IMG/VR virus record: IMGVR_UViG_3300046804_001245
Location: 42,883 to 106,882 of that record
Source: a virus
Length of the DNA: 64,000 bases
Reading direction: 5' to 3' (one strand)
The position numbers and the translations under genes are program-made. The notes under the pieces are model-generated. The model did no database searches. It saw only the letters and a program-made list of their open reading frames with translations, and was not told the DNA's origin. This document shows positions 1 through 64,000 of this stretch, in pieces (the first letter of the stretch is position 1; each line of letters starts with the position of its first letter).

Positions 1-1440
1 GCAACTTGCGTTAACTATTTACAGTCACAAACAATAGCAGCCGCCTACGAGGGCGACCCAGCCCCAACAGTCAATACGATGGATACATGCGGCGGCGACG
101 ATACATCTTATCAAATTCCAATAGCTACAACAATAACATTTGACGGTGTACAGTATTCAAATGTATACGCAACAACTAACTCAGTAATTACATTTGGACA
201 GGCAGATAATACGTATTGGGATTATCCACAAACCCCGTCAATTTCTTTATATTCTATGGATTGGGTTACTGGTTGGTATGGCGCTCCAAATACTTTAGAC
301 ATATTATATTCAGAAGGCGGATTTCAATTAAATATGCAGGCTATTCCATTTGGTCAATGGGGGGCTGAGCCAAGCACTATAAATATATTAGTAGCTATTA
401 CTAATACTGGAAGTCTTGCAGTATCATATAGTTATCAAGGACCAGAATATAATAATATGAGAACTGGCGTTAGGCTACATGATGGATCTATTGTGTCTTT
501 AGAAGCATGGGGAGCAACACAGATACAGCCAGGATCTTCTACTCCAACACTAGAGCCAGAGCCAGTTGTTGTTGGACCAACACAAGAACAGTTAGCAGTA
601 CAAGAAGAAATGCGTGTTACTGCAAATTTAATTGCTAATGCAATTGCTAATGCACAAAATGTAGAGCCTAATCCTGAACCATCGCCTGAGCAAACTCAAC
701 CAATCGATCCCACTCCAACTCCAACACCTGAAACAACTTCTGAACCAGAACCAACTCCAAGTCCTGAGCCATCGCCCACTGTTGAGCCTTCACCAGAGCC
801 TTCACCTCAGCCAACGGATATAGATCCAACCCCAGAGCCAACACCTGAGCCATCTCCAATCGAACTTTCTCCAGAACCATCTCCAGATAATACCACAGAA
901 CCAGAAATTGTGGTAGTAGAGCCAGAAGTAATTACTCCAGAAGATCCACGTTTTCCAGAAGAAGATATTGTAATATTAGTTGAAGATAAAACAGAAAATA
1001 CAGAAGTGTCTGAAGATATGTCCAGGCTACTTGCCGATCTTACAAGCAGCCAAACTCTTGCAACATTAAGTCCAGAACAGAAAGCTGCAGTCGCTTCCAC
1101 TCTTGGCATTAGGTCTGAAGAGGTTACGAAAGTAGTGGAATTAGCAAAAACAAATGAGGCAGTAGCAGAAGCATTACAGGAATTTGGAAATAGGGCAAAT
1201 AAAAATATTGATGCCCCAATGCCATATACATTAGCAGATGCTGTAACAGAGGTTCAAACAGAAAAATTTTTGGCGGATCCAATAGGAACATTAACAGATA
1301 TAGATTTAGAAAAAGTTTTAGACCCATCAGAATGGGGTAAAGATATGACAGATGACCAAAGAGAAAAAGCACAGGAAGTTGTTATTCCTGTAATTATTGC
1401 AAGTAATATTGTGGCAGCAGCCATGACAAGGAGGAAATAA
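1..1440 (+). CDS. Proline/glutamate-rich virion-associated protein, 5' end cut by window
   Basis: The reading frame is open from base 1 with no stop, so the true start lies outside the window; the first internal ATG is at 79. The visible N-terminal half is a beta-rich domain with aromatic residues and no family I recognise. It is followed by a long low-complexity linker of Pro-Glu/Pro-Ser/Pro-Thr dipeptides (bases about 540-900). The C-terminal part is helical and ends in a hydrophobic segment (bases about 1378-1425) followed by basic residues. This architecture suits a surface-displayed structural or adhesive protein tethered by a stalk and a membrane-like tail. It directly precedes the lysis genes, as late structural genes often do. 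Function is not established. Confidence 0.75.
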   Translation, partial: ATCVNYLQSQTIAAAYEGDPAPTVNTMDTCGGDDTSYQIPIATTITFDGVQYSNVYATTNSVITFGQADNTYWDYPQTPSISLYSMDWVTGWYGAPNTLDILYSEGGFQLNMQAIPFGQWGAEPSTINILVAITNTGSLAVSYSYQGPEYNNMRTGVRLHDGSIVSLEAWGATQIQPGSSTPTLEPEPVVVGPTQEQLAVQEEMRVTANLIANAIANAQNVEPNPEPSPEQTQPIDPTPTPTPETTSEPEPTPSPEPSPTVEPSPEPSPQPTDIDPTPEPTPEPSPIELSPEPSPDNTTEPEIVVVEPEVITPEDPRFPEEDIVILVEDKTENTEVSEDMSRLLADLTSSQTLATLSPEQKAAVASTLGIRSEEVTKVVELAKTNEAVAEALQEFGNRANKNIDAPMPYTLADAVTEVQTEKFLADPIGTLTDIDLEKVLDPSEWGKDMTDDQREKAQEVVIPVIIASNIVAAAMTRRK

Positions 1441-1634
1441 TGAAAATAATTAAGGGAATCCTGAATTATGCTTGGGAGGTAATTAAAGAAAGCATTGCCC
1501 AAATATTTACCCTACTTGGATTTTTTATAGCATGGTTAACCCTTACAGGGACAGCCCAGCAAGTTGTAGGTATAGCAACAGTAATTTCTACTGTTATTTG
1601 GCTTGCTACCATCCCTCTTCGAAAAGAAGAATAG
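1440..1634 (+). CDS. Small two-helix membrane protein, possible holin
   Basis: Sixty-four residues. The ATG overlaps the last base of the upstream stop codon (TAATG), so the two genes are translationally coupled. Two hydrophobic stretches (about residues 20-37 and 41-57) are joined by a short loop, and the tail is charged (RKEE). Size and topology match class II holins, and the endolysin lies three genes downstream. No specific holin family was recognised, so the function is inferred from position and topology only. Confidence 0.6.
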   Translation: MKIIKGILNYAWEVIKESIAQIFTLLGFFIAWLTLTGTAQQVVGIATVISTVIWLATIPLRKEE

Positions 1635-1640
1635 AAATGC

Positions 1641-1646
1641 TATAAT
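1641..1646 (+). promoter_or_regulatory. Promoter -10 element (TATAAT) for lipoprotein gene
   Basis: A perfect TATAAT ends six bases before the ATG at 1653, which puts the predicted transcript start on the start codon itself (leaderless mRNA). The -35 region is weak (TTCGAA at 17-bp spacing). Confidence 0.5.
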
Positions 1647-1652
1647 AGAGGC

Positions 1653-1874
1653 ATGAGAAAATTAGGTGCCTCATTAGCTAGTTTGATGCTAGCCCTCACA
1701 GTTACATCGTGTAATTTTGATGGTTCATTCCGTTATGAATGCCAAGACCAATCAAATTGGGAAAAGGCAGAGTGTAATCCTCCAATTTGTGAGACTACTG
1801 GAACCTGTTCAAGAGATTTAGTAGGACAGGAAATATGGGATGAGTACCAAAAGACAAAGGTAAAAAATGGCTAA
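1653..1874 (+). CDS. Small secreted lipoprotein
   Basis: Seventy-three residues. It has a basic N-terminus, a hydrophobic core and a lipobox (V-T-S-C, Cys20), so it should be exported and lipidated. The mature part is short, hydrophilic and cysteine-rich (four further Cys). Phage lipoproteins beside lysis genes can be spanin-like or superinfection-exclusion factors; neither is demonstrated here. The start is leaderless, with a TATAAT six bases upstream. The 3' end overlaps the next gene by eight bases. Confidence 0.65.
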   Translation: MRKLGASLASLMLALTVTSCNFDGSFRYECQDQSNWEKAECNPPICETTGTCSRDLVGQEIWDEYQKTKVKNG

Positions 1875-2310
1875 AGAAAGATTAACTCCGCAAGATCTTG
1901 ATGCAAGATTAAAATTCATTTTAGGAATTACGCTTGGATCAATTCTATTCCTAACATCAATTGGAATTCTTTACGGATTGTTGTTTGTTACACAACCAAT
2001 AGGAGCACAGTCAGAAAATGACAAGATGTTCTTTAATGTATTGGGAAGCGTTGCAACATTTATTACAGGAACATTGGCGGGTCTACTAATTGGACAGTCT
2101 GGTGCAAAAGATATTATGAAGGCACAGTTAGACAATAAAGAAATGGACGCTAAGAATACTCAGGCGGATAAGAAACTTGAGTCAGAATTAGAAATTAATG
2201 AATTGAAAGCAGATGTCGAAGCAGATGCAGTTAGAGCACGTCTTGCTGCAAAACCTGATGGCCAGATGCCAGCAGAACAACCAATAGATCTAGATTGGGA
2301 TAAGGACTAA
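1867..2310 (+). CDS. Membrane protein with charged helical tail, candidate holin
   Basis: One hundred and forty-seven residues. Two strong transmembrane segments (about residues 16-42 and 55-77, the second Gly/Thr rich) are followed by a long charged coiled-coil-like region rich in Lys, Glu and Ala. It sits two bases before the CHAP endolysin, the usual position of a holin or its regulator. Together with the 64-aa protein at 1440 it could form a two-component holin pair. No named family was recognised. Confidence 0.6.
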   Translation: MAKERLTPQDLDARLKFILGITLGSILFLTSIGILYGLLFVTQPIGAQSENDKMFFNVLGSVATFITGTLAGLLIGQSGAKDIMKAQLDNKEMDAKNTQADKKLESELEINELKADVEADAVRARLAAKPDGQMPAEQPIDLDWDKD

Positions 2311-2312
2311 TC

Positions 2313-2852
2313 ATGTCAGATAATTTTCCAGTACCAGCAGAAACACCAAAAGCTCCAAAAGGTAGCGCTGCTCGTTTAATTCAGGTTGCTAAATCTCAGG
2401 TTGGATATATTGAGGGTCCAAAAGACAATGAGACAAAGTATGGTGCGTTCACAAAAGCTAATTTCCAGCCTTGGTGCGGATCTTTTGTAATGTGGTGTGC
2501 AGATCAAGCAGGAGTTAAAGTTCCAAACACCGTGTATACTCCAGGTGGCGCAGCAGCATTTAAAAAGAAAAACGCTTGGATTGACGGAGATCTAGCAGAT
2601 CCAGAACCAGGAGACATTGCCTATTTTGATTTCCCTGCAGATGGAGTAGATAGAATTTCTCACGTTGGAATTGTTATTGAAGATAATGAAGACGGAACTG
2701 TTTGGTGTGTAGAGGGAAATACATCAAGCAATAAAAAAGGTAGTCAAAGAAATGGCGGAGAAGCCTGCAGACAACTCCGTGCATTCAAAAAAAATAGTAA
2801 AAAGGTGCCAATTACCATAGTAGGATTTGGACGCCCTAAATTTAAAGCATAA
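2313..2852 (+). CDS. CHAP-domain endolysin
   Basis: One hundred and seventy-nine residues. This is a CHAP (NlpC/P60-like) amidase/endopeptidase that cleaves peptidoglycan cross-bridges at lysis. The catalytic residues are readable: Cys55 in a WCGSF motif, His117 in SHVGI and the polar partner around Glu134-Asn136 in VEGN. The CHAP fold fills nearly the whole protein, and no separate wall-binding domain is visible. There is no signal peptide, so release depends on a holin, in line with the membrane proteins just upstream. Confidence 0.9.
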   Translation: MSDNFPVPAETPKAPKGSAARLIQVAKSQVGYIEGPKDNETKYGAFTKANFQPWCGSFVMWCADQAGVKVPNTVYTPGGAAAFKKKNAWIDGDLADPEPGDIAYFDFPADGVDRISHVGIVIEDNEDGTVWCVEGNTSSNKKGSQRNGGEACRQLRAFKKNSKKVPITIVGFGRPKFKA

Positions 2853-2995
2853 TGAACACATATAAGGTAAAATTAGAGATTGAAGCAGAAATACAGGCAT
2901 TCGATGAAAATGACGCTGTAGATTATTTGAACGATATATTCGGAGTTGATGACGAAGTCAGAAATGTCAAAGTTGTCAGCGTAAAGGAGAAATGA
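2852..2995 (+). CDS. 47-aa acidic protein
   Basis: The ATG overlaps the endolysin stop (TAATG), and its own stop overlaps the next start (ATGA). The product is a beta-alpha-beta-like small acidic protein with no recognised family. Similar short proteins (alternating beta strands, a central DENDA-type helix) are encoded at 26361 in this window. Coupling in the operon supports that it is real. Confidence 0.6.
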   Translation: MNTYKVKLEIEAEIQAFDENDAVDYLNDIFGVDDEVRNVKVVSVKEK

Positions 2996-4053
2996 TGGCT
3001 AAAGAAGGATATTCGCCAACGGCAGGAATGAAGTCCGCAGCAAAGCGGGCTATTCGTTGGAAAGAACAGGGTAAAGCAACAGGTGCAGGAACTGCAGTTG
3101 GCTGGACTCGTGCTGGACAATTAGCTAGAGGTGAAACACTAAGCCTCTCTACTGTTAAGCGCATGTACTCCTTCTTTTCCAGACATGAAGTAGACAAAAA
3201 AGGTAAAGATTTTTATAATACTTCTAACCCCTCAAATGGGCGGATTATGTGGGACGCATGGGGTGGAGATGCTGGTTTCTCTTGGTCTCGCAAAATTGTA
3301 GAAAGAGAAAAGAATATGAAAAAATCATATGTACAAGAAGACCTAATTGAAGAAATTAAAGATATGCTAACAGATGCAGTAGAGCCATTTGATACTGTTG
3401 TTGAAATTGATGACGACGAAGAAATCAAAAAAGCTTTACGTCCAGAAGTAACTAAAGAACAGCTTGGCATGGTAATTGAACATCTTATGGAAGCAATTGA
3501 AGGAATGATTGAAGTGCCAGAAGAAGAGTCCCCAGACTCAGAGTCTGATGCAGAAACGCCAGAAGCAGAAGACAATGGCGTTCCTCCTGTTGGAGACCCT
3601 ATGAAGAATGAAATTAATTATCCTGTTGCGAAAGTTCATGACGAAGAGGATAAAGAAGAAGTATATAAGTCTGATAATGAAGATGAAGATAAATGGGACA
3701 ATGAAATGCAAAAGTGCTGGTCTGGGTATACGCAGGTTGGCATGAAAGAAAAGGGTGGACGTATGGTACCAAATTGTGTACCATCATCCAGCGTTAAGAA
3801 ATCTTTATTTGCAGATAAACTAGATCCATTTGATCTTGTAAAGCGTAAATTTACAGCAGAGCAACGCCGTAGCATGGCAGAAGAAGGCAAGGCCATGCCA
3901 GATGGGTCATATCCAATTGCTAACCGCACAGACCTAATGAATGCAATTCGTTCATGGGGACGTGGCGGAGCAGATCCAAAGGTAAAAGCACATATTAAGC
4001 GTCGTGCAAAGGCACTTGGCGCATCAGATATGATTCCAGAAAACTGGAAATAA
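2995..4053 (+). CDS. Conserved phage protein of unknown role with two basic terminal domains
   Basis: About 352 residues. The second of two tandem ATGs (2992, 2995) has the better spacing to the AAGGAG site. The N-terminal 100 residues form a basic, Trp/Gly-rich domain of a type repeatedly seen in phage genomes (motifs AVGWTRA, STVKRMYSFF, WDAWGGDAG). The middle third is a very acidic, low-complexity linker (residues about 110-245). The C-terminal 75 residues form another basic helical domain (motifs RRSMAEEGKAMPDGSYPI, AKALGA). A charged linker between two nucleic-acid-like domains would suit a DNA- or scaffold-associated role. I cannot assign a function. Confidence 0.7.
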   Translation: MAKEGYSPTAGMKSAAKRAIRWKEQGKATGAGTAVGWTRAGQLARGETLSLSTVKRMYSFFSRHEVDKKGKDFYNTSNPSNGRIMWDAWGGDAGFSWSRKIVEREKNMKKSYVQEDLIEEIKDMLTDAVEPFDTVVEIDDDEEIKKALRPEVTKEQLGMVIEHLMEAIEGMIEVPEEESPDSESDAETPEAEDNGVPPVGDPMKNEINYPVAKVHDEEDKEEVYKSDNEDEDKWDNEMQKCWSGYTQVGMKEKGGRMVPNCVPSSSVKKSLFADKLDPFDLVKRKFTAEQRRSMAEEGKAMPDGSYPIANRTDLMNAIRSWGRGGADPKVKAHIKRRAKALGASDMIPENWK

Positions 4054-4056
4054 GTA

Positions 4057-4086
4057 TTGACATAGCCGCAGTAATTCCTGTATAAT
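4057..4086 (+). promoter_or_regulatory. Sigma70-type promoter of the WhiB operon
   Basis: TTGACA (4057-4062) and TATAAT (4081-4086) with an 18-bp spacer, in the gap after the 353-aa gene. An inverted repeat CCGCAG...CTGCGG flanks the -10 region (about 4067 and 4101) and could be an operator. Confidence 0.75.
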
Positions 4087-4127
4087 ATATATATTGGGAT
4101 GCTGCGGTTTAGTCTATAAAAGGGAAA

Positions 4128-4361
4128 ATGTTAAACCTAAATTTACAAGGTGTTGAAATCTTCATAAAAAAAGCGCAGACAGAAAAAATAAATACTTTCT
4201 GGGAAAATTATGATCTTTTAATATGGAATAAAAATATCAACGGATATACAAGCAAAAACGGCATGTTTCGAAAGAATACATGGGGGACGGCAGAAAGAAT
4301 AGCCGTCAACAATAATGGTATATGGAAGCTTCCTATAAAGTATGTCAAATATTTTAAATGA
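4128..4361 (+). CDS. 77-aa basic protein, unknown
   Basis: First gene after the strong promoter at 4057. The product is Lys/Asn/Trp-rich (pI clearly basic) with no signal peptide or known motif. It overlaps the WhiB gene by 20 bases, which indicates co-translation. A small basic first gene of an operon could be a regulator or inhibitor, but nothing in the sequence shows this. Confidence 0.6.
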   Translation: MLNLNLQGVEIFIKKAQTEKINTFWENYDLLIWNKNINGYTSKNGMFRKNTWGTAERIAVNNNGIWKLPIKYVKYFK

Positions 4362-4653
4362 TTTAGGTGTAGATACAGACGATTTTGACTGGTGGCATCT
4401 AGCAGTATGTCGTGGAATGGATACAAATCTATTCTATGATAAGTATGAAGTAGACGCCAACATAGCAAAAAATATAGACGACGCATGCTTGTCATGCCCA
4501 GTACTTAAAATGTGCTATGAATCAGGCATAGAAAAAGCAGAGTATGGAGTATGGGGTGGCGTCTATATGTCATCAGGAGAAATAGATAAATCTAAGAATC
4601 TCCACAAAACTCCAGAAATTTGGAAGAAACTAAGGAGTAAAGGTGTCGCTTAG
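4342..4653 (+). CDS. WhiB-family iron-sulphur transcription regulator
   Basis: One hundred and three residues. The four cluster ligands are Cys23, Cys49, Cys52 and Cys58 (C-x25-C-x2-C-x5-C), followed by the family's GVWGG turn at residues 69-73 and a basic C-terminal tail. WhiB proteins bind a [4Fe-4S] cluster and contact the primary sigma factor to change promoter choice. They are essentially confined to Actinobacteria and their phages, making this the best single indicator of host phylum. In mycobacteriophage TM4 a WhiB protein down-regulates host whiB2 and mediates superinfection exclusion. A similar role is possible but not shown. Confidence 0.93.
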   Translation: MSNILNDLGVDTDDFDWWHLAVCRGMDTNLFYDKYEVDANIAKNIDDACLSCPVLKMCYESGIEKAEYGVWGGVYMSSGEIDKSKNLHKTPEIWKKLRSKGVA

Positions 4654-4972
4654 CAATAGCAGTCATTTTTATGATAAAGGCCATTTCAAACATGGCATTA
4701 ATCAATGGACGGGCGAACCAAATAAACCAGTATTTTATAATGACGAAATGAAAAAAAAGATCAGAGAGATAAGGCAACCTATGTTGCTCATGATGGATAT
4801 TGCAATGTACCCAGACTTTCTAGCGATCAGATTATACGAAGATAATTTTTTACAGTTTGACGGAAGCAAAAAAGAAGAAGTAATTTCTTATGTTGATAAG
4901 GTTAAAAAAGTAATAGAATCATTTGGTGTAAGATGTGAACTAGAGGGGGTACCAAGTGCAAGAGTATTATGA
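4643..4972 (+). CDS. 109-aa hypothetical protein (GTG start)
   Basis: The GTG start at 4643 overlaps the WhiB stop and lies seven bases after an AAGGAG. The product is mixed alpha/beta with basic and aromatic residues (motif HFKHGINQWTGEPNKPVF) and a charged helical C-terminal half. No family was recognised. It belongs to the WhiB operon through overlapping start and stop codons on both sides. Confidence 0.65.
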   Translation: MSLSNSSHFYDKGHFKHGINQWTGEPNKPVFYNDEMKKKIREIRQPMLLMMDIAMYPDFLAIRLYEDNFLQFDGSKKEEVISYVDKVKKVIESFGVRCELEGVPSARVL

Positions 4973-5156
4973 GATAATTAACATTGTATATATATATGAA
5001 GAAAGAGTTTACGGAACAGTGGATAAGCTTGGAGCGTTTGCATCTTTGGTAAAATATAATAAAGACGGAATAGATTGCGAAGTTTTATTAGAAAATGACG
5101 AGTTCGCTATAGTAGACGAAATCGTATTTCATCACGTAGAGGAAGATAATGGATAA
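4956..5156 (+). CDS. 66-aa beta-rich acidic protein (GTG start)
   Basis: The GTG at 4956 overlaps the end of the upstream gene, and its own end overlaps the next start by eight bases. The product is Val/Ile/Tyr-rich and predicted to be mostly beta strand, like the small SH3-barrel-type proteins common in actinophages. That resemblance is impressionistic. No motif was identified. Confidence 0.6.
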   Translation: MQEYYEIINIVYIYEERVYGTVDKLGAFASLVKYNKDGIDCEVLLENDEFAIVDEIVFHHVEEDNG

Positions 5157-5385
5157 GATATTATGCTATAGCTGTAGCAAGAGCAAGCATAAATTAAATG
5201 CAAAGAAGTCCTCTTTGCTTCCGATTAATTTATTGATGTGCGAGACCTGCATCAATTCTAAATTGGAGCCACGCTGGGTAATTATTTTGGCGGGAAGATC
5301 AAATGGCGCCGATCATGTCAGGGAATTTGTTCTTAAAAAGCGCTATATAGGAAATGAAATATCTGCGTCTGAACTATTAGTTTAG
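5149..5385 (+). CDS. 78-aa zinc-ribbon protein
   Basis: The two CxxC knuckles (CYSC at residues 6-9 and CETC near 31-34) suggest one structural zinc. The rest is short and hydrophobic/basic (motif PRWVIILAGR). It closes the operon that starts at 4128. Such proteins are frequent in actinophages and have no assigned role. Confidence 0.65.
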   Translation: MDKILCYSCSKSKHKLNAKKSSLLPINLLMCETCINSKLEPRWVIILAGRSNGADHVREFVLKKRYIGNEISASELLV

Positions 5386-5398
5386 ACCTATTTAACGG

Positions 5399-5404
5399 TA
5401 TAAT
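5399..5404 (+). promoter_or_regulatory. Promoter -10 (TATAAT) upstream of 5414 gene
   Basis: TATAAT nine bases before the ATG at 5414, in a 28-bp gap between genes. The -35 is not obvious. The transcript would have almost no leader. Confidence 0.4.
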
Positions 5405-5413
5405 TAATCTATT

Positions 5414-5722
5414 ATGGATTATACCTCTATTGTTTTGGCTATTTCTGCCGCCGTATTAAGCGGTATGGGTACGGCAATTGTGGCGGGGCTAAAAGAAAAT
5501 AAAAGGGAAAAAACAAGGCGGCAAGAGCGGGAACAAGATCATCTTAAATTAGAGGTAAAAGACCTTAAAATTGAATTATATAAGCTTGAAAAAGAGCTGA
5601 CAGACTGGAAGGATAAATATTATTCCTCTATCCAGGAATTAATCCAGGTTAAATCAGAGCTTGAAAATGCCCTTGTACAATTAAATATAATTGAATTGCA
5701 GGATGTAGACTCGGAATATTAG
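5414..5722 (+). CDS. Membrane-anchored coiled-coil protein
   Basis: One hundred and two residues. One N-terminal transmembrane helix (about residues 4-25, Ala/Gly/Val-rich) is followed by a basic stop-transfer stretch and a long charged coiled coil to the C-terminus. Topology predicts the coil in the cytoplasm. This resembles small tethering or spanin-like proteins, but no lysis gene is adjacent, so the role is open. Confidence 0.65.
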   Translation: MDYTSIVLAISAAVLSGMGTAIVAGLKENKREKTRRQEREQDHLKLEVKDLKIELYKLEKELTDWKDKYYSSIQELIQVKSELENALVQLNIIELQDVDSEY

Positions 5723-5728
5723 AAATAG

Positions 5729-5734
5729 TACAAT
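5729..5734 (+). promoter_or_regulatory. Promoter -10 (TACAAT) for Ntn-hydrolase gene
   Basis: TACAAT ends seven bases before the ATG at 5742, so the predicted mRNA is leaderless. The -35 is weak. Confidence 0.4.
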
Positions 5735-5741
5735 AGGGTAT

Positions 5742-6311
5742 ATGACCTGTATCGTAGCCCTATCTTCTGGGAACAAGGTATTTCTTGGAGGAGATTCTGC
5801 CGCATCAGATGAAAAGTCTGGTTTAATACTTCAAACAACAGATCCTAAAGTTTTTAGAGTGGGACAGTTTGGCGTAGGCTTTGTTGATTCTTTTAGAATG
5901 GGACAAATTTTACAATACAACTGGACTCCGCCAATTTATAAGCCGACGGCAGGATATAAAAATTTAGATAAATTTATGCGTACTAAGTTTGTTGAATCTG
6001 TCAAAGAAGCTTATCAAGAACACGGATATGGAAGATTTGGTACAAGCGCTGGTGAAGATGGCGATGAAGGTGGAATTATAATTATTGCAGTACAAAATAC
6101 TGGAAGAATATTTATTATGGATGTAGACTATCATGTTGCTGAAGTTGATGTTGAATATCTTGCAGAAGGAAGCGGACAGCAAGTAGCGCTAGGATCTTTA
6201 TTTTCCACGTCTACAATAAAGACTCCACGAAAGCGTGTAAGGATGGCTTTAGAGGCATCAGCCAAGTTCATAATGAGCGTAAGAGGCCCCTTTACAATTA
6301 TAGAGGTCTAG
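5742..6311 (+). CDS. Proteasome beta/HslV-like Ntn hydrolase
   Basis: One hundred and eighty-nine residues. After removal of Met1 the N-terminal nucleophile would be Thr2 (MTCIVAL). Asp18 in GGDSA and Lys36 in DPKVF match the proteasome catalytic Thr-Asp-Lys arrangement (Thr1, Asp17, Lys33) in order and rough spacing, and a G-x-G-F-x-x-S-x-R-M-G segment follows. Such self-standing Ntn hydrolases occur in a number of phages without an ATPase partner. Possible substrates are virion scaffold, host regulators or small amides, and none can be chosen here. No propeptide is present. Transcription is probably monocistronic from the promoter at 5729. Confidence 0.8.
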   Translation: MTCIVALSSGNKVFLGGDSAASDEKSGLILQTTDPKVFRVGQFGVGFVDSFRMGQILQYNWTPPIYKPTAGYKNLDKFMRTKFVESVKEAYQEHGYGRFGTSAGEDGDEGGIIIIAVQNTGRIFIMDVDYHVAEVDVEYLAEGSGQQVALGSLFSTSTIKTPRKRVRMALEASAKFIMSVRGPFTIIEV

Positions 6312-6314
6312 GAG

Positions 6315-6320
6315 TATAAT
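6315..6320 (+). promoter_or_regulatory. Promoter -10 (TATAAT), leaderless
   Basis: TATAAT ends six bases before the ATG at 6327, directly after the Ntn-hydrolase stop codon. Confidence 0.5.
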
Positions 6321-6326
6321 AGACAT

Positions 6327-6680
6327 ATGAAGTGGCTGAATCGTTTAGCCGCCCTACTGTTTGGATTAATTACAGTAGGATTAATAAGAGACTTCCTAGA
6401 TAAGCATACTGTTATTGTATTTGACAATCAGGAAGAAGATGAAGAGGATGAAGAAGTGGACGACATATTAAATCTTAAACCAGATAACTATGATAATGCC
6501 ATGGATCTTCGTGGAACGCCGACTCATGTCTGTGCCTGCGGATGTAACATCTTCAACTTAAAAGTAATTTTTAATGAGAATGAAATCGCAACTTACTTCC
6601 TTGACATGGAATGTGCAAATTGCGGCAGTCTCGCTACTGCTCCAACGCCAGTAGACTACATAGAAGGATTAGATAATTGA
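6327..6680 (+). CDS. Membrane protein with cytoplasmic zinc ribbon
   Basis: One hundred and seventeen residues. An N-terminal hydrophobic segment (about residues 7-24) is followed by a strongly acidic linker of Glu/Asp and a C-terminal zinc ribbon built from CACGC and CANCG knuckles. The combination is common in actinophage unknown proteins. Overlap with the next gene (TTGA) suggests a two-gene unit. Confidence 0.65.
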   Translation: MKWLNRLAALLFGLITVGLIRDFLDKHTVIVFDNQEEDEEDEEVDDILNLKPDNYDNAMDLRGTPTHVCACGCNIFNLKVIFNENEIATYFLDMECANCGSLATAPTPVDYIEGLDN

Positions 6681-6859
6681 GAAAATCAGAAAGACTTAGA
6701 ATTGCAGAATTAGAAATAATTAGACTTACCTACGAAATAGAATATGTAAAAGCCATGTTGTCAGCAATCATTGAGGTTGGCGGAATGAAAGCCCCAGAGA
6801 TGGATGCTGGAAAATGGTACGCAAAGAAACCAAATAGACCAGATATTCCTAACAACTAG
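6677..6859 (+). CDS. 60-aa coiled-coil protein (TTG start)
   Basis: The TTG start overlaps the previous stop by four bases. The product is a single amphipathic helix of about 40 residues with a short basic/proline tail. It is probably co-translated with the zinc-ribbon membrane protein upstream. No known family. Confidence 0.5.
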   Translation: MRKSERLRIAELEIIRLTYEIEYVKAMLSAIIEVGGMKAPEMDAGKWYAKKPNRPDIPNN

Positions 6860-6861
6860 TA

Positions 6862-6890
6862 TTGACGATCTAGTTGTCATTTAGTAGAAT
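6862..6890 (+). promoter_or_regulatory. Promoter of the subtilase gene
   Basis: TTGACG (6862-6867), 17-bp spacer, TAGAAT (6885-6890), then seven bases to the ATG at 6898. This decides the start: a longer frame beginning at 6874 would place its first codons inside the promoter. Confidence 0.75.
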
Positions 6891-6897
6891 AGGCAAC

Positions 6898-7815
6898 ATG
6901 AATAAAAAACTAATGGCGGCTGTTGTAGCCTTAATTACAACTATCACATCAATCAATATGGTTCAGGCTAATCAGCCTGCTCCTGCAACGGTGGCAATTC
7001 TTGATACAGCTTTGAACGCAAATTTACCAGTGTTTAAAGATAGAATTGTTTATGAAGTATGTATTTTAGAATGGAATTCATGCCCAAATGGATCTAATTT
7101 TATGGAGGGTCCAGGAGCAGCATATATGCCATTATCACAAATGGTGGCAAATGGCTTTGATCATGGAACTAAAATGGCACATGCATCAGTATCAACTAAT
7201 CCAAATATTGGAATTGTATTCGTAAGGATTGTTGGAGCCACTTCAACTGGCGTAAGACAGATATACAATGAGGAAACTTTTGTTAAGGCTTTAAATTGGG
7301 TAAACGCAAACAAGTCTAAATTTAATATTCAGGCTGTGGCAATCTCTCAAGGACATCATAATTTAGCGCCTTTGGCTAATTATTGCCCAACAACACCAAA
7401 TACTGTAAGTGCTATATCAACACTTGATTCGTCAGGAGTACCTGTTTTTATTGCTGCTGGTAATATGCGTGATCAAAAGCGTGTATCTTGGCCAGGTTGT
7501 ATTAGTCAAGCAGTAACTGTATCTGCAACTTCAGTTACAGACGGAATTGCAGTTTATTCTAATTACGATTCTAATATCACAGATATGTTTGCTCTTGGTA
7601 GATTAAGACTTATTAATCCTAGTGGATATTTTTTCAACGAAGACGGCACGTCTGTTTCGGTACAAGTTGCAGCAGCAGTTTATGTTGGACTTAAATCAAA
7701 ATATCCTTCATACACAAAACAACAATTATTAGATTTGATTAAATCAAAATCCTACCCAGTAAAAAGTAAAACTATTTCAGGGTATGTTGTAAGCAAGGAT
7801 ATTTTAAATGGCTAA
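6898..7815 (+). CDS. Secreted subtilisin-like serine protease (S8 family)
   Basis: Three hundred and five residues. A Sec signal peptide (residues 1-24, cleavage after VQA) is followed directly by a subtilase core. Asp36 (AILDTA), His89 (DHGTKMA), the oxyanion Asn189 (FIAAGN) and Ser252 (GTSVS, where GTSMA is usual) form the expected triad in the right order. No propeptide or wall anchor is visible, so the enzyme is short for the family. Four Cys residues may form disulphides outside the cell. A secreted protease is unusual for a phage. It might trim host surface proteins, release nutrients, alter receptors or mature a virion part. The promoter at 6862 predicts a leaderless message; the 3' end overlaps the 70-aa gene. 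Confidence 0.88.
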   Translation: MNKKLMAAVVALITTITSINMVQANQPAPATVAILDTALNANLPVFKDRIVYEVCILEWNSCPNGSNFMEGPGAAYMPLSQMVANGFDHGTKMAHASVSTNPNIGIVFVRIVGATSTGVRQIYNEETFVKALNWVNANKSKFNIQAVAISQGHHNLAPLANYCPTTPNTVSAISTLDSSGVPVFIAAGNMRDQKRVSWPGCISQAVTVSATSVTDGIAVYSNYDSNITDMFALGRLRLINPSGYFFNEDGTSVSVQVAAAVYVGLKSKYPSYTKQQLLDLIKSKSYPVKSKTISGYVVSKDILNG

Positions 7816-8020
7816 TCAAGTCACCGTATTAGAAGGAATAATCGGAGACGTTGCAATTGCGTTATATCAGAAATGGTATAACGCAATGCCATTAGAAGAA
7901 AGAAATGAAATGGCAGAAGCAGCGTTGAAGAAAAATGCACAAGAAAGCACATTATTTGTTATCCAAATGTTTATGGATAAATTCAACCAAGCAGCAGAAG
8001 AATTAAAAAATCAAGACTAG
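7808..8020 (+). CDS. 70-aa helical protein
   Basis: Overlaps the subtilase end by eight bases, so it is probably translated from the same message. It is almost entirely helical and acidic, with no signal peptide, so it stays in the cytoplasm. It might act as a chaperone or inhibitor of the protease before export; that is conjecture from position. Confidence 0.6.
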   Translation: MANQVTVLEGIIGDVAIALYQKWYNAMPLEERNEMAEAALKKNAQESTLFVIQMFMDKFNQAAEELKNQD

Positions 8021-8022
8021 TA

Positions 8023-8051
8023 TTGACTAGCCTTATACTATTTAGTAAGAT
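8023..8051 (+). promoter_or_regulatory. Promoter of the repair/thioredoxin unit
   Basis: TTGACT (8023-8028), 17-bp spacer, TAAGAT (8046-8051), then six bases to the ATG at 8058. It shares flanking sequence (CTAGTATTGAC, ATTTAGTA, ATAGG) with the subtilase promoter at 6862, suggesting duplication or co-regulation. Confidence 0.75.
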
Positions 8052-8057
8052 AGGACT

Positions 8058-8543
8058 ATGCAAACATTTTTACCAGAGGCGGACTTTGCAAAGACTGCTA
8101 AACATTTAGATCGTAAGCGTCTTATTAAGCAAAGCGTAGAAAATCTTCAGGTCCTCAAGTCTCTTGCAGGATATTATAATGAATCAGGCGCATGGGTGAA
8201 TCATCCAGCCGTCAAAATGTGGGAGGGCCATGAAGATTGGCTGTTCCTATACAATGAAGCCATCGTAAAAGAAATCATTATGCGTGGCTATAAGAATAGT
8301 ACACGAGATACATTCGACCAGATCTATCAGGAAAATTTCCTTATGCTGGAATCAGATGAGCCTTGGTGGCTAGGAGATGAGCGTGTACATTATTCTCATA
8401 AGGGAAGGTTATACGAAAAGGACCCAGAAAAGTACTATTTCTATTCGGAGTTTGCGGACTATCGTGAACTAGGGTATACTTGCTGTGAATCTTGCAGTTA
8501 CTACTGGCCAACTCATGCGGAGGATACAGATGAATCTAACTAG
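8058..8543 (+). CDS. Pyrimidine-dimer DNA glycosylase-like protein
   Basis: One hundred and sixty-one residues. N-terminal motifs LDRKRLIKQ (residues 17-25) and WVNHPAVKMW (46-55) are characteristic of the pyrimidine dimer DNA glycosylase family related to T4 endonuclease V, which starts repair of UV-induced dimers. A C-terminal CCxSC segment is an addition. UV repair fits a phage of sunlit surface water. The message is predicted to be leaderless. The thioredoxin gene begins inside its 3' end. Confidence 0.8.
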   Translation: MQTFLPEADFAKTAKHLDRKRLIKQSVENLQVLKSLAGYYNESGAWVNHPAVKMWEGHEDWLFLYNEAIVKEIIMRGYKNSTRDTFDQIYQENFLMLESDEPWWLGDERVHYSHKGRLYEKDPEKYYFYSEFADYRELGYTCCESCSYYWPTHAEDTDESN

Positions 8544-8832
8544 TGAAACCTTTAGTAAAGCTTTAAATGACAACAAGATACTGATTGTAGATTTTTGGGC
8601 GGATTGGTGTGGGCCTTGTTTAAAGGTTGCTCCAATATTAGATGAGATAGCAAGTGAGTACAATGTATCAATTGCTAAAGTTCATGTAGATGAACAACAA
8701 GATTTGGCTACAAAGTACGACATATCTACAATACCAACATTAATGGTATTTGAAAATGGAGTACCAGTCAAAAAAGTGGTTGGCGCACAGCCTAAACACA
8801 AACTCGTGAAAGAGTTTGAAGGATGGATATAA
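8530..8832 (+). CDS. Thioredoxin
   Basis: One hundred residues, the normal length of a bare thioredoxin. The redox centre is WCGPC (Cys27, Cys30) and the cis-proline loop is at Pro69 (IPT). The start at 8530 is chosen because a GGAGG site lies five bases upstream and the homologous N-terminus begins there; the longer frame from 8485 runs through the glycosylase gene. It probably supplies electrons to the class II ribonucleotide reductase encoded at 30349. Confidence 0.93.
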   Translation: MNLTSETFSKALNDNKILIVDFWADWCGPCLKVAPILDEIASEYNVSIAKVHVDEQQDLATKYDISTIPTLMVFENGVPVKKVVGAQPKHKLVKEFEGWI

Positions 8833-9056
8833 CATTTAGTGAATGGATGACATACGGGATTGAAAAAGGTTGGTGCGGACCCCCAGTATGTTATACCCAT
8901 GACGGACTACCAATGTCTGAGCAAGAGTTTGCAGAGTTTGATGAAGGTCAAGATCCTTGCATGCATATTGTTCGAATGTACGAAGACATTGAGATGAAAC
9001 AAAGTATAGAGGATAACCATTCCCCATCAAATTGGCGGAATTCGTACATAAAATAG
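8823..9056 (+). CDS. 77-aa acidic Cys-containing protein
   Basis: Overlaps the thioredoxin end by ten bases. Motifs W-C-G-P-P-V-C-Y-T-H-D-G and D-P-C-M-H are typical of a small conserved protein seen in many actinophages. The Cys/His content suggests metal binding or a redox partner of thioredoxin. Function unknown. Confidence 0.65.
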   Translation: MDITFSEWMTYGIEKGWCGPPVCYTHDGLPMSEQEFAEFDEGQDPCMHIVRMYEDIEMKQSIEDNHSPSNWRNSYIK

Positions 9057-9066
9057 ATTTCTGGTC

Positions 9067-9072
9067 TACAAT
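9067..9072 (+). promoter_or_regulatory. Promoter -10 (TACAAT) for surface-protein gene
   Basis: TACAAT 30 bases before the ATG at 9103, followed by a strong AAGGAG site. The -35 is weak. This gives a monocistronic unit closed by the terminator at 10269. Confidence 0.45.
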
Positions 9073-9102
9073 GGGTCAGAATAAAAAAGGAGAAAAAATT
9101 AA

Positions 9103-10254
9103 ATGAAATCATTTAAGAAAATAGCTCTCGCCATGGTTGCAGCCATGACACTGGGCACCCTTGGAGTGGCACCTGCAAATGCCGCCCCTATGACAGTTGC
9201 TTTGACTGTTAATGGTAGCGCCCCTGCAACAGCGGGAACAGCCACAACAACTGCTGTGGAGCTTCCAGTTCCATCAGATAATTCTGTTGATGCTGCTGAT
9301 GCTCTAAAGTTTGTAGTTACAGTAGATACAGGTACAGCCGTTGCGGTTTCTGCAACAAATGCCTCTATCGTACTCGCAACAGCAACTGCTGCTGCTCCAG
9401 TAACTGCTGCTAGTGGATCTGCTTCAACAACAATTGCAACTGGAACAGGAACAACTGCTACATTCTTTGTTTTTACAAAGACCACCGCAGTAGGAACTGT
9501 TTCCATTACAAACCAAGGTGAAACTAAGGTTTATTATGTACAAGGTGCAGTCGGAAAGATCAATGATATTTCAGTATCTGGTCTTGACGTCGGTGCTTCT
9601 GGTACACAGGTGACGCTAACAGTTACCGCTAAGGATGTATTCGGTAATAAGGTTTCTGGAAAGTCAATTACAGCAGTAGTTGCTAACGGAACTCTTGATA
9701 CGACAACTGCCACAACTGGCACTGGTCTAGCAGACTTTGGTGCCCGTGATTTTAAGGTTACACTTCCAACCAATGGTTCGGCTGCTGTAATTTTTTCAGT
9801 CACAAACTCTGCTGATTTGGCAACTGCTGTAACTGGTTTTAATACCGTTACTTCATCTGTTGCAAAGAATATTGCAGTTCGTGACCTTGCTGCAGAACTT
9901 ACTGCTGCGCTTGCTGCCAAGGCTACTGCTGAGGCTGCTTTAGCAACAGAGAAGTCTGCTCGTGCTGCCGACGCTGCTGCTGCTGCAACTGCTGCTGCAA
10001 CTGCCAAGGCTACTGCTGATGCAGAAATTGCAACACTTAAGGCAGAGGTTGCAACACTTAAGGCTAATGCAGTAACCGCTAAGCTTGCTGCTGATAAAGC
10101 CCTATCCGATGCCGTTGCTGCTAAAGATGCTGAAATTGCAAAATTAAAAGCAGATAACTCTGCTGCTCTTGATGCAATTAAAAAGGCATTCAATGCACTT
10201 GCTGCAAAATGGAATAAGGCTAATCCAAAAGCCAAGGTTGCTCTCGTAAAGTAA
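9103..10254 (+). CDS. Secreted alanine/threonine-rich surface protein
   Basis: Three hundred and eighty-three residues. A Sec signal peptide (residues 1-27, ANA-A) is followed by about 240 residues of Thr/Ala/Val-rich Ig-like beta sandwich sequence, including a typical KDxFGNKVSGK strand-turn. An alanine-rich coiled coil (residues about 265-360) follows, then a basic tail. Codons are visibly richer in G/C (GCT, GCC, ACC) than in neighbouring genes, which points to recent transfer from the host. It resembles cell-surface or S-layer-like proteins of planktonic actinobacteria. It has its own promoter, a strong ribosome site and a terminator. It may coat the infected cell or block further phage adsorption; this is inference. 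Confidence 0.75.
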   Translation: MKSFKKIALAMVAAMTLGTLGVAPANAAPMTVALTVNGSAPATAGTATTTAVELPVPSDNSVDAADALKFVVTVDTGTAVAVSATNASIVLATATAAAPVTAASGSASTTIATGTGTTATFFVFTKTTAVGTVSITNQGETKVYYVQGAVGKINDISVSGLDVGASGTQVTLTVTAKDVFGNKVSGKSITAVVANGTLDTTTATTGTGLADFGARDFKVTLPTNGSAAVIFSVTNSADLATAVTGFNTVTSSVAKNIAVRDLAAELTAALAAKATAEAALATEKSARAADAAAAATAAATAKATADAEIATLKAEVATLKANAVTAKLAADKALSDAVAAKDAEIAKLKADNSAALDAIKKAFNALAAKWNKANPKAKVALVK

Positions 10255-10268
10255 TCTAATTAAATACT

Positions 10269-10300
10269 GGGGCAGGACTGAGGTCTTGCCCCTTTATTTT
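10269..10300 (+). terminator. Rho-independent terminator of surface-protein gene
   Basis: A ten-base stem (GGGGCAGGAC / GTCTTGCCCC, one G-U pair) with a TGAG tetraloop, followed by CCTTTATTTT. Confidence 0.85.
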
Positions 10301-10308
10301 ATAAATGA

Positions 10309-10314
10309 TAGAAT
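10309..10314 (+). promoter_or_regulatory. Promoter -10 (TAGAAT) for basic-protein operon
   Basis: TAGAAT ends six bases before the GTG at 10321, matching the leaderless spacing seen elsewhere in this region. Confidence 0.4.
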
Positions 10315-10320
10315 AATATG

Positions 10321-10449
10321 GTGGAAGAATACTTACAAGAAAAAGTCCGACGGGACATAATAAAAGAAATAAGTAATCTTGAACTTCCAAATGAATGGAA
10401 GCCACAACAAGTGATTGATTATATAATCAGAAAGATAAATAAAAAATAA
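10321..10449 (+). CDS. 42-aa helical protein (GTG start)
   Basis: GTG start chosen from the position of the -10 element. The product is a charged helix pair with no known motif. Its stop overlaps the next ATG (TAATG). Confidence 0.5.
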   Translation: MEEYLQEKVRRDIIKEISNLELPNEWKPQQVIDYIIRKINKK

Positions 10450-10649
10450 TGTGGAATAAAATAAAGAATTGGCTACTTCCAAAAGAGGAAGAGTTTAAAT
10501 ATAATGTATTAGTTCAGGCTGAACCTGAAAGAAAGGTGGTAGTCGTGAAGAAAGCAGCAGCAAAGAAGCCAGCAGCAAAGAAGAAGGCTCCTGCAAAGAA
10601 GTCTCCTGCAAAGAAGACTGTAAAGAAGTCAACCCCAAAGAAGAAGTAA
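10449..10649 (+). CDS. Lysine/alanine/proline-rich histone H1-like protein
   Basis: Sixty-six residues. A short N-terminal helix is followed, from about residue 30, by a tail of KKxPAKK-type repeats closely resembling histone H1 and the tails of actinobacterial HU (HupB). It should bind DNA non-specifically. Possible roles are packaging of phage DNA, host nucleoid remodelling or condensation. It is embedded in an operon of tiny basic and zinc proteins. Confidence 0.75.
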   Translation: MWNKIKNWLLPKEEEFKYNVLVQAEPERKVVVVKKAAAKKPAAKKKAPAKKSPAKKTVKKSTPKKK

Positions 10650-10787
10650 ATGGGAAAGCACCACGATAAAATAGCGGCATCTCTAGAAATACGCCGTAGG
10701 AATCATAAGGGTCCAGGCGGTAAAGTCCCAGGCTCTATGAATAAAAAGAAGACTGGATATAACCGTGTAAAGGCTAAGAGATCATAG
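10650..10787 (+). CDS. 45-aa strongly basic protein
   Basis: Starts immediately after the previous stop. Lys, Arg, Gly and His dominate (motif NHKGPGGKVPGS). A DNA- or RNA-binding peptide is likely from charge alone. No family was recognised. Confidence 0.55.
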   Translation: MGKHHDKIAASLEIRRRNHKGPGGKVPGSMNKKKTGYNRVKAKRS

Positions 10788-10789
10788 CA

Positions 10790-10912
10790 ATGGAATATGT
10801 AGAGATCTGTGAATTGAAGGGTTGTGAAAACGAGGCAACTCGCATCAGCAGCACAGAAACTAAATATATTTTGATTTGTGACGACTGTTGGCATGAATTG
10901 TATAAGAAATGA
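10790..10912 (+). CDS. 40-aa zinc-finger microprotein
   Basis: Four Cys in a C-x4-C ... C-x2-C arrangement (CELKGC, CDDC) around a short beta hairpin, enough for one zinc. The stop overlaps the next start (ATGATAG). Function unknown. Confidence 0.6.
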   Translation: MEYVEICELKGCENEATRISSTETKYILICDDCWHELYKK

Positions 10913-11019
10913 TAGATAAAATATCGAATATGATCTGGAGGGCTGTAGAAAAACTCTATAGCCTCCCAGACGACCTCTTCGACTTTGAAGATGACGAAAA
11001 TGATATAATAGATGAATGA
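10909..11019 (+). CDS. 36-aa acidic peptide
   Basis: Overlaps the previous gene by four bases. An amphipathic helix is followed by a Glu/Asp-rich tail. It is acceptable as a gene only because of the tight coupling in the operon. Confidence 0.4.
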   Translation: MIDKISNMIWRAVEKLYSLPDDLFDFEDDENDIIDE

Positions 11020-11065
11020 GCGGATTTCTAGACCCGCTTAAATACAACCTATAGGAGATATAAAA

Positions 11066-11215
11066 ATGTCAGACGGAATGAATATGACTGGTTTTAACCA
11101 GACAGGAGAGCAATCAGGATCGAATAATATCGATGCCAAGTACGCTCCAAACCCAGCTTCAGCTTTTCCAGCTAAAGATGTATCAAACCAAGCAACAGCA
11201 CAAGGCCCAAAGTAA
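11066..11215 (+). CDS. 49-aa Asn/Gln/Ser-rich protein
   Basis: A good GGAG site sits eight to nine bases upstream of the ATG. The product is a hydrophilic, probably disordered peptide of low complexity. It is one base ahead of the next gene. No function can be read. Confidence 0.5.
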   Translation: MSDGMNMTGFNQTGEQSGSNNIDAKYAPNPASAFPAKDVSNQATAQGPK

Positions 11216-11216
11216 T

Positions 11217-11372
11217 ATGTGCGTTGAATGTGGATGCGAAAACGTCGGTAGCCAAACAGGAATGGCAAAGATTCCTGGCGGTATGCTAGATGTTACAAGG
11301 GATGGAGAAGCAGGTCTTACCCTAAATATGACTGCAACCCCAGAACAAAGAGAAAGATTTATTAATGAATAA
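11217..11372 (+). CDS. 51-aa Cys-rich protein
   Basis: It begins MCVECGCENVGS, a CxxCxC metal-binding start, then a short beta-rich part with motif PGGMLDVTRDGE. Peptides beginning this way are common in actinophages. A longer frame from 11133 overlaps the previous gene completely, so the ATG at 11217 is preferred. Confidence 0.55.
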   Translation: MCVECGCENVGSQTGMAKIPGGMLDVTRDGEAGLTLNMTATPEQRERFINE

Positions 11373-11574
11373 TGGTACAGGAATGGAGACTCCTCCAAAC
11401 AGCCAACCATCAGGTGCTGTAACTTCTCAAGAAGCAACGAGGAAAAATCCAAGTCAAGGTAGATTTAAGTCTGGAATCCAGGATAAGAGAACTATGAAAA
11501 TAGATCGCAATCGTCATGGTATCCGCAGAGAAACTACCGTAGGTCCGAAGAAAAGCAGACCTAAGAAAGTATAA
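11365..11574 (+). CDS. 69-aa basic disordered protein
   Basis: Overlaps the previous gene by eight bases. The Ser/Pro/Gln-rich N-terminus becomes Lys/Arg-rich toward the end. Probably another small nucleic-acid binder. Confidence 0.5.
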   Translation: MNNGTGMETPPNSQPSGAVTSQEATRKNPSQGRFKSGIQDKRTMKIDRNRHGIRRETTVGPKKSRPKKV

Positions 11575-11620
11575 AGGATTCCCCCGCTAATGGCCTTTGG
11601 TTGTGGTGGGGGAACTTATT

Positions 11621-11707
11621 ATGTGTAAAGAATGTGGTAATTGTAGCAAAGAGCACGATAAAACAATCGATGACTCTATAGATGTAACGGAAGCGTTAGG
11701 TTTATAA
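11621..11707 (+). CDS. 28-aa Cys-rich microprotein
   Basis: ATG TGT AAA GAA TGT: a CxxCxxC start followed by an acidic tail. The stop overlaps the next ATG (TAATG). A hairpin with TTCCCCC/GGGGGAA arms lies just upstream (about 11579-11614) and may shape its leader. Its small size keeps confidence low. Confidence 0.4.
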   Translation: MCKECGNCSKEHDKTIDDSIDVTEALGL

Positions 11708-11925
11708 TGGATTTGCAGGCGGCAGAAACAGCTCACAAAAGAGATGATAAGGCGGAAGTAAAAAAGGATTGGGCATGTCCTTGTAATGGATGTGCAAAGG
11801 CGGTAAAGCAAGAGCGGAAAAGAATATTAGATGAACTTGATAAAATAGATACAGTTAAACTTAATGGATTAGGAATGAAGATCCTAGTTCAAGAAATGCT
11901 TACCGCAGGGAATAAAAAGAAATGA
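11707..11925 (+). CDS. 72-aa helical protein with CPCNGC motif
   Basis: The central motif ACPCNGCAKAV is followed by a basic amphipathic helix. Small actinophage proteins with a CxCxxC motif are common and unassigned. Overlaps both neighbours by one to four bases. Confidence 0.6.
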   Translation: MDLQAAETAHKRDDKAEVKKDWACPCNGCAKAVKQERKRILDELDKIDTVKLNGLGMKILVQEMLTAGNKKK

Positions 11926-12077
11926 AAAAATATCTATTTAGATGTAAGACATGCAATACTATTATGTCCATTGAAACAGAGCTTGAAGATAGCAAAATTC
12001 ATTTAGTTCCACCATGTCCATGCGGAAAGTCAAGAATGGACTGGCTGGGCTCGGATGCATACAAATACGGCGTGTAG
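11922..12077 (+). CDS. 51-aa zinc-ribbon protein
   Basis: Two knuckles, CKTC (residues 8-11) and CPCG (near 32-35), with a beta hairpin between them. It overlaps the next gene by 23 bases. Confidence 0.6.
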   Translation: MKKYLFRCKTCNTIMSIETELEDSKIHLVPPCPCGKSRMDWLGSDAYKYGV

Positions 12078-12252
12078 ACACGTCTACGAAATTATAGGAG
12101 AGCCTATCTGCCCAGATTGCGGTAGAGATACTCACGAGACAGATGGGGCCCTCCACGCCCGTTTATTCAAGGAGTACTACGACTCAGACGCACCTAAAGC
12201 CTACAAATGCCCAATAGAAGGCGGCACAATACGTGGCTGGTGGTCTATTTAA
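12055..12252 (+). CDS. 65-aa zinc-ribbon protein
   Basis: CRH near the N-terminus and CPDCG near residues 19-23 form the metal site, followed by a short helix and a basic/aromatic tail ending RGWWSI. A family with CPDCGRDTHE-type knuckles is frequent in actinophages. Last gene before the promoter at 12256. Confidence 0.6.
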   Translation: MHTNTACRHVYEIIGEPICPDCGRDTHETDGALHARLFKEYYDSDAPKAYKCPIEGGTIRGWWSI

Positions 12253-12255
12253 CTA

Positions 12256-12284
12256 TTGACCTATCCTAATATATATTATATACT
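12256..12284 (+). promoter_or_regulatory. Promoter of nuclease operon
   Basis: TTGACC (12256-12261), 17-bp spacer, TATACT (12279-12284), about 48 bases before the ATG at 12333. Confidence 0.7.
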
Positions 12285-12332
12285 ACTCAATACGCTCAAA
12301 AGTGAAGCGGCAAGTGCGGCGAAAGAGAGAAC

Positions 12333-12812
12333 ATGTTCGATTATAAATCGGCAATGGAATCGGGCCATGCCTTCAATAAGATCGTCGCTATGCGACTAGA
12401 ATCAGAAGGAATATCGGCGGAAGTTCCAGAGTTCTCATTTGCTCAATCAAAGGAAGAAATAAAGGACTATACTCTCAACGATAAGGATGTAATTGTCGGA
12501 GATAATGTCATTGAGGTCAAGAGTCGTAATCTTTCATTTAGCGATAACCCAGATTCATTTCCATATGATGATTTGATCATAGATACAGTTTCAGGATATG
12601 AGGCAAAAGATCCAAAGCCAATTGCCTATGTTATGGTTAGTCAGGTAACAGGTGGCATGTTTATATTTCCTACAGCCTTTGCCAAATCTTGGCGGGTGGA
12701 GAGAAAATATGACAGATATCGCAAGCATGAGGATAATTTCTATTTAGCTCCAAAAGAATTGGCTAGGCCTTTTAGTCAACTAGTAAATAAATTAAGGGAT
12801 ACAAATGTCTAA
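12333..12812 (+). CDS. PD-(D/E)XK-type nuclease
   Basis: One hundred and fifty-nine residues. The catalytic signature Asp52 ... Glu61-Val-Lys63 (KDVIVGD, IEVKSRN) is placed in the beta-hairpin typical of this fold. The rest is a compact alpha/beta domain. Such stand-alone enzymes act as Holliday-junction resolvases, recombination exonucleases or host-DNA nucleases. Substrate specificity cannot be read from the sequence. It heads an operon of short genes. Confidence 0.75.
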   Translation: MFDYKSAMESGHAFNKIVAMRLESEGISAEVPEFSFAQSKEEIKDYTLNDKDVIVGDNVIEVKSRNLSFSDNPDSFPYDDLIIDTVSGYEAKDPKPIAYVMVSQVTGGMFIFPTAFAKSWRVERKYDRYRKHEDNFYLAPKELARPFSQLVNKLRDTNV

Positions 12813-12954
12813 GTGGATGTGGTATGACTTTTTCGGACGAGAATGGCAGGGATTTTGCGCTTCCTGTCGTAAAGAGCTTTTTGCGCCCACTAGGGCAGAT
12901 TTTATAACCAATCGGTTATATCATACGAGAAATGAATGTGGAGGCGGATATTGA
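12805..12954 (+). CDS. 49-aa zinc-binding protein
   Basis: Overlaps the nuclease gene by eight bases. An aromatic N-terminus (WMWYDFFGREW), then CASC, and a distal His/Cys pair (YHTRNEC) as in zinc fingers. Unknown role. Confidence 0.55.
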   Translation: MSKWMWYDFFGREWQGFCASCRKELFAPTRADFITNRLYHTRNECGGGY

Positions 12955-13343
12955 GAAACTTTCTTGATGATTCGATTGTAGAGCATAAATCAAGACCACC
13001 TTTGCGATGGATCGCAAATTGGGCGGGATCAATAGCGTCCAAGAATATGCTAGAGCTATCCTATATGGAAGATGAAGGCTTAGATAAAGGATTTAGATAT
13101 AAGTATTATGGATGGCTATGGGATACATTCTGGCCAATCTACAGCAAATACGGAACCTTCTATAGGTTAAATATGGACATGTCTGGTCCTGGCTGGGATG
13201 ACTATGATGAGAATGGAGTTCCATACTGGGAAAAGACTGGGACGGTAGACCCAGATTATGACTATGATGAATTTCACTGGGACTATATCGATGAAGAGAC
13301 AGGCGATGCATTTAAGGTAATAAATTTTGGCGGGAAAGAATGA
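12951..13343 (+). CDS. 130-aa acidic aromatic protein (TTG start)
   Basis: The TTG at 12951 is chosen over the ATG at 12936 because a GGAGG lies six to seven bases upstream and the TTGA overlap with the preceding stop is typical of this genome. The product is rich in Trp, Tyr and Asp, with repeated Y-D-Y-D segments near the C-terminus. Similar proteins occur in actinophages with no function assigned. Confidence 0.6.
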   Translation: MRNFLDDSIVEHKSRPPLRWIANWAGSIASKNMLELSYMEDEGLDKGFRYKYYGWLWDTFWPIYSKYGTFYRLNMDMSGPGWDDYDENGVPYWEKTGTVDPDYDYDEFHWDYIDEETGDAFKVINFGGKE

Positions 13344-13411
13344 AATACGCCCTATTAATCCTCCTAGCTATATTCATTATCCTTAATTACTTTGCATGGC
13401 TACAACAATGA
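13340..13411 (+). CDS. 23-aa transmembrane micropeptide
   Basis: One hydrophobic helix (about residues 4-18) with a basic start and polar end. It overlaps both neighbours (ATGA, and 16 bases with the next gene). It is below the size where coding is certain. Confidence 0.35.
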   Translation: MKYALLILLAIFIILNYFAWLQQ

Positions 13412-13686
13412 GTTATCCATTACCCAAAGATCCCCAAATTGCTGCTTACTTACAGCATCTGAAAGAGAGAGATATTAAGCAGGCTTCAGTATGTGAATAT
13501 TGTAAATCTCAGTCAACTGGAATAAATTCGGACGGGTACAGAATAATCTTCGTCTGTAATAATCACTATATACCAGATAACCCTAATGTAGTACATAGAG
13601 TATATCCACAGGGTTTGCCAGTAAATCCAGATATGATGGATCCAAATATAGGTGGTAGCTTTGTCCCAAAAAATTCACCAGAATAA
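13396..13686 (+). CDS. 96-aa zinc-knuckle protein
   Basis: CEYC and CNNH (about residues 33-54) make a likely zinc site. The Pro-rich C-terminus (HRVYPQGLPVNP) is probably extended. Last + strand gene before the boundary region. Unknown function. Confidence 0.6.
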   Translation: MATTMSYPLPKDPQIAAYLQHLKERDIKQASVCEYCKSQSTGINSDGYRIIFVCNNHYIPDNPNVVHRVYPQGLPVNPDMMDPNIGGSFVPKNSPE

Positions 13687-14148
13687 GACCTAACATCTCC
13701 TATTCCCCCCACCTTTTCAGAGCCTATAAAGGCTATTCTAGCCCTTTTATAGTGGTGTATAGTGGAGCATTGTGGAGCAAAGTGGTTATCATATAATAAC
13801 GAAATGTTATTGTATTATATTTAAATTGATATATGAGTAATTGAACCCCATTTATCATATGGTCGTAATGTTGTCAATAGCGCATATGTTCCAGGATTTG
13901 TCAATAGCTCTCGTAAATAGGCGATTTCGCCCACAAATACGAGATAAATTTTGACAGATTTTGGATTAAATTGGATCTATTTTGATCTATTATTATAACA
14001 TTTTGTTATATTCTTTGAGATATTGATCAAACTTTGAGGGATTTTCTACATGTTCTCGTAAAAGCGCATTCTTGCCCGCTTTTATTTAACACAAAAGGGG
14101 CAAATCGGACATATAGTCCAATTCACCCCAATGGTGTATTATGTTTAT
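13687..14148. other. Gene-free AT-rich boundary between converging transcription units
   Basis: No convincing gene. It holds short direct repeats of GTGGAGCA (13760-13780), hairpins AATAAC-GAAAT-GTTATT (13795-13811) and ATAACA-TTT-TGTTAT (13995-14009), two copies of TTGTCAATAGC 28 bp apart (13871, 13899), a two-tier stem CTCGTA..GGCGA/TCGCC..TACGAG (13910-13943) and the terminator at 14060. Two sigma70-like -35 boxes read leftward. It could serve as a bidirectional terminator zone or a replication origin. Confidence 0.6.
14060..14083. terminator. Bidirectional terminator
   Basis: Stem AAAAGCG/CGCTTTT with a ten-base loop, flanked by A and T tracts, so it can act on both converging strands. 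Confidence 0.65.
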
Positions 14149-14367
14149 TTAGTTGCGATATTGCGCTGTATGAGTTTCACGATGTAATTCATTTTCTTTA
14201 TCGTGATATTTCTTGATATAACTAATTAGTTCAATTAGTCTTGCTTGTGTATATGGTGGATATGTTGTTGTTATGATATTAGCAAATAATGCTGGATGAA
14301 AATGGTGGTCATTTAGGATTTCTTCTAATTGGTCGATTACTTTGTCTACTTTTGTCCGCCGTCTCAT
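14149..14367 (-). CDS. 72-aa helical protein
   Basis: Basic start (MRRRTK), otherwise mostly helical with His and Tyr. Leftmost gene of the - strand block. An AGTCAG-N10-TATACT promoter (14392-14413) lies 25 bp upstream, and the ribosome site is GAAAGG. No family recognised. Confidence 0.6.
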   Translation of the reverse strand: MRRRTKVDKVIDQLEEILNDHHFHPALFANIITTTYPPYTQARLIELISYIKKYHDKENELHRETHTAQYRN

Positions 14368-14391
14368 TGTTCCGCCTTTCTATTTTGTGAG

Positions 14392-14413
14392 AGTATATCA
14401 TAAAGGGCTGACT
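14392..14413 (-). promoter_or_regulatory. TGTCRG-type promoter, weak copy (AGTCAG-N10-TATACT)
   Basis: Keeps the invariant ten-base spacing but has one mismatch in the upstream box. The upstream box overlaps the hairpin at 14403-14426. Confidence 0.45.
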
Positions 14414-14426
14414 TGCGCCAGCCCTT
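14403..14426 (-). terminator. Hairpin after the Lsr2-like gene
   Basis: Eight-base perfect stem AAGGGCTG/CAGCCCTT with an eight-base loop, between two - strand genes. There is no strong U-tract, so termination is likely but unproven. Confidence 0.5.
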
Positions 14427-14441
14427 GTCTGATCTATTTAT

Positions 14442-14588
14442 TTAGTTCTTTGCTTGCTTGGTCTCAGCAGAAAACTTTACGCCATTCTTTTCCGCCTCTG
14501 ACAGGGCCTGCTTAGCTGCAGCTGAGAAACGGCCACGGCGGCCAACAGTAATTCCCTTGCTTGCTAGATATTCACGCTTTGTTGTCAT
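14442..14588 (-). CDS. Mini Lsr2-like DNA-binding protein
   Basis: Forty-eight residues. The order of features (REYLASKG, then GRRGRFSAAAKQA, then a second helix) matches the C-terminal DNA-binding domain of the actinobacterial xenogeneic silencer Lsr2, whose RGR turn inserts into the AT-rich minor groove. The Lsr2 dimerisation domain is absent. It could compete with host Lsr2 and relieve silencing of AT-rich phage DNA. Codons are richer in G/C than the neighbours, compatible with host origin. A GAAAGGA ribosome site precedes the ATG. Confidence 0.65.
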   Translation of the reverse strand: MTTKREYLASKGITVGRRGRFSAAAKQALSEAEKNGVKFSAETKQAKN

Positions 14589-14654
14589 TTTGTCTATCCT
14601 TTCATGATAGGTATATATTTTATCAGGTATCCACGAATTTGTAAATACCCCCGT

Positions 14655-14671
14655 AAAAGGGCCTTTGGCCC
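14655..14671 (-). terminator. Rho-independent terminator (- strand)
   Basis: GGGCC-AAA-GGCCC stem followed by TTTT on the - strand, closing the operon that ends at 14686. Confidence 0.75.
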
Positions 14672-14685
14672 CGCATTCTCGCAGC

Positions 14686-14943
14686 CTAGTCGGATATGTC
14701 CGATTTGTCCACTACGATAATATCATTAGACATGGATGGATATCCATCTTCTAACAAATCTGTTGTATCTCCTTCAAGCTCGTTATCTACATAATGAACC
14801 TGAATTGTAGAATCAGTTTCTATTTGGATCCAAGAATGTGTTGCGGCATTGGAGGCAATATCCCATGCCTCCTCCGCATTTGCCGCTTCCACATCAATAT
14901 AGTATTCAATTAGTTTATCTCCGAAGACTCTATGCTTGCTCAT
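14686..14943 (-). CDS. 85-aa acidic protein
   Basis: An alpha/beta start (FGDKLIEYYIDVEAANAEEAWDIA) in which a strand is followed by an EEAW helix, then an acidic tail. This pattern recurs in small actinophage proteins of unknown function. Overlaps the upstream gene by 14 bases. Confidence 0.6.
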   Translation of the reverse strand: MSKHRVFGDKLIEYYIDVEAANAEEAWDIASNAATHSWIQIETDSTIQVHYVDNELEGDTTDLLEDGYPSMSNDIIVVDKSDISD

Positions 14944-15331
14944 TTAGCCACCCGTCCTCATCCAGGGATACAAGGAAGTCGTTATCCCTCATCCAATCTC
15001 TGATTACCTCTTCCAGGATTTCGCCGCCGTGGTCCATATTAATACCAAGACCGTCGACATCATCCCAGAACTTATCCCAGATTTGTTTAAGAGTTACGCC
15101 AGTTGGCACAGCCTCGTCAACATAGTCATTAACAGCAAGGTCTTCATACTTACAATTGTCGTAGATGTCCTTGATTATATCAAATGTCCATGCCCACAAC
15201 AATGAGGGAAATGCGGCAACATCAGACAATAATCTGTTAATCTCCAGCATTTGATTGTATACGTCGTCCCTACGTGTTTGGTCCTGTAGATCTAATTGTG
15301 CTTTATGCACATCTAATGATTCAATTTGCAT
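14930..15331 (-). CDS. 133-aa acidic helical protein
   Basis: The start at 15331 is preferred because GAAAGGA lies just upstream; the frame extends further to 15355. Acidic, Trp-containing and helical, no motif known. Member of the operon driven from the promoter at 16922. Confidence 0.6.
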   Translation of the reverse strand: MQIESLDVHKAQLDLQDQTRRDDVYNQMLEINRLLSDVAAFPSLLWAWTFDIIKDIYDNCKYEDLAVNDYVDEAVPTGVTLKQIWDKFWDDVDGLGINMDHGGEILEEVIRDWMRDNDFLVSLDEDGWLNEQA

Positions 15332-15599
15332 TCTTGGTCCTTTCGTTAATTGCAAATGCTAATGCATATGTCATTTGGTAAATATGTGTGAGAGCGTCCA
15401 TTTGGCCCTCCCAGTATTTCCGCTCCATAGATTCCATGGCGTCGGAATAATCATTCTCTTCCTCAATACGCTGTGCTTCCTCCAGTTCACGCTCTGCGTC
15501 TAGCATGAGGACCTTTAGGTGCCCGTGCAAGATATCGGTGCCAGAAGACCCAGCGTCGACCTGCTTCTGCAGATATGGGTCCAGTTCTAATGTGTTCAT
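15321..15599 (-). CDS. 92-aa coiled-coil protein
   Basis: A long Glu-rich amphipathic helix in the centre (residues about 30-75), with a polar N-terminus. It overlaps the downstream start by 11 bases and the upstream stop by four. No function recognised. Confidence 0.6.
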   Translation of the reverse strand: MNTLELDPYLQKQVDAGSSGTDILHGHLKVLMLDAERELEEAQRIEEENDYSDAMESMERKYWEGQMDALTHIYQMTYALAFAINERTKNAN

Positions 15600-15814
15600 A
15601 GTATTTCCTCCACGTATTCAAGGATGTGAATTGTAGCAGAAACTTGGCCGCTTGTATAGTTATACTCAAAGTCTAATTCAGCATAATCTTTTGAGGCGGG
15701 GTCCAAGGAATCCATACGAGTAGACAACTGAGACAAATCCTCATTCAAAGATTGTATATGTAATTGAAGATAAGTAACTAATTGGGTCTTCCTATTTATA
15801 TATTCAGTTTCCAT
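15596..15814 (-). CDS. 72-aa coiled-coil protein
   Basis: Two heptad-like helices separated by a polar loop (DPASKDY). Ribosome site GGAGAG. Overlaps both neighbours. Unknown. Confidence 0.6.
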   Translation of the reverse strand: METEYINRKTQLVTYLQLHIQSLNEDLSQLSTRMDSLDPASKDYAELDFEYNYTSGQVSATIHILEYVEEIL

Positions 15815-15899
15815 TTCTCTCCTCTATACATTTAAAACAAATCTCTTTGTTGTTTACCGATACGGTAATTACTTTATAGTCATAACAGATATTACACAT
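15804..15899 (-). CDS. 31-aa zinc-finger microprotein
   Basis: CNIC and CFKC knuckles separated by 16 residues make a minimal zinc ribbon. The start overlaps the end of the upstream gene by eight bases, and its stop lies inside the next start region. Tight coupling supports it. Confidence 0.5.
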   Translation of the reverse strand: MCNICYDYKVITVSVNNKEICFKCIEERNGN

Positions 15900-16116
15900 T
15901 GAAGTAGAATTCATCTCCCTCATTTAAATTATAAAACTCATTGAATTTATTCTTCAGCAAAGGGTCATCATACAATTGGATTAATTTCCAATCTGCATAC
16001 ATGGTTCCCTCATCTAAATTGGACTGATTAAATTGGTCAAACAGTTCCATTGCTACAGCATGAATAATTTCACCTGTATCTGCTTCAGTCATATCGTCAA
16101 ATACCGAGTGTTGCAT
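15892..16116 (-). CDS. 74-aa acidic protein
   Basis: Helical, acidic and rich in Asn/Phe/Tyr. The ATG is directly abutted by the stop of the 257-aa gene upstream. No motif known. Confidence 0.6.
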   Translation of the reverse strand: MQHSVFDDMTEADTGEIIHAVAMELFDQFNQSNLDEGTMYADWKLIQLYDDPLLKNKFNEFYNLNEGDEFYFNV

Positions 16117-16889
16117 TATGCTTTCTCCATTCTATATTCAGGTACGTGGTCGGAATCCAAGTATACTTTATGGGTCTGACATTCTTTGACATTATCTAGG
16201 TCTGCCTCCCCAAGCCAATTACAAGCAGAGCAGATTTCTCCACAATCATTATCGCAATATTCCATTGTATTATCTGAATCACAATCACGACATTTGTTCT
16301 CATACTCTGAGATAGATATAACTTCTCCACGAAGTAATTCCATTTCTCCGCCCCAACCTGTTTCTTCCTCATAAGATAGAGTTAGCAATAAACTAGGATA
16401 TTGTGCAGATAATTTTTGGAGGGCAGGAACAGGAGGAGACCAAGCAGTATTAAAGTTATAATAAACTACTAAGTTCTCTCCATTTTCAGTAGGCCCTTCC
16501 ATATATGTATCTGAATATTCTTTATTATCAGATATAGCCACATCCCATTTTGTTCCCCAATTAGTTATATTCCATGAATACCAAGACTTATCTTCTAATC
16601 TAAGTTTTTCAGTATCATTCCACCAATTAGGGTCAGATACATCTAATTCAGAACGAGTTGGTTGTGCAACATATTCTAAATCAGTTATACCTGCTTGGCG
16701 GTGGTTATAGATATTATAAAAAGCAAAGACAGGATTAGGATATGTAGTCTGAGATACTTCCATATTTCCAGTAGTTTTATTCCATGAATCATGTAACATG
16801 ACGAATGGTTTATTCATTTGTTTTACAAGGTCATTTACCAATTCAGGAGAACCTTCAATTGTAAGACCGTTATAGCACCAATTTGGCAT
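16116..16889 (-). CDS. Api92/DUF1281-like ferredoxin-fold protein
   Basis: Two hundred and fifty-seven residues. The opening MPNWCYN, the central NWGTKWD, the F-x-T-A-W-S-P-P segment and the later YEEETGWGG are the signature order of the Api92-like family found on phages and plasmids, whose role is unknown. A C-terminal extension carries a Cys cluster (CRDCDSDN, CDNDCGEICSAC) that looks like a zinc-binding module. The start at 16889 is chosen from the AAAGGAA site and the family N-terminus. First gene of the operon behind the promoter at 16922. Confidence 0.75.
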   Translation of the reverse strand: MPNWCYNGLTIEGSPELVNDLVKQMNKPFVMLHDSWNKTTGNMEVSQTTYPNPVFAFYNIYNHRQAGITDLEYVAQPTRSELDVSDPNWWNDTEKLRLEDKSWYSWNITNWGTKWDVAISDNKEYSDTYMEGPTENGENLVVYYNFNTAWSPPVPALQKLSAQYPSLLLTLSYEEETGWGGEMELLRGEVISISEYENKCRDCDSDNTMEYCDNDCGEICSACNWLGEADLDNVKECQTHKVYLDSDHVPEYRMEKA

Positions 16890-16921
16890 TATATATTCCT
16901 TTCGTTCGGTTGAATGGTCCA

Positions 16922-16943
16922 ATTATACAATGCCCCACCGACA
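16922..16943 (-). promoter_or_regulatory. TGTCRG promoter (TGTCGG-N10-TATAAT)
   Basis: Exact copy of the repeated signature. Predicted start about 16915, 26 bases before the ATG at 16889. Confidence 0.75.
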
Positions 16944-17028
16944 TTTGACAATATCCCCCAAGTTTCGGGAAATTACATTAGATCTCGTAACAGAGCTATA
17001 TGGTCCTCAGGCATGCGGGCAAAAGCAA

Positions 17029-17053
17029 ATCCCCCAGGAACCAACTGGGGGAT
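17029..17053 (-). terminator. Strong hairpin after the 17173 gene
   Basis: Nine-base perfect stem ATCCCCCAG/CTGGGGGAT with a seven-base loop, between two - strand operons. Confidence 0.65.
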
Positions 17054-17061
17054 ATTGACAC

Positions 17062-17144
17062 GTAGGGCTGCTAGTCAAACGAAAGGAATTAAGTAAACAC
17101 TGCTTTACTTAGCGACTTGGGGAATCCCTATAGCCGCACCCTAC
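17062..17144. other. Structured non-coding element
   Basis: An 83-base stretch closed by GTAGGG/CCCTAC, containing an eight-base hairpin TAAGTAAA-CACTGC-TTTACTTA and a small GGG/CCC hairpin. It lies in the 283-bp gene-free gap between 16890 and 17172. It is not a tRNA: there is no seven-base anticodon loop and no T-arm. It may be a small RNA or a processed 3' UTR. Confidence 0.35.
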
Positions 17145-17172
17145 ATTTAAATGGGCCTAAGCCGTAGATTAA

Positions 17173-17577
17173 TTATACCAGAAGAGGGACGTCGGTATAT
17201 TTCTCTACGAATGTGCGTAGGTCCATTACGAAGAGGGGCTCATTGCTCATACCACGAACCTTGTTGTCCAAGTTATAGAATGAATCCTCTGTATGAAGAC
17301 TAAAAGTCATTTGTGTAAAGTCGACGATAGCAATCTTGTGCTCGTTATCGCCAATCTCATTTACATGCAGGCCCCATCCAGTCTCCATAGACCAACCGTC
17401 GCCAATCATATGACTGATTGCGATACGTGTTGCATATGAAGGGTCCGACCAACGAGGCTGTGCTTTTGCAACCGCCTCTGCTAAATTGGCAAGCATGTTG
17501 TGGCCCGCCCAGTGTCCATACAGTACAATTGTGTTACCGTTCGGCTGTACAAATCCGAAGTTTGCTCTGTCACCCAT
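17173..17577 (-). CDS. Conserved actinophage protein (MGDRANFGF family), unknown function
   Basis: One hundred and thirty-four residues. Motifs MGDRANFGF, LYGHWAGH, AISHMIGD, ETGWGL and GDNEHK are those of a protein often found in actinophage and actinobacterial genomes. The His/Asp/Trp conservation suggests an enzyme or a ligand-binding fold, but none is established. Overlaps the upstream gene by eight bases. Confidence 0.7.
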   Translation of the reverse strand: MGDRANFGFVQPNGNTIVLYGHWAGHNMLANLAEAVAKAQPRWSDPSYATRIAISHMIGDGWSMETGWGLHVNEIGDNEHKIAIVDFTQMTFSLHTEDSFYNLDNKVRGMSNEPLFVMDLRTFVEKYTDVPLLV

Positions 17578-17770
17578 TTATTTCTTCCTTTTCTATTATT
17601 GGTGTTTCTTCTTTACGGTCTAATTCTATAATTTCATAGGCCCACTTGTCAAGGGTCTCTGAATATTTATTTCGGTGGTGGCCACAGAAATACAATTCGC
17701 CATTAGTTCCTCTAGATAGGAATAAGGCTTGAGCTGAGCATGAATCGCATTTAATCCACTCAGAGGTCAT
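17570..17770 (-). CDS. 66-aa zinc-ribbon protein
   Basis: CDSCSAQA and FCGHHRNKY give a C-x2-C ... C-x-H-H site, followed by an acidic tail. This small finger is recurrent in actinophages. Confidence 0.65.
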   Translation of the reverse strand: MTSEWIKCDSCSAQALFLSRGTNGELYFCGHHRNKYSETLDKWAYEIIELDRKEETPIIEKEEING

Positions 17771-17924
17771 TGTTTAATGTACCAAATTCGATTTTGTCTG
17801 CTATATCGTCCATGATTTGGCCTTCCTCGCCTAAAATAGCATCGGCTGCCCATTGACGAATATTGTTAATAATTACTTCACGAGTAAATTTAACACCATC
17901 TTCAAAACCATCTTTGTAGTCCAT
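17760..17924 (-). CDS. 54-aa acidic helical protein
   Basis: Starts MDYKDGFEDG, a DG-rich start common in actinophage unknown proteins, followed by one long helix. Overlaps the downstream gene by 11 bases and is one base from the upstream gene. Confidence 0.55.
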   Translation of the reverse strand: MDYKDGFEDGVKFTREVIINNIRQWAADAILGEEGQIMDDIADKIEFGTLNNDL

Positions 17925-17925
17925 G

Positions 17926-18135
17926 TTACCTCCTGTAGCCTGTTGGCTGGTAATCTGTCTCCACTAGTATATCCAATTTATACTTAGATATCAAGGCTGA
18001 AACTTTTTCAATATTTCCCGTCCCAATATCAAATACAGTTGAATCTATCCAATATGGATCTAATCCAGCGAATTCAGCGTCCCAATATGCCGCTTTGAGG
18101 GCGGCAGTATTAGGAGCACGTAGTTGATAATACAT
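17926..18135 (-). CDS. 69-aa alpha/beta protein
   Basis: Compact, with a possible beta-alpha-beta pattern. The start shares one base with the stop of the 184-aa gene. An AGGAG-type site is present. No known family. Confidence 0.55.
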   Translation of the reverse strand: MYYQLRAPNTAALKAAYWDAEFAGLDPYWIDSTVFDIGTGNIEKVSALISKYKLDILVETDYQPTGYRR

Positions 18136-18689
18136 TAGTTCCAGTCCTGACTATCAACTAAATCAATATCCCATGAATCTACTTCGGTAGTAAAATCATT
18201 TGAGTCGACTGAAAGATTGTCAGAGAGATGATAACGAATATCAAAGTCATTAACTTCGGTAATATCTACCTCAGTACTTCCTGATACTGTAAGAGTTACA
18301 GTCCAGTTCATTGTTTGTTTTGGCTCATGGTCAAGGATTACACAAAGGTCACGAAGAACCTCTTCCTTGTCGACTGTATCTGAGAACCAACTATCAATAG
18401 TTAAATTATCGATAATCTGACCGATTTGTTTTTCTTGTGATTCAAGACGGGCATCACGATATTGTGCTTTTCTAAACATCTCGCTGATGTCTGCACGATT
18501 TAGAGTCCATTCTCTAAGTTCGCCATTTGGCAAGTGTTCATATGCTTTGATTGTTGGATTAGCGAAGAGCAAATCCTCCAATTCAGTTGCTTTATATAGT
18601 TTATAGATACTGTCATTTGATTCTGGCTGAATTTCACGAACAGTAGTTAATGCATGAGGATTATATGAATCCTGCGATACTATTTCCAT
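18135..18689 (-). CDS. 184-aa acidic protein
   Basis: The start at 18689 is chosen from the GAAAGGAAA site and the promoter at 18717. A longer frame to 18908 would run through the tRNA gene and is rejected. The N-terminal half is helical, and the C-terminal half is beta-rich and Asp-rich (repeats of SxDxND/DSWDID). First gene of an operon that continues to 17173. Confidence 0.65.
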   Translation of the reverse strand: MEIVSQDSYNPHALTTVREIQPESNDSIYKLYKATELEDLLFANPTIKAYEHLPNGELREWTLNRADISEMFRKAQYRDARLESQEKQIGQIIDNLTIDSWFSDTVDKEEVLRDLCVILDHEPKQTMNWTVTLTVSGSTEVDITEVNDFDIRYHLSDNLSVDSNDFTTEVDSWDIDLVDSQDWN

Positions 18690-18716
18690 TTGTTTCCTTT
18701 CGTTGTTATTGACCGT

Positions 18717-18738
18717 ATTATAGCGGACCTGACTGACA
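18717..18738 (-). promoter_or_regulatory. TGTCRG promoter (TGTCAG-N10-TATAAT)
   Basis: Exact copy. Predicted start about 18710, 21 bases before the ATG at 18689. No CRP-like site upstream of this copy. Confidence 0.75.
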
Positions 18739-18799
18739 AAATCCAGGGGTCCCGCCCCTTTGTCGTAACAATCTTTTTTGGATTTCACGTATGCGGGCG
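18738..18799. repeat. Dispersed intergenic repeat, copy A (divergent)
   Basis: Shares AATCCAGGGGT, a GTAAC core and a distal GCGGGC with the copies at 20036, 21406 and 23534, in the same order and strand. It lies directly downstream of the tRNA. Confidence 0.5.
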
Positions 18800-18804
18800 A
18801 GCTG

Positions 18805-18879
18805 CGACCCATACCAGATTTGAACTGGTGATCTCCACCGTGACAAGGTGGCGCTTTAACCATGCTAAGCCAATGGGCC
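18805..18879 (-). tRNA. tRNA-Asp (anticodon GTC)
   Basis: Seventy-five bases on the - strand. Acceptor GGCCCAT/ATGGGTC (one G-U), D-stem GCTT/AAGC, anticodon stem CCACC/GGTGG with loop TTGTCAC (anticodon GTC), T-stem ACCAG/CTGGT with loop TTCAAAT, discriminator G, no encoded CCA. It is the only tRNA I could find in the window. Aspartate codons are common in the very acidic proteins of this phage. Confidence 0.92.
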
Positions 18880-18885
18880 AATAGG

Positions 18886-18903
18886 GGGCCCCTTGCGGGG
18901 CCC
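18886..18903 (-). terminator. GC-rich hairpin between DUF932 gene and tRNA
   Basis: Seven-base stem GGGCCCC/GGGGCCC with a TTGC loop just after the DUF932 stop codon. There is no U-tract, so it may be a processing or attenuating hairpin rather than a full terminator. Confidence 0.55.
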
Positions 18904-18911
18904 GTCATTCT

Positions 18912-19922
18912 TTAGAATGATTTTACAACCTGAAGAATTTTATTCTTCTCGGCGGTAATAATTGGGTCAAAACCAGAAGCAGAAGCCCACTTTGATTCTG
19001 AATTACTCTTGCGAGTAGGACGGAAATAATCAAGGCGTTCAGTAAGCGCATTGAAAGCGCCCCATTTTGTTCCCTTGATATTAGCATTGGTCGGAGAGTT
19101 ATGGTAAAGGTCATTTAGCAAAACAACCTTGTTATCCCATTTTGTCTTAGCCAATTTAGAATCAGATTCGGCAGGCTTAGGATAAATTGTTTTTACAATA
19201 TCCTGAAATTGCTTATCTGTAATTTCAGCAGCGAATAGAGATTGAGCCTCTTTTTCAAAAGCGTCGAAATAGCCAAGAGTAAGACCAAGAGTCTCACGAG
19301 CAATTTGAATCTTACCTTCCGCCGTTTGAGTGTGGCGAATCTTGAAAGATTGCTTTGATTGCTTCATCGCTAGGTTTAGCGTATTTTGGCATACGACACG
19401 AACAGGTGTAATCGCTGCCTGAACAGCAACAGAGCCGTCGTGTGATGTCCATACGATAAGATAAAGTTTAGTTTTATCGTTAGCACCTTTAGGGTCTAGC
19501 ACCATTTCACGGGGAACAGTAAGAGAACCGAATACAACTTTGCCATTCTTTAGAGAACCAGCAGATTCCCAAGCGCAGCGAGAATCGCCGTCTAGGATAT
19601 TGTCAGCGAATGAAAATAGTTCTTCATTCTGAACAACTTTATATCTAGCACCGACAGTTGAGAGAACATCTGTTCCGCCATTGAATGGGTTAGTTCTAGT
19701 CACGAGTTGTGAATTAGAAGAATCATTCCAAGATTCTGGAATGAAATCAGATACAGGTGAAAGCGAAACATTCCAATTAGAAAGTTTAGCCTCATCTAAC
19801 ATCATTTGAGTTGAAACAGATTCATCTTGTGCGAAGATTCTGTTTGCGAGATTGTGCCAAGCGGGAGTTCCACGCAAGGCGAAAGCGACTTCGTCGCCAT
19901 TTATTTCTAGGTTATGAGCCAT
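18912..19922 (-). CDS. DUF932 / phage-plasmid-like protein (TIGR03299 type)
   Basis: Three hundred and thirty-six residues. The overall pattern (GTPAWHNL near the N-terminus, a central VRVVCQNTLNLA motif, then a long helical C-terminal half) is that of the DUF932 family found on phages, plasmids and integrative elements. The biochemical role is unknown; association with DNA replication or anti-restriction has been proposed for such proteins. Longest gene of the - strand block, alone behind the promoter at 19957. Confidence 0.85.
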   Translation of the reverse strand: MAHNLEINGDEVAFALRGTPAWHNLANRIFAQDESVSTQMMLDEAKLSNWNVSLSPVSDFIPESWNDSSNSQLVTRTNPFNGGTDVLSTVGARYKVVQNEELFSFADNILDGDSRCAWESAGSLKNGKVVFGSLTVPREMVLDPKGANDKTKLYLIVWTSHDGSVAVQAAITPVRVVCQNTLNLAMKQSKQSFKIRHTQTAEGKIQIARETLGLTLGYFDAFEKEAQSLFAAEITDKQFQDIVKTIYPKPAESDSKLAKTKWDNKVVLLNDLYHNSPTNANIKGTKWGAFNALTERLDYFRPTRKSNSESKWASASGFDPIITAEKNKILQVVKSF

Positions 19923-19956
19923 AGATTTATCCTTTCGATAGTTGATTAGTTCCTGA

Positions 19957-19978
19957 ATTATACACTACGCTGCCGACA
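19957..19978 (-). promoter_or_regulatory. TGTCRG promoter (TGTCGG-N10-TATAAT) of DUF932 gene
   Basis: Exact copy. Predicted start about 19950. A CRP/GlxR-like palindrome is centred near -77.5. Confidence 0.8.
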
Positions 19979-20019
19979 TTGTAAATAGTTAGTTCCAATA
20001 TAGGGCAAATCGGACACCC

Positions 20020-20035
20020 TGTGAGAAAGCTCACA
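20020..20035. promoter_or_regulatory. CRP/GlxR-type operator TGTGA-GAAAGC-TCACA
   Basis: Perfect match to the CRP/GlxR consensus TGTGA-N6-TCACA, 77 bp upstream of the predicted DUF932 start, with TCGGACA beside it. Confidence 0.7.
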
Positions 20036-20096
20036 GGATCCAGGGGTATTTTAGACTTGACGTAACGGGGCTTCGCCCCCCACAGTTGTGCGGGCC
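20036..20096. repeat. Dispersed intergenic repeat, copy B
   Basis: Order of conserved blocks: GATCCAGGGGTATTTT, ACTTGACGTAAC, a GGGG-CTTCG-CCCC hairpin, then TGCGGGCC. Near copies at 21406 and 23534. Confidence 0.6.
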
Positions 20097-20097
20097 T

Positions 20098-20220
20098 TCA
20101 GCTCATGTACTCGTTGATCACATCCAGCGCATTACACAATTGGCAGAAACATTCGCCATGGTCCATAACATCTTCCCAAATTAATTGCTGCAATTCGTGC
20201 ACCGCATATGGACCGCTCAT
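20098..20220 (-). CDS. 40-aa Cys-containing protein
   Basis: Helical with CFCQLC near the C-terminus. The start overlaps the GP88-like stop by four bases (ATGA), so the two are co-translated. Confidence 0.5.
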   Translation of the reverse strand: MSGPYAVHELQQLIWEDVMDHGECFCQLCNALDVINEYMS

Positions 20221-20936
20221 TTTTTACTCGCAGAAAATCTTATGTCTGCTTTATTAAATACGCAGAGCCCACACGATACACAGGCTGAACCGTTAGTAGA
20301 TATTAGCGGAATTCGTTTAGCATTTTCAGGACACTTTGCGCCTACTTTGCCAGTTAATTCTTTCATGACAGTTTCTGCCACCGCAAAATTCTTAGCGAGA
20401 TACGCAAGGCGTGTGCCGTGATTAGTACGCAATTCTTTAGCAGTATCTTTATTTTCATCATCCGTCGAATAGTAAAGAGATAGATTAGCAATTCCCTTTA
20501 GAATTACGGCGGCGGAAGCGACACGGGTATAGACCCAAAATTGAACATCAGGGTGTTTCTCAATAACATTCTTCCACGCATAGGCATATGTCTCATTAAA
20601 GAAATCTCCGTCCCAGTGGATACGGAATAATTTATCGGCATTTTTCTTATCACAGTCCGCCTTGAATTCTACAATCATTTCATCTAGAAGAGAGACCATT
20701 GTTTCGATATTGGCATTGCGTATCAATTCCCAATTATGGAGCAGTACGGCTTTAACGCCTTTATACACCTTTTCTAATTTACCAGCATAGCAGACACTTT
20801 CGCAGATACTAGTTGCGCCAGGACATGAATAGGCCTTACCAGCAGGCAGGCCAAAAGTATTAGCAATCGTAGGTGTCTTCCCGTTAGGGCTAACGGCGTT
20901 AGCCACTTTTCGGTCATTAGAGCGTTTCAATTTCAT
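20217..20936 (-). CDS. GP88-like protein with conserved cysteines
   Basis: Two hundred and thirty-nine residues. The N-terminal block KTPTIANTFGLPAGKAYSC, with Cys38, Cys45 and Cys49 (ATSICESVCYAGK), and the C-terminal CVSCGLC cluster are the hallmarks of the phage GP88 (gene product 88) family. The Cys clusters suggest an iron-sulphur or zinc site; the activity is unknown. The start at 20936 is supported by a promoter whose -10 ends seven bases upstream, making the message leaderless; the frame extends to 20978 but that part is inside the promoter. Confidence 0.8.
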   Translation of the reverse strand: MKLKRSNDRKVANAVSPNGKTPTIANTFGLPAGKAYSCPGATSICESVCYAGKLEKVYKGVKAVLLHNWELIRNANIETMVSLLDEMIVEFKADCDKKNADKLFRIHWDGDFFNETYAYAWKNVIEKHPDVQFWVYTRVASAAVILKGIANLSLYYSTDDENKDTAKELRTNHGTRLAYLAKNFAVAETVMKELTGKVGAKCPENAKRIPLISTNGSACVSCGLCVFNKADIRFSASKK

Positions 20937-20943
20937 ATGGGTA

Positions 20944-20965
20944 ATTCTATCACCACATACCGACA
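20944..20965 (-). promoter_or_regulatory. TGTCRG promoter (TGTCGG-N10-TAGAAT), leaderless
   Basis: Invariant ten-base spacing. The -10 ends seven bases before the ATG at 20936. The element lies inside the 3' end of the upstream gene. Confidence 0.65.
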
Positions 20966-21096
20966 GCGAATTCGGCAACAGTATCTAGACATTCGGCGCA
21001 TGCCCAATCATCGCCATAGACTTCGTATTCTGCCTCATCGACAAAATAGGTGGCAGTACCACAGATTTCATAGTATAAACAATTTACTTTTATCAT
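20950..21096 (-). CDS. 48-aa zinc-ribbon protein
   Basis: CLYYEIC near the start and CAEC near the end give four ligands; between them lies a beta hairpin with acidic residues. GAAAGGGAA ribosome site. Own promoter at 21122. Confidence 0.55.
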   Translation of the reverse strand: MIKVNCLYYEICGTATYFVDEAEYEVYGDDWACAECLDTVAEFAVGMW

Positions 21097-21121
21097 TTAG
21101 TTTCCCTTTCGTTATGCGGAT

Positions 21122-21143
21122 ATTATAACAGATTAGACTGACA
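21122..21143 (-). promoter_or_regulatory. TGTCRG promoter (TGTCAG-N10-TATAAT)
   Basis: Exact copy. The upstream box overlaps the last codons of the 21133 gene. Drives the gene starting at 21096. Confidence 0.75.
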
Positions 21144-21306
21144 ATTTATCTTCGACACGCCACCTTGCGACATATTTTTCTAGGTCTGCTAGGTTATCAT
21201 CTGTGAGATAGGTGGAGATTACGCCAAAAGAATATGCGTATTCGTTATAGCCTTTTTCTTTTGCGTAGGCTAGGAGGTCATTTAGAATATCGTTTCTGTC
21301 TTTCAT
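21133..21306 (-). CDS. 57-aa helical protein
   Basis: Mostly helical with a charged C-terminus. AAAGGAAA site upstream and its own promoter at 21331. No family recognised. Confidence 0.55.
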   Translation of the reverse strand: MKDRNDILNDLLAYAKEKGYNEYAYSFGVISTYLTDDNLADLEKYVARWRVEDKLSV

Positions 21307-21330
21307 TTATTTTCCTTTCGATATGCCGAC

Positions 21331-21352
21331 ATTATAAACTAAACCGCCGACA
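21331..21352 (-). promoter_or_regulatory. TGTCRG promoter (TGTCGG-N10-TATAAT)
   Basis: Exact copy, predicted start about 21324. An imperfect CRP-like site lies near -73.5. Confidence 0.75.
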
Positions 21353-21389
21353 TTTTCCATTCCAGCTTGGGCGTGTCGCAAATTATTTT

Positions 21390-21405
21390 TGTGGGGAATC
21401 TCACA
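21390..21405. promoter_or_regulatory. CRP/GlxR-type site with one mismatch (TGTGG-N6-TCACA)
   Basis: Differs from the consensus only at the fifth base of the left arm. Same relative position as the perfect sites. Confidence 0.5.
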
Positions 21406-21466
21406 AAATCCAGGGGTATTTTTAAGTTGACGTAACAAGCTCGGCGCCCCCACTCTTTTGCGGGCC
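21406..21466. repeat. Dispersed intergenic repeat, copy C
   Basis: AATCCAGGGGTATTTT, AGTTGACGTAAC, then CGCCCCCACT and TGCGGGCC, in the same order as copy B. Confidence 0.6.
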
Positions 21467-21525
21467 ATTTTGGGAAGATGGGGCGGGGATCTAGATGATT
21501 ACACAGTTCAAACCCGCCCCAAGCT

Positions 21526-21783
21526 TTATGCTAAACCAATTTCTACTTTAGTTAGTTTAGTTGGCTTATATTTAGTTACTGTTTCCATTGGTAGAAACAG
21601 AGCCACAGTTTTTCTTTTCTTTAGTTTATCATAAACAAAAGCACGAACATTTCCAGAAAATTGGTTTAGATTAGAAAAAACTAATTCTGTTAGGTGTTCT
21701 TTATCTACTCCGTCATCTGAGAAAAGAGTCAAATCATTTTGTTTTACGTCATCATATATTTCGATACGATACCGATTACGCAT
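21526..21783 (-). CDS. 85-aa protein
   Basis: Alpha/beta with a basic middle (DKLKKRKTV). No known motif. Its leader (21784-21870) is longer than usual for this block and lacks a clear TGTCRG promoter. Confidence 0.6.
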   Translation of the reverse strand: MRNRYRIEIYDDVKQNDLTLFSDDGVDKEHLTELVFSNLNQFSGNVRAFVYDKLKKRKTVALFLPMETVTKYKPTKLTKVEIGLA

Positions 21784-21873
21784 TTTATTTCTTTCTGTTA
21801 GTAGGGATTTTAGTTGAGCAGTTTAGCCTTGACTTGCTCAGGTCAGGTATCTTTTCCGTTAGGAGAAGTTTAG

Positions 21874-21902
21874 CATGGGGGACTAGATTTTGTCTAGCCC
21901 CC
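21874..21902 (-). terminator. Hairpin after the 21909 gene
   Basis: Interrupted GGGG/CCCC plus CTAGA/TCTAG stem with a CAAAA loop, immediately after the - strand stop codon. Confidence 0.6.
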
Positions 21903-21908
21903 AATTTG

Positions 21909-22331
21909 CTATAAGTATTTAGCGATAGAGTTGTAAGTAGATGTGGAAACTGTTTCCTCATCTGTCATCTTGAGAATACGGATAGCGTTCTCAATTTCCT
22001 CTACCATTTCCTTATATTGCCAATCATGGAAAGACTCAAAGTCTTTCTGCGGTTCAGTAGGAAGCGTGATAGTTCCTGCTGGTAATTCAAAAGAAACATA
22101 GATTTTGCCATTGTATCTGACATTGGCAGACAGTTCATCTGCCTTAGCAATTTTTTCAAGTGCTAACTTAGCAACTTCCTTGTTGTATTTCTCTTGTGCC
22201 TTTGAGAACTTTTCCTCATTGACTTTTTGATTAGCCTTATCCTTTTGGAGTTGAGCCAATTTATTTTCAAGTGCCTTGATTACTTTGGTTGTAGCAATCT
22301 TGACATTTATGGATTTACCATTTCTAGCCAT
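21909..22331 (-). CDS. 140-aa protein with N-terminal coiled coil
   Basis: A Lys-rich coiled coil (residues about 15-68) is followed by a small beta domain (NGKIYVSFELPAG) and a C-terminal helix. Similar proteins occur in actinophages with no assigned role. Own promoter at 22362 and hairpin terminator at 21874, so monocistronic. Confidence 0.65.
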   Translation of the reverse strand: MARNGKSINVKIATTKVIKALENKLAQLQKDKANQKVNEEKFSKAQEKYNKEVAKLALEKIAKADELSANVRYNGKIYVSFELPAGTITLPTEPQKDFESFHDWQYKEMVEEIENAIRILKMTDEETVSTSTYNSIAKYL

Positions 22332-22361
22332 TTTATTTCCTTTCGTTAGTTATGAGCAAGA

Positions 22362-22383
22362 ATTATAGCAGGGGATACTGACA
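22362..22383 (-). promoter_or_regulatory. TGTCRG promoter (TGTCAG-N10-TATAAT)
   Basis: Exact copy, predicted start about 22355, 24 bases before the ATG at 22331. Confidence 0.8.
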
Positions 22384-22404
22384 TTGTATCCCCCACCTAT
22401 TTAG

Positions 22405-22557
22405 TTATTTAGCAGGTGCGCTAGTCCAGCGTTCCTTGCCATTGACATCAAGCAGAATACGATTTACACCTGAAGGGTGATTATCTACTGCTTTGATAAC
22501 GCCTGTCACGCCACTATTAGTGGTTGTGTAGGTCTGTCCGATTTCCAGAGTTGCCAT
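22405..22557 (-). CDS. 50-aa small beta protein
   Basis: Beta-rich with motif TNSGVTGVIKAVDNHPSGVNRI, resembling a small SH3-like barrel common in phage genomes. Own promoter at 22587, with AAAGGAAA upstream of the ATG. Confidence 0.6.
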   Translation of the reverse strand: MATLEIGQTYTTTNSGVTGVIKAVDNHPSGVNRILLDVNGKERWTSAPAK

Positions 22558-22586
22558 TTATTTTCCTTTCGTTGTTGTGGAAGGCT

Positions 22587-22608
22587 ATCCTAGCATAGCC
22601 CACCGACA
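22587..22608 (-). promoter_or_regulatory. TGTCRG promoter (TGTCGG-N10-TAGGAT)
   Basis: Same box and spacing with a weaker -10. Drives 22557. Confidence 0.65.
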
Positions 22609-22610
22609 TT

Positions 22611-22868
22611 TTAGAGCCACGCCTCTAGGTGGTGTTGTTCTACGATAGCCCAAGCGGGTGCGGTATTGAAACCTTTATAAGTTATGCCTTCGGGCATTGG
22701 TATCTCACGATCAGTTTCGCCTTCGTTGTAAGCCTCAATAGCCTCAATACACGGCAATACCATAGATTTAGGAACGGGCGGGTAATGATTAGAAGTTAGG
22801 TGAATACCAATAGCGGTAGATAAGTCTAATTCGCCATTGGCTAATTCTGTTGCGAAGGTGCTACCCAT
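22611..22868 (-). CDS. 85-aa protein
   Basis: A recognisable small actinophage protein pattern (TSNHYPPVP, then an acidic helix, PEGITYKGFNTAPAW, then EQHHLEAWL). Unknown role. Overlaps the upstream gene by eight bases. Confidence 0.6.
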   Translation of the reverse strand: MGSTFATELANGELDLSTAIGIHLTSNHYPPVPKSMVLPCIEAIEAYNEGETDREIPMPEGITYKGFNTAPAWAIVEQHHLEAWL

Positions 22869-23130
22869 TTAGCACCTCGTTTCTCATTGTTTCAATTTCG
22901 TCAATAGTAGCGATTAGGTCTTTTACTTGGCTTTCAGTTAGTAATACTTTAGTAGCCTTATCTACTGCGGTGCTTGCTAGCATAGAAGCATAGACGAACA
23001 AGGCTTTGGCTATTTGTTCATCATCTAATTCTTTGTAAGAGTGTGTAATAAATTGAGCGAAGCCCATAGCCTCGTCATCAAAAATAGTTTCTTCAGTTGC
23101 CTGAATAAGAGCGGTTGCGGTTGCTATCAT
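22861..23130 (-). CDS. 89-aa helical protein
   Basis: Ala/Glu-rich helical protein, probably co-translated with the 85-aa gene downstream. Promoter at 23164. Confidence 0.6.
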   Translation of the reverse strand: MIATATALIQATEETIFDDEAMGFAQFITHSYKELDDEQIAKALFVYASMLASTAVDKATKVLLTESQVKDLIATIDEIETMRNEVLNG

Positions 23131-23163
23131 TTATTTATTTCCTTTTCGTTTAGTGGTGGGTAG

Positions 23164-23185
23164 ATTATACACCTACCCACCGACA
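23164..23185 (-). promoter_or_regulatory. TGTCRG promoter (TGTCGG-N10-TATAAT)
   Basis: Exact copy, predicted start about 23157. Confidence 0.8.
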
Positions 23186-23187
23186 AT

Positions 23188-23439
23188 TTAGGCAAGGGCT
23201 AAAATAGCCTGCGTTGCACCTAGATTTACGGCATCTAATTCTGCCTGTAATTCCTCGGTTGTCATTTTAGTAGGGTCGCCTACTAATTCGGAGATAGCGT
23301 CACGATTAATCATCTCTACCATTTCGGTAGGCATGCGTGAGATTTGTGGATAGAAAGAGCCATTAGTATCTAGTTTAGATACAAAATTAACTCCATTAAC
23401 GGAGAACGGGAACGAAGCCCAGTTATCTGTGTTTAGCAT
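23188..23439 (-). CDS. 83-aa protein
   Basis: Beta strands at the N-terminus (WASFPFSVNGVNFVSKLD), then a helical acidic part. Own promoter at 23469. No family. Confidence 0.6.
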   Translation of the reverse strand: MLNTDNWASFPFSVNGVNFVSKLDTNGSFYPQISRMPTEMVEMINRDAISELVGDPTKMTTEELQAELDAVNLGATQAILALA

Positions 23440-23468
23440 TTTTTCCTTTCGTTTGTTTGATTAGCGCA

Positions 23469-23490
23469 ATTATAGCGTAGGCTACTGACA
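23469..23490 (-). promoter_or_regulatory. TGTCRG promoter (TGTCAG-N10-TATAAT)
   Basis: Exact copy. A perfect CRP-like site is centred near -63.5. Confidence 0.8.
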
Positions 23491-23517
23491 AATTAGTTTT
23501 ATTCTGCCCGCCAGCTT

Positions 23518-23533
23518 TGTGATAAACATCACA
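23518..23533. promoter_or_regulatory. CRP/GlxR-type operator TGTGA-TAAACA-TCACA
   Basis: Perfect consensus match, centred about 63.5 bp before the predicted start of the 23439 gene, close to a class I CRP activator position. Confidence 0.75.
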
Positions 23534-23595
23534 AAAATCCAGGGGTTTTAAACTTGACTCGTAACAGGAGTTTGCCCCACTCTCCTTTGCGGGCG
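23534..23595. repeat. Dispersed intergenic repeat, copy D
   Basis: AATCCAGGGGTTTT, ACTTGACTCGTAAC, then GCCCCACT and TGCGGGCG. The rest of this gap to 23725 holds TTGTTGAA/TTCAACAA (23600-23638) and a GCGCCG/CGGCGC hairpin (about 23680-23720) but no gene. Confidence 0.6.
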
Positions 23596-23725
23596 ATTTG
23601 TTGAAAGTTCAACCAATTTAGTTGATTATTCAACAAAACGTTTTTTATGTTTTGATTTTCTTTTGTAAATTTTTTTAGACGGAATTGGTTGCGCCGCATT
23701 ACTACGGCGCAATTCCAAAACTTTT

Positions 23726-23917
23726 TTAATTCGTGGTAAATTTTGGAACACGATAATTGCTCGCTTCGTAGAATTTATTCGCATCAAATCTAGGATTATC
23801 TTTTGCGAACATCAACGCAAAATCAACAACCATTTTAGAAAAAATAGCGGGGTGAGTTTTATCTGAAACATACCGCAGAATTTCTGCGGTAGCGACATAG
23901 TCTTTACGAGTCATCAC
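23726..23917 (-). CDS. 63-aa helical protein
   Basis: MTRKDYVATAEILR start, seen in several actinophages. Helical and basic, with no known function. Tandem ATGs at 23917 and 23914 overlap the upstream stop. Confidence 0.6.
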   Translation of the reverse strand: MMTRKDYVATAEILRYVSDKTHPAIFSKMVVDFALMFAKDNPRFDANKFYEASNYRVPKFTTN

Positions 23918-24069
23918 GATTTTACTCCGTCACACTCAACAACATCAAAAACATCAAATTTTGCCAAGTCTGAGTCTGGCAATTGAAATAGAATTTTGTT
24001 TAGCGCAAAAACCGCTTGTAAATCGGTTTCTGCTTCGGTAACAAAACTAATCAAGACATTTTTTTTCAT
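23914..24069 (-). CDS. 51-aa protein
   Basis: Beta-alpha-beta-like pattern with acidic end. Overlaps both neighbours at start and stop, so it belongs to a three-gene unit behind the promoter at 24255. Confidence 0.5.
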   Translation of the reverse strand: MKKNVLISFVTEAETDLQAVFALNKILFQLPDSDLAKFDVFDVVECDGVKS

Positions 24070-24224
24070 TAGTCATTCTCCTTATCAAATAGAGAGCCGT
24101 CATAGTGAGATGTTGGATTACAGTCACAAGGCTCAATGTTGTAATCCTCAGCACCGCCATAGAAAAGCCAACCTTTTCCGTAGCAGGTATCGCAGTCAAA
24201 AGCGAGAGTATGAATTGTTTTCAT
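24069..24224 (-). CDS. 51-aa CxxCxGxG zinc protein
   Basis: The motif CDTCYGKGW resembles a DnaJ zinc-centre repeat and is paired with a CDC later on. A close relative is encoded at 25174. Metal-binding is likely; the partner is unknown. Confidence 0.6.
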   Translation of the reverse strand: MKTIHTLAFDCDTCYGKGWLFYGGAEDYNIEPCDCNPTSHYDGSLFDKEND

Positions 24225-24226
24225 TT

Positions 24227-24364
24227 TTAGTTTTCCTTTCGTGTTGTTTCGGTAATTGTAGCATTAGCCACCGACAAAATTGCCGATAGATTAGAATTGC
24301 GTTTTTCTTTTACTTCCGCTAAACGCTGGGCGATAATGAATTCTCTAAATTCTTTTAGATCCAT
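24227..24364 (-). CDS. 45-aa helical protein
   Basis: Charged helix of 30 residues and a Thr-rich tail. The last codons run through the next promoter (24255), as elsewhere in this block. Own promoter at 24397. Confidence 0.5.
   Translation of the reverse strand: MDLKEFREFIIAQRLAEVKEKRNSNLSAILSVANATITETTRKEN
24255..24276 (-). promoter_or_regulatory. TGTCRG promoter (TGTCGG-N10-TACAAT)
   Basis: Same spacing. Drives the 24224-23726 unit. Confidence 0.7.
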
Positions 24365-24396
24365 TTTAGTTTTCCTTTCGTTTTGTTATTGGTTGA

Positions 24397-24418
24397 ATTA
24401 TAGCGTGGGGGTCTGACA
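24397..24418 (-). promoter_or_regulatory. TGTCRG promoter (TGTCAG-N10-TATAAT)
   Basis: Exact copy. Drives 24364. Confidence 0.8.
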
Positions 24419-24424
24419 TTTTCC

Positions 24425-24604
24425 CTAGTTAGGGAGAATGTCTGGACCATAATAAGCAACGGCGGAAACGATGTTCATCATTCCCTTATATTCATTACAG
24501 GATACGCATACGCTATTCCAGCGGTCATAAGTTTTTGAGCAGAATACGCAGATGTTATCCTGAAGGCTAAAGCCTAGATTTTCAATTTCTCTAAGTGTAG
24601 TCAT
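24425..24604 (-). CDS. 59-aa zinc-ribbon protein
   Basis: CVFC and CVSC knuckles 15 residues apart, with an aromatic YDRW between them, then a helix. Own promoter at 24631. Confidence 0.6.
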   Translation of the reverse strand: MTTLREIENLGFSLQDNICVFCSKTYDRWNSVCVSCNEYKGMMNIVSAVAYYGPDILPN

Positions 24605-24630
24605 TTAGTTTTCCTTTCGTAGTAAATCAG

Positions 24631-24652
24631 ATTATAGCGGAAGCCACCGACA
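24631..24652 (-). promoter_or_regulatory. TGTCRG promoter (TGTCGG-N10-TATAAT)
   Basis: Exact copy. Drives 24604. Confidence 0.8.
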
Positions 24653-24653
24653 T

Positions 24654-24848
24654 TTAGTCGGCAACTTTCACGGCGACAGTCGCCCATTTATTTCCGTTGA
24701 AACGGATAGCGTAGGCTTCATAGCCGTCAAGCCAAATATCCTCACGCTTTTCTGCGAAAGTAATTTCGCCGAATTGGTATTTTCTCGCAATAGAGCGAGG
24801 GTAATAAGTCTGACCTACAAGAAGGTCGGGAATTGAATAAGTTTTCAT
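24654..24848 (-). CDS. 64-aa beta-rich protein
   Basis: Starts MKTYSIPDLLVGQTYYP and is mostly beta strand. No motif known. Own promoter at 24879. Confidence 0.6.
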   Translation of the reverse strand: MKTYSIPDLLVGQTYYPRSIARKYQFGEITFAEKREDIWLDGYEAYAIRFNGNKWATVAVKVAD

Positions 24849-24878
24849 TTAGTTTTCCTTTCATTTTGTTACTCCGTG

Positions 24879-24900
24879 AGTTTATCAAATTGGACTGACA
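24879..24900 (-). promoter_or_regulatory. TGTCRG promoter (TGTCAG-N10-TAAACT)
   Basis: Good upstream box, weaker -10. A perfect CRP-like site lies near -69.5. Confidence 0.65.
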
Positions 24901-24933
24901 TTTTCAAATCGAAAATCGGTATAAATCGGACAT

Positions 24934-24949
24934 TGTGATAATCATCACA
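24934..24949. promoter_or_regulatory. CRP/GlxR-type operator TGTGA-TAATCA-TCACA
   Basis: Perfect consensus match, with TCGGACAT directly beside it. Confidence 0.75.
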
Positions 24950-25042
24950 AAAATAAATTAAAATAAATTTGACTGGTCAAACTTTTTTCGGGCGTGTCGC
25001 AGGATTTCGGGAAATCGGACATAATGGACTTAAAGGATAAAT

Positions 25043-25060
25043 CGCCCGCACAACTGTGCG
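25043..25060 (-). terminator. GC-rich hairpin CCCGCAC-AACT-GTGCGGG
   Basis: Seven-base stem in the gap below the 25094 micropeptide gene. No U-tract follows, so its role as terminator is moderate. The gap 24950-25093 otherwise shows no gene. Confidence 0.5.
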
Positions 25061-25093
25061 GGTTGCCGCAGCTTTTGTCAAGCCGACACGCCG

Positions 25094-25177
25094 TTAGGTT
25101 AGTGTGAGATACGCCACAAGAAACCCTAGCCCTATACAGAGCGACAACAGGGCGGCGGCATGGAGTAGGTGTATCAT
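25094..25177 (-). CDS. 27-aa transmembrane micropeptide
   Basis: A single hydrophobic helix, coupled to the upstream gene by ATGA overlap. An imperfect CRP-like site (TGTGA-N6-CCACA, 25103-25118) lies inside it. Coding is plausible but unproven at this size. Confidence 0.35.
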   Translation of the reverse strand: MIHLLHAAALLSLCIGLGFLVAYLTLT

Positions 25178-25266
25178 TTAGCACACCTCTCACATGGTTC
25201 TATTGTATATTCATGACGATCACCTACATAGATGACCTTTCTACCATAGCACATAGAGCATTTCAT
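25174..25266 (-). CDS. 30-aa zinc-finger microprotein
   Basis: CSMCYGRK and CERC knuckles, similar in layout to the 51-aa protein at 24069. Overlaps the next start by four bases. Confidence 0.5.
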   Translation of the reverse strand: MKCSMCYGRKVIYVGDRHEYTIEPCERCAK

Positions 25267-25267
25267 T

Positions 25268-25435
25268 TTAGACCGCCTCTTCCAATTCTGCCAAAGCCTC
25301 ATCTTCTAATTCTAGCATTTCATCTAGAGAGATTTCAATAGGGTTTATTTCTTCTTCATCATAGTATTCAACCTCATAGCCGTGTTGAATACTTTCATAT
25401 TTGTATGAGTTATCTGTTCTATCAAACGAATACAT
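25268..25435 (-). CDS. 55-aa very acidic protein
   Basis: About one third Glu/Asp, with a helical C-terminus. A small acidic protein of this type could mimic DNA (as anti-restriction proteins do), but no family resemblance supports that. AAAGGAG site upstream. Confidence 0.5.
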   Translation of the reverse strand: MYSFDRTDNSYKYESIQHGYEVEYYDEEEINPIEISLDEMLELEDEALAELEEAV

Positions 25436-25449
25436 TTATTTATTCTCCT

Positions 25450-25593
25450 TTACTTTCTGTTCTTCCAAATCTTATACGCTACCACTGACACGATAGCAAT
25501 TCCAATTCCTAGCCATGATGCGTAGAAATCAAATTGAGCGGTTTCGAAGGCAATTCCCTCAGAGCCTAGTTCTATTAGTAAGTATCTATCCAT
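25450..25593 (-). CDS. 47-aa membrane protein
   Basis: One transmembrane helix (about residues 23-43) near the C-terminus followed by a basic end. First gene of the unit driven from 25629. Confidence 0.5.
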   Translation of the reverse strand: MDRYLLIELGSEGIAFETAQFDFYASWLGIGIAIVSVVAYKIWKNRK

Positions 25594-25628
25594 TTTGTTT
25601 ATCTTCTTTCTCTATCTTGTATGCTGTA

Positions 25629-25650
25629 AGCATATCCTATGCTGCTGACA
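25629..25650 (-). promoter_or_regulatory. TGTCRG promoter (TGTCAG-N10-TATGCT)
   Basis: Same spacing with a degenerate -10. Perfect CRP-like site near -63.5. Confidence 0.65.
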
Positions 25651-25677
25651 ATTTCAGGGGTCAGACCCTATATTTTG

Positions 25678-25693
25678 TGTGAGTTACCTCACA
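25678..25693. promoter_or_regulatory. CRP/GlxR-type operator TGTGA-GTTACC-TCACA
   Basis: Perfect consensus match. It overlaps the stop codon of the 62-aa gene and lies about 63.5 bp before the next start. Confidence 0.75.
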
Positions 25694-25872
25694 CTCTCTA
25701 TAACCTCATAACCTAATTGGTTTAGGTCATAGACCCAATACTCTGTATCACAGCATAGGGCGGTGATAGTGGTATCCTCAATATCGCTAGTGATATTGGA
25801 CAATTCATCGGAGAATTCTCCACACTCATCACAGGTGAAATTCTTTACTGTATATTCATATTTTAGTGACAT
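25684..25872 (-). CDS. 62-aa zinc-binding acidic protein
   Basis: CDECGEF near the start and a later CC pair. Beta-rich and acidic. Own promoter at 25903. Confidence 0.6.
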   Translation of the reverse strand: MSLKYEYTVKNFTCDECGEFSDELSNITSDIEDTTITALCCDTEYWVYDLNQLGYEVIESVR

Positions 25873-25902
25873 ATTCTTATGTCCTTTCTTTCTAATACTG
25901 AT

Positions 25903-25924
25903 AATCTACCAGGTGCCGCCGACA
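25903..25924 (-). promoter_or_regulatory. TGTCRG promoter (TGTCGG-N10-TAGATT)
   Basis: Same box and spacing. CRP-like site near -64.5. Confidence 0.65.
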
Positions 25925-25952
25925 ATTACAAGGGGTCGGACCCTGTGTTGCT

Positions 25953-25968
25953 TGTGAATTATCTCACA
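25953..25968. promoter_or_regulatory. CRP/GlxR-type operator TGTGA-ATTATC-TCACA
   Basis: Perfect consensus match, overlapping the stop codon of the 47-aa gene. Confidence 0.75.
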
Positions 25969-26102
25969 AGATTTAGATTTTCATCGAAGGTGAGAACCTG
26001 TCTAACCTTGTATGTCTTATCTATTGGACAAATCATGTTCCAACCTTCAGGGTCTACATGTCCGCAAGTTGGGCAAATTGGGTGAAATTTTTCGTATGTC
26101 AT
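25959..26102 (-). CDS. 47-aa zinc-ribbon protein
   Basis: CPTCGH and a later CPID site give a small ribbon. Rightmost gene of the - strand block, preceded by AAAGG and the promoter at 26138. Confidence 0.55.
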   Translation of the reverse strand: MTYEKFHPICPTCGHVDPEGWNMICPIDKTYKVRQVLTFDENLNLVR

Positions 26103-26137
26103 TTTCTGACCTACCTTTCTTTTTTTCTAATACTAAA

Positions 26138-26159
26138 ATAATAACAGGGGGGTCTGACA
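26138..26159 (-). promoter_or_regulatory. TGTCRG promoter (TGTCAG-N10-TATTAT)
   Basis: First promoter of the block. CRP-like site near -70.5. Confidence 0.7.
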
Positions 26160-26193
26160 TTTTCAAGGGGACAAATGTCTCAATTCGGACATT

Positions 26194-26209
26194 TGTGATG
26201 TCAATCACA
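26194..26209. promoter_or_regulatory. CRP/GlxR-type operator TGTGA-TGTCAA-TCACA
   Basis: Perfect consensus match in the divergent gap 26103-26360, with TCGGACAT beside it. The remainder of the gap is AT-rich with no gene. Confidence 0.75.
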
Positions 26210-26348
26210 CGATTATCCTGTGATATAGACCACATATGGGCGCAGTATTAGGACAAATCGGACATTGTAAAACTGTGCATCATACAAAATAAAAATATAT
26301 TAACATTTTTAGAAATCTAAAATTATAGTCAACTAGAATAATAAATGC

Positions 26349-26354
26349 TATACT
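26349..26354 (+). promoter_or_regulatory. Promoter -10 (TATACT), leaderless
   Basis: Ends six bases before the ATG at 26361. A TAGTCAACTAG box lies at 26326-26336, overlapping the -35 position. Confidence 0.5.
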
Positions 26355-26360
26355 GGCTAC

Positions 26361-26537
26361 ATGGATAAAGTAGAAGATACAAGCTGCTACAGCTATAAGG
26401 TCGAAATGATCGTACAAGTTTTTGCGGAAAATGAAGAAACCGCCAGAATGCAATTAGATGATAAAGGCGGATATGTCACAACCCGCAAAGTAAAATTGAT
26501 GGACTCAGTACCTTTATACAATGGAGTAAAAAAGTAG
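26361..26537 (+). CDS. 58-aa alpha/beta protein
   Basis: Strand (YSYKVEMIVQVFA), acidic EENEETARMQL helix, then a strand. The same small fold type as the 47-aa protein at 2852. Unknown function. Framed by TAGTCAACTAG boxes on both sides. Confidence 0.6.
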   Translation: MDKVEDTSCYSYKVEMIVQVFAENEETARMQLDDKGGYVTTRKVKLMDSVPLYNGVKK

Positions 26538-26545
26538 TCAACTAG
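26535..26545. repeat. TAGTCAACTAG boundary repeat
   Basis: Second of four copies of AGTCAACTA (26326-26336, 26535-26545, 26875-26884, 27853-27862), each at a gene boundary. Confidence 0.5.
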
Positions 26546-26560
26546 TGTTTCATGTGAAAC
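26546..26560. promoter_or_regulatory. parS-like palindrome TGTTTCATGTGAAAC
   Basis: GTTTCA-TG-TGAAAC differs from the bacterial chromosomal parS consensus (TGTTTCACGTGAAACA) at one central base and the last base. It lies in the intergenic gap between two small genes. No parA or parB gene is in the window. Confidence 0.6.
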
Positions 26561-26596
26561 GTAGTTAATAAACATTACATGATAAAATAATGGCAT

Positions 26597-26878
26597 ATGA
26601 AGAGTGAGAAACTCTCAGTTGCTAAAAGGAAAGCAGAACTTTATAAGTATCTGCGAAACCTTAAGGAGAACTCTCCTTGTGCTGATTGTGGATCATATTT
26701 TCCATATTATGTTATGGACTTCGACCACGTTCGTGGGCGGAAGCATAAAAATGTTATGGAACTTGTTCCAACACTGTCCAGAAAAAAGATTGATGAAGAA
26801 ATCGCAAAATGCGAGATCGTGTGTTCAAATTGTCATAGAGAACGAACTCACTTTAGAAAACAAAAGAAAGTATCTTAG
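26597..26878 (+). CDS. HNH endonuclease
   Basis: Ninety-three residues. Zinc ligands Cys28/Cys31 and Cys76/Cys79 frame the catalytic DFDH (His44) and the NCH-RERTH end. This is a compact, free-standing HNH nuclease of the homing or packaging-associated kind. Basic N-terminal helix. The gene is bracketed by TAGTCAACTA repeats (26535, 26875), as expected of a mobile insertion. Confidence 0.88.
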   Translation: MKSEKLSVAKRKAELYKYLRNLKENSPCADCGSYFPYYVMDFDHVRGRKHKNVMELVPTLSRKKIDEEIAKCEIVCSNCHRERTHFRKQKKVS

Positions 26879-26882
26879 TCAA

Positions 26883-27377
26883 CTATAATATATCAGTAAA
26901 GTAAGTACCACCTACATAAATTTTTGAGGCGGTAGTAAGAGTAATCGGATATCCCTGATAAAACAAATGTTCAATAACTGGTTTAGGATTAGGAGTATCT
27001 CCACCTAACCAATGTAAATCTAAAGTTTGACTTCCAGGCATATGATCTGCTTGTATCTGGACATGTCCATTCAATGCATCTGGTGCTTGTGTTGGATCTG
27101 CCCAAGCCCAACCTGAAAAGTGATTTGATGAATTATTATGGGGCGGGAGCGGAAGATCTACCTTAAACTGTCCAGTTCCAAAATTAGTCACAGTAGATAG
27201 ATTAATATCTATCCAGAACGATACTAGATATCCATTCTTGACGTAATAGGAATTATAGGTGGGGTAGGTAGAATTAGCTCCAGTAAATACTAATCCAGTT
27301 GCCTGAAATACAGGACTATATCTAATAGGTGGTATATGTAAAGTTGGAGATGTAAAGCCTACTGAATTAGATAGCAC
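26883..27377 (-). CDS. Fibre-tip-like beta protein
   Basis: One hundred and sixty-four residues, no signal peptide, rich in Asn, Tyr, Gly, Pro and Trp. The sequence Y-x-K-N-G-Y-L-V-S-F-W-I-D-I-N-L resembles strands of phage fibre-tip domains. It overlaps its partner at 27367. Isolated from the main fibre array and on the opposite strand; probably an extra adhesin. Confidence 0.6.
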   Translation of the reverse strand: MLSNSVGFTSPTLHIPPIRYSPVFQATGLVFTGANSTYPTYNSYYVKNGYLVSFWIDINLSTVTNFGTGQFKVDLPLPPHNNSSNHFSGWAWADPTQAPDALNGHVQIQADHMPGSQTLDLHWLGGDTPNPKPVIEHLFYQGYPITLTTASKIYVGGTYFTDIL

Positions 27378-27645
27378 GTTCTATTACCATTACCGCCGCC
27401 GTCATTGTATTGGCAGAGCATACTGCATATAAATGACTATATGCGGAGAGTTCAATTGTAAATGCTTGTCCTGGAAATAATTTAAAGCCATAGCTGCTAG
27501 ATGACACAGAATCTGTGCCCAAATAAATATAGCCAGAATCATTGTTATTCTGCACAACTAAAGTATTGGCAGACTGTGTCGAATCTACAATTGTTAGCTC
27601 TGTTGGCGTAGATGTGGACAATGTAAGATTACGAGTTCTGATCAT
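27367..27645 (-). CDS. Small virion decoration or fibre-associated protein
   Basis: Ninety-two residues of beta-sandwich type with a PGQAFTIEL-type strand. Similar in style to the 102-aa protein at 39711. Forms a two-gene unit with 26883. Confidence 0.55.
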   Translation of the reverse strand: MIRTRNLTLSTSTPTELTIVDSTQSANTLVVQNNNDSGYIYLGTDSVSSSSYGFKLFPGQAFTIELSAYSHLYAVCSANTMTAAVMVIERAI

Positions 27646-27734
27646 ATTGATATTATACCGCTATCTCTCTTCCGCCGAGTCACTGCATTTTGCACTTATT
27701 TTTCGCAATGCGTTGCAATTGCACTATAAAAGGA

Positions 27735-27835
27735 CAAATCCCAACCAGAGGCGGATCCGATTGGGACTTGCTACGCCGAAGCGTAAGCACGGGGAGCAAA
27801 CGGTGGGATGCTACGACCCGTACAGATCTAAGTAT
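27735..27835. ncRNA. Structured GC-rich non-coding stretch
   Basis: In the 221-bp gap 27646-27866, three consecutive stems can be drawn: TCCCAA/TTGGGA, GC-TACGC/GCGTA-AGC with a CGAA tetraloop, and ACGGG/CCCGT enclosing AGCA/TGCT. The GC content is well above its surroundings. A possible + strand -10 (TATAAA) lies just upstream, and a T-run follows. It matches no tRNA or riboswitch that I can identify. The strand is uncertain. Confidence 0.4.
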
Positions 27836-27866
27836 CACATATATTATTTTTTAAGTCAACTACTTT

Positions 27867-28145
27867 TTAATCCCAAGAACTACCTCTAGTAGTTTTTGGT
27901 AAATATTTTTCATCCCCTGTTAAATCGGCTAGAAGGCCCATTAGACGGTTGCAGTCCTCATGCTTCCAGTAGAAGTAGCAGGTTCCATTTTCGACGCCGT
28001 GGCAATTTCCTAGCTCTTTTTCTAGCCTATTTACCATCCAGCGTAAGGCGCCAGTTGCCATAGCTTGATCATCATAGTAATTCTGAAATTCTATTTTTGC
28101 AGTATTCATATATCGTGTAATTTGATCGATATATAATCTATTCAT
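27867..28145 (-). CDS. 92-aa hypothetical protein
   Basis: The start at 28145 follows an AGGAAG site; the longer frame to 28199 overlaps the upstream gene more. Helical, with C/H/W residues in the centre (NCHGVENGTCYFYWKHEDC) that may bind metal. Unknown. Confidence 0.6.
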   Translation of the reverse strand: MNRLYIDQITRYMNTAKIEFQNYYDDQAMATGALRWMVNRLEKELGNCHGVENGTCYFYWKHEDCNRLMGLLADLTGDEKYLPKTTRGSSWD

Positions 28146-28341
28146 TTTCTTCCTGTGGAGTATATGATGGGGCGGGGCCCAAAAGATATCCTTGATCATG
28201 ATATTTAATCATTTTATCTACTTCTTCTGCCCCCACCAATTTGCTGGCAATAATTGTCATAACATCATAGATACGGTGTAGCATAATATAATTAACCATA
28301 TCTAGGTTCTGTGCTAGATCTTCTTTATTTTCTTCTGTCAT
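28138..28341 (-). CDS. 67-aa helical protein
   Basis: Acidic helix pair and a Pro/Tyr-rich tail. Overlaps both neighbours by four to eight bases. Unknown. Confidence 0.55.
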   Translation of the reverse strand: MTEENKEDLAQNLDMVNYIMLHRIYDVMTIIASKLVGAEEVDKMIKYHDQGYLLGPAPSYTPQEENE

Positions 28342-28439
28342 GGTCTACCTATATCTTCCCAGAATTTTTCTCTACCCATGGCGTCAGTTTCTTTTATCTG
28401 TCCGCCGTCAGTTTCTAACTGCTTTATCCATTCGGTCAT
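28338..28439 (-). CDS. 33-aa peptide
   Basis: Short charged peptide whose stop overlaps the next ATG (ATGA) and whose start lies inside the upstream gene. Accepted on coupling alone. Confidence 0.35.
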   Translation of the reverse strand: MTEWIKQLETDGGQIKETDAMGREKFWEDIGRP

Positions 28440-28611
28440 AAAAGTCCAATCCTATTTCTTTTTTGTATTCACAAGAAAGACAGTATAGGTAAATTTTATC
28501 ATCAATTGTTTGATTAGGCATTAGAAGGCCTTGGTCTAGTGGACATTCCACTTTTGACACAAGGCCCTCTTCTGCTAAAGCCAAATATTTAGATACAACC
28601 TGTATCTTCAA
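28408..28611 (-). CDS. 67-aa zinc-ribbon protein
   Basis: CPLD near residue 23 and CLSC near residue 44 give the metal site. Small ribbon of a common phage type. Confidence 0.6.
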   Translation of the reverse strand: MKIQVVSKYLALAEEGLVSKVECPLDQGLLMPNQTIDDKIYLYCLSCEYKKEIGLDFYDRMDKAVRN

Positions 28612-28626
28612 TGACTTTCTCCATCT

Positions 28627-29187
28627 CTATTGATTAGGAAACTTTGCTAGCCATTTGCTAACAGATCCACTCTTAATGGATGACCATGAACTCCAGTCAT
28701 TTCCGCCCTGGGTCATGTGATACGTTATCTCTGCGTTAATTACTGGATCAAACAATAGTACGTTCGATCTCAGGTCGAATTTCTCTTTGCGATCATCGCC
28801 AAGGTTTCCCAGCATGTTGATCTGAAAAATTCCGTAGGAACTGTCTCCAGTTTTCCTGTTGCCGTTATACGCCATTGGTCGTCCATTGGACTCCGATTTT
28901 GCTACGGCCCAAGCCAGTTTAAGGGCTTTGCCTTCAAAACCTACAGACTTGAGTAGTTGCAGCAACTCTTTATCTGTAAGCGTTTCTGAAGGTTTGTACA
29001 CAGTGTTGCTGAATTTTTCCAGCGTTTGTTTCTTCAGTTGTGCTTCTGTTTTTGTCTCTGGTTTTACAACCAAAGCTTTGGCTGGCGTCATTACTTCAGG
29101 CTGGACTCCGAATAAGAACAATGTTATCATTCCTATTACGGTCCAACTATGAGCAACATCGCTCAACCGTTGTTTGATATTCTCCAT
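28627..29187 (-). CDS. Lysozyme-like transglycosylase with N-terminal membrane/signal segment
   Basis: One hundred and eighty-six residues. A hydrophobic segment (about residues 15-28) precedes a Lys-rich linker and then an SLT/lysozyme-like fold: catalytic Glu99 in AKSESNG and the SYGIFQIN motif at 117-124. It cuts glycan strands, complementing the CHAP enzyme at 2313. The start at 29187 is chosen for its spacing from AGGAGG. Expression on the opposite strand, far from the lysis cassette, suggests a separate role such as wall remodelling or a secreted, early-acting lysin. Confidence 0.8.
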   Translation of the reverse strand: MENIKQRLSDVAHSWTVIGMITLFLFGVQPEVMTPAKALVVKPETKTEAQLKKQTLEKFSNTVYKPSETLTDKELLQLLKSVGFEGKALKLAWAVAKSESNGRPMAYNGNRKTGDSSYGIFQINMLGNLGDDRKEKFDLRSNVLLFDPVINAEITYHMTQGGNDWSSWSSIKSGSVSKWLAKFPNQ

Positions 29188-29229
29188 TGGCATTTCCTCC
29201 TTTAGAGATAACGAACTATAATAGTAACA

Positions 29230-29259
29230 TTGTTTGGCAATGCCTGTCAAGCCAGTTGA
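29230..29259 (-). promoter_or_regulatory. Promoter TTGACA-N18-TACTAT
   Basis: Sigma70-type promoter reading leftward into the transglycosylase operon, in the divergent gap before the glycosyltransferase. Confidence 0.55.
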
Positions 29260-29271
29260 CCAGAAAATAAA

Positions 29272-30261
29272 ATGCAAATTTCATTCTCAACACCGATAAT
29301 CAATATGAAAACCAATAATGGTTACGGTCATGCTGGCACAAAAATAGTAGATTCTTTAAAAAATTTAGGTCATGAAGTTCCTTTTCAATATTCAAAAGCA
29401 CCAGTACAATTAAACTTTTCTCAACCAGATTATTTTAAACTTCATCGTAATCAATATCAGATTAGTTATACTCCATGGGAATCAACTGTAATTCCTGAAA
29501 GATGGGCTAGTCCTTTATCTTTAGTTCATGAGATCTGGACAACTTCTGATTGGTGTGCTAATGTGTTTGCAGATAACGGATACAAAGATGTTCGTGTTTT
29601 CCCACATGGAATAGATCCTGTTTGGGCGCCCCGCCGCCGCCGTGATGATGACGTTATAAAGTTTTTGCATGTCGGCGAGCCAGCGCCAAGAAAGGCGGGC
29701 CAAATGGTGGTCGACGCTTTTACAAATCTTTTTGGTAATGACCGACGTTATTCTTTAACACTTAAAGTATATAAACATAATACTACTAGAATATATAATA
29801 ACTATATAGATAAAAATATATTAGGTTTACCAAATGTTCTATATAATAATATATATATAATAGATAAAGATATGACAACTGAAGAATTAGTTAAATTGTA
29901 TCATGATCATGATGTTTTAATTTATCCATCATATGGTGAAGGATTTGGATTTATTCCATTACAAGCATTAGCTACTGGTATGCCTACAATTTGTACAGGT
30001 GATTGGGCAGATTATGAAAGATATCTAGGACCATTAAAGTTAAAATCAGAACTTATAGATTCACCTTGGCCTTTTCCACATGAAGGAAAAGTATTTGAAC
30101 CAAACTATCAACATCTACTTGAACTTATGAGAGATGTATCAATAAACTTTAATGCTTATTCTGGATACTATTACGCTCAGTCAACTAAAATACATGAAGA
30201 CTATAACTGGAATCAGTTGACCAATAATGCATTCAGTCACATATTTAAAAAGTTTTCTTAA
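29272..30261 (+). CDS. GT-B fold glycosyltransferase (GT4-like)
   Basis: Three hundred and twenty-nine residues. An N-terminal domain with a GYGHAG loop, then FPHGIDP, a central RxxR-rich turn (FLHVGEPAPRKAG) and the C-terminal E-x7-type donor motif (YPSYGEGFGFIPLQALATGMP), as in family 4 enzymes using nucleotide sugars. Possible acceptors are fibres, host envelope glycans or DNA bases. A second, distinct enzyme is at 56046. It shares the fibre region but has its own start. Confidence 0.85.
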   Translation: MQISFSTPIINMKTNNGYGHAGTKIVDSLKNLGHEVPFQYSKAPVQLNFSQPDYFKLHRNQYQISYTPWESTVIPERWASPLSLVHEIWTTSDWCANVFADNGYKDVRVFPHGIDPVWAPRRRRDDDVIKFLHVGEPAPRKAGQMVVDAFTNLFGNDRRYSLTLKVYKHNTTRIYNNYIDKNILGLPNVLYNNIYIIDKDMTTEELVKLYHDHDVLIYPSYGEGFGFIPLQALATGMPTICTGDWADYERYLGPLKLKSELIDSPWPFPHEGKVFEPNYQHLLELMRDVSINFNAYSGYYYAQSTKIHEDYNWNQLTNNAFSHIFKKFS

Positions 30262-30348
30262 ACCCCTTCCCTCTATAAATAAAGTTTGCTAGAATTAGAG
30301 TCTTACTAATTTTTAAATTTAAACCGCAAGGCGGAGAAAAGGTGTTAT

Positions 30349-32283
30349 ATGTCAAGAGTTATTGAAAACCCATACGAAAATTTCATTGCATTATCAAGGT
30401 ATGCAAGATGGATGCCAGAAGAGAATCGCAGAGAAACATGGGGAGAAACTGTAGATCGATACTTTGACTTCATGTTAAATCACCTTGGAAAGAATCACGG
30501 ATATACACCAGATGAAAAGTTAGTTGCAGAACTTAAAGATGCTGTTTATAACCGAAATGTAATGCCGTCAATGCGATCAGTAATGACTGCAGGTGCTGCT
30601 CTTGATAGAGACCATGTTGCAGGATACAACTGCTCATTTGTTCCAGTAGATAATCCACGTTCATTTGATGAAACGATGTATATCTTGATGTGTGGAACTG
30701 GTGTTGGATTCTCTGTTGAATATAAGTATGTCAACAAACTTCCTGCCGTCCCAGAATCATTTGAAAAGTCTACCACCGTTATTGTTGTTGAAGATTCAAA
30801 GACTGGATGGGCAAAAGCTTACCGTGAACTTCTTGCAATGCTTTGGGCAGGACAGATTCCAGCAATCGATGTATCAAAACTTCGTCCAGCAGGTGCTCGT
30901 CTTAAGACAATGGGAGGCCGCTCTTCAGGACCACAGCCATTGATTAATCTTTTTGACTTTACAATCGCAAAGTTTAAAACAGCGGCAGGTCGTCAATTGA
31001 AACCTATCGAAGCACACGATATAATGTGTAAGATTGGTGAAATCGTTGTTGTTGGAGGAGTTCGTCGTTCTGCGATGATCTCGCTTTCAAACATTAATGA
31101 CATTGAGATGGCGGCAGCAAAATCAGGTAACTGGTGGGAGAACAATTCGCAGCGAGCCCTTTCAAATAATTCAGTAGCATATTCTCGTAAACCAGAGATG
31201 GAACAGTTTATTGCAGAATGGAAGAATCTTTATGACTCAAAATCAGGAGAACGTGGTATTTACAATGTGGCGGCTGCTCAAAAGCAGGCAGCACGATGGG
31301 GACGCAGAGACCCTGAAATCCATTACGGAACAAACCCATGTTCAGAAATTATCCTCAGACCTTATCAATTTTGTAACCTCTCTGAAGTTGTAATCAGAGA
31401 GAAGGATACTCGTAAAACAGTAGCAGAAAAGGTAAGACTTGCCACAATTCTAGGAACATGGCAATCTACACTAACAGACTTTAAATACCTTCGTAAAATT
31501 TGGAAAGATAACACCGAAGAAGAAAGACTGCTTGGAGTTTCTCTAACAGGTCAATTTGGCAACAAGTTCTTTTCTGGTAAAGAGAATCTAGATGAACTAG
31601 GAAAGACGCTAGAAAGTCTTCGTGAATATGCTAGAGAGACAAATAAAGTAGAAGCAGAAAAGATTGGCATTAACGAGTCTGCCGCAATCACATGCGTCAA
31701 GCCATCTGGAACTGTATCACAGCTTGTAGGTGTATCTTCTGGAATGCATGCATGGCATTCAGATTATTATATCCGCACAGTTCGTGGTGACAAGAAAGAT
31801 CCACTATCAACATTTTTGAAAGAAGTCGGAATTCCAGTAGAAGATGATTTCATGAAGCCAAACGATACTTATGTCTTCTCATTCCCAGTAAAAGCACCAG
31901 AAGGCGCTATTACGAGAAATGATCTTACTGCTATTGATCACTTAAATACATGGCTCGTATATCAGCGAGCATGGTGCGAACATAAACCATCTATTACTGT
32001 ATCTGTAAAGGAAGATGAATGGATGGAAGTTGGTGCTTGGGTATATAAGCATTTTGATGAAGTATCTGGAATTTCATTCCTTCCACACTCAGATCATAGC
32101 TATAAGCAAGCACCATATCAAGAAGTTACTGAAACAGAATATTTAGAACTTCTTTCTAAGATGCCATCAGAAATTCGTTGGGAAGATTTGTCTTTCTACG
32201 AAACTGAAGACGGAACAAGTGGAACACAGACTCTTGCTTGTACATCAGATGGTAACTGCGAGATTGTGGATATTTCTGCTTAG
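30349..32283 (+). CDS. nrdJ: Class II (adenosylcobalamin-dependent) ribonucleoside-triphosphate reductase
   Basis: Six hundred and forty-four residues, monomeric type. Cys331 and Glu333 (NPCSEI) and Cys342 (FCNLSE) are spaced exactly like Cys408, Glu410 and Cys419 of the Lactobacillus leichmannii enzyme, with Cys95 (GYNCSF) as the disulphide partner. A C-terminal CTSDGNC pair can shuttle electrons from thioredoxin (gene at 8530). It makes deoxynucleotides for phage replication, oxygen-independently but needing vitamin B12. The leader (30262-30348) has a -10 (TAGAAT) and no recognisable cobalamin riboswitch. No intein or intron is visible. Confidence 0.93.
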   Translation: MSRVIENPYENFIALSRYARWMPEENRRETWGETVDRYFDFMLNHLGKNHGYTPDEKLVAELKDAVYNRNVMPSMRSVMTAGAALDRDHVAGYNCSFVPVDNPRSFDETMYILMCGTGVGFSVEYKYVNKLPAVPESFEKSTTVIVVEDSKTGWAKAYRELLAMLWAGQIPAIDVSKLRPAGARLKTMGGRSSGPQPLINLFDFTIAKFKTAAGRQLKPIEAHDIMCKIGEIVVVGGVRRSAMISLSNINDIEMAAAKSGNWWENNSQRALSNNSVAYSRKPEMEQFIAEWKNLYDSKSGERGIYNVAAAQKQAARWGRRDPEIHYGTNPCSEIILRPYQFCNLSEVVIREKDTRKTVAEKVRLATILGTWQSTLTDFKYLRKIWKDNTEEERLLGVSLTGQFGNKFFSGKENLDELGKTLESLREYARETNKVEAEKIGINESAAITCVKPSGTVSQLVGVSSGMHAWHSDYYIRTVRGDKKDPLSTFLKEVGIPVEDDFMKPNDTYVFSFPVKAPEGAITRNDLTAIDHLNTWLVYQRAWCEHKPSITVSVKEDEWMEVGAWVYKHFDEVSGISFLPHSDHSYKQAPYQEVTETEYLELLSKMPSEIRWEDLSFYETEDGTSGTQTLACTSDGNCEIVDISA

Positions 32284-32349
32284 TAGTATAATAGAATTGG
32301 GTTAACACCCAAATTCCTGGGCATAGGGCCCAGAAATAAGGAGGTCTTT

Positions 32350-32577
32350 ATGAAAGAAGATCTTAATCAGGATGGAAAGGTAACAATGCAAGAGAAAATT
32401 CTAGCAGCGTTAGCAAGCTATGGCCGTCATTTCCTTGGCGCCGCCATCGCTCTATATATGACTGGTAATACAGACCCAGGAGATTTAATCAAAGGTGGAA
32501 TTGCGGCATGCTTGCCAGTAATCCTCAAGGCATTAAATCCAAATGAGCCATCTTTTGGCTTTACCAAGAAGGCATAA
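32350..32577 (+). CDS. Small membrane protein with EF-hand-like loop
   Basis: Seventy-five residues. DLNQDGKVTMQEK is a calcium-loop-like start (D-x-N-x-D-G). One or two hydrophobic segments (about residues 24-38 and 50-62) follow. This resembles small holin-like proteins of aquatic phages, but the position is not in the lysis cassette. The leader contains two hairpins (GGGTTAACACCC and CTGGGCATAGGGCCCAG) and an AGGAGG site. Confidence 0.6.
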   Translation: MKEDLNQDGKVTMQEKILAALASYGRHFLGAAIALYMTGNTDPGDLIKGGIAACLPVILKALNPNEPSFGFTKKA

Positions 32578-32652
32578 TTTAATAATAGATTAGGATTACT
32601 CCTGTGCTAAAATAAGCATAGGAGTTTTCCTATTTAGGAGATATTTCAGCAA

Positions 32653-32997
32653 ATGGCAGGACAAAAAAATTGGGAAGTAGATCAAGATACTACTTTCACA
32701 TTCGTAGTAGAATATAAAGATCCGAATGATGCAGTCATCGATCTTACTGGCGCTACCGCAAAAATGCAGGTAAGAGATGCTACAGCCCAAAAACTTGCCT
32801 TTACTTTAACATCACCTTCTGGTGGAATAACAATCGACGGAGCCCTTGGCAAAGTTACAGTTAAAATGACTCCAACTCAAACTAAGAAGTTATTCTATCC
32901 AAAATCTATTTATGACCTAATAATCGTAGACAGTAATTCAAATAGAATTAAACTTCTTGGGGGTTACATAACTCTTAAGAGGACTGTCACTGTATGA
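32653..32997 (+). CDS. Baseplate/fibre-associated beta-sandwich protein (BppU-like)
   Basis: One hundred and fourteen residues with motifs D-x-x-F-x-V-x-Y-K-D-P and LTGATAKMQVRD, typical of N-terminal domains of baseplate upper proteins and other virion attachment modules. First gene of the fibre array. Overlaps the next gene by four bases. Confidence 0.7.
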   Translation: MAGQKNWEVDQDTTFTFVVEYKDPNDAVIDLTGATAKMQVRDATAQKLAFTLTSPSGGITIDGALGKVTVKMTPTQTKKLFYPKSIYDLIIVDSNSNRIKLLGGYITLKRTVTV

Positions 32998-33449
32998 CCG
33001 AAAATATAGTAGTAGTAAATCAAACAGAAAACTCAGTTTTAGTTTCAACTCCTGGTCCACAAGGGCCAAGGGGTAGAACAATTTTAAATGGAGTAGGAGC
33101 CCCATCAGCAAATCTTGGGCTTACTGGAGATTTTTATTATAATACAGCCACAACAGATTTTTATGGACCAAAACTTTCTGATATAACCTGGACTGGCGCA
33201 ACAGTAATTAAATTTATTCAAGAGGGATCAGATTATGCATCTTCTCATTCTTGGGAAATAGGACAAGTATCTGGACCAGTATCAGGAATATATTCAGTTT
33301 CAATAACACATAATTTAGGCTTTTATCCTAATGTAACCGTCAAAACAAGTGGCGGAGACATATTGGAAACAGGAATAGATTATAATAGTATTAATCAAAT
33401 AACACTGACAATGGCTCAACCATTTGCAGGGACAGCGTACCTGTCGTAA
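32994..33449 (+). CDS. Fibre protein with short collagen-like stretch
   Basis: One hundred and fifty-one residues. A short Gly-Pro-Gln-Gly-Pro-Arg-Gly run near residue 20, then a beta domain with the GDFYYNTAT motif and an SITHNLGFYPNVTV C-terminal strand set. Shares the SHNLG motif with the 607-aa fibre. Confidence 0.65.
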   Translation: MTENIVVVNQTENSVLVSTPGPQGPRGRTILNGVGAPSANLGLTGDFYYNTATTDFYGPKLSDITWTGATVIKFIQEGSDYASSHSWEIGQVSGPVSGIYSVSITHNLGFYPNVTVKTSGGDILETGIDYNSINQITLTMAQPFAGTAYLS

Positions 33450-33460
33450 GGAGATAAAAA

Positions 33461-35284
33461 ATGGCAAGATTATTCGTAACTGGCATTAATCTGAATAAAA
33501 ATGAACTTCAGAATGCCAGAATCCAAAACCTCAGCTCTGCGCCGTCTAGCCCAGTAGCAGGTCAAATTTATTTTAACACAACATCAAATGTATTATTCTT
33601 TTACAACGGAACTGAGTGGGTGCCAGCCTCTGGTTCAACGGAAGTAATTCAAGATGTTATCGGCTCTTCCGTAATTGGTGGAACTGGTTTAACTGCAGCA
33701 TATAATGATACATCAGGCGAAACAACAATTGATTTAGACAACACTGCAGTCACACATGGTTCTTATGGAGGATCTGCAGGAAAAACTGTATCCTTTACAG
33801 TAGATCAGCAAGGTCGTTTAACTGCAGCTTCTGACACAAATATTTCAATTACAGCTTCTCAAGTATCAGATTTCACGGAAGCCACACAAGACGCAATATC
33901 AACAGCGCTAACAGAAGGCGAAGGAATTGATATCGTTTATAATGATGGATCAAACACTATCACAATTTCTGGCGAAGATGCCTCAGATACAAATAAAGGT
34001 GTTGCGTCATTCAGCGCAACAGACTTTGTAGTAACAAGCGGAAACGTAACAATAAATTCAGAAAGTATTTCAGATATCGTTGGCGGAATGGTAACTGGAA
34101 ATACAGAAACTGGAATTACGGTTACTTATCAAGATGGAGATAATACTCTTGACTTCGCAGTAGCAGATCAATTCCCATCACATACTACATCAGATCTTGC
34201 TGAGGGTACAAATTTGTACTATACAGAAGAGCGTGTACAAGATGAAATTGCTGATACTATAGTTGGCGGTACAGGAATCGATGCAACATATAATGATTCA
34301 GCTGGAACACTTACAATTGATATTGATTCAACTGTAGCTACAAAAGATGGATCACAAACATTAACAAATAAAGTTCTTGGTACAAGCACATCCCTTGGTG
34401 CAAATCTAGATGCTGGAACCTACAAGATTACAAATCTTGGAACTCCAACAAATTCAACAGATGCAGCAACAAAAGCATATGTAGATGCAGTTTCTGAAGG
34501 CCTACATGTTCATGAGGCAGCAAAAGTTTATGTTGGAACAAATATTACTATCGCAACTGCTCTAGAAGCAGGAGACGTAGTAGATGGAGTAACTCTTGCT
34601 GCAGGAATGCGAGTATTGGTAAATGGCCAAACAACGCAGTCTGAAAATGGCATTTACGTAGTTCAAGCCTCTGGTGGACCAATACGTGCACTAGATTTTG
34701 ATACTCCAACTGAAGTTGCTAGCGGAGACTTTATATTTGTTTCTTCTGGAACAAGTTATGGAAACACTGGATGGGTTCAAACAAATTCCCCAGCAACAAT
34801 TGGAACAGATGCAATTAGCTTTACGCAGTTCTCTGGTGCTGGTACATATACAGCAGGAGCAGGATTAACCCTAACTGGAACAGTATTTAGCGCAGATGTA
34901 ACTCCAACTTCTGGAAATGCATCTCTTATCAATACTGGTGGAGCAATTGAAGTAAAGACTGATACATCTCGTGGTCTTTCTGTAGATGCTAATGGCTTGG
35001 GAGTAAATACAGGAACAGGACTCACATTTAGTTCTGGAGCTCTAACATTTTCTGCAGGATATGGAGTTCGTAAATTTGTAGACGATATCGGAGACGGTGC
35101 AGCTACAACTTATACAATTTCACATAATCTTGGAACTAGAGATATATCAGTTCAAATATTTGAAAATGGATCACCATATGCTCAAGTTGAGGCAGATGTA
35201 GAACATGCTACTGTAAATACAGTAACAATTAAATTTGCAACTGCTCCAACATCAGCACAATATAGAGCGGTAATTGTTGGCTAA
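33461..35284 (+). CDS. Tail fibre protein, 607 aa
   Basis: Built from repeat-rich fibre modules: an N-terminal AGQIYFNTTSN/YNGTEW segment, several I-V-G-G-T-G-I-x-A-T-Y-N-D strands, YTEERVQD, TYKITNLGTPTNSTDAATKAYVD, and a C-terminal ISHNLG domain. These are characteristic of cyanophage-like and other aquatic phage fibres. The 933-aa fibre at 35746 carries the same YKITNLGTPT module. Confidence 0.8.
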   Translation: MARLFVTGINLNKNELQNARIQNLSSAPSSPVAGQIYFNTTSNVLFFYNGTEWVPASGSTEVIQDVIGSSVIGGTGLTAAYNDTSGETTIDLDNTAVTHGSYGGSAGKTVSFTVDQQGRLTAASDTNISITASQVSDFTEATQDAISTALTEGEGIDIVYNDGSNTITISGEDASDTNKGVASFSATDFVVTSGNVTINSESISDIVGGMVTGNTETGITVTYQDGDNTLDFAVADQFPSHTTSDLAEGTNLYYTEERVQDEIADTIVGGTGIDATYNDSAGTLTIDIDSTVATKDGSQTLTNKVLGTSTSLGANLDAGTYKITNLGTPTNSTDAATKAYVDAVSEGLHVHEAAKVYVGTNITIATALEAGDVVDGVTLAAGMRVLVNGQTTQSENGIYVVQASGGPIRALDFDTPTEVASGDFIFVSSGTSYGNTGWVQTNSPATIGTDAISFTQFSGAGTYTAGAGLTLTGTVFSADVTPTSGNASLINTGGAIEVKTDTSRGLSVDANGLGVNTGTGLTFSSGALTFSAGYGVRKFVDDIGDGAATTYTISHNLGTRDISVQIFENGSPYAQVEADVEHATVNTVTIKFATAPTSAQYRAVIVG

Positions 35285-35742
35285 TGGCTAAAAAGTTTTT
35301 AACTCCCGTCGTTCCGCCAGCCCTGGCTTCAGATCCAGCAAGCGGAACGATAGGAGCTATTTACTACAATACTGCTACTAATGTTTTAAAATTTTATAAT
35401 GGTACTGCATGGACGGCAGTAGGAACTGGAGCTGGTTCATCTTCAGCATCAGCAATACAAGCTTTAGCAACAGCTCCGAATAGCCCAACTCAAGGTGCAG
35501 TTTATTTTGATACAACTGAACAAACAATTAAAGCTTATAATGGAACAATTTGGTACGATGTTGCTGGCCCTAAAGAATTATTGGATCACCAACACTATGC
35601 TGGAGAAGGTTTAGTACGCCATGTAGACTATGGACAATATGTAGATGAATTAAATTATATTGTTTCTATGGACGGCGGAACCGCAAGTTCATCCTATGCA
35701 TCAGCACCAAACAATGATATAATTGACGGAGGAGTGGCATAG
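35284..35742 (+). CDS. Short fibre-array protein, 152 aa
   Basis: Two copies of the (A/G)xxYxNTxTNVLKFYNGTAW-type motif, and a His/Tyr-rich C-terminus with LDHQHYAGEG. Start shares its first base with the preceding stop. Probably an adaptor or small fibre. Confidence 0.65.
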   Translation: MAKKFLTPVVPPALASDPASGTIGAIYYNTATNVLKFYNGTAWTAVGTGAGSSSASAIQALATAPNSPTQGAVYFDTTEQTIKAYNGTIWYDVAGPKELLDHQHYAGEGLVRHVDYGQYVDELNYIVSMDGGTASSSYASAPNNDIIDGGVA

Positions 35743-35745
35743 AAA

Positions 35746-38547
35746 ATGGCAGTTAGAATTCAGCTTCGTAGAGATACCGCCGCAAATTGGGTTTCTTCAA
35801 ATCCAACACTGCGGGCGGGAGAAATTGGTATTGAAACAGATACCCTTAAATTTAAAGTAGGTACAGGTTCCACACCATGGAATTCAATTACTGCATATGC
35901 AAACGTAGTACCAGCAGACCTAAATACAACCCTAAATGGATATTTAGAAGTTGGCGATTTGAGCAATACTGTGGCGGAAATTGTAGATGGAGCAGTCTAT
36001 GTTCCAGGTACAGATATAGTATTTGAAGGAACTGCAAATGCTCATGAATTAACTCTTACTGCCCCAGATGTAACATCAGATAAAACAATTACATTGCCAG
36101 ACGCTACAACCACTCTTGTAGGAACTGATGTTGCTCAAACTTTAACTAATAAGACTCTTACATCCCCCGTCGTTTCTGGTCTAAGCCTGTCTGATTCAAG
36201 CATCGTATTTGAAGGTGCAGTAGCAGACTCATATGAGACCACATTGACGGTCGGGGAACCAACAGCAGATCGCACAATTACTCTTCCAGATGTTACTGGT
36301 ACAGTAGTTACAACAGGCGACACAGGTTCTGTAACAAATGCAATGTTAGCAGGATCAATTGCTAATGATAAATTAGCTGGATCTATCTCTAATGATAAAC
36401 TAGCTGGATCAATATCAAATGATAAACTTTCAAATTCATCAATTACAATTAACGGAACTGCAACATCTCTTGGTGGAACAAGAACTCTTGGTTCAGATGA
36501 TATTTCAGAAGGTTCTACAAATAAATATTTTACAGATGAACGTGCACAAGACGCTGTAGCGGCAGCAATAGCAGCAGGAACTCATACAAACGTAACAATT
36601 ACTTATGATGATAATGCTAATACTCTAAGCTTTACAGGTGCAGTAACGTATACAGATGAAAATGCTCAGGATGCCGTCGGAAATGCCGTTGGAAACGGTC
36701 TAGACTATGACGATAATACTGGAGCAATTTCTGTAGATCCATCAGAATTTGCCCTAAGCGCAGTTGGTGCGCCTACTGGCAATATTGATCTCGGTACATA
36801 TAAAATTACAAATTTAGGAACTCCAACATCATCGGCAGATGCTGCAACTAAGGCTTATGTAGATAATACTACTGCTGGACTTAACTTTCATGCCGCCGTT
36901 CATGCAGCAACAACTGCAAATCTAGATGCAACATATGCAAATGGTACAGGCGGAGTAGGTGCAACTCTTACTGCAAATGCTAATGGAGCCTTATCATTAG
37001 ATGGGCACACACTTTCAGCAGATGAGCGAGTTCTTGTTAAGAATCAAACGACTGGATCTCAAAACGGTATTTATGTAGTAACAGCCACAGGAGATGGATC
37101 AAATCCATATATCCTAACTCGTGCTACAGATGCTGATAATTCACCAGCAGGTGAAGTAGCATACGGAGATTTCTGCTTTGTACAAAATGGCGGGCAGGCA
37201 GGATATGGATTTATTGTAAATACAACTGGTTCAATTACAATTGGAACAACCGCAATTTCATATGTTCAGTTTAATGCTGGTCAGGTTGTAGTTGCTGGAA
37301 ATGGTCTAACCGAAACAACCCCAGGAACCCTGGCAATTAATACAGCAGTTACTGTTGACCTAAATACAGCACAAACTCTGACCAATAAAACAATTACAGG
37401 ATCATTCACAGGTAATTTAACTGGAAATGCAGATACTGCAACAAATGGAGTAGTTACAACTGGATCTTATTCAAATCCTTCGTGGATAACTAGCCTTGGA
37501 TGGTCTAAAATATCATCTACTCCAACTACAATTTCAGGATATGGAATTACAAATGCAGTTGTAACAGATGCAGCAAATACTATTACTGCCGCTTCTGCTT
37601 CAACAAAACCATTAATTATTAAAGCAGCAGCATCTCAATCTGCCAATCTTCAAGAGTGGCAGAATAGTAGTGGAACTGTAATGGCAACAATAGATTCCAA
37701 TGGAAATCTAAAAACAGAATATCTTTTAGATAAAGCAAATGGTGGAAGTTATATTCAACTTCAATCAAATAATGCAGTATTGTTGTCTACACGCTCATCA
37801 ACAAATAAGGGTTTACTTGTTCAAGGTGTTGCTTCACAATCAGCTAGCCTTCAAGAATGGCAAAATTCAAGCGGAACAGTATTAGCTAAAGTTGATCCTT
37901 CAGGTAATTTAACAGCAGCATCTATAGTTAAATCTGGAGGAACTTCAAGTCAATATTTAATGGCAGATGGTTCTACAAATTCAACTGTAGCAACAACATC
38001 TGGTGGAACTGGATTAACCTCATATGCAACTGGAGATATCCTTTACGCCTCCGCCACAAATACATTAAGCAAACTTTCGGCAGGAACAGACGGATATCTA
38101 CTAACACTATCATCTGGTGCTCCTACATGGGCAGCAGCACCAATTAGCTTGCCAGCTCAAAGCGGGTCTACCGTAGGCAAGTATTTACAGTCAGATGGGA
38201 CAAGCGCTTCTTGGCAAACTCTAGTAGTTCCAATTGAAACAGGTACTGCTACTCTAACTGCAAATACTGCAACAACTATTAGCACTACCGCCCTTTCAGC
38301 ATTCACCTCAATTGAATATATGGTATCGCTAAAGCAGGGATCAAAGGTCAGAACATCTAAGGTAGTAATGCAGACTGACGGAACTTCTGTTGATATGACA
38401 GAATTTGCAATTACAGAAACTGGCGGAACAATGTCAGGAGTAGTAGTTTCAGCAACAACAGCATCAACAAATGGAGTTTTACAGGTAACTGTAACAGATG
38501 CATCAAGCACAAACGTAGATGTAAAATTCAGCAAAGTAAAGTTGTAG
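35746..38547 (+). CDS. Tail fibre protein, 933 aa, with SQTANLQEWQ repeats
   Basis: The longest gene in the window. The N-terminus VRIQLRRDTAANW is a common attachment motif of aquatic phage fibres. Many D-x-T-T-N-K-T-L type repeats follow, with YKITNLGTPTSS, an AVHAATTANLDATY segment, and two copies of the LIIK-AAASQ-LQEWQ-SSGT module (about residues 625-655 and 685-720). The C-terminal 150 residues are the likely receptor-binding tip. Confidence 0.8.
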   Translation: MAVRIQLRRDTAANWVSSNPTLRAGEIGIETDTLKFKVGTGSTPWNSITAYANVVPADLNTTLNGYLEVGDLSNTVAEIVDGAVYVPGTDIVFEGTANAHELTLTAPDVTSDKTITLPDATTTLVGTDVAQTLTNKTLTSPVVSGLSLSDSSIVFEGAVADSYETTLTVGEPTADRTITLPDVTGTVVTTGDTGSVTNAMLAGSIANDKLAGSISNDKLAGSISNDKLSNSSITINGTATSLGGTRTLGSDDISEGSTNKYFTDERAQDAVAAAIAAGTHTNVTITYDDNANTLSFTGAVTYTDENAQDAVGNAVGNGLDYDDNTGAISVDPSEFALSAVGAPTGNIDLGTYKITNLGTPTSSADAATKAYVDNTTAGLNFHAAVHAATTANLDATYANGTGGVGATLTANANGALSLDGHTLSADERVLVKNQTTGSQNGIYVVTATGDGSNPYILTRATDADNSPAGEVAYGDFCFVQNGGQAGYGFIVNTTGSITIGTTAISYVQFNAGQVVVAGNGLTETTPGTLAINTAVTVDLNTAQTLTNKTITGSFTGNLTGNADTATNGVVTTGSYSNPSWITSLGWSKISSTPTTISGYGITNAVVTDAANTITAASASTKPLIIKAAASQSANLQEWQNSSGTVMATIDSNGNLKTEYLLDKANGGSYIQLQSNNAVLLSTRSSTNKGLLVQGVASQSASLQEWQNSSGTVLAKVDPSGNLTAASIVKSGGTSSQYLMADGSTNSTVATTSGGTGLTSYATGDILYASATNTLSKLSAGTDGYLLTLSSGAPTWAAAPISLPAQSGSTVGKYLQSDGTSASWQTLVVPIETGTATLTANTATTISTTALSAFTSIEYMVSLKQGSKVRTSKVVMQTDGTSVDMTEFAITETGGTMSGVVVSATTASTNGVLQVTVTDASSTNVDVKFSKVKL

Positions 38548-38558
38548 GAGGGAAGTAA

Positions 38559-39710
38559 GTGTCAGATAAAAACTTTAAAGTAAAATCTGGACTAAATATC
38601 CCGATTACTTCCGCCGCCATTCTAACTACTGATGCAAGCGGAAATATTTCATCCACTGCAGTTCTTCCAATTACGGCTGGCGGAACAGGACAAACATCAG
38701 CAACTAATGCTATAAATGCCTTACTTCCAGTACAAAACGGATCTACAGTAAATTATGCTCTACAATCGGACGGCAGCAATGTAAATTGGGGCAAATTATA
38801 TAATCAAACAATTAAGAATAACGGAACAACAGTTACCCCAAGAGGAATAGTAAATGTAGTAGGTGCTACATTTTCAGATGATTCTGGAACAGATACTACA
38901 ACAATTACATTTACAGATACTACTGGAGTTTCAACATCTGGCGGATCTACAATTACTGCCGCTTCGGCATCTACAAAGGGTTTAATTATAAAAGGCGCAG
39001 CCTCTCAAACCGCTAATCTTACTGAATGGCAAACAAATGCAGGAGCTATGGTTGCATATGTAGATTCAAATGGATCAGCATTTTTCAATAGTAATCTTCA
39101 AGTCAATGGAGTTGCTGCAGTAGGCGGAGGCCCACAAGCATATTCTCAACTTATTATTCAAACAAATTCAGCAACTAGAAATGGCTTAGTAATAAAAGCA
39201 GCATCTAGTCAAACCGCCAACCTTCAAGAATGGCAGAATAATAGCGGTACAGTATTAGCTTCCATTGATCCTAATGGACAAATAAGAACACCACAGATTT
39301 TAAATACAGCCTCTTTTAATAATTCTCGTTTACAAATGACAAGTACTGGTTCCTTATTTGATGTAGGCGTGGCTTCTAATGTGGCTTTACGTGTTCGTGG
39401 CGCCGCCTCCCAAACCGCCAATCTTCAAGAGTGGCAAAATTCGGGGGGAACTGTATTGGCTAAAGTAGATTCATCTGGCTCTATGTTTACCACAACTGCG
39501 ACGGCAGGAACAAATACAACTCAAGTAGCAACAACAGAATTTGTTAAAACTGCGATAGATAATTTAATAGCATCTGCGCCAGGAACCCTAGATACTCTTG
39601 ATGAAATTGCACAAGCTCTAAATGATGATCCTAATTTCTATACAACTATAACTACTTTGACAAATGCATTAGCAGAGCAAGATTCATATACACTAATGGG
39701 GGTCTTTTAA
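38559..39710 (+). CDS. Tail fibre protein, 383 aa (GTG start)
   Basis: N-terminal SDKNFKVKSGLN is shared with the proteins at 46416 and 50407, so it is probably the common virion-docking module. Three SQTANLQEWQ-type repeats follow, and then a TEFVKTAIDN...DTLDEIAQALNDDPNF end that is typical of phage fibre trimerisation segments. Confidence 0.75.
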   Translation: MSDKNFKVKSGLNIPITSAAILTTDASGNISSTAVLPITAGGTGQTSATNAINALLPVQNGSTVNYALQSDGSNVNWGKLYNQTIKNNGTTVTPRGIVNVVGATFSDDSGTDTTTITFTDTTGVSTSGGSTITAASASTKGLIIKGAASQTANLTEWQTNAGAMVAYVDSNGSAFFNSNLQVNGVAAVGGGPQAYSQLIIQTNSATRNGLVIKAASSQTANLQEWQNNSGTVLASIDPNGQIRTPQILNTASFNNSRLQMTSTGSLFDVGVASNVALRVRGAASQTANLQEWQNSGGTVLAKVDSSGSMFTTTATAGTNTTQVATTEFVKTAIDNLIASAPGTLDTLDEIAQALNDDPNFYTTITTLTNALAEQDSYTLMGVF

Positions 39711-40019
39711 ATGGCAGCAACACCAGCATTGTTTTATAGAGGGGCGGCAGCAACAAGTTCTGCAACTCTTTACACCTCCCCAAATACTGCAGGAGCAAAG
39801 GCGGTATTAACAGACATAGTAATATCAAATACGTCTTCAAGTCAACAATATGTTACAATGACAGTAGATGGTATTAATATTCTGCCTACCGTCCCAGTTT
39901 CTGCAAATACAGTAATTAATTTACAGCCAAAAACAGTTATGGGACAAAATAAAATATTAGCAGGATATGCTAGTAGTACAGATGTTAAATTTCATATATC
40001 AGGAGTTGAGATTGCATGA
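39711..40019 (+). CDS. Small fibre-array protein, 102 aa
   Basis: Beta-sandwich with motif LTDIVISNTSSS. Starts immediately after the previous stop. Similar in style to 27367. Confidence 0.6.
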   Translation: MAATPALFYRGAAATSSATLYTSPNTAGAKAVLTDIVISNTSSSQQYVTMTVDGINILPTVPVSANTVINLQPKTVMGQNKILAGYASSTDVKFHISGVEIA

Positions 40020-41173
40020 TAGATCAGTATCCATCGGCTAATGGCGTATTAACAAGTCTTATTTGGCGGAAGACAATGAGCGGCGGAGAAACAAGTCTTT
40101 CAGGATATGATAATGCATCACAAGCTCTTTCATATACTCCAGGGCAGGAACAAGTATATCTCAATGGTATTCTTCTAGTTCGTGGAGATGACTATACAGC
40201 TACAAATGGTACATCAATTACAGGCTTAACCGCATTGTCCGCCTCGGACTTTGTTCAAGTAAATTGCTATAATAATTTTAGCGTAGCTACGCTACCTACA
40301 TCTGGACTAACTGGCACAATTTCAAATGCACAATTACAGAATTCAAGTATTACTATAAATGGATCTGCGGTATCTCTAGGTGGATCAGTTTCCCTTCCTG
40401 GAGATATTGAGAGCGTTACAGCCTCATCTCCTTTAACAGGCGGCGGATCAAGTGGAGCGGTAACAATAGGAATTCAATCTGCTTCTACAACTCAATCAGG
40501 AGCAGTTCAATTAACAGATTCAACATCTTCAACTTCCACATCAACTGCAGCTACTCCAAATTCAGTTAAATCGGCATATGATTTAGCAAATGGAGCAATT
40601 CAAAAAACTTTAACTACTACTACTGGAGATATTATATATGCATCATCTGCAAATACTCCAGCTAGACTTGGAATTGGATCAAGCGGACAAGTATTGTCTG
40701 TGTCAGCAGGTATTCCAAGTTGGCAAACAATTTCAACATCTCCCACATTCAAAGGGTGCGCTGTAAGGGCTTCAAATTCAATAAGTGCTTCTAATGACAC
40801 TTGGACATTTCCAGTCATGGATTTGGAAGATTTTGATACAGATAATTTTCATAGCACAACTGTTAATCCAACAAGAATCACAATTCCTTCAGGACTGGGT
40901 GGAAAGTATTTAGTTGTTGGACAACTTTTTTGGGACCAAAGTTCCAGTGGGGCAAGAAATACACAAATATACAAAAATGGTTCAGGTGTTGGTTGGGTTA
41001 ATTATGCACCAACCCCCACTTGGGGTGGTGGTGGTTCTTGGCCAAGCACACCAACCGTAAGAATTCTAAGTCTTGTTGCTGGTGATTATTTGGAACTTGC
41101 AGGTATGCAACAAAGTGGCGGAACACTAAACTTAAGCACATGGACATTTGCTGTCCAATATTTAGGAGCATAG
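40016..41173 (+). CDS. Tail fibre protein, 385 aa
   Basis: N-terminal half has fibre repeats (YTPGQEQVYLNGILLVRGDDYTATNG, SPLTGGGSSGAVTIGI). The C-terminal 140 residues form a TNF/C1q-like beta sandwich (WTFPVMDLEDFDTDNFHST ... WTFAVQYLGA), a known receptor-binding fold. Confidence 0.75.
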   Translation: MIDQYPSANGVLTSLIWRKTMSGGETSLSGYDNASQALSYTPGQEQVYLNGILLVRGDDYTATNGTSITGLTALSASDFVQVNCYNNFSVATLPTSGLTGTISNAQLQNSSITINGSAVSLGGSVSLPGDIESVTASSPLTGGGSSGAVTIGIQSASTTQSGAVQLTDSTSSTSTSTAATPNSVKSAYDLANGAIQKTLTTTTGDIIYASSANTPARLGIGSSGQVLSVSAGIPSWQTISTSPTFKGCAVRASNSISASNDTWTFPVMDLEDFDTDNFHSTTVNPTRITIPSGLGGKYLVVGQLFWDQSSSGARNTQIYKNGSGVGWVNYAPTPTWGGGGSWPSTPTVRILSLVAGDYLELAGMQQSGGTLNLSTWTFAVQYLGA

Positions 41174-41177
41174 AAAA

Positions 41178-41450
41178 ATGATTAGATTTAACAAACCAGC
41201 AAACTTAAATGGCGCAGAACTAAAACAAGAATTAAAAGCGGCAGGGATAGTGTTCATTGACGAGGTGGATGGATTACATCTAAAAGGTGATGATTTATTC
41301 ATCAATATTTCTGAAAATGATACTGAATTAGCACTACCGATTGTCAATTCTCATAATGGAACAGTAATTGCACCAGAACCAACAGTTGCTGATAAACTAG
41401 CGGCAGCAGGATTAACAATAGAAGAATTAAAGGAAGCTTTAGGAATATAA
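41178..41450 (+). CDS. Fibre-associated small protein, 90 aa
   Basis: A beta-rich start and the end KLAAAGLTIEELKEALGI. The end is shared with the 93-aa protein at 58523 and more weakly with 43911. All three sit immediately after or between fibre genes, so a fibre-assembly role is likely. Confidence 0.6.
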   Translation: MIRFNKPANLNGAELKQELKAAGIVFIDEVDGLHLKGDDLFINISENDTELALPIVNSHNGTVIAPEPTVADKLAAAGLTIEELKEALGI

Positions 41451-41459
41451 GGAGGTATT

Positions 41460-42785
41460 ATGAGCAAGGCTAGAGATCTTTCTAACCTTTTCTCCGCCTC
41501 CACAGATGTGGCGACGGATGCAGAAGTAAACTCTGCTATTGCTAATCATGCCTCTAGTACAACTAATAGACATTATAAGGCAGGCAACACTGCTTCCCGC
41601 CCCGCTTCTCCGAATATAGGAGATATATATTCAAATACAGAAACAGCATTTACAGAAGTATATTCTGGTTCGACATATGGGTGGGAACAAATTGGTGGAG
41701 TTGCCTCTACAGTAACTGGTGTCACTGCAACAAATCAAGGATCTAGTAGGGAATTTAATAATGGCCAAGCATCAGTATCTTTTACACCAGGTACAGTATT
41801 AGGTAGAACGTATACAGCTACTTCATCACCAGGATCATATACGAATACAGGTTCTTCGTCTCCAATTGTAGTCACAGGTCTACAATCATCTACTCAATAT
41901 ACTTATACTGTTACAGCTACAAATAATTATGGGACATCTTCTTCATCTTCTGCCTCTTCAGGTGTTACTGCAACAACTGTGCCACAGGCACCTACAATTG
42001 GTACGGCTACAGGAGCAGATCAATCCGCAACATTAACTTTTACGGCGGGAGCAACTGGCGGATCTTCAATAACTAACTATAAATATTCAACAGATAACAT
42101 AACATACACAGCATTTAGTCCTGCTCAAACATCTTCTCCATTAACTATATCTGGATTAACAAATGGACAAAACTATTCATTCTATTTAAAAGCAGTAAAT
42201 GCAAACGGAGATTCTGCAGCATCTGCAGCAAGTAATTCTATAACAGCAGCGCCACCTACTGCTTTTGAATCTATTGCTACAGTAACTATAGGTAATGATA
42301 ATCCGACAACTATTACCTTTAGTTCTATACCTAGCACGTTTACTCATCTACAAATTCGTGGCATCTCTCGTTGCGGAAGAACTGACGGAGAAGATAACTA
42401 CATACTACGGTTCAATAGTGATTCTGGTAATAACTATGCACATCATAAAGTATATGCAACTGGAAGTGCTGTTGCTTCAGCTGCTACTATATCAACATCT
42501 GGAATCAATTTAGATTCTTCTATTTCAAGTCCTTATATTGGTACAAATAATTTTGCCCCACTCATACTTGATATTTTAAATTATTCTAATACAAGCAAAT
42601 ATAAAACAGTCAGATATATGTCTGGTGTCGACTCTAACGGCGGAAATAGAGATAGAATCTTTTTTGCTTCTGGATTATGGCAAAGTACCAGTGCTATTAC
42701 TTCTATTACATTGTTAGCAGACGCAAGCCAGACATTATCACAATACACGACTTTAGCTCTTTATGGAATAAGGGCGGCCGCATAA
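41460..42785 (+). CDS. Adhesin with fibronectin-III domains and tip module, 441 aa
   Basis: N-terminal KARDLSNLFSASTDVATDAEV docking module (shared with 45085), then two fibronectin-III-like domains (residues about 80-270) and a C-terminal tip domain (ATVTIGNDNPTTITFSSIP to LYGIRAA). This tip is repeated in five other genes. Confidence 0.75.
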   Translation: MSKARDLSNLFSASTDVATDAEVNSAIANHASSTTNRHYKAGNTASRPASPNIGDIYSNTETAFTEVYSGSTYGWEQIGGVASTVTGVTATNQGSSREFNNGQASVSFTPGTVLGRTYTATSSPGSYTNTGSSSPIVVTGLQSSTQYTYTVTATNNYGTSSSSSASSGVTATTVPQAPTIGTATGADQSATLTFTAGATGGSSITNYKYSTDNITYTAFSPAQTSSPLTISGLTNGQNYSFYLKAVNANGDSAASAASNSITAAPPTAFESIATVTIGNDNPTTITFSSIPSTFTHLQIRGISRCGRTDGEDNYILRFNSDSGNNYAHHKVYATGSAVASAATISTSGINLDSSISSPYIGTNNFAPLILDILNYSNTSKYKTVRYMSGVDSNGGNRDRIFFASGLWQSTSAITSITLLADASQTLSQYTTLALYGIRAAA

Positions 42786-42816
42786 TGACAACTAACTTTA
42801 CAAAGGCAGGTGCATA

Positions 42817-43329
42817 ATGGCAGCAGGAGCAACATACGAACCGATTGCAACGACAACGCTAACAAGCACATCTTCAAGCGTAGTATTCTCATCCATTCCT
42901 CAGACATATACAGATTTAGTCGTAGTATTTGTTGGAAAAAATACAACTGCGAACGTTGCTATGACTGGTGAATTTGATTTGAATGGTGATGGTGGTAACA
43001 ATTACTCATCTACTCAATTCAATTTAGATAATACATCAGGTAGAGGTACTAATAATAATGGTGGCTATTACGGACAGTTATACAGAAATAGCGTATCTAC
43101 AGCTATAATTAATTTTATGAATTATAGTAGCTCAAATACCTATAAAACTTGGTTGAGTAGATGGTCAACCTTGGGTGGTAGCGATGGCGCTAACTTAGGT
43201 GGAGCGATTCTTGGAATGTGGCGCAACACTAACGCAATTACAGAAATAAATTTTAATAGACCAGCAGGAGAATCGGGAAGTTTCGAAGCTGGTTGTACTT
43301 GGACTTTGTACGGAATAAAGGCGGCATAA
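42817..43329 (+). CDS. Stand-alone tip-module protein, 170 aa
   Basis: Consists only of the tip domain (YEPIATTTLTSTSSSVVFSSIPQTYTDL ... LYGIKAA). It has no docking segment, so it may be an exchangeable tip or a non-covalent partner of a fibre. Its stop overlaps the next start (TAATG). Confidence 0.7.
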   Translation: MAAGATYEPIATTTLTSTSSSVVFSSIPQTYTDLVVVFVGKNTTANVAMTGEFDLNGDGGNNYSSTQFNLDNTSGRGTNNNGGYYGQLYRNSVSTAIINFMNYSSSNTYKTWLSRWSTLGGSDGANLGGAILGMWRNTNAITEINFNRPAGESGSFEAGCTWTLYGIKAA

Positions 43330-43856
43330 TGGCAAATACATATCAAGCAATAGCAACTGTTAGTGTGGGTAGTGGTGGAACTAGTAGTATTTCGTTTTCG
43401 TCAATTCCTCAAACATTTACCGATTTATGTATTCTTTTGTCATTGAAAAATCCATCAACAACGACAGCCGAAAATGGTGAAGATATGTCTTTTAGACTTA
43501 ATGGTGATACGGGAAATAACTATTATTCTAAAATTTTTTACAGAACTCCTAGTCAAGGTTCAGCATCTACTACTGGAACATCTATGACGTGGGTTGGTCA
43601 AAGCAATAATAATGCAAATACTATGACAAACACATTTTCAAATATATGCGTATACATTCCAAACTATACTTCTAGTAATGCAAAATCACTATTAAGTGAT
43701 AGCGTTGCAGAGGCTAACGCTAATACTTATGGATTTCTTATGACTGCTGGACTTTGGAACAATGCTGCTGCTATAACAAGCATGAGTTGGACTCCAAATA
43801 GCGGGACATTTTTGCAGCATACAACTGCAACACTTTACGGAATCAAAAAATCATAA
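43329..43856 (+). CDS. Stand-alone tip-module protein, 175 aa
   Basis: Begins MANTYQAIATVSVG and ends LYGIKKS; same module as 42817. The start at 43329 is chosen for its overlap with the upstream stop and its match to the module start; the frame extends to 43293. Confidence 0.7.
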   Translation: MANTYQAIATVSVGSGGTSSISFSSIPQTFTDLCILLSLKNPSTTTAENGEDMSFRLNGDTGNNYYSKIFYRTPSQGSASTTGTSMTWVGQSNNNANTMTNTFSNICVYIPNYTSSNAKSLLSDSVAEANANTYGFLMTAGLWNNAAAITSMSWTPNSGTFLQHTTATLYGIKKS

Positions 43857-43910
43857 TGTGGTATAAATAATAGATAAATGCTATAATGTATAAACAAAAA
43901 GGAGGCAAAA

Positions 43911-44147
43911 ATGACTGAAACACTAACAAAAATAGTAGTAGATTGTGCTACAGGAGAACAATCTATTGTTCCTTTGACCGCCGAAGAAATTGCTCAGCGT
44001 GAAGCAGATGCAGCAGCATATGCCGAAGCGGAAGCAGCTCGTGTGGCGGCAGAAGAAGCAAAAGCAGATCTTAAAGCATCAGCAAAAGCTAAGCTTATTG
44101 CTGGTCAACCATTGACAGAAGAAGAAGCAGCTGTACTAGTAATCTAA
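43911..44147 (+). CDS. Alanine/glutamate-rich helical protein, 78 aa
   Basis: A short beta start, then an uninterrupted AEAEAARVAAEEAKA helix and an LTEEEAAVLVI end. Probable fibre chaperone or assembly peptide. A TATAAT lies upstream near 43882, with an AAGGAGG site. Confidence 0.6.
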   Translation: MTETLTKIVVDCATGEQSIVPLTAEEIAQREADAAAYAEAEAARVAAEEAKADLKASAKAKLIAGQPLTEEEAAVLVI

Positions 44148-44696
44148 ATGCCTTTGCAGAGGTGCCAAACATGTAAGGTTGAAAAGAGCCTTACAGAATT
44201 TTCTAAAAATAAAAATAATGAAAATGGGCACTGCAAGGCATGTAAAACATGCGAAAATTTGAGATCTAAAAAAAGATATCAAAAGGTCGGATGGAAGATG
44301 AGACAGCAGATGGCGGATCAAAGAATAAGAGAATATGACAAAAGAATAGAGATAGAGAGACGTTCTAGGGCTAAAAATATTAATAAAATTAGAGCTTCTA
44401 AAATATTAAGTCAGGCTAAAAGAAAGCAAAGGCTATCTCAATCTAAAGTATATGCCATTTCAAATAAAGATTTAAATAGGCTATATACTGATCAATGCTA
44501 TAATTGTGGAAGTAAGGAAAACCAGAGCATAGATCACAGAATTCCTATCTCCAGGAACGGTGATCATGGAATTGGAAACATGATGACGCTATGCAAATCA
44601 TGTAATGCGAGTAAGAAAGACAGGACCATTATGGAGTGGAAACTGTCAAAAGTTAAACAAGGAGGAAACAAAATTGGCACATTATTCATTTCTTGA
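44148..44696 (+). CDS. HNH homing endonuclease
   Basis: One hundred and eighty-two residues. An N-terminal zinc finger (Cys6, Cys9, Cys29, Cys32/35) precedes a long basic helical linker and a C-terminal HNH core (Cys117/Cys120, Asp129-His130, Asn144, Cys149/Cys152). Its codons are AT-rich and Lys-heavy, unlike the fibre genes around it. It begins directly after the previous stop and overlaps the next gene, so it has inserted cleanly into the fibre operon. Confidence 0.85.
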   Translation: MPLQRCQTCKVEKSLTEFSKNKNNENGHCKACKTCENLRSKKRYQKVGWKMRQQMADQRIREYDKRIEIERRSRAKNINKIRASKILSQAKRKQRLSQSKVYAISNKDLNRLYTDQCYNCGSKENQSIDHRIPISRNGDHGIGNMMTLCKSCNASKKDRTIMEWKLSKVKQGGNKIGTLFIS

Positions 44697-45078
44697 TGAA
44701 AATAACGTAGTAACTCAAGTAATCGTTGGTCGTAACGAAGATGAAATTGTTGATGGCATTTCTGACTGGGAAGCTCATTATGCAGAAGTATATGGACAAG
44801 TATGCAAGCGTACATCATATAATTCAATGGGCGGAAAAAAGAGAAACCCAGAAACAAATGAAATGACAGATCAACCAGGCTTTAGAAAGAATTATGCTGG
44901 CATTGGCTATACATATGATGCATCTCGTGACGCATTTATTCCACCTAAGCCTTTTAATTCTTGGGTATTAAATGAAGATACATGCCTATGGGATGCACCT
45001 ACATCATATCCAACAGATGGACAATTCTATCGTTGGAGTGAAGATGATCTCAATTGGCAGTTAGTATCAATGGAGTAA
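44674..45078 (+). CDS. Conserved tail-associated protein, 134 aa (TTG start)
   Basis: The TTG at 44674 follows a GGAGG site eight to nine bases upstream and matches the N-terminus of its paralogue at 55135 (AHFAEIDENN against AHYSFLDENN). The shared core KNYAGIGYTYD-x-x-RDAFIPPKPF and NEDTCLWDAP is also common in marine phage tail genes. Role unknown. Confidence 0.7.
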   Translation: MAHYSFLDENNVVTQVIVGRNEDEIVDGISDWEAHYAEVYGQVCKRTSYNSMGGKKRNPETNEMTDQPGFRKNYAGIGYTYDASRDAFIPPKPFNSWVLNEDTCLWDAPTSYPTDGQFYRWSEDDLNWQLVSME

Positions 45079-45084
45079 TATAAA

Positions 45085-46416
45085 TTGACTAGAGCAAGAG
45101 ATGTTGCTAACGTTCTTTCTACCGCCACCGCTTTGGCGACGGATACAGAAACAGCGGCAGCCATCTCTTCCCACGCAACAGCAGCAAATGGTCATGTAGG
45201 CCGTGGTAACACGGCATCAAGACCAGCATCTCCTGCAACTGGCGATCTGTATTATGATACAACAATAAATAATCTTATTAAATATAATGGAACTGCTTGG
45301 GTAGAGATATCACCAGTTCCAAATGCACCAACATCTGTTTCTGCTACTGGTGGAACTTTACAAGCAGTAGTATCATTTACTGCACCTACAAACACTGCCG
45401 TAAACTCCTACACAGTAACCTCATCTCCAGGTAATATAACAGGATCTGGTGCATCGTCACCAGTAACCGTAACAGGCTTAACAGCTGGAACTTCATATAC
45501 ATTTACAGTAGTCGCTTTAAATTCAAATGGAACATCATCTGCATCATCGGCAAGTAATAGTGTTACTCCAACAAATGCAACATTTTCTGTTGATTATCTT
45601 GTAGTTGCTGGTGGTGGCGGCGGCGCTGGATATCCTTATGGTGGTGGCGGTGGGGCAGGAGGTACACGCTCTACAGTAACTGCTACAGGCGGTGGCGGTG
45701 CCCTTGAAACTGTTTTAAGTTTATCTACTAGTACTCTTTATTCTACTACTGTTGGAGCAGCTGGAACAGCTGGTCCTTCAGGATCAAGTGGCGGAAGTGG
45801 AGGTAATTCTATATTTGGTACAATTACATCTACGGGCGGAGGAGGCGGAGCAATTAATAGTTCTAATGGTTTGCCAGGTGGTTCTGGTAGTGGTAGTGGT
45901 GGAAAAACTTCTCCTGTTGGCGGAGCAAGAACTGCAAGCCCAGTTCAAGGTAATAATGGTGGAACAGGATTAACCGATAGTGCTACTTACGCTAATGGTG
46001 GCGGTGGTGGAGGTGCTGGCGCTGTAGGTGGTAATGCTACATCAGGCGCTGGAGGCAATGGTGGTAATGGTGTAGCCATATCAATTACTGGTTCATCTGT
46101 AACTTATGCTGGTGGTGGTGGTGGCACTGGAACTGGTAGCGGTGGAACTGGTGGAACTGGCGGTGGTGGTAATGGAGTTCAAGGTGGTAACGGCGTTGCT
46201 GGAACAATAAATAGCGGTAGCGGAGGCGGTGCTGGTCAAAACGGTCCAGGAACTGCTTCAGGTGGAGCTGGTGGTTCAGGAATAATAATTTTACGTTATC
46301 CAGATACCAGAACAATTTCATTTGGTGCAGGATTAACTGGAACAGAAGGTGCAGCATCTGGTGGATATAAAGTTGCAACAATAACTGCTGGTACTGGAAA
46401 TGTGAGCTGGACATAA
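45085..46416 (+). CDS. Glycine-rich adhesin, 443 aa (TTG start)
   Basis: TRARDVANVLSTATALATDTE docking module, one fibronectin-III-like domain, then a 220-residue region dominated by Gly-Gly runs with scattered Asn/Ser/Thr. The glycine-rich region ends with GSGIIILRYPD. Glycine-loop tips of this kind determine host range in T-even phages (gp38 type). Confidence 0.8.
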   Translation: MTRARDVANVLSTATALATDTETAAAISSHATAANGHVGRGNTASRPASPATGDLYYDTTINNLIKYNGTAWVEISPVPNAPTSVSATGGTLQAVVSFTAPTNTAVNSYTVTSSPGNITGSGASSPVTVTGLTAGTSYTFTVVALNSNGTSSASSASNSVTPTNATFSVDYLVVAGGGGGAGYPYGGGGGAGGTRSTVTATGGGGALETVLSLSTSTLYSTTVGAAGTAGPSGSSGGSGGNSIFGTITSTGGGGGAINSSNGLPGGSGSGSGGKTSPVGGARTASPVQGNNGGTGLTDSATYANGGGGGGAGAVGGNATSGAGGNGGNGVAISITGSSVTYAGGGGGTGTGSGGTGGTGGGGNGVQGGNGVAGTINSGSGGGAGQNGPGTASGGAGGSGIIILRYPDTRTISFGAGLTGTEGAASGGYKVATITAGTGNVSWT

Positions 46417-47837
46417 TGGCAAACAAAGACTTTAAAGTAAAAAATGGTTTGGATATCCAAACTCCACTTCCTGTATCTATGGGTGGAACTGGACAAACTT
46501 CTACTACTAATACTTTAAATTCTTTGTTGCCACCTCAATCTGGTAACACAAATAAAGTTTTACAAACTGATGGAACAAATACTCAATGGTATACAGTTCC
46601 TGCAGCATATACAAGGGGCGGAACAGCAAGTAGACCAGCATCTCCAACAGCAGGAGATCTATTCTTCAATACAGATAAAAAAGCATTTGAAGTATGGACT
46701 GGTAGCGCTTGGGTATCATTAATTGCAAATGGAGCAGTTCCTCTACCTCCAACAATTGGAACAGCAACGGTAAGTGGACTTACCGCATCAGTTCCATTTA
46801 CAGGTCCTACAGATTTTGGCGATGCAGCAATTTCTTCATATACAGCAACTTCAAATCCAGGCGGGATTACAGGAAGCGCAGCATCTTCTCCTATATCAGT
46901 ATCAGGACTTACTGCAAATACCTCATATACCTTTACCGTAACTGCCACAAATAGTTATGGAACATCAAATGCATCATCTGCATCAAATTCAATTACAACA
47001 GCTACAACTCCAGGTGCTCCAACATCTGTCACAGCAGTAGGTACTGGAATTAATGGGGAGGCTCTTGTTTCCTGGACTGCGCCTGCATCAAATGGCGGTA
47101 GCGCAATAACAGATTATGCTGTGCAATATTCATCAAATTCAGGATCATCATGGACCACATTTAGCGACGGAACATCAACATCAACATCTGCTACAGTTAC
47201 AGGATTAACAATAGATACAGCATATATATTTAGAGTGGCGGCAGTAAATATAATTGGAACAGGATCATATTCAACAGCAAGCTCCTCATATACTCCAGTT
47301 GCAAATGAAATTGAATCAATGGATCCTTTACAAGTCGTAACAGTTGGTTCTACTGGAACATCTTCTATAACATTTAGTAATATTCCTAATACTTATAAAC
47401 ATCTACAAATAAGAATGCTTACTAAATCTGATGCGGGTGGCACAACAGGAAATGATAATATCTATATTAGATACAATAGTGATGCTGGCAGTAATTATTC
47501 TTGGCATTATTTAGCAGGAAGTGGTTCAGCTGCCTCCAATGGTGGAAGTCCTAATAGTAGTTGGCTACTTAGTGGTAAATTAGGAAATTCTAATGTTGCT
47601 AATATATTTGGAGTTTCAATTGTAGACATATTAGATTATTCAAATACTAATAAATATAAAACTCAAAAAGCACTTTCTGGAATAGAACTTAATGGAGTAC
47701 AAAATTCTAATATGTATTTCTCATCTGGATCTTGGAGAAATAATAATGCCATTACAAGTATTACAATTATTAATGGCGATGTTACAAATTGGGTTCAAAA
47801 TAGTCAATTTGCACTATATGGGATAAAATCATTATGA
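46416..47837 (+). CDS. Adhesin with fibronectin-III domains and tip module, 473 aa
   Basis: NKDFKVKNGLDIQTPLPVSMGGTGQTS docking module, two fibronectin-III domains, then the LQVVTVGSTGTSSITFSNIP ... LYGIKSL tip. Same order as the 441-aa protein, indicating shuffling of whole domains. Confidence 0.75.
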   Translation: MANKDFKVKNGLDIQTPLPVSMGGTGQTSTTNTLNSLLPPQSGNTNKVLQTDGTNTQWYTVPAAYTRGGTASRPASPTAGDLFFNTDKKAFEVWTGSAWVSLIANGAVPLPPTIGTATVSGLTASVPFTGPTDFGDAAISSYTATSNPGGITGSAASSPISVSGLTANTSYTFTVTATNSYGTSNASSASNSITTATTPGAPTSVTAVGTGINGEALVSWTAPASNGGSAITDYAVQYSSNSGSSWTTFSDGTSTSTSATVTGLTIDTAYIFRVAAVNIIGTGSYSTASSSYTPVANEIESMDPLQVVTVGSTGTSSITFSNIPNTYKHLQIRMLTKSDAGGTTGNDNIYIRYNSDAGSNYSWHYLAGSGSAASNGGSPNSSWLLSGKLGNSNVANIFGVSIVDILDYSNTNKYKTQKALSGIELNGVQNSNMYFSSGSWRNNNAITSITIINGDVTNWVQNSQFALYGIKSL

Positions 47838-49033
47838 GCACATATACTCCTATTGCTTCACAAACCTTATCTAGTTCACAGTCGTCTGTTATATTTTACG
47901 GAATACCACAAATATATACAGATTTAGTTTTAGTCCTTGATTGTAAAGTATCTTCTAATGATGATTTATATTTAAGATATAATGGTGATTTTGGAAGCAA
48001 TTATTCTAATATAACTTTAAGAGGAAATGGCTCTACTGCTTCATCTACAAGGGGTAACAGCACAAGCGGATCTCGTATATCAGATATGGGTTCTCCCACA
48101 ACAACAAATTCATGCACATCTTTTATTAATATACAAAATTATAGCAATAATGAAACATTCAAAACACTAATCAGTAGAAGTAATAACGCATCTACTGGTT
48201 TAGATTTTATGGTTTCTTTATGGAGAAATACAAGTGCTATAGCATCAGTTCAAGTTTATTGTGGAGGAGGAGCTAGTCTTTCTGCAGGATCAACATTCAA
48301 GCTTTATGGAATTAATTCAAGTCTTTCTGCACAAGCTAAAGCAACTGGCGGAGATAGCATTTATAGAGATTCTTCTTATTGGTATCATATATTTAATAAA
48401 TCTGGCACTTTAACCCCATACACTTCAATATCTAATGTTGATTATTTGGTAGTAGCAGGTGGTGGAAGTGGAGGAACAAGATTTGGCGGTGGCGGCGGTG
48501 CAGGAGGTATGATTACTGGTAGCGGCATGTCACTTACAGCACAAGCTTATACAGTAACCGTTGGTGCTGGTGCAGCAAGACAAACTGCAAACTCAAATTT
48601 TGGTTTTGCTGGAAGCAATTCTATTTTTAATGGACAAACTGCTTATGGAGGAGGTCTTGGTGGAGGTAACGGTGGCGGCGGTAATGGAGGTTCAGGAGGC
48701 GGCGGCGGACAAAGTTCAGGCGGAGGTACAGGTACTTCAGGACAAGGAAATAACGGCGCTAACGGAAGTTGGAGCGGCCAGTATTCAGGCGGCGGTGGTG
48801 GCGGTAAAGGTTCTGCTGGATCTTCAGGCACTGGTGGAAGTGGACAGGCAAGTTCTATAAGTGGAACATCTGTAACGTATGCCGCTGGTGGAAATGGTTC
48901 TGACTACTATGCTAATACTCAAGGAGCTACAGGTGCTGCAAATACAGGTAACGGCGGCGGTGGTTCAGGCGGAGATTCTAATCCTTCTGGCGCTGGTGGT
49001 TCGGGAATAGTGATAGTGAGGTATCCAGTATAA
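47834..49033 (+). CDS. Tip module fused to glycine-rich adhesin, 399 aa
   Basis: The N-terminal half is the tip module (TPIASQTLSSSQSSVIFYGIP ... LYGIN); the C-terminal half is glycine-rich and ends SGIVIVRYPV. It overlaps the previous gene by four bases. Confidence 0.8.
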   Translation: MSTYTPIASQTLSSSQSSVIFYGIPQIYTDLVLVLDCKVSSNDDLYLRYNGDFGSNYSNITLRGNGSTASSTRGNSTSGSRISDMGSPTTTNSCTSFINIQNYSNNETFKTLISRSNNASTGLDFMVSLWRNTSAIASVQVYCGGGASLSAGSTFKLYGINSSLSAQAKATGGDSIYRDSSYWYHIFNKSGTLTPYTSISNVDYLVVAGGGSGGTRFGGGGGAGGMITGSGMSLTAQAYTVTVGAGAARQTANSNFGFAGSNSIFNGQTAYGGGLGGGNGGGGNGGSGGGGGQSSGGGTGTSGQGNNGANGSWSGQYSGGGGGGKGSAGSSGTGGSGQASSISGTSVTYAAGGNGSDYYANTQGATGAANTGNGGGGSGGDSNPSGAGGSGIVIVRYPV

Positions 49034-50361
49034 TGGCTAACGAAAATATAAAAGCAATAAAAACTGTTACAGTTGGTGCAGGAGGAGCAACATATATTGA
49101 TTTTGATAATATCCCACAAATATATACTGATTTAATGATAAAAATTTCTGCTCGTTCTAGCAGAAATGACTATTCTACAAATTTTACAAATATAAGATTT
49201 AATAGTTCAACAAGCGGTTATTCTTATAAAAATTTAGTAGCTCAAGCAGCAAACTCACCAATATCTCAAAGTAGCAATACTTTAACATATGCTTATCTTG
49301 GCTACACAAATCAAACAAATAACAATTCAGGAATATTTTCAAATCTTGAAATTTATATTCCTAACTATAAATCAAGTAATAATAAATCATTTAGCTCTGA
49401 TTCTGTAATGGAAGCAAATGATACTACTAATAATAATATGGGATTTTTTACAAGCTTATGGTCAAACTCAGCAGCCATTACATCTATAAGGCTTGCTGCA
49501 GGTGAAGGTGGTGCTAATTTTAGCGATTATAATTTTTTAGAGCATACAACTGCTACTCTATATGGAATAACTGTTTATACTGATGAAGTAAGCCCTAAAG
49601 CATCTGGTGGTAGAGTTACAAGCGATGCTAGTTACTGGTATCATACATTTACAAATAGTGGAACTCTTACACCATCTCAATCAGTAACAGCAGATGTTCT
49701 TGTTATTGCTGGTGGCGGAGGAGCGGGATATAACTGGGGCGGTGGCGGTGGCGCAGGAGGATTATTGTATAATGCATCACAGTCATTAGTAAATGGCACT
49801 AATTATGTTACAACAATTGGTGGTGGAGGAGCTGGAAGTAATCCTAATTATGGACGTGGAACCAATGGAACAAATTCATCTTTTATTGGAGGAGCTATTT
49901 CTTTAACTGCTACAGGCGGCGGCGCAGGTGGCGGTGGTAATTCTGGAGGTAGTGGAAACAACGGAGCTAGCGGTGGCTCAGGTGGCGGAGGCTGTGGGCA
50001 AAATAGCTCATTTGGCGCAGGCTCAGGCGGCGGAGGTACACCAGGACAGGGAAATAACGGAGCTGGAAATCAAAGTGGTTATGGCGGCGGTGGTGGTGGT
50101 GCAGGTGCTGCAGCTACTAGTACTAGTGGAGGCAATGGATCATCTTCATATTCTTCGTGGGGCTTAGCAACCAGCACAGGACAAAATATTTCTGGAACAT
50201 ACTGGTATGCAGGAGGAGGTTGTGGTTCTTCAGGCGTTGGAGGTAACGGCGGCGGAGGTTCATATGGAACCCCTGGAATGGTCAGCACAGGCGGCGGTGC
50301 AGGAGGAGACTTCAATGGAACTGGCGGCTCAGGAATAATAATCATTAGATACGCTAAATAA
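49033..50361 (+). CDS. Tip module fused to glycine-rich adhesin, 442 aa
   Basis: Same layout as the 399-aa protein. Tip module residues 1-180, then glycine-rich loops with Asn/Ser/Trp, then GSGIIIIRYAK. The two are recent duplicates by organisation. Confidence 0.8.
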   Translation: MANENIKAIKTVTVGAGGATYIDFDNIPQIYTDLMIKISARSSRNDYSTNFTNIRFNSSTSGYSYKNLVAQAANSPISQSSNTLTYAYLGYTNQTNNNSGIFSNLEIYIPNYKSSNNKSFSSDSVMEANDTTNNNMGFFTSLWSNSAAITSIRLAAGEGGANFSDYNFLEHTTATLYGITVYTDEVSPKASGGRVTSDASYWYHTFTNSGTLTPSQSVTADVLVIAGGGGAGYNWGGGGGAGGLLYNASQSLVNGTNYVTTIGGGGAGSNPNYGRGTNGTNSSFIGGAISLTATGGGAGGGGNSGGSGNNGASGGSGGGGCGQNSSFGAGSGGGGTPGQGNNGAGNQSGYGGGGGGAGAAATSTSGGNGSSSYSSWGLATSTGQNISGTYWYAGGGCGSSGVGGNGGGGSYGTPGMVSTGGGAGGDFNGTGGSGIIIIRYAK

Positions 50362-50406
50362 TCTAATGCTATAATTAAATATCCAATAAAGGGAGAGTGA
50401 ACTGAA

Positions 50407-52506
50407 TTGGCAGATAAAGACTTTAAAGTTAAAAATAAGCTATTTGTTAATGGCTTATCTAATGCATCTGGCGTCATTCTCGCTACAAATAATAATTTAG
50501 ATTCATCTACTACGCTTCCGACCCAATATGGCGGAACTGGAACAACAACATCGCCAAATGCTGGTCAAATTCCGTACTCTTCTTCAGGAACAAATTATGC
50601 TCCTACTGATCTTTCTTCATTAACTATATCAAGTAGTGGTGGGTCTACTATTACTGCCGCTTCGGCATCTACAAAGGGTTTAACTATACAGGGCGCAGCA
50701 TCCCAAACCGCCAATCTTACAGAATGGCAGAATAGTAGTGGAACTGTTATTTCAAAAATACGTAGCGATGGTCAATTTTATGCATATGGATCACAATATG
50801 GCGGATCACAATATGGTTCTATAGGAGCTTTAGGTCTAGCAGTTGGTGGACAGTCTGGAGAAACATCAATTCACTATGCTGGTGGAAGTTTAACAGTTAG
50901 GTCATCAACTACTGGAGAGTCGTCATCTGGCTCTGCTTGGACAAATAATACATCAGCATTAATTGGAACAGGATATGCTGGAGGAATTGGTTTAATTATA
51001 AAATCTGTTGCCTCCCAAACCGCAGACCTACAACAGTGGCAGAATAATGCTGGTACAGTAAATGCCCGAATTGATGCTTATGGAACATTCCAAAACGGAA
51101 CTGCTAGTGGTTATGGTGCTTGGATAAATGTTCAACCTGCGCTGGCTTCTGATAAAGGTATAATTATCCGTGGCGCTGCCTCCCAAACTGCCGACCTTCA
51201 ACAATGGCAAAATAGTTCTGGTACAATACTGGCTTCAGTTTCAAGTATAGGAACAATAAGGTCAAACATATTTGCAAATACAACAGGTGGACTCACTTAT
51301 ATTGCAACAAACTTTGACACTTCTGGCATAGGTATTGTTACATCAAGTGCAGCGCAAAAAGGTTTAATTGTACGTGGCTCAGCCTCTCAAACCGCCAATC
51401 TTCAAGAATGGCAGAATTCAAGTGGCACAGCATTATCTTATATAACTAAAGACGGAACTTTAGATTTAAGAAATACTTCTGCAACAGCATTTGCATTTTC
51501 AAATTCTGGAACTGTTGGTCCAAAAATTGATTTATGGGGCGGACAATATGGAATTGGTATAGTTGCAGGAAGAATGAGTTTTTTTACTCCAGCATCAGGC
51601 GGTATAGCATTAAAACAAGATTCTTATTCAGGAACTAGCGTATTTGATGTAGCATATAATGGTGCTGCATCAATATTTCTTCAATCAGCATCTGCAGTTG
51701 GTCTAATAGTCAAAGGAGCCGCCTCCCAAACCGCCAACCTTCAAGAGTGGCAGAATAGTAGCGGTACAGTATTAGCTTCAGTAGATTCTTATGGAAATAT
51801 GGTCTCACAAGCACTATCAACTGGAATAACAAGAGTATCTTTTGCTGGATCATACGGTGCTTCATTAAATGTTATTCCTTATGGAACAGCGCAACAAGGC
51901 ATAATTGTTAGAGCCGTCGCCTCCCAAACCGCCAATCTTCAAGAATGGCAGAATAGCAGTGGTACTGTACTTGCTTCAATTTCAGCAGCAGGAAATTTAA
52001 CAGTTCAAGATCTTACAGTAAATGGAACCACCACAACAATTAATTCAACTACTTTAACTGTAGATGATAAAAATATAGAATTAGCTTCTGTTGCTTCTCC
52101 TACTGATACCACCGCCGATGGCGCTGGTATTACAATTAAAGGTGCAACTGATAAAACATTTAATTGGGTACAGTCTACAGGAGCATTTACTTCATCTGAG
52201 CCTATTTCTACCCCCGCCCTTTCTGTATCTGGGAACTCGGTTTCCTCAAATATTACTTTGGCGGCGGGAAAGAGATATTTTGTAGATACCACTTCTGCTA
52301 GAACATTAACATTGCCAGCATCTCCTTCTCTTGGAGACGAAATTAAAATATTTGATGCATCTGGGACGGCGGCAACAAATAATATAACAATAGCCAGAAA
52401 CGGAAACAAGATTAATGGAATAACAGATGATGCTATAATAGATGTAAATCAAGCAAGCTCAGCATTTGTATATACAGGAGCGACGGTAGGATGGAGGTTT
52501 GAATAA
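50407..52506 (+). CDS. Tail fibre protein with six SQTANLQEWQ repeats, 699 aa (TTG start)
   Basis: Docking module ADKDFKVKNKLFVNG, then six copies of the roughly 37-residue G-L-I-I-K-G-A-A-S-Q-T-A-N-L-Q-E-W-Q-N-S-S-G-T module spaced by variable inserts, and a C-terminal shaft/tip (TTINSTTLTVDDKNIELAS ... LPASPSLGDEIKIFD). A TATAAT lies near 50372 in the 45-bp gap before it. Confidence 0.8.
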   Translation: MADKDFKVKNKLFVNGLSNASGVILATNNNLDSSTTLPTQYGGTGTTTSPNAGQIPYSSSGTNYAPTDLSSLTISSSGGSTITAASASTKGLTIQGAASQTANLTEWQNSSGTVISKIRSDGQFYAYGSQYGGSQYGSIGALGLAVGGQSGETSIHYAGGSLTVRSSTTGESSSGSAWTNNTSALIGTGYAGGIGLIIKSVASQTADLQQWQNNAGTVNARIDAYGTFQNGTASGYGAWINVQPALASDKGIIIRGAASQTADLQQWQNSSGTILASVSSIGTIRSNIFANTTGGLTYIATNFDTSGIGIVTSSAAQKGLIVRGSASQTANLQEWQNSSGTALSYITKDGTLDLRNTSATAFAFSNSGTVGPKIDLWGGQYGIGIVAGRMSFFTPASGGIALKQDSYSGTSVFDVAYNGAASIFLQSASAVGLIVKGAASQTANLQEWQNSSGTVLASVDSYGNMVSQALSTGITRVSFAGSYGASLNVIPYGTAQQGIIVRAVASQTANLQEWQNSSGTVLASISAAGNLTVQDLTVNGTTTTINSTTLTVDDKNIELASVASPTDTTADGAGITIKGATDKTFNWVQSTGAFTSSEPISTPALSVSGNSVSSNITLAAGKRYFVDTTSARTLTLPASPSLGDEIKIFDASGTAATNNITIARNGNKINGITDDAIIDVNQASSAFVYTGATVGWRFE

Positions 52507-55112
52507 TGCCAATTAAAAAATCTTCTAGCGGAAATACTCCAAAGGGAACTACTTCTGATAGACCATCAAGCCCTGTATCTGGCGACATATTTTCAAACAC
52601 TCAATTAGGATATCCAGAATTTTATAATGGGACAACATGGATTCCTATTGGCGCAGTGCCAACTGCTCCAACTTCTGTCGTTGCCACAAATACTGGATCT
52701 AGTAGAGCATTTAATGATGGTAGAGCATCTGTTGCTTTCTCACCAGGTACAGTTCCTGGATCTACATACACAGTTACATCTTCACCTGGCGGATTTAATA
52801 ATACAGGAGGATCTTCTCCAATTGCTGTAACAGGTCTACAATCAAATACATCTTATACGTTTACAGTTACTTCATCTAGCGTATACGGCACATCAGCAGC
52901 ATCTTCTGCATCAGCAGCAATTACTGCAACTACCGTACCAGCAACTATGTCTGCTCCAACTGCAACAAATGTTACTGGAATAGCATATGGATCTTCTCCA
53001 CAAGCTTCAGTTGCATTTACAGCTCCTGCAACAGGCGGATCAACAATAACTTCATACACAGTAACCTCATCTGGAGGGCATACAAATACAGGCTCATCTT
53101 CTCCAATAGTTGTTACTGGTGGTACTGCTGGAACAGGATACACATATACAGTAGTTGCAACAAATGCTAATGGAAACTCTTCTGCCTCTTCTGCATCAAC
53201 ATCTTTGACTGCAGCAACTATATCTCAAGCACCTACAATTGGAACTGCTACTAAGACTGGAATTACAACAGCTACATTAACATTTACAGCTCCTGTAAAT
53301 AACGGCGGATCTACTATTACATCATATACTGCAACTTCTTCTCCAGGCGGAATAACATCTACATTAAATCAAGCAGGATCTGGTACATTTAATATAACTG
53401 GACTTACTGGTGGAACAAATTACACATTTACAGTTACTGCAACAAATGCAATGGGAACATCAGCAGCATCATCTGCAAGTAATCAGATAACAACTGATCC
53501 AGCCACTCTAACTGCAGATATTATGGTTGTTGCAGGCGGAGGTTCTGGAGGTTCTCAAAATGCTGGTGGCGGCGGAGCTGGAGGATTTTTAGTATTCTCT
53601 GGTGAGTCTTTAAGTTTAAATACATCATACCCAGTTGTAGTTGGTGCAGGTGGAGCTGGAGTTACTGGAGGATTTGGAAGAAGCGGAAGTAGTTCTCGTT
53701 TTGGCGATTTAACTCTTGCAGTTGGCGGTGGAGGGGGTTATGGAGGAGGATTTAACTCTGGAAGCGTTGAAGGATATATAGGTGGTTCAGGTGGAGGCGC
53801 TGGTGGAACTGGATCATATGCTCCAAATACATGGGCCGCAGGAACATCTGGACAGGGAAATAGAGGCGGAGCACAAACAGGAAACTATATTGGCGGCGGC
53901 GGAGGTGGTGCTTCTGGAGCAGGAGCAGATAGTGGCGGCGGCGGAGGTGCTGGAGGTGCTGCAAATAGTTCTTATTCTACATGGGCATCTGTTACGTCTA
54001 CTGGAGTAGGAGGAGCATACGCTGGCGGCGGCGGAGGTGGTCCTTCAGGAAGCGGCGGCGGAGGCGGAGCAACAGGAGGAAATAGTAGCTCTAACGTAGC
54101 AGCCAATACAGGAAGTGGAAGCGGTGGACAACGTGATCCAAATCCAACAGGAAGTGGTGGAAGCGGACTTTCAATTATTAGATATGCTGGCTCGCAAGCT
54201 GCATTTGGAGGAACTGTTACATCTGGAGGAGGATATACATATCACACATATCTTTCTACAGGTTCTTTTTATACTGGTTCGTCTCCAAGCACAAAAGCTA
54301 CAGGAGGATTGATAACAGCAGATGCAACTTACGTTTATCACTCTTTTACAGGCACAGCAAACTTTACACCAACGCAAGCATTAACTGTTGATTATATTAT
54401 TATTGGCGGCGGCGGAGGCGGCGGTGGTGGAACAGGCGGCGGTGGTGGAGCTGGAGCAATTACTTTAGTTACTGGAGCATCTTTAAATTCAGGACAAAGC
54501 TATCAAGCATCTATTGGTGGAGGAGGTTCTGGAAGAACTGATGGAAATAGAGGAAATCAAGGCGGTACAAGCTCATTCAACGGCTCCTCAGCGACAGGTG
54601 GTGGTGGCGGTGGAGAAAACTTTGCTGGACAAGGAAACGGAGGTACAGGAGGTTCAGGTGGAGGTGCTGGCGGTCAACAGAGCGCTAGCGGAGGTGGAAC
54701 TTCTGGAACATATACAAATGTTGGTGGAAATGGTTCGGGCGGAGGATCTTATGGTGCAGGTGGTGGCGGTGGTGCTGGTGCACCAGGAACCAGCGGCGGA
54801 GGAAATAGCGGCGGCGCAGGAGGTGCAGGAACATCTGCTTTTTCATCATGGTGTAAAGCAACTGGATTTGGAGAAATTTCAGGATCATTAATGTATATTG
54901 CAGGTGGTGGCGGCGGCGCAGGTAGCACATTTACAGCTGGCGGTGTCGGCGGTGGAGGAAATAGTGGAGCTAATAGCGGTATTACTAGTGCAAACTTTGG
55001 AATTAAAGCACAAGATGGAAGACCAAATACTGGTTCAGGCGGCGGTGGAGGAAGAGATTGGGGAACTGGTAATGGCGCTGGGGGTCTTGTAATTGTTAGG
55101 TATTTAAGGTAG
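52506..55112 (+). CDS. Giant fibronectin-III plus glycine-rich adhesin, 868 aa
   Basis: Three to four fibronectin-III-like domains (residues about 50-340) are followed by two glycine-rich blocks separated by a short beta linker, each ending with an S-I-I-R-Y / V-I-V-R-Y strand. The two blocks suggest internal duplication of the glycine-rich tip. Confidence 0.8.
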   Translation: MPIKKSSSGNTPKGTTSDRPSSPVSGDIFSNTQLGYPEFYNGTTWIPIGAVPTAPTSVVATNTGSSRAFNDGRASVAFSPGTVPGSTYTVTSSPGGFNNTGGSSPIAVTGLQSNTSYTFTVTSSSVYGTSAASSASAAITATTVPATMSAPTATNVTGIAYGSSPQASVAFTAPATGGSTITSYTVTSSGGHTNTGSSSPIVVTGGTAGTGYTYTVVATNANGNSSASSASTSLTAATISQAPTIGTATKTGITTATLTFTAPVNNGGSTITSYTATSSPGGITSTLNQAGSGTFNITGLTGGTNYTFTVTATNAMGTSAASSASNQITTDPATLTADIMVVAGGGSGGSQNAGGGGAGGFLVFSGESLSLNTSYPVVVGAGGAGVTGGFGRSGSSSRFGDLTLAVGGGGGYGGGFNSGSVEGYIGGSGGGAGGTGSYAPNTWAAGTSGQGNRGGAQTGNYIGGGGGGASGAGADSGGGGGAGGAANSSYSTWASVTSTGVGGAYAGGGGGGPSGSGGGGGATGGNSSSNVAANTGSGSGGQRDPNPTGSGGSGLSIIRYAGSQAAFGGTVTSGGGYTYHTYLSTGSFYTGSSPSTKATGGLITADATYVYHSFTGTANFTPTQALTVDYIIIGGGGGGGGGTGGGGGAGAITLVTGASLNSGQSYQASIGGGGSGRTDGNRGNQGGTSSFNGSSATGGGGGGENFAGQGNGGTGGSGGGAGGQQSASGGGTSGTYTNVGGNGSGGGSYGAGGGGGAGAPGTSGGGNSGGAGGAGTSAFSSWCKATGFGEISGSLMYIAGGGGGAGSTFTAGGVGGGGNSGANSGITSANFGIKAQDGRPNTGSGGGGGRDWGTGNGAGGLVIVRYLR

Positions 55113-55134
55113 AATATAAACATAGGAGAAACAA

Positions 55135-55503
55135 ATGGCACATTTTGCAGAAATTGATGAAAACAATATAGTACTAAGAGTACTTGTTGTCGATGACTTA
55201 CATGAAGAAAGAGGAGAAGAATATCTTTCTGAAGAGTTAGGTTTCGGCGGAAGATGGATTCAGACATCTTATAATACGGCTGGCGGACAGCATAAAAATG
55301 GAGGAATCCCATTAAGAAAAAATTATGCTGGAATAGGTTACACCTATGATGAGCAAAGAGATGCTTTTATCCCACCTAAGGATTTTGCTTCTTTTGTATT
55401 AAATGAAGAAACCTGCTTATGGGAATGTCCAATTCCATATCCACAAGATGGAAATATTTATTTTTGGAATGAAGAAAATCAGTCCTGGGATCCAGCACAA
55501 TAG
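55135..55503 (+). CDS. Conserved tail-associated protein, 122 aa
   Basis: Paralogue of 44674 with the KNYAGIGYTYDEQRDAFIPPK core. GGAG ribosome site. Last gene before the oxygenase. Confidence 0.7.
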   Translation: MAHFAEIDENNIVLRVLVVDDLHEERGEEYLSEELGFGGRWIQTSYNTAGGQHKNGGIPLRKNYAGIGYTYDEQRDAFIPPKDFASFVLNEETCLWECPIPYPQDGNIYFWNEENQSWDPAQ

Positions 55504-55544
55504 TTATTATAAAATATAATAATTTATACTAGAAAGTAGAAATA

Positions 55545-56042
55545 ATGTCATATGAAGTTTTTGATAACTACTTAGACAAAGAAATTTTTAAATCAATACA
55601 AAGTGTTTTTATAAATAATTATAATTTTCCTTGGTATTATCATGATGGAATTGCAAAAAAAGAATCTGATAAGGAAATTCATAAATTTCAATTTATTCAT
55701 ATGTTGTTTAGAGAAAATCAAGGTGTTTCTTCAGACTTTTATCAATATATAGTTCCGTTAATAGAAAAAATAAACACTCCAATGCTTATAAGAGTAAAGG
55801 CAAATCTTGGGACTGTAACTCCTAAACATATAAAAGGCGGATTTCATGTAGATACAAAATTTAACCATAAAACAGCAGTATTTTATTTAAATACTAATAA
55901 TGGATATACACTTTTTGAAAATGGAGAAAAAGTCGAAAGTCTTGAAAATAGACTAGTAGTATTTGATTCTAATATTCCACATACTGGTGTTTCTCAAACA
56001 GATACAAAAGTACGCTGTTTATTAAATATAAATTATTTTTAA
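55545..56042 (+). CDS. 2-oxoglutarate/Fe(II)-dependent dioxygenase
   Basis: One hundred and sixty-five residues. The iron triad is His101-x-Asp103 (FHVDTKF) and His146 (IPHTG), and Arg157 (KVRCLLN) would bind 2-oxoglutarate, as in the prolyl-hydroxylase branch of the family. Similar small enzymes lie among fibre genes in marine phages with unknown targets. Here it ends three bases before a glycosyltransferase, and a collagen-like fibre follows, so hydroxylation of that fibre is an attractive hypothesis. Confidence 0.85.
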   Translation: MSYEVFDNYLDKEIFKSIQSVFINNYNFPWYYHDGIAKKESDKEIHKFQFIHMLFRENQGVSSDFYQYIVPLIEKINTPMLIRVKANLGTVTPKHIKGGFHVDTKFNHKTAVFYLNTNNGYTLFENGEKVESLENRLVVFDSNIPHTGVSQTDTKVRCLLNINYF

Positions 56043-56045
56043 TAC

Positions 56046-57113
56046 ATGTCAAATATGCGTTTTCATGTAATATCATTACCTCATACAAACACGACTAAAG
56101 ACTTTGTATGGTGCGCCTATACGGAAAAAGTCCGTAGATTTTGCAACATGATGAAGTCATTAGGTCATACAGTTTATTTATATGCTGGAACACAAAATGA
56201 GTCGGAAGTAGATGAACTCATAACCTGTATATCAGAAGAAGATAGACTTGCTTATAATGCCGAACCAGATCTAGAAAACATATTATTCGACACCAGCAAT
56301 AAATATTGGCAAATGTTCAATAGCACAGCAATAAAAGAAATGTCTAAAAGAATTGAAGAAAAAGATTTTATTTGTGTAATTGCTGGTAATTGTCAAAAGC
56401 CAATAGCAGATGCATTTCCAAATAATATGACCGTGGAATTTGGAATTGGATATACAGGAACATTTTCTAACTACAGAGTATTTGAATCGTATGCTTGGAT
56501 GCATAGCGTTTATGCTGCACATAAAGATCCATATACAATTAATGGAAAGTTTTATGATACTGTAATTCCTGGTTATCTTGATCCCGCCATGTTTCCGTAT
56601 CAGCCAGAAAAAGGCGACTATTATCTTTACATTGGCAGAATGATAGAACGCAAAGGCGTTCAAATTGCTGCAGAGACTTGTAAAGAATTAGGCGCTAAAC
56701 TTATTTTGGCTGGATCTGGAAATGATATTCCAAAATACGGAGAGTATGTCGGATCAGTTGGTGCAGAAAAAAGAGCAGAACTTATGGGTAAAGCTATCGC
56801 AGTATTTGTTCCAACACTTTATATTGAACCGTTTGGTAATGTTAATATAGAGGCTCAAGCCTGCGGAACGCCAGTCATTACCACAGACTGGGGAGCATTT
56901 ACAGAAACTGTAGTTCATGGCGTTACTGGTTATAGATGCCATACTCTTGACGAATTTTGCAAGGCGGCGGAAGATGTAAAATCTCTAGACACCTATGCTA
57001 TTCATAAACGAGCAGTAGACCTATATTCAGTAGACACTATTAAATATATGTATGAAAAGTACTTTTATAGGCTTATGAACCTATGGGGTAAAGGCTGGTA
57101 CGAAAGGTCATAG
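56046..57113 (+). CDS. Glycosyltransferase, GT4-like
   Basis: Three hundred and fifty-five residues, GT-B fold. YIGRMIERKGVQIAAE and VPTLYIEPFGNVNIEAQACGTPVI are the donor-binding signature with the E-x7-E pair. It lies between the oxygenase and the collagen-like fibre. No signal peptide or membrane segment, so it acts in the cytoplasm before assembly. Confidence 0.87.
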   Translation: MSNMRFHVISLPHTNTTKDFVWCAYTEKVRRFCNMMKSLGHTVYLYAGTQNESEVDELITCISEEDRLAYNAEPDLENILFDTSNKYWQMFNSTAIKEMSKRIEEKDFICVIAGNCQKPIADAFPNNMTVEFGIGYTGTFSNYRVFESYAWMHSVYAAHKDPYTINGKFYDTVIPGYLDPAMFPYQPEKGDYYLYIGRMIERKGVQIAAETCKELGAKLILAGSGNDIPKYGEYVGSVGAEKRAELMGKAIAVFVPTLYIEPFGNVNIEAQACGTPVITTDWGAFTETVVHGVTGYRCHTLDEFCKAAEDVKSLDTYAIHKRAVDLYSVDTIKYMYEKYFYRLMNLWGKGWYERS

Positions 57114-57116
57114 TGG

Positions 57117-57122
57117 TATAAT
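57117..57122 (+). promoter_or_regulatory. Promoter -10 (TATAAT), leaderless
   Basis: Ends six bases before the ATG at 57129, so the collagen-like fibre can be transcribed separately from the modifying enzymes. Confidence 0.5.
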
Positions 57123-57128
57123 AAAGAA

Positions 57129-58526
57129 ATGCCAACAACGTCTAAGAATTTTCGATTCCCTGATTACCCAGATCAGCCAGACATTCCGCAACATTTTGAA
57201 AATTTGGCTAATGATATAGATAATTATCTAACAGCAAATCCTGGTGCAACAGGTCCTACAGGACCACAAGGTGCATCTGGTCCATCTGGTCCCGCTGGAC
57301 CATCTGGAGCAACAGGCGCACAAGGTACAACTGGTCCAACTGGACCGCAAGGTATTCAAGGTGTTCAAGGTGTAACTGGTCCTCAAGGCACAACTGGTCC
57401 TACAGGACCACAAGGAATAGCAGGCCCAACTGGTGCTACAGGTCCACAAGGATCAACAGGACCTCAAGGTGTAACAGGTCCACAAGGCGCAGGCGTAACA
57501 ATTTTAGGAACATATGCAACATTAGGCGCATTGCAAACAGCGCATCCAACTGGATCTCTTGGAGATGGTTATGTTGTTGCAGGAGATTTATATGTATGGG
57601 ATGGAACACAATGGCTTAATGTTGGACCACTTCAAGGTCCACAAGGTGCAACAGGAGCTACAGGAGTTCAAGGCGCAACTGGACCTCAAGGAACAACTGG
57701 CTTACAAGGACCAACTGGCCCACAAGGCATTCAAGGAGCAACTGGTCCACAAGGGATTCAAGGTATTCAAGGAATTACTGGTCCACAAGGACCAACAGGC
57801 GCAACAGGTCTAACTGGTGCAACAGGTGCAAATGGAGTATTTACAATTGTTTCAAGTACGCCACCATCATCACCAGTTTCTGGGCAAGCTTGGTACAATT
57901 CAGATAACGGTTTAACTTATATTTATTATGATTCTTATTGGATAGAAACTGGAAACTCTTTAGCTGGCCCTACTGGCGTACAGGGTCCAACTGGTGCAAC
58001 AGGTCCGCAAGGAGCAACGGGAGCTGGATCAACTGGTCCAACTGGACCACAAGGTGATGTTGGTGCAACAGGTGCTACAGGTCCGCAAGGATTAGGAAAA
58101 GTAGTTCAAGTTGTTACTGGAAGCTCTTCTCAATATGTAGCTTCAAATTCATTGCAAGGTACAAAACAGGACACTACTTTACAGGCAACAATTACCCCTA
58201 CATCGGCATCAAATAATATTCTTATTATTTTCCACCAAGCCTATAATAAAACTAACGACTCTCAGCTATCAAGTCTTTGGCTTGAATTATGGAAAGATAA
58301 CAGTTTAGTTAAGCAGTTTACAATAGATGCAGGATGGTCTAATACGTATCTACCAGCGCATACTTGGAAAGGACTAGTTTATAGTGGAAGCCATTTACAT
58401 AGTCCATCAACAACATCTGCTATTACATATAAAACAAAATTTACTGGAGGATATGGTCATATAAGTGTTAATGATGGAGTCATTACTGGCGGCAGTACAA
58501 TGATTTTGATGGAGGTAACGCCATGA
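57129..58526 (+). CDS. Collagen-like tail fibre protein
   Basis: Four hundred and sixty-five residues. Three Gly-X-Y blocks (about 28, 22 and 13 triplets, the first at residues 39-122) separated by small beta segments, then a C-terminal tip of about 150 residues ([21 protein letters not shown]...). Triplets are [12 protein letters not shown] and the like: Pro mostly at X, Thr or Gln at Y. Such blocks form trimeric rods. Thr at Y resembles glycosylated bacterial spore collagen (BclA), which fits the adjoining glycosyltransferase. Confidence 0.88.
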
Positions 58527-58804
58527 CAATTAATTTAGGACAGGCTATAGGATCAGAAACGCTAAAGATGCTAGTCCCAGATAATATTAGATGGACAATA
58601 TATGGAGATCAGTATTCTGGAATAATTTGGCATGATGGAGATCCTTATATTACAGAAGAAGAATTTAATCAGGGAAAGATTGATGTTATTGAATATCTAG
58701 AGCAAAAAGAATTAGAAAAGCAAAATAAACGACAGGCAGCAATAAATAAATTACAGCAATTAGGATTGACTGAAGAAGATATTCAGTTAATAGTGGGTAT
58801 CTGA
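58523..58804 (+). CDS. Fibre-associated small protein, 93 aa
   Basis: Beta-rich start, a charged helix and the end LGLTEEDIQLIVGI shared with 41178. Overlaps the collagen-like gene by four bases. A chaperone or assembly role is likely. Confidence 0.6.
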   Translation: MTINLGQAIGSETLKMLVPDNIRWTIYGDQYSGIIWHDGDPYITEEEFNQGKIDVIEYLEQKELEKQNKRQAAINKLQQLGLTEEDIQLIVGI

Positions 58805-58805
58805 T

Positions 58806-59150
58806 ATGCCAATGGATTTTCCTAACTCTCCCGCCCTTAATGATACATTTACAGTAAGTGGAACTACTTGGATATGGAATGGCACAACGTGGAATGTAGT
58901 AAGAACTTCCGCAGGCGCAACAGGACCTTCTGGACCAGCAGGCGCAACAGGACCAACTGGGCCGCAAGGTACAGCAGGTACAAACGGAACTAATGGCGCA
59001 GTAGGCGCAACTGGTTCAACAGGACCAGCTGGATCTAATGCTACATCATATTCTAATGGTACAAATACATCTAATACTAATAAAATTTTTTATACTACTG
59101 GCGCTCAACCAACTGGGACGGCAGCTGGAGACCTCTGGGTAACTTACTAA
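58806..59150 (+). CDS. Small collagen-like protein, 114 aa
   Basis: A FPNSPALNDTFTVSGTTWIWNG module (also frequent in phage fibres), a Gly-X-Y block of about 14 triplets (residues 39-80), and a TGAQPTGTAAGDLWVTY end. Starts two bases after the previous stop. Confidence 0.75.
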   Translation: MPMDFPNSPALNDTFTVSGTTWIWNGTTWNVVRTSAGATGPSGPAGATGPTGPQGTAGTNGTNGAVGATGSTGPAGSNATSYSNGTNTSNTNKIFYTTGAQPTGTAAGDLWVTY

Positions 59151-59151
59151 T

Positions 59152-59868
59152 ATGGGTCTTAAAGTATATAATGGCTCATCATGGAGTTCACAAGCAACTG
59201 ATTTTAAACTATACAATGGTTCTTCATGGACTCAAATACAAACTGCTTATGTATACGATGGATCTCAATGGCGTCAATTTTGGCCAGAAGCACCAGTAAA
59301 TACAGTATCGCCAACTGTTTCTTTTTCTCAAAATGCTTGGAATTATGGAGCTGGGCAAAATGCCACAGTTACTAGTGGTACATGGACAAATAGTCCAACA
59401 AGTTATAGCTATCAATGGTATTATAAGCCAAATGGTGGATCTTGGACAACAGTTTCTGGAGGAACATCGTCTACTTTATATTTAGCAGGGTCTTTAGCTG
59501 GAGCTCAAATAAAAGTTGGAGTTACCGCAACAAATGCTAGAGGATCCACTACTGTAGAGATACAGCCAGCAGCAGGATCAGCTCTTCAGCCACAAGCGTT
59601 GAGCGGATTGAATGCAAGTAAAACTGGATATGGACAGGTTTCCGCATCCTGGAATTCTTCAATAGGAGCAACAGTATATCAAATACAGTATTCTATGGGA
59701 GCAGGATATGTTAATACAACAACAACAAGCACTAGCTGGAGTATAAGCAATATAACTCCTGGTCCAACATTTAGCTTATATGTAGCACCCGCAACTGCAA
59801 ATAACGGTTGGTCGTTTTCACCACTGCCAGGAAATGGTCAGCAAGTTTTTGTTTCGAATTTACCATAA
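59152..59868 (+). CDS. Fibre or adhesin protein with Ig/fibronectin-like domains, 238 aa
   Basis: Repeated K-x-Y-N-G-S-S-W motif at the start, then two Ig-like or fibronectin-III-like domains. No membrane segment. Likely an additional adhesin. Confidence 0.7.
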   Translation: MGLKVYNGSSWSSQATDFKLYNGSSWTQIQTAYVYDGSQWRQFWPEAPVNTVSPTVSFSQNAWNYGAGQNATVTSGTWTNSPTSYSYQWYYKPNGGSWTTVSGGTSSTLYLAGSLAGAQIKVGVTATNARGSTTVEIQPAAGSALQPQALSGLNASKTGYGQVSASWNSSIGATVYQIQYSMGAGYVNTTTTSTSWSISNITPGPTFSLYVAPATANNGWSFSPLPGNGQQVFVSNLP

Positions 59869-59880
59869 AAGGAGGAATAA

Positions 59881-60087
59881 ATGACTACATATGAATATTT
59901 AACAGATGCTGAAAAAACAGCAATTCGTGAATCTGCTATGCGTGGTCTAGAGTATCATATATATACCCTAGAACAACAGTTGTTAATTGCAAATGCAGCA
60001 AACGAAATAGACAGCAATGCAATACAACAAATTGAGTCTGCAATTGCAGAAAAGCAAGCTCAAATTCAAATTCTAAAGCAGGCCTAA
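59881..60087 (+). CDS. 68-aa coiled-coil protein
   Basis: Almost wholly helical, Glu/Gln/Ala-rich. AGGAGG site. Possibly a stalk or assembly peptide between adhesin genes. Confidence 0.6.
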   Translation: MTTYEYLTDAEKTAIRESAMRGLEYHIYTLEQQLLIANAANEIDSNAIQQIESAIAEKQAQIQILKQA

Positions 60088-60088
60088 A

Positions 60089-60418
60089 ATGTCTTACAAA
60101 GCGACAGTGCTATATGACTATCCAATTGCGTATTACCCTTTGGATGACTTGACTACTGTCGATTTAGTAACAGACTATAATGACATACTCTCACAATTTT
60201 CTTCATATCAAGATATATTAGATAATGTATCTTCATATGCAAATTTGTATGGTGATGTTGCATATGATCATTCTGGATGTGAAAATGACTCTAATTATAT
60301 TGGAGATCCAGAGTCTGGAATTTTACCAATTGTTTCTGGTAACGGTAGATCAACAAAAATAACAAATTTAAACTCTATAGTTTATACAATAGTGAATGAC
60401 TACAGTGGCGGTGCATAA
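60089..60418 (+). CDS. N-terminal part of a LamG-like domain protein, 109 aa
   Basis: Begins with Y-P-I-A-Y-Y-P-L-D-D, the usual first strand of a LamG/concanavalin-like sandwich. The stop overlaps the next ATG (TAATG), and the following gene continues the same fold (FTIEFWFYP). The two may be one protein split by a frameshift or a reinitiation pair. Confidence 0.6.
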   Translation: MSYKATVLYDYPIAYYPLDDLTTVDLVTDYNDILSQFSSYQDILDNVSSYANLYGDVAYDHSGCENDSNYIGDPESGILPIVSGNGRSTKITNLNSIVYTIVNDYSGGA

Positions 60419-61953
60419 TGTTTGGAAAAAAATATTATTCTGATAATGATTTTACTATTGAATTCTGGTTTTATCCTCAAATCGTTTCAACATCAGAAAT
60501 TCCTTTAGTAGGAGACTCCACAGAAGATATAGGAGTATTTTATCAAAAAGGTAATATAGTATTTAAATTGGATTCAGAAAGTTTAGAATACACTCTTTCG
60601 TCTACTAATAAAGTTTTTCATATAGCGTGTGTATATTCAGTTACTTCCGCCTCTATTTATATAAATGGGGCTTTAGTTCAGTATAAAGTCCTGCCTAATT
60701 TTGAATTTACAAACACCAGTTTAAATTTAGCCACTGGTCCAACTCCTAGCTCAAACGATTCATTTTTAATCAATAGCGTAGCAATATACAGATACGGATT
60801 GTCACAGTCTCAAATACTATATCATTTTGCACAAGGACAGGGATTACCTGCAATTCAAATAGCAGATCCAGCAGGAGGAGAATTATTTGAACTTTATGAT
60901 AATGAGGTTTCTTCATCTTATAAATTTCAGTATCCGTACAGCAAAAGTTGGGATCAACTAACAACTTCTGGCCTAACATATAACCAGTCTTTAGATTGTC
61001 TTGAAATAACAGAAACAGAAAATTCTGCATCCAGCACAGTTACAATAGAAGATTTTATTTCTATCCCGACATCAGCAACTTTAGATTCTTCTAAAATAGA
61101 ATGGGACGGCGACAATGGAATTACAGTTGAAGCAAGTATAGATGGAATAAATTATACAAGTTGTATAAATGGACAGCAGGTGCCAAATTATACTTTAAAT
61201 AGTTTTTCATCAAGTGGTAATTTGTATTTAAGAATAACATTTACCTCTACCGATACATCAAGATATATTCCAAGACTGTACAATTTAGATATACTATTTT
61301 ACAATAACTATAGGAGATATTCTTATAATGGTACTGGATACTTAGCAACATTAGAACAGCATGCTGGAATATCGGACTATAATATATCTTTAGGAAAATT
61401 GCCTTATGACATCTTGTCTAGAAATAGCAGAAATGGCCTCAGAACTGTTGTAGACTCTGGATTTGAAATTACTACAAATAAAGGAATAAGGACTATAGAA
61501 TTTTTCTATACACCAAATGCCTTGACAGATAGCGGTTTAATTTCTACGACAGCTACAAATGGATATGCCGCCTCAACATTACGCTGGAGTAATTCTGGCA
61601 CAATGTCTAAGACTAATATTTCTGCCATATACGTAAATGGGGTAAATAAGACATCTCAAACCAACGTTTCAGGCATATTTAAAGCAGGGCAATTACACCA
61701 TGTCATAGTCGTATTTGCGTCGGCGGTATCAAGTGATATTAGATTCAATTATTCAGTAAATGGATCGGTATCAGCCCTATACCAATATATTACTTTATAT
61801 GAGACAGCTTTTAATTCAACCCAAGCTGCCGCCAACTATGATCTATATATTCGTAAGCAAACTTCAACAATTACAGACTCTTCGACTCCTATTCTGACAG
61901 AAACAAGCGCAACGGCATATAATAATGACTGGATTGTGGTTCAAAGTATATAA
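60418..61953 (+). CDS. LamG/concanavalin-like adhesin, 511 aa
   Basis: FTIEFWFYP and later IYINGALV strands continue the sandwich begun in the preceding gene. A second sandwich begins near residue 340 (GIRTIEFFYTPN). Carbohydrate binding is the common role of such domains in phage tails. Transcription ends near the hairpin at 61954. Confidence 0.7.
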   Translation: MFGKKYYSDNDFTIEFWFYPQIVSTSEIPLVGDSTEDIGVFYQKGNIVFKLDSESLEYTLSSTNKVFHIACVYSVTSASIYINGALVQYKVLPNFEFTNTSLNLATGPTPSSNDSFLINSVAIYRYGLSQSQILYHFAQGQGLPAIQIADPAGGELFELYDNEVSSSYKFQYPYSKSWDQLTTSGLTYNQSLDCLEITETENSASSTVTIEDFISIPTSATLDSSKIEWDGDNGITVEASIDGINYTSCINGQQVPNYTLNSFSSSGNLYLRITFTSTDTSRYIPRLYNLDILFYNNYRRYSYNGTGYLATLEQHAGISDYNISLGKLPYDILSRNSRNGLRTVVDSGFEITTNKGIRTIEFFYTPNALTDSGLISTTATNGYAASTLRWSNSGTMSKTNISAIYVNGVNKTSQTNVSGIFKAGQLHHVIVVFASAVSSDIRFNYSVNGSVSALYQYITLYETAFNSTQAAANYDLYIRKQTSTITDSSTPILTETSATAYNNDWIVVQSI

Positions 61954-61976
61954 TTTTGTCATTTGGCATGACAAAA
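61954..61976. terminator. Hairpin TTTTGTCA-N7-TGACAAAA
   Basis: Eight-base perfect stem after the last fibre gene; symmetrical T/A tracts allow termination in either direction. Confidence 0.65.
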
Positions 61977-61979
61977 AGC

Positions 61980-62008
61980 TGGACTTAGACTGGCAAAGAT
62001 GGTAAAAT
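61980..62008 (+). promoter_or_regulatory. Promoter of the head operon (TGGACT-N17-TAAAAT)
   Basis: The -10 ends eight bases before the ATG at 62017. Confidence 0.55.
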
Positions 62009-62016
62009 AAATACCT

Positions 62017-62373
62017 ATGGATATTAAGAACAAGAGCATAAAGGTAGGACCAGAAGAAACAACTCTGGGAATATATGTATGGGAAATGCCAGACGGGCGT
62101 TGGATTGGCGATGATGATGGCAACTTCCTATCTATAACCTCCATGAAAGGCAATCGCTCTCGCATAGATGCCCTTGCCAGAGAAGTAAGATCATATGGAA
62201 TTTATGAAGGGCAGCCAGTATTCCTATCGGGCCGTCGTAAAATTGATGATGAAGAATTTGAATATCAGCAACAAAGGCTAAAGTGGGGCCTAACACCAGA
62301 TCCACTAGACATAGGCGTTTATAAGGAAGAAACAAGGAAGGCTCAGCAAAATGGCAACAATGTTCGAAGATAA
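62017..62373 (+). CDS. Small structural or head-associated protein, 118 aa
   Basis: Motifs LGIYVWEMPDGRWIGDDDGN and SRIDALAREVRSYG. A conserved small protein found directly before the portal gene in several actinophages. Overlaps the portal start by 23 bases. Function unproven. Confidence 0.65.
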   Translation: MDIKNKSIKVGPEETTLGIYVWEMPDGRWIGDDDGNFLSITSMKGNRSRIDALAREVRSYGIYEGQPVFLSGRRKIDDEEFEYQQQRLKWGLTPDPLDIGVYKEETRKAQQNGNNVRR

Positions 62374-63940
62374 TTCACAAGAATTAGATACTGGCGTACA
62401 CGCATACACAGCATCAGATTTCCACATACCGTCAGCAAGCGTTGTAAAAACAACAGACGTATTTATGGCCTCTGGCGAAGATTTACAAAAGATTTCTGGG
62501 CTAAGTCCTGCATTCCGACGCAAGATGAGCCGTACAATTCAAAAGAGATTTGTTGGCCTTGATGGGGCGGAGACACAACAGAATCTTCTTGCACAAGCCA
62601 TTACTGGCTATGCAATGTTTGACCTTATTGAGCCTCCATATAACCTTGAATATCTTTCACATATTTATGAAATTTCTCCATACAACTATGCAGCAATTAA
62701 CGCCAAGGTTTCAAACATTGTAGGTCTTGGATATGACTTTATTGAAACACGCAAAACAATGGATGCAATTGATGGGATTGATAACGAAAATCAATTAGAG
62801 CGGGCACGTAGAAAGCTTGACAGACTTCGTCAAGATCTACATGAGTGGCTAGAAGATTGCAATGAAGAAGAAACATTTAAAGAGACTCTAATTAAGTTTT
62901 ATGTAGATGTAGAAGCAACAGGAAATGGCTATCTAGAGGTTGGTAGGACAACCTCTGGAAAGATAGGATATATCGGACATATTCCTTCAAAGACAATGCG
63001 TGTCCGTCGTCTTCGTGATGGCTTTATTCAATTGCTTTATGGCAAGGCTGTATTCTTCCGTAATTTTGCAGATCAGCAAACTCCTAATCCAATTGCGGAC
63101 GGCAGCGATAGACCAAATGAAATTATCCACTTTAAGAAATATACCCCACGTAATAACTACTATGGTATCCCAGACATCGTAGCAGCATCAAATGCTATGG
63201 CTGGAAATGAATTTGCTGGTAAATATAACCTTGACTATTTTGAAAATAAGGCAGTACCACGTTATATTATTACGGTAAAAGGTGCAAAGCTCTCAACAGA
63301 GTCAGAGCGTAAATTGCTGGAATTTTTCCAGGTCGGTCTTAAAGGAAAGAATCACCGCTCACTATATATTCCTCTTCCAGCCGATTCCCCAGACTCTAAG
63401 GTTGAATTTAAAATGGAGCCAGTTGAGGCGGGAGCACAAGAATCTTCATTTAACGTATATCGTCAATCTAACCGTGATGAAATATTAATGGCTCACCGTG
63501 TCCCAATTTCTAAAATTGGTAGCCCACAAGGAATTTCTTTGGCAAATGCCCGTGATGCAGATAAAACATTTAAAGAGCAGGTATGTAAGCCAGTCCAAGA
63601 TATTTTAGAAAAGAAACTAAATAAATTAATTGAAGAAATGACTGATGCCCTTCAAATTAAATTTAATGAATTGTCGCTTACTGACGAAGATACTCAATCT
63701 AAGATTGATGAGCGTTATTTAAGAATGCAGGTAATTACCCCAAATGAAGTTCGTATTCGCAAGGGTATGGTTCCAATGGATGGCGGGGACGAAGTAGTAC
63801 AATTAAAGCCACAACAGCAGGCGGAAGTAAGAGCCCAGGCTGGAAATACCAGAACAAGAGACCAAGAAAGGGATAATAATTCCCCAGATATTTCGGGGGA
63901 AGCTAGAAATCCTCAAGGTGAAGGCAGACAGGTTGAGTAA
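62351..63940 (+). CDS. Portal protein
   Basis: Five hundred and twenty-nine residues. Overall pattern (EPPYNLEYLSHIYE at the start, a GNGYLEVGRT strand, EIIHFKKYTPRNNYYGIPDI, the long clip/stem helices, ANARDADKTFKEQ, and LRMQVITPNEVRIRKGM near the end) is that of phage portal proteins of the PBSX/HK97-like type. It forms the dodecameric DNA entry ring. Complete in the window. The last 60 bases of the window contain a weak -10-like AT stretch and no full gene. Confidence 0.9.
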   Translation: MATMFEDNSQELDTGVHAYTASDFHIPSASVVKTTDVFMASGEDLQKISGLSPAFRRKMSRTIQKRFVGLDGAETQQNLLAQAITGYAMFDLIEPPYNLEYLSHIYEISPYNYAAINAKVSNIVGLGYDFIETRKTMDAIDGIDNENQLERARRKLDRLRQDLHEWLEDCNEEETFKETLIKFYVDVEATGNGYLEVGRTTSGKIGYIGHIPSKTMRVRRLRDGFIQLLYGKAVFFRNFADQQTPNPIADGSDRPNEIIHFKKYTPRNNYYGIPDIVAASNAMAGNEFAGKYNLDYFENKAVPRYIITVKGAKLSTESERKLLEFFQVGLKGKNHRSLYIPLPADSPDSKVEFKMEPVEAGAQESSFNVYRQSNRDEILMAHRVPISKIGSPQGISLANARDADKTFKEQVCKPVQDILEKKLNKLIEEMTDALQIKFNELSLTDEDTQSKIDERYLRMQVITPNEVRIRKGMVPMDGGDEVVQLKPQQQAEVRAQAGNTRTRDQERDNNSPDISGEARNPQGEGRQVE

Positions 63941-64000
63941 TACTACTCAACTGATTATTTGCCTTATATATAATAACGTTATAAAATTAAGCATATGAAT

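Follow-up and report, generated by a model that had tools for sequence, protein, structure and literature searches.

A TGTCRG element ten bases from the -10 hexamer in predicted early-array promoters of Stanwilliamsviridae-related phages

Introduction

The stoperators of mycobacteriophage L5 are scattered, asymmetric TGTC sites, present in many copies that all point one way. In phage T4, 12 +/-1 bp separate the MotA box (WWWTGCTTtA) from the -10 (PMC2988021). WhiB-like (Wbl) proteins bind sigma-A region 4, and their described DNA contacts are upstream of the -35 (PMC6282962). The window analysed here, 64,000 nucleotides of an IMG/VR virus record, holds a minus-strand block of small genes punctuated by TGTCRG boxes, and a literature search found no paper naming this motif.

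Results

Box promoters in the window

The block contains 20 copies of the TGTCRG-N10-TATAAT type (box + -10, all on the minus strand):

14392..14413, minus, AGTCAG-N10-TATACT
16160..16181, minus, TGTCAG-N10-TATACT, within the 3' end of gene 16116-16889
16922..16943, minus, TGTCGG-N10-TATAAT, -35 TTGTCA (18)
18717..18738, minus, TGTCAG-N10-TATAAT
19957..19978, minus, TGTCGG-N10-TATAAT, upstream of the DUF932 gene, -35-like TTTACA (17)
20944..20965, minus, TGTCGG-N10-TAGAAT, GP88 promoter, ATG 7 nt on, leaderless
21122..21143, minus, TGTCAG-N10-TATAAT
21331..21352, minus, TGTCGG-N10-TATAAT
22362..22383, minus, TGTCAG-N10-TATAAT, box in the loop of hairpin 22367-22397
22587..22608, minus, TGTCGG-N10-TAGGAT
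23164..23185, minus, TGTCGG-N10-TATAAT
23469..23490, minus, TGTCAG-N10-TATAAT
24255..24276, minus, TGTCGG-N10-TACAAT, within gene 24227-24364
24397..24418, minus, TGTCAG-N10-TATAAT
24631..24652, minus, TGTCGG-N10-TATAAT
24879..24900, minus, TGTCAG-N10-TAAACT, -35 TTGAAA (17)
25469..25490, minus, TGTCAG-N10-TAAGAT, within gene 25450-25593
25629..25650, minus, TGTCAG-N10-TATGCT, -35 CTGAAA (17)
25903..25924, minus, TGTCGG-N10-TAGATT, -35 TTGTAA (17)
26138..26159, minus, TGTCAG-N10-TATTAT, -35 TTGAAA (17)

Eighteen of these had been listed in a sequence-only reading of this DNA, and all 18 proved correct in position, strand and ten-base spacing; the two absent from that list are 16160 (TGTCAGACCCATAAAGTATACT) and 25469 (TGTCAGTGGTAGCGTATAAGAT). 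The count of ten perfect TATAAT hexamers was likewise right. Against these ten exact sites, and 14 at no more than one mismatch in the -10, second-order Markov shuffles gave means of 0.005 and 0.04, respectively, with a maximum of 1. No exact TGTCRG-TATAAT pair was found at spacers of 4-9 or 11-15 on either strand of the window, and the single opposite-strand match at one mismatch or fewer in the whole 106,882-bp record bears out the claim that all copies face one way. The evidence supports the motif as a promoter signature.

A box is present at 18 of the 33 gene starts, with the -10 ending 24-43 nt 5' of the start codon, and the GP88 start is an additional boxed case with only 7 nt between the two. 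Boxes therefore head most units, but the statement that they precede nearly every transcription unit was slightly generous, since the gaps of 77-182 bp ahead of four genes (upstream ends 21783, 17577, 15814 and 14588) contain no box. The leader and ribosome site are likewise similar between units.

Promoter architecture

Across related IMG/VR contigs the spacer is N10 at 663 distinct exact sites, N9 at 0 and N11 at 2, which supports a rigid distance between box and -10 that is shared by several phage lineages and holds at hundreds of positions. An element at about -30 is thus fixed relative to a good -10, as in T4-type promoters, and such rigidity would be difficult to account for if box and -10 were recognised separately. 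The box grammar extends past the hexamer: of the 457 non-redundant sites, 86 read GGTGG, 103 AGTGG and 72 AGACC. The composite order is TGTCRG(T/A)(GG/CC), with TATAAT exactly 10 bp from the box and TGn in about half.

The sequence-only reading saw no ordinary -35, and this holds for 64% of the 457 sites; the remaining 165 (36%) carry a hexamer matching TTGACA in at least four of six positions at a spacer of 17 or 18, compared with 5-20 such sites at control spacers. In the window, 26138, 25903, 25629, 24879, 19957 and 16922 have a hexamer of this kind at spacer 17-18, and in the divergent lineage G013 near-perfect TTGACA-like hexamers occur together with the box. The box comes as an extra element, immediately 3' of the -35. 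GP88 provides an internal marker: its start codon follows the -10 by 7 nt in 33 of 34 scorable loci, and this leaderless arrangement fixes the predicted start site. The conserved composite promoter consists, in order, of an activator site (often Crp-type), a -35 of varying strength or else a run rich in A, the box, TATAAT, 7 nt and the predicted start. An RNA fold for the GCCCGCA...TTACG...CCCTGGAA skeleton was rejected, the mean z being only -1.2.

Crp-type palindromes

Upstream of many boxes are palindromes of the form TGTGA-N6-TCACA, which the sequence-only reading had overlooked, in the window at the following positions (no strand):

20020..20035, Crp-type palindrome upstream of the 19957 promoter
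21390..21405, Crp-type palindrome with 1 mismatch, upstream of the 21331 promoter
23518..23533, Crp-type palindrome upstream of the 23469 promoter
24934..24949, Crp-type palindrome upstream of the 24879 promoter
25678..25693, Crp-type palindrome upstream of the 25629 promoter
25953..25968, Crp-type palindrome upstream of the 25903 promoter
26194..26209, Crp-type palindrome upstream of the 26138 promoter

Exact copies number 211 in 716 promoters, against 0 for two control patterns. The non-redundant centres fall into clusters at ~54, 64, 74 and 84 bp (for a period of 10.25, Rayleigh p ~4e-15); measured from the -10, they stand at 42.5, 52.5, 62.5 or 72.5 bp. Palindromes ~10 bp apart lie mostly on one helical face, with a minority class at ~69-70 bp out of phase. 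Since no Crp domain was found among the 10 phage records searched, a phage Crp was rejected as the regulator and a host protein is implied. Lineages G009 and G040 have boxes and no Crp palindromes, which means that the box does not require them.

The early array and its relatives

The block matches the early-gene array of Streptomyces BE phages, in which DUF932 and GP88 proteins likewise occur among small one-way genes. The two array markers are:

18912..19922, minus, DUF932 protein, ~50% identical to Streptomyces BE phages
20217..20936, minus, GP88-family protein

The window phage is a distant relative of the Streptomyces phages (Stanwilliamsviridae). BE arrays sit in terminal repeats, one contig having a GP88 gene at each end; no end repeats were seen in the window's record, whose assembly may be collapsed.

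The box is present at every one of the 159 related loci, with a strand split of 1829 to 6, and in 42 of 42 records the boxes are one-stranded, with one stray site. The box phages form a large uncultured group of low-GC viruses that presumably infect Actinobacteria, the host being implied by the low GC, the Wbl gene and the nearest isolates, which grow on Streptomyces. In the divergent lineages G009 and G040 (DUF932 ~50% identical) the boxes number 16 and 15, respectively, and their flank differs, reading GTTWNR-TGTCGGTGG. The box array is absent from the outgroups BE, BK and L332; BE/BK promoters are ordinary (TTGNNN-17/18-TAGACT), with neither TGTCRG nor Crp palindromes, a point that the sequence-only reading likewise missed. 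A concatenated tree did not discriminate between G009 placed outside, with the box lost in the Streptomyces phages, and the box phages as one clade (AU p of 0.61 and 0.39, respectively); the DUF932 tree favours the former.

The box combined with a GGAGG ribosome site gave 0 matches in viral contigs, so that box and GAAAGGA leader go together. In 84,980 cellular genomes the box + GAAAGGA signature was at chance level (16 matches, about 20 expected), with none in Actinomycetota, in a scan that required the phage-like ribosome site and that many host promoters would therefore escape. At this sensitivity the composite promoter is limited to phages.

Candidate readers of the box

The MotA DNA-binding domain (PF09158), AsiA (PF09010) and sigma region 2 (PF04542) are all absent from nine box-bearing records, and these phage factors were rejected accordingly. 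Also rejected were a 46-aa HTH protein with a sub-threshold match to Sigma70_r4, 67% identical in BillNye and present in the box-less BE/BK phages, and Wbl, which those phages also encode. Genes of interest in this connection in the window are:

4342..4653, plus, WhiB-like (Wbl) regulator, found too in box-less BE/BK phages
14442..14588, minus, solo Lsr2-type DNA-binding domain, 48 aa
21909..22331, minus, coiled-coil protein, 140 aa, common to box phages, absent from BE/BK
22405..22557, minus, SH3/Tudor-like protein, 50 aa, common to box phages, absent from BE/BK
22611..22868, minus, early protein, 85 aa, in all sampled box lineages (G009, G040, G013), absent from BE/BK
23726-23914, small early protein common to box phages, absent from BE/BK

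The 50-aa protein is a weak candidate for the box factor, a fold search having returned generic SH3/Tudor barrels only; the same search with the 140-aa protein gave no match.

Discussion

We propose that the 20 sites are the early-gene-array promoters of a Stanwilliamsviridae-related actinophage, read by host RNA polymerase with its main sigma factor together with a polymerase-held protein specific for TGTCRG and with Crp-type help, an explanation that we consider probable. The main sigma factor would recognise the -10, the nine records having yielded no sigma region 2 of phage origin, and the second protein, held on the polymerase, would read TGTCRG just downstream of the -35, which would account for the fixed register of box and -10. 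For the lineage of the window, extra activation would come from a Crp/GlxR-type protein of the host, bound on one helical face. With less assurance, we suggest that the protein reading the box is encoded by the host or belongs to its polymerase, because the matching Streptomyces arrays run from ordinary promoters of the host and early genes are transcribed before any phage protein is made; the chance-level occurrence of box + GAAAGGA in cellular genomes, and its absence from Actinomycetota, would argue against a host reader. We give even chances to the further proposition that TGTCRG(T/A)SS at ~-29, held in 10-bp register with the -10, is a previously undescribed bacterial promoter element that some protein reads with sigma-A polymerase, and that these phages pair it with a hijacked, helically phased Crp-type activator of the host to turn on the whole early array.

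The confinement of the signature to phages, at the sensitivity of the scan, would fit a small phage-made or injected protein that binds TGTCRG and polymerase in the manner of MotA, the array then being delayed-early or middle. The layout resembles a MotA box and -10, and the box phages share small early proteins that BE/BK lack (among them 22405-22557, 22611-22868, 21909-22331 and 23726-23914); yet the shared candidates have no recognisable DNA-binding fold, the nine records contain neither MotA DNA-binding domain nor AsiA, the Wbl and small HTH proteins occur in box-less phages as well, part of the boxes keep a -35, and the ordinary promoters of the matching BE array suggest immediate-early use. 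We regard such a phage factor as plausible but less than an even bet. A phage Wbl acting on sigma region 4 to set -35-independent use of the promoters draws on the known sigma-A contact (PMC6282962) and on its presence in every checked box-bearing record >100 kb. This is nevertheless quite improbable, as Karimac, Riptide and BK phages without boxes encode a version 43-49% identical, and the DNA contacts described for Wbl lie on the other side of the -35 from the box (PMC6282962).

TGTCRG might instead be a non-activating operator, through which a repressor or timing switch of the phage turns off the early array in the manner of L5 stoperators. Many short intergenic sites in one orientation, overlapping the polymerase footprint and with a -35 in a third of cases, fit such a role, but a repressor needs no base-exact 10-bp spacing of the kind held in 663 sites across divergent lineages, and the two thirds of sites without a -35 would be weak promoters unless helped; we consider an operator unlikely. 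The similar leaders and ribosome sites could also reflect a duplicated cassette kept by descent with a functionless box, if not coincidence. However, the ten spacer bases, flanks and genes vary freely while box, spacing and -10 are held, shuffles give none, and the spacing and leaderless-start data contradict it, so that we give this explanation scarcely any credence.

The box marks hundreds of phage contigs from an abundant uncultured group, and raises the question of which protein reads TGTCRG together with polymerase. If phage-made, the reader would be a MotA-like factor in actinophages, none of which is described in the literature searched; if host-made, it would reveal a novel promoter element in low-GC Actinobacteria. 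A link between phage early genes and a metabolic regulator of the host is suggested by the phased Crp-type sites. Start-site annotation and the recruitment of metagenomic phages are further uses of the motif.

Comparison with known systems

The early arrays of Stanwilliamsviridae (Karimac, Riptide) are alike in their homologous DUF932 and GP88 and in having numerous small genes with individual promoters; Karimac GP88 is likewise near-leaderless (6 nt), and BillNye has a matching gene order beside the array (transglycosylase, glycosyltransferase, RNR). The difference is that BE/BK arrays are driven by the ordinary TTGNNN promoters, whereas the box phages use TGTCRG. Crp/GlxR-dependent class I promoters also have TGTGA-N6-TCACA upstream, in ~10-bp steps on one helical face, binding being predicted here; in these phages, however, the sites are in early promoters of a virus that encodes no Crp, and they stand 2-3 bp off the phase of the E. 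coli class I Crp positions. The box sites resemble L5 stoperators in being many, asymmetric, TGTC-bearing and in one orientation, but L5 stoperators are not known to keep a constant distance from a -10, and no repressor was found here.

In contrast to T4, AAATGTCRG-TGG is exactly 10 bp from the -10, ~3 bp nearer and with no play in length, some sites keep a -35, and MotA and AsiA were not found in the nine records. The T4 parallel drawn in the sequence-only reading is nonetheless fair as a comparison of how the promoters work (PMC2988021): in both, a phage element stands upstream of an intact -10, usually with no -35 and with TGn in about half, and a family of sites on one strand heads many small genes.

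Box promoters of the probable early block

The sequence-only reading had listed 18 promoters in the minus-strand run of small genes at 14392-26159, ten of them perfect. All 18 check out: in each, the TGTCRG hexamer (the box) and the -10 hexamer stand exactly ten bases apart. Two further sites, at 16160 and 25469, round out the set. Ten is the only box-to--10 spacing enriched in the window, and second-order Markov shuffles of the block held a mean of 0.005 perfect sites against 10 in the real sequence. Among distinct sequences, the exact spacing to TATAAT was 10 in 663, 9 in 0 and 11 in 2. In 42 records every exact site but one lies on a single strand (control matches, 0), and all 159 loci recruited through the marker genes GP88 or DUF932 have the box, with 1829 sites on the gene strand vs 6 opposite. 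The box is a real, conserved promoter element. It is apparently also an undescribed one; a literature search found no paper describing the motif.

The marker genes and a tRNA gene of the block are:

18912-19922, minus strand, DUF932
20217-20936, minus strand, GP88
18804-18879, minus strand, tRNA-Asp(gtc), within the array and immediately before the 18717 promoter

DUF932 is 50% identical to that of Streptomyces cluster BE phages, the block ends in a transglycosylase-glycosyltransferase-ribonucleotide reductase run ordered as in Streptomyces phage BillNye, and the replication and packaging genes have homologues in BE and BK phages (40-66% identity). These features make the phage a distant relative of the Stanwilliamsviridae; the window covers bases 42,883-106,882 of its IMG/VR record, which is 106,882 bp long. 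Among BE phages, one contig has a GP88 copy at each end, which puts the gene in the terminal repeats, and the array likewise has one promoter per small gene; by this analogy the block is presumably the early region, and probably the terminal-repeat region.

Anatomy of the promoter

The consensus of 325 unique sites is AAA-TGTCRG-T-GG/CC followed by TATAAT as the -10, and G is favoured at the second position upstream of that hexamer. The bases 3' of the hexamer depend on R, being almost only TGG when R is G, and TGG or ACC when R is A. The sequence-only reading saw no ordinary -35, which holds for most sites, but 36% of 457 non-redundant sites have a hexamer resembling TTGACA in the -35 place, 17 or 18 bp from the -10, several-fold above control spacers. 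The box thus lies just inside the spacer, adjoining the -35, which it would supplement or replace. At GP88 (window promoter 20944-20965; relatives L154-L232), exactly 7 nt separate the -10 from the ATG in 33 of 34 scorable loci, and 6 nt in the BE phage Karimac. Since this distance implies a leaderless start, it would set +1 without reliance on any consensus and place the box at about -29 to -24.

Some boxes or -10s lie within inverted repeats (window 22367-22397, 23164-23200 and 22587-22620; e.g. GGTGGGTAG-gtgtataat-CTACCCACC), and for this reason the promoter may there overlap a terminator or operator.

Upstream elements

Exact TGTGA-N6-TCACA palindromes number 211 upstream of 716 promoters, and 0 for two control patterns of equal make-up; those of the window all lie within the array. 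Measured to the inferred start (-12 convention), their distances in the non-redundant set cluster at ~54, 64, 74 and 84 bp (Rayleigh p about 4e-15, period 10.25), and a minor group at 69-70 falls out of phase. Crp-type sites accompany 64% of sites with a -35 vs 21% of those without. Ten large records encode neither a Crp DNA-binding domain nor a cNMP one, and the simplest reading is that host Crp/GlxR would touch polymerase from one face. Karimac-type BE phages (L129, Karimac 1-16605) have AAGATCTT palindromes 5' of several early promoters, perhaps the counterpart of the Crp-type sites.

In relatives, a GGCGTGTCG / CGACACGCC element occupies fixed places upstream of the box, GGCGTGTCG being centred at about -41 and its reverse at -49.5; the GACAC within it matches the known WhiA motif. 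TGTCCGAWTT prefers position -55. DnaA boxes precede some box promoters, and inverted pairs (TTATCCACAGG...CCTGTGGATAA) occur 5' of DUF932 in loci L233, L238, L249 and L253, and in others. An orientation-specific intergenic skeleton, GCCCGCA(A) ... TTACG ... CCCTGGAA/T, is repeated between units upstream of many boxes; its RNA structure is weak (mean z -1.2), and it is possibly a terminator or further binding platform. Examples in the window are:

20110-20040, minus strand
21463-21400, minus strand
23595-23535, minus strand

Possible origin and reader of the box

The divergent records G009 and G040 have 16 and 15 boxes respectively, with DUF932 at only ~50% and capsid at 37% identity; both have GTTWNR in place of the AAA flank and no Crp palindromes. 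In G013, TTGACA-like hexamers lie 18 bp from the -10 together with the box. Since box and spacing are kept while flank, palindromes and -35 change, they are the constant part, the remaining elements differing by lineage. The box is absent from Streptomyces BE and BK phages, whose core genes stand equally near to those of the window, or nearer. For the rooted order there are two candidates: an ancestral box with loss in the Streptomyces phages, or a single clade of box phages.

Because the homologous BE array is driven by ordinary host promoters, we lean towards a host-side reader, with a phage factor nearly as likely. A scan requiring box, -10 and GAAAGGA leader matched at least 120 stretches in IMG/VR. 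In 84,980 cellular genomes it gave 16 scattered matches, none actinobacterial, where ~20 were estimated by chance; for a pattern so defined, this chance-level count favours the phage factor. Four early proteins (22405-22557, SH3-like; 22611-22868; 21909-22331; 23726-23914) are tentative candidates for the reader, because they are common to box phages and missing in BE/BK. The WhiB-like regulator and a small HTH protein were rejected as specific readers, both occurring also in box-less relatives. A 48-aa solo Lsr2-type DNA-binding domain (14442-14588, minus strand) is kept in box phages and has its own promoter without a box.

The mechanism of the box promoters is directly testable. As for the suggested parallel with T4 middle promoters, profile tests of nine box-bearing records found no MotA domain, AsiA or sigma region 2. 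The likeness is one of layout, and these nine records differ from the T4 family in not encoding its MotA/AsiA.
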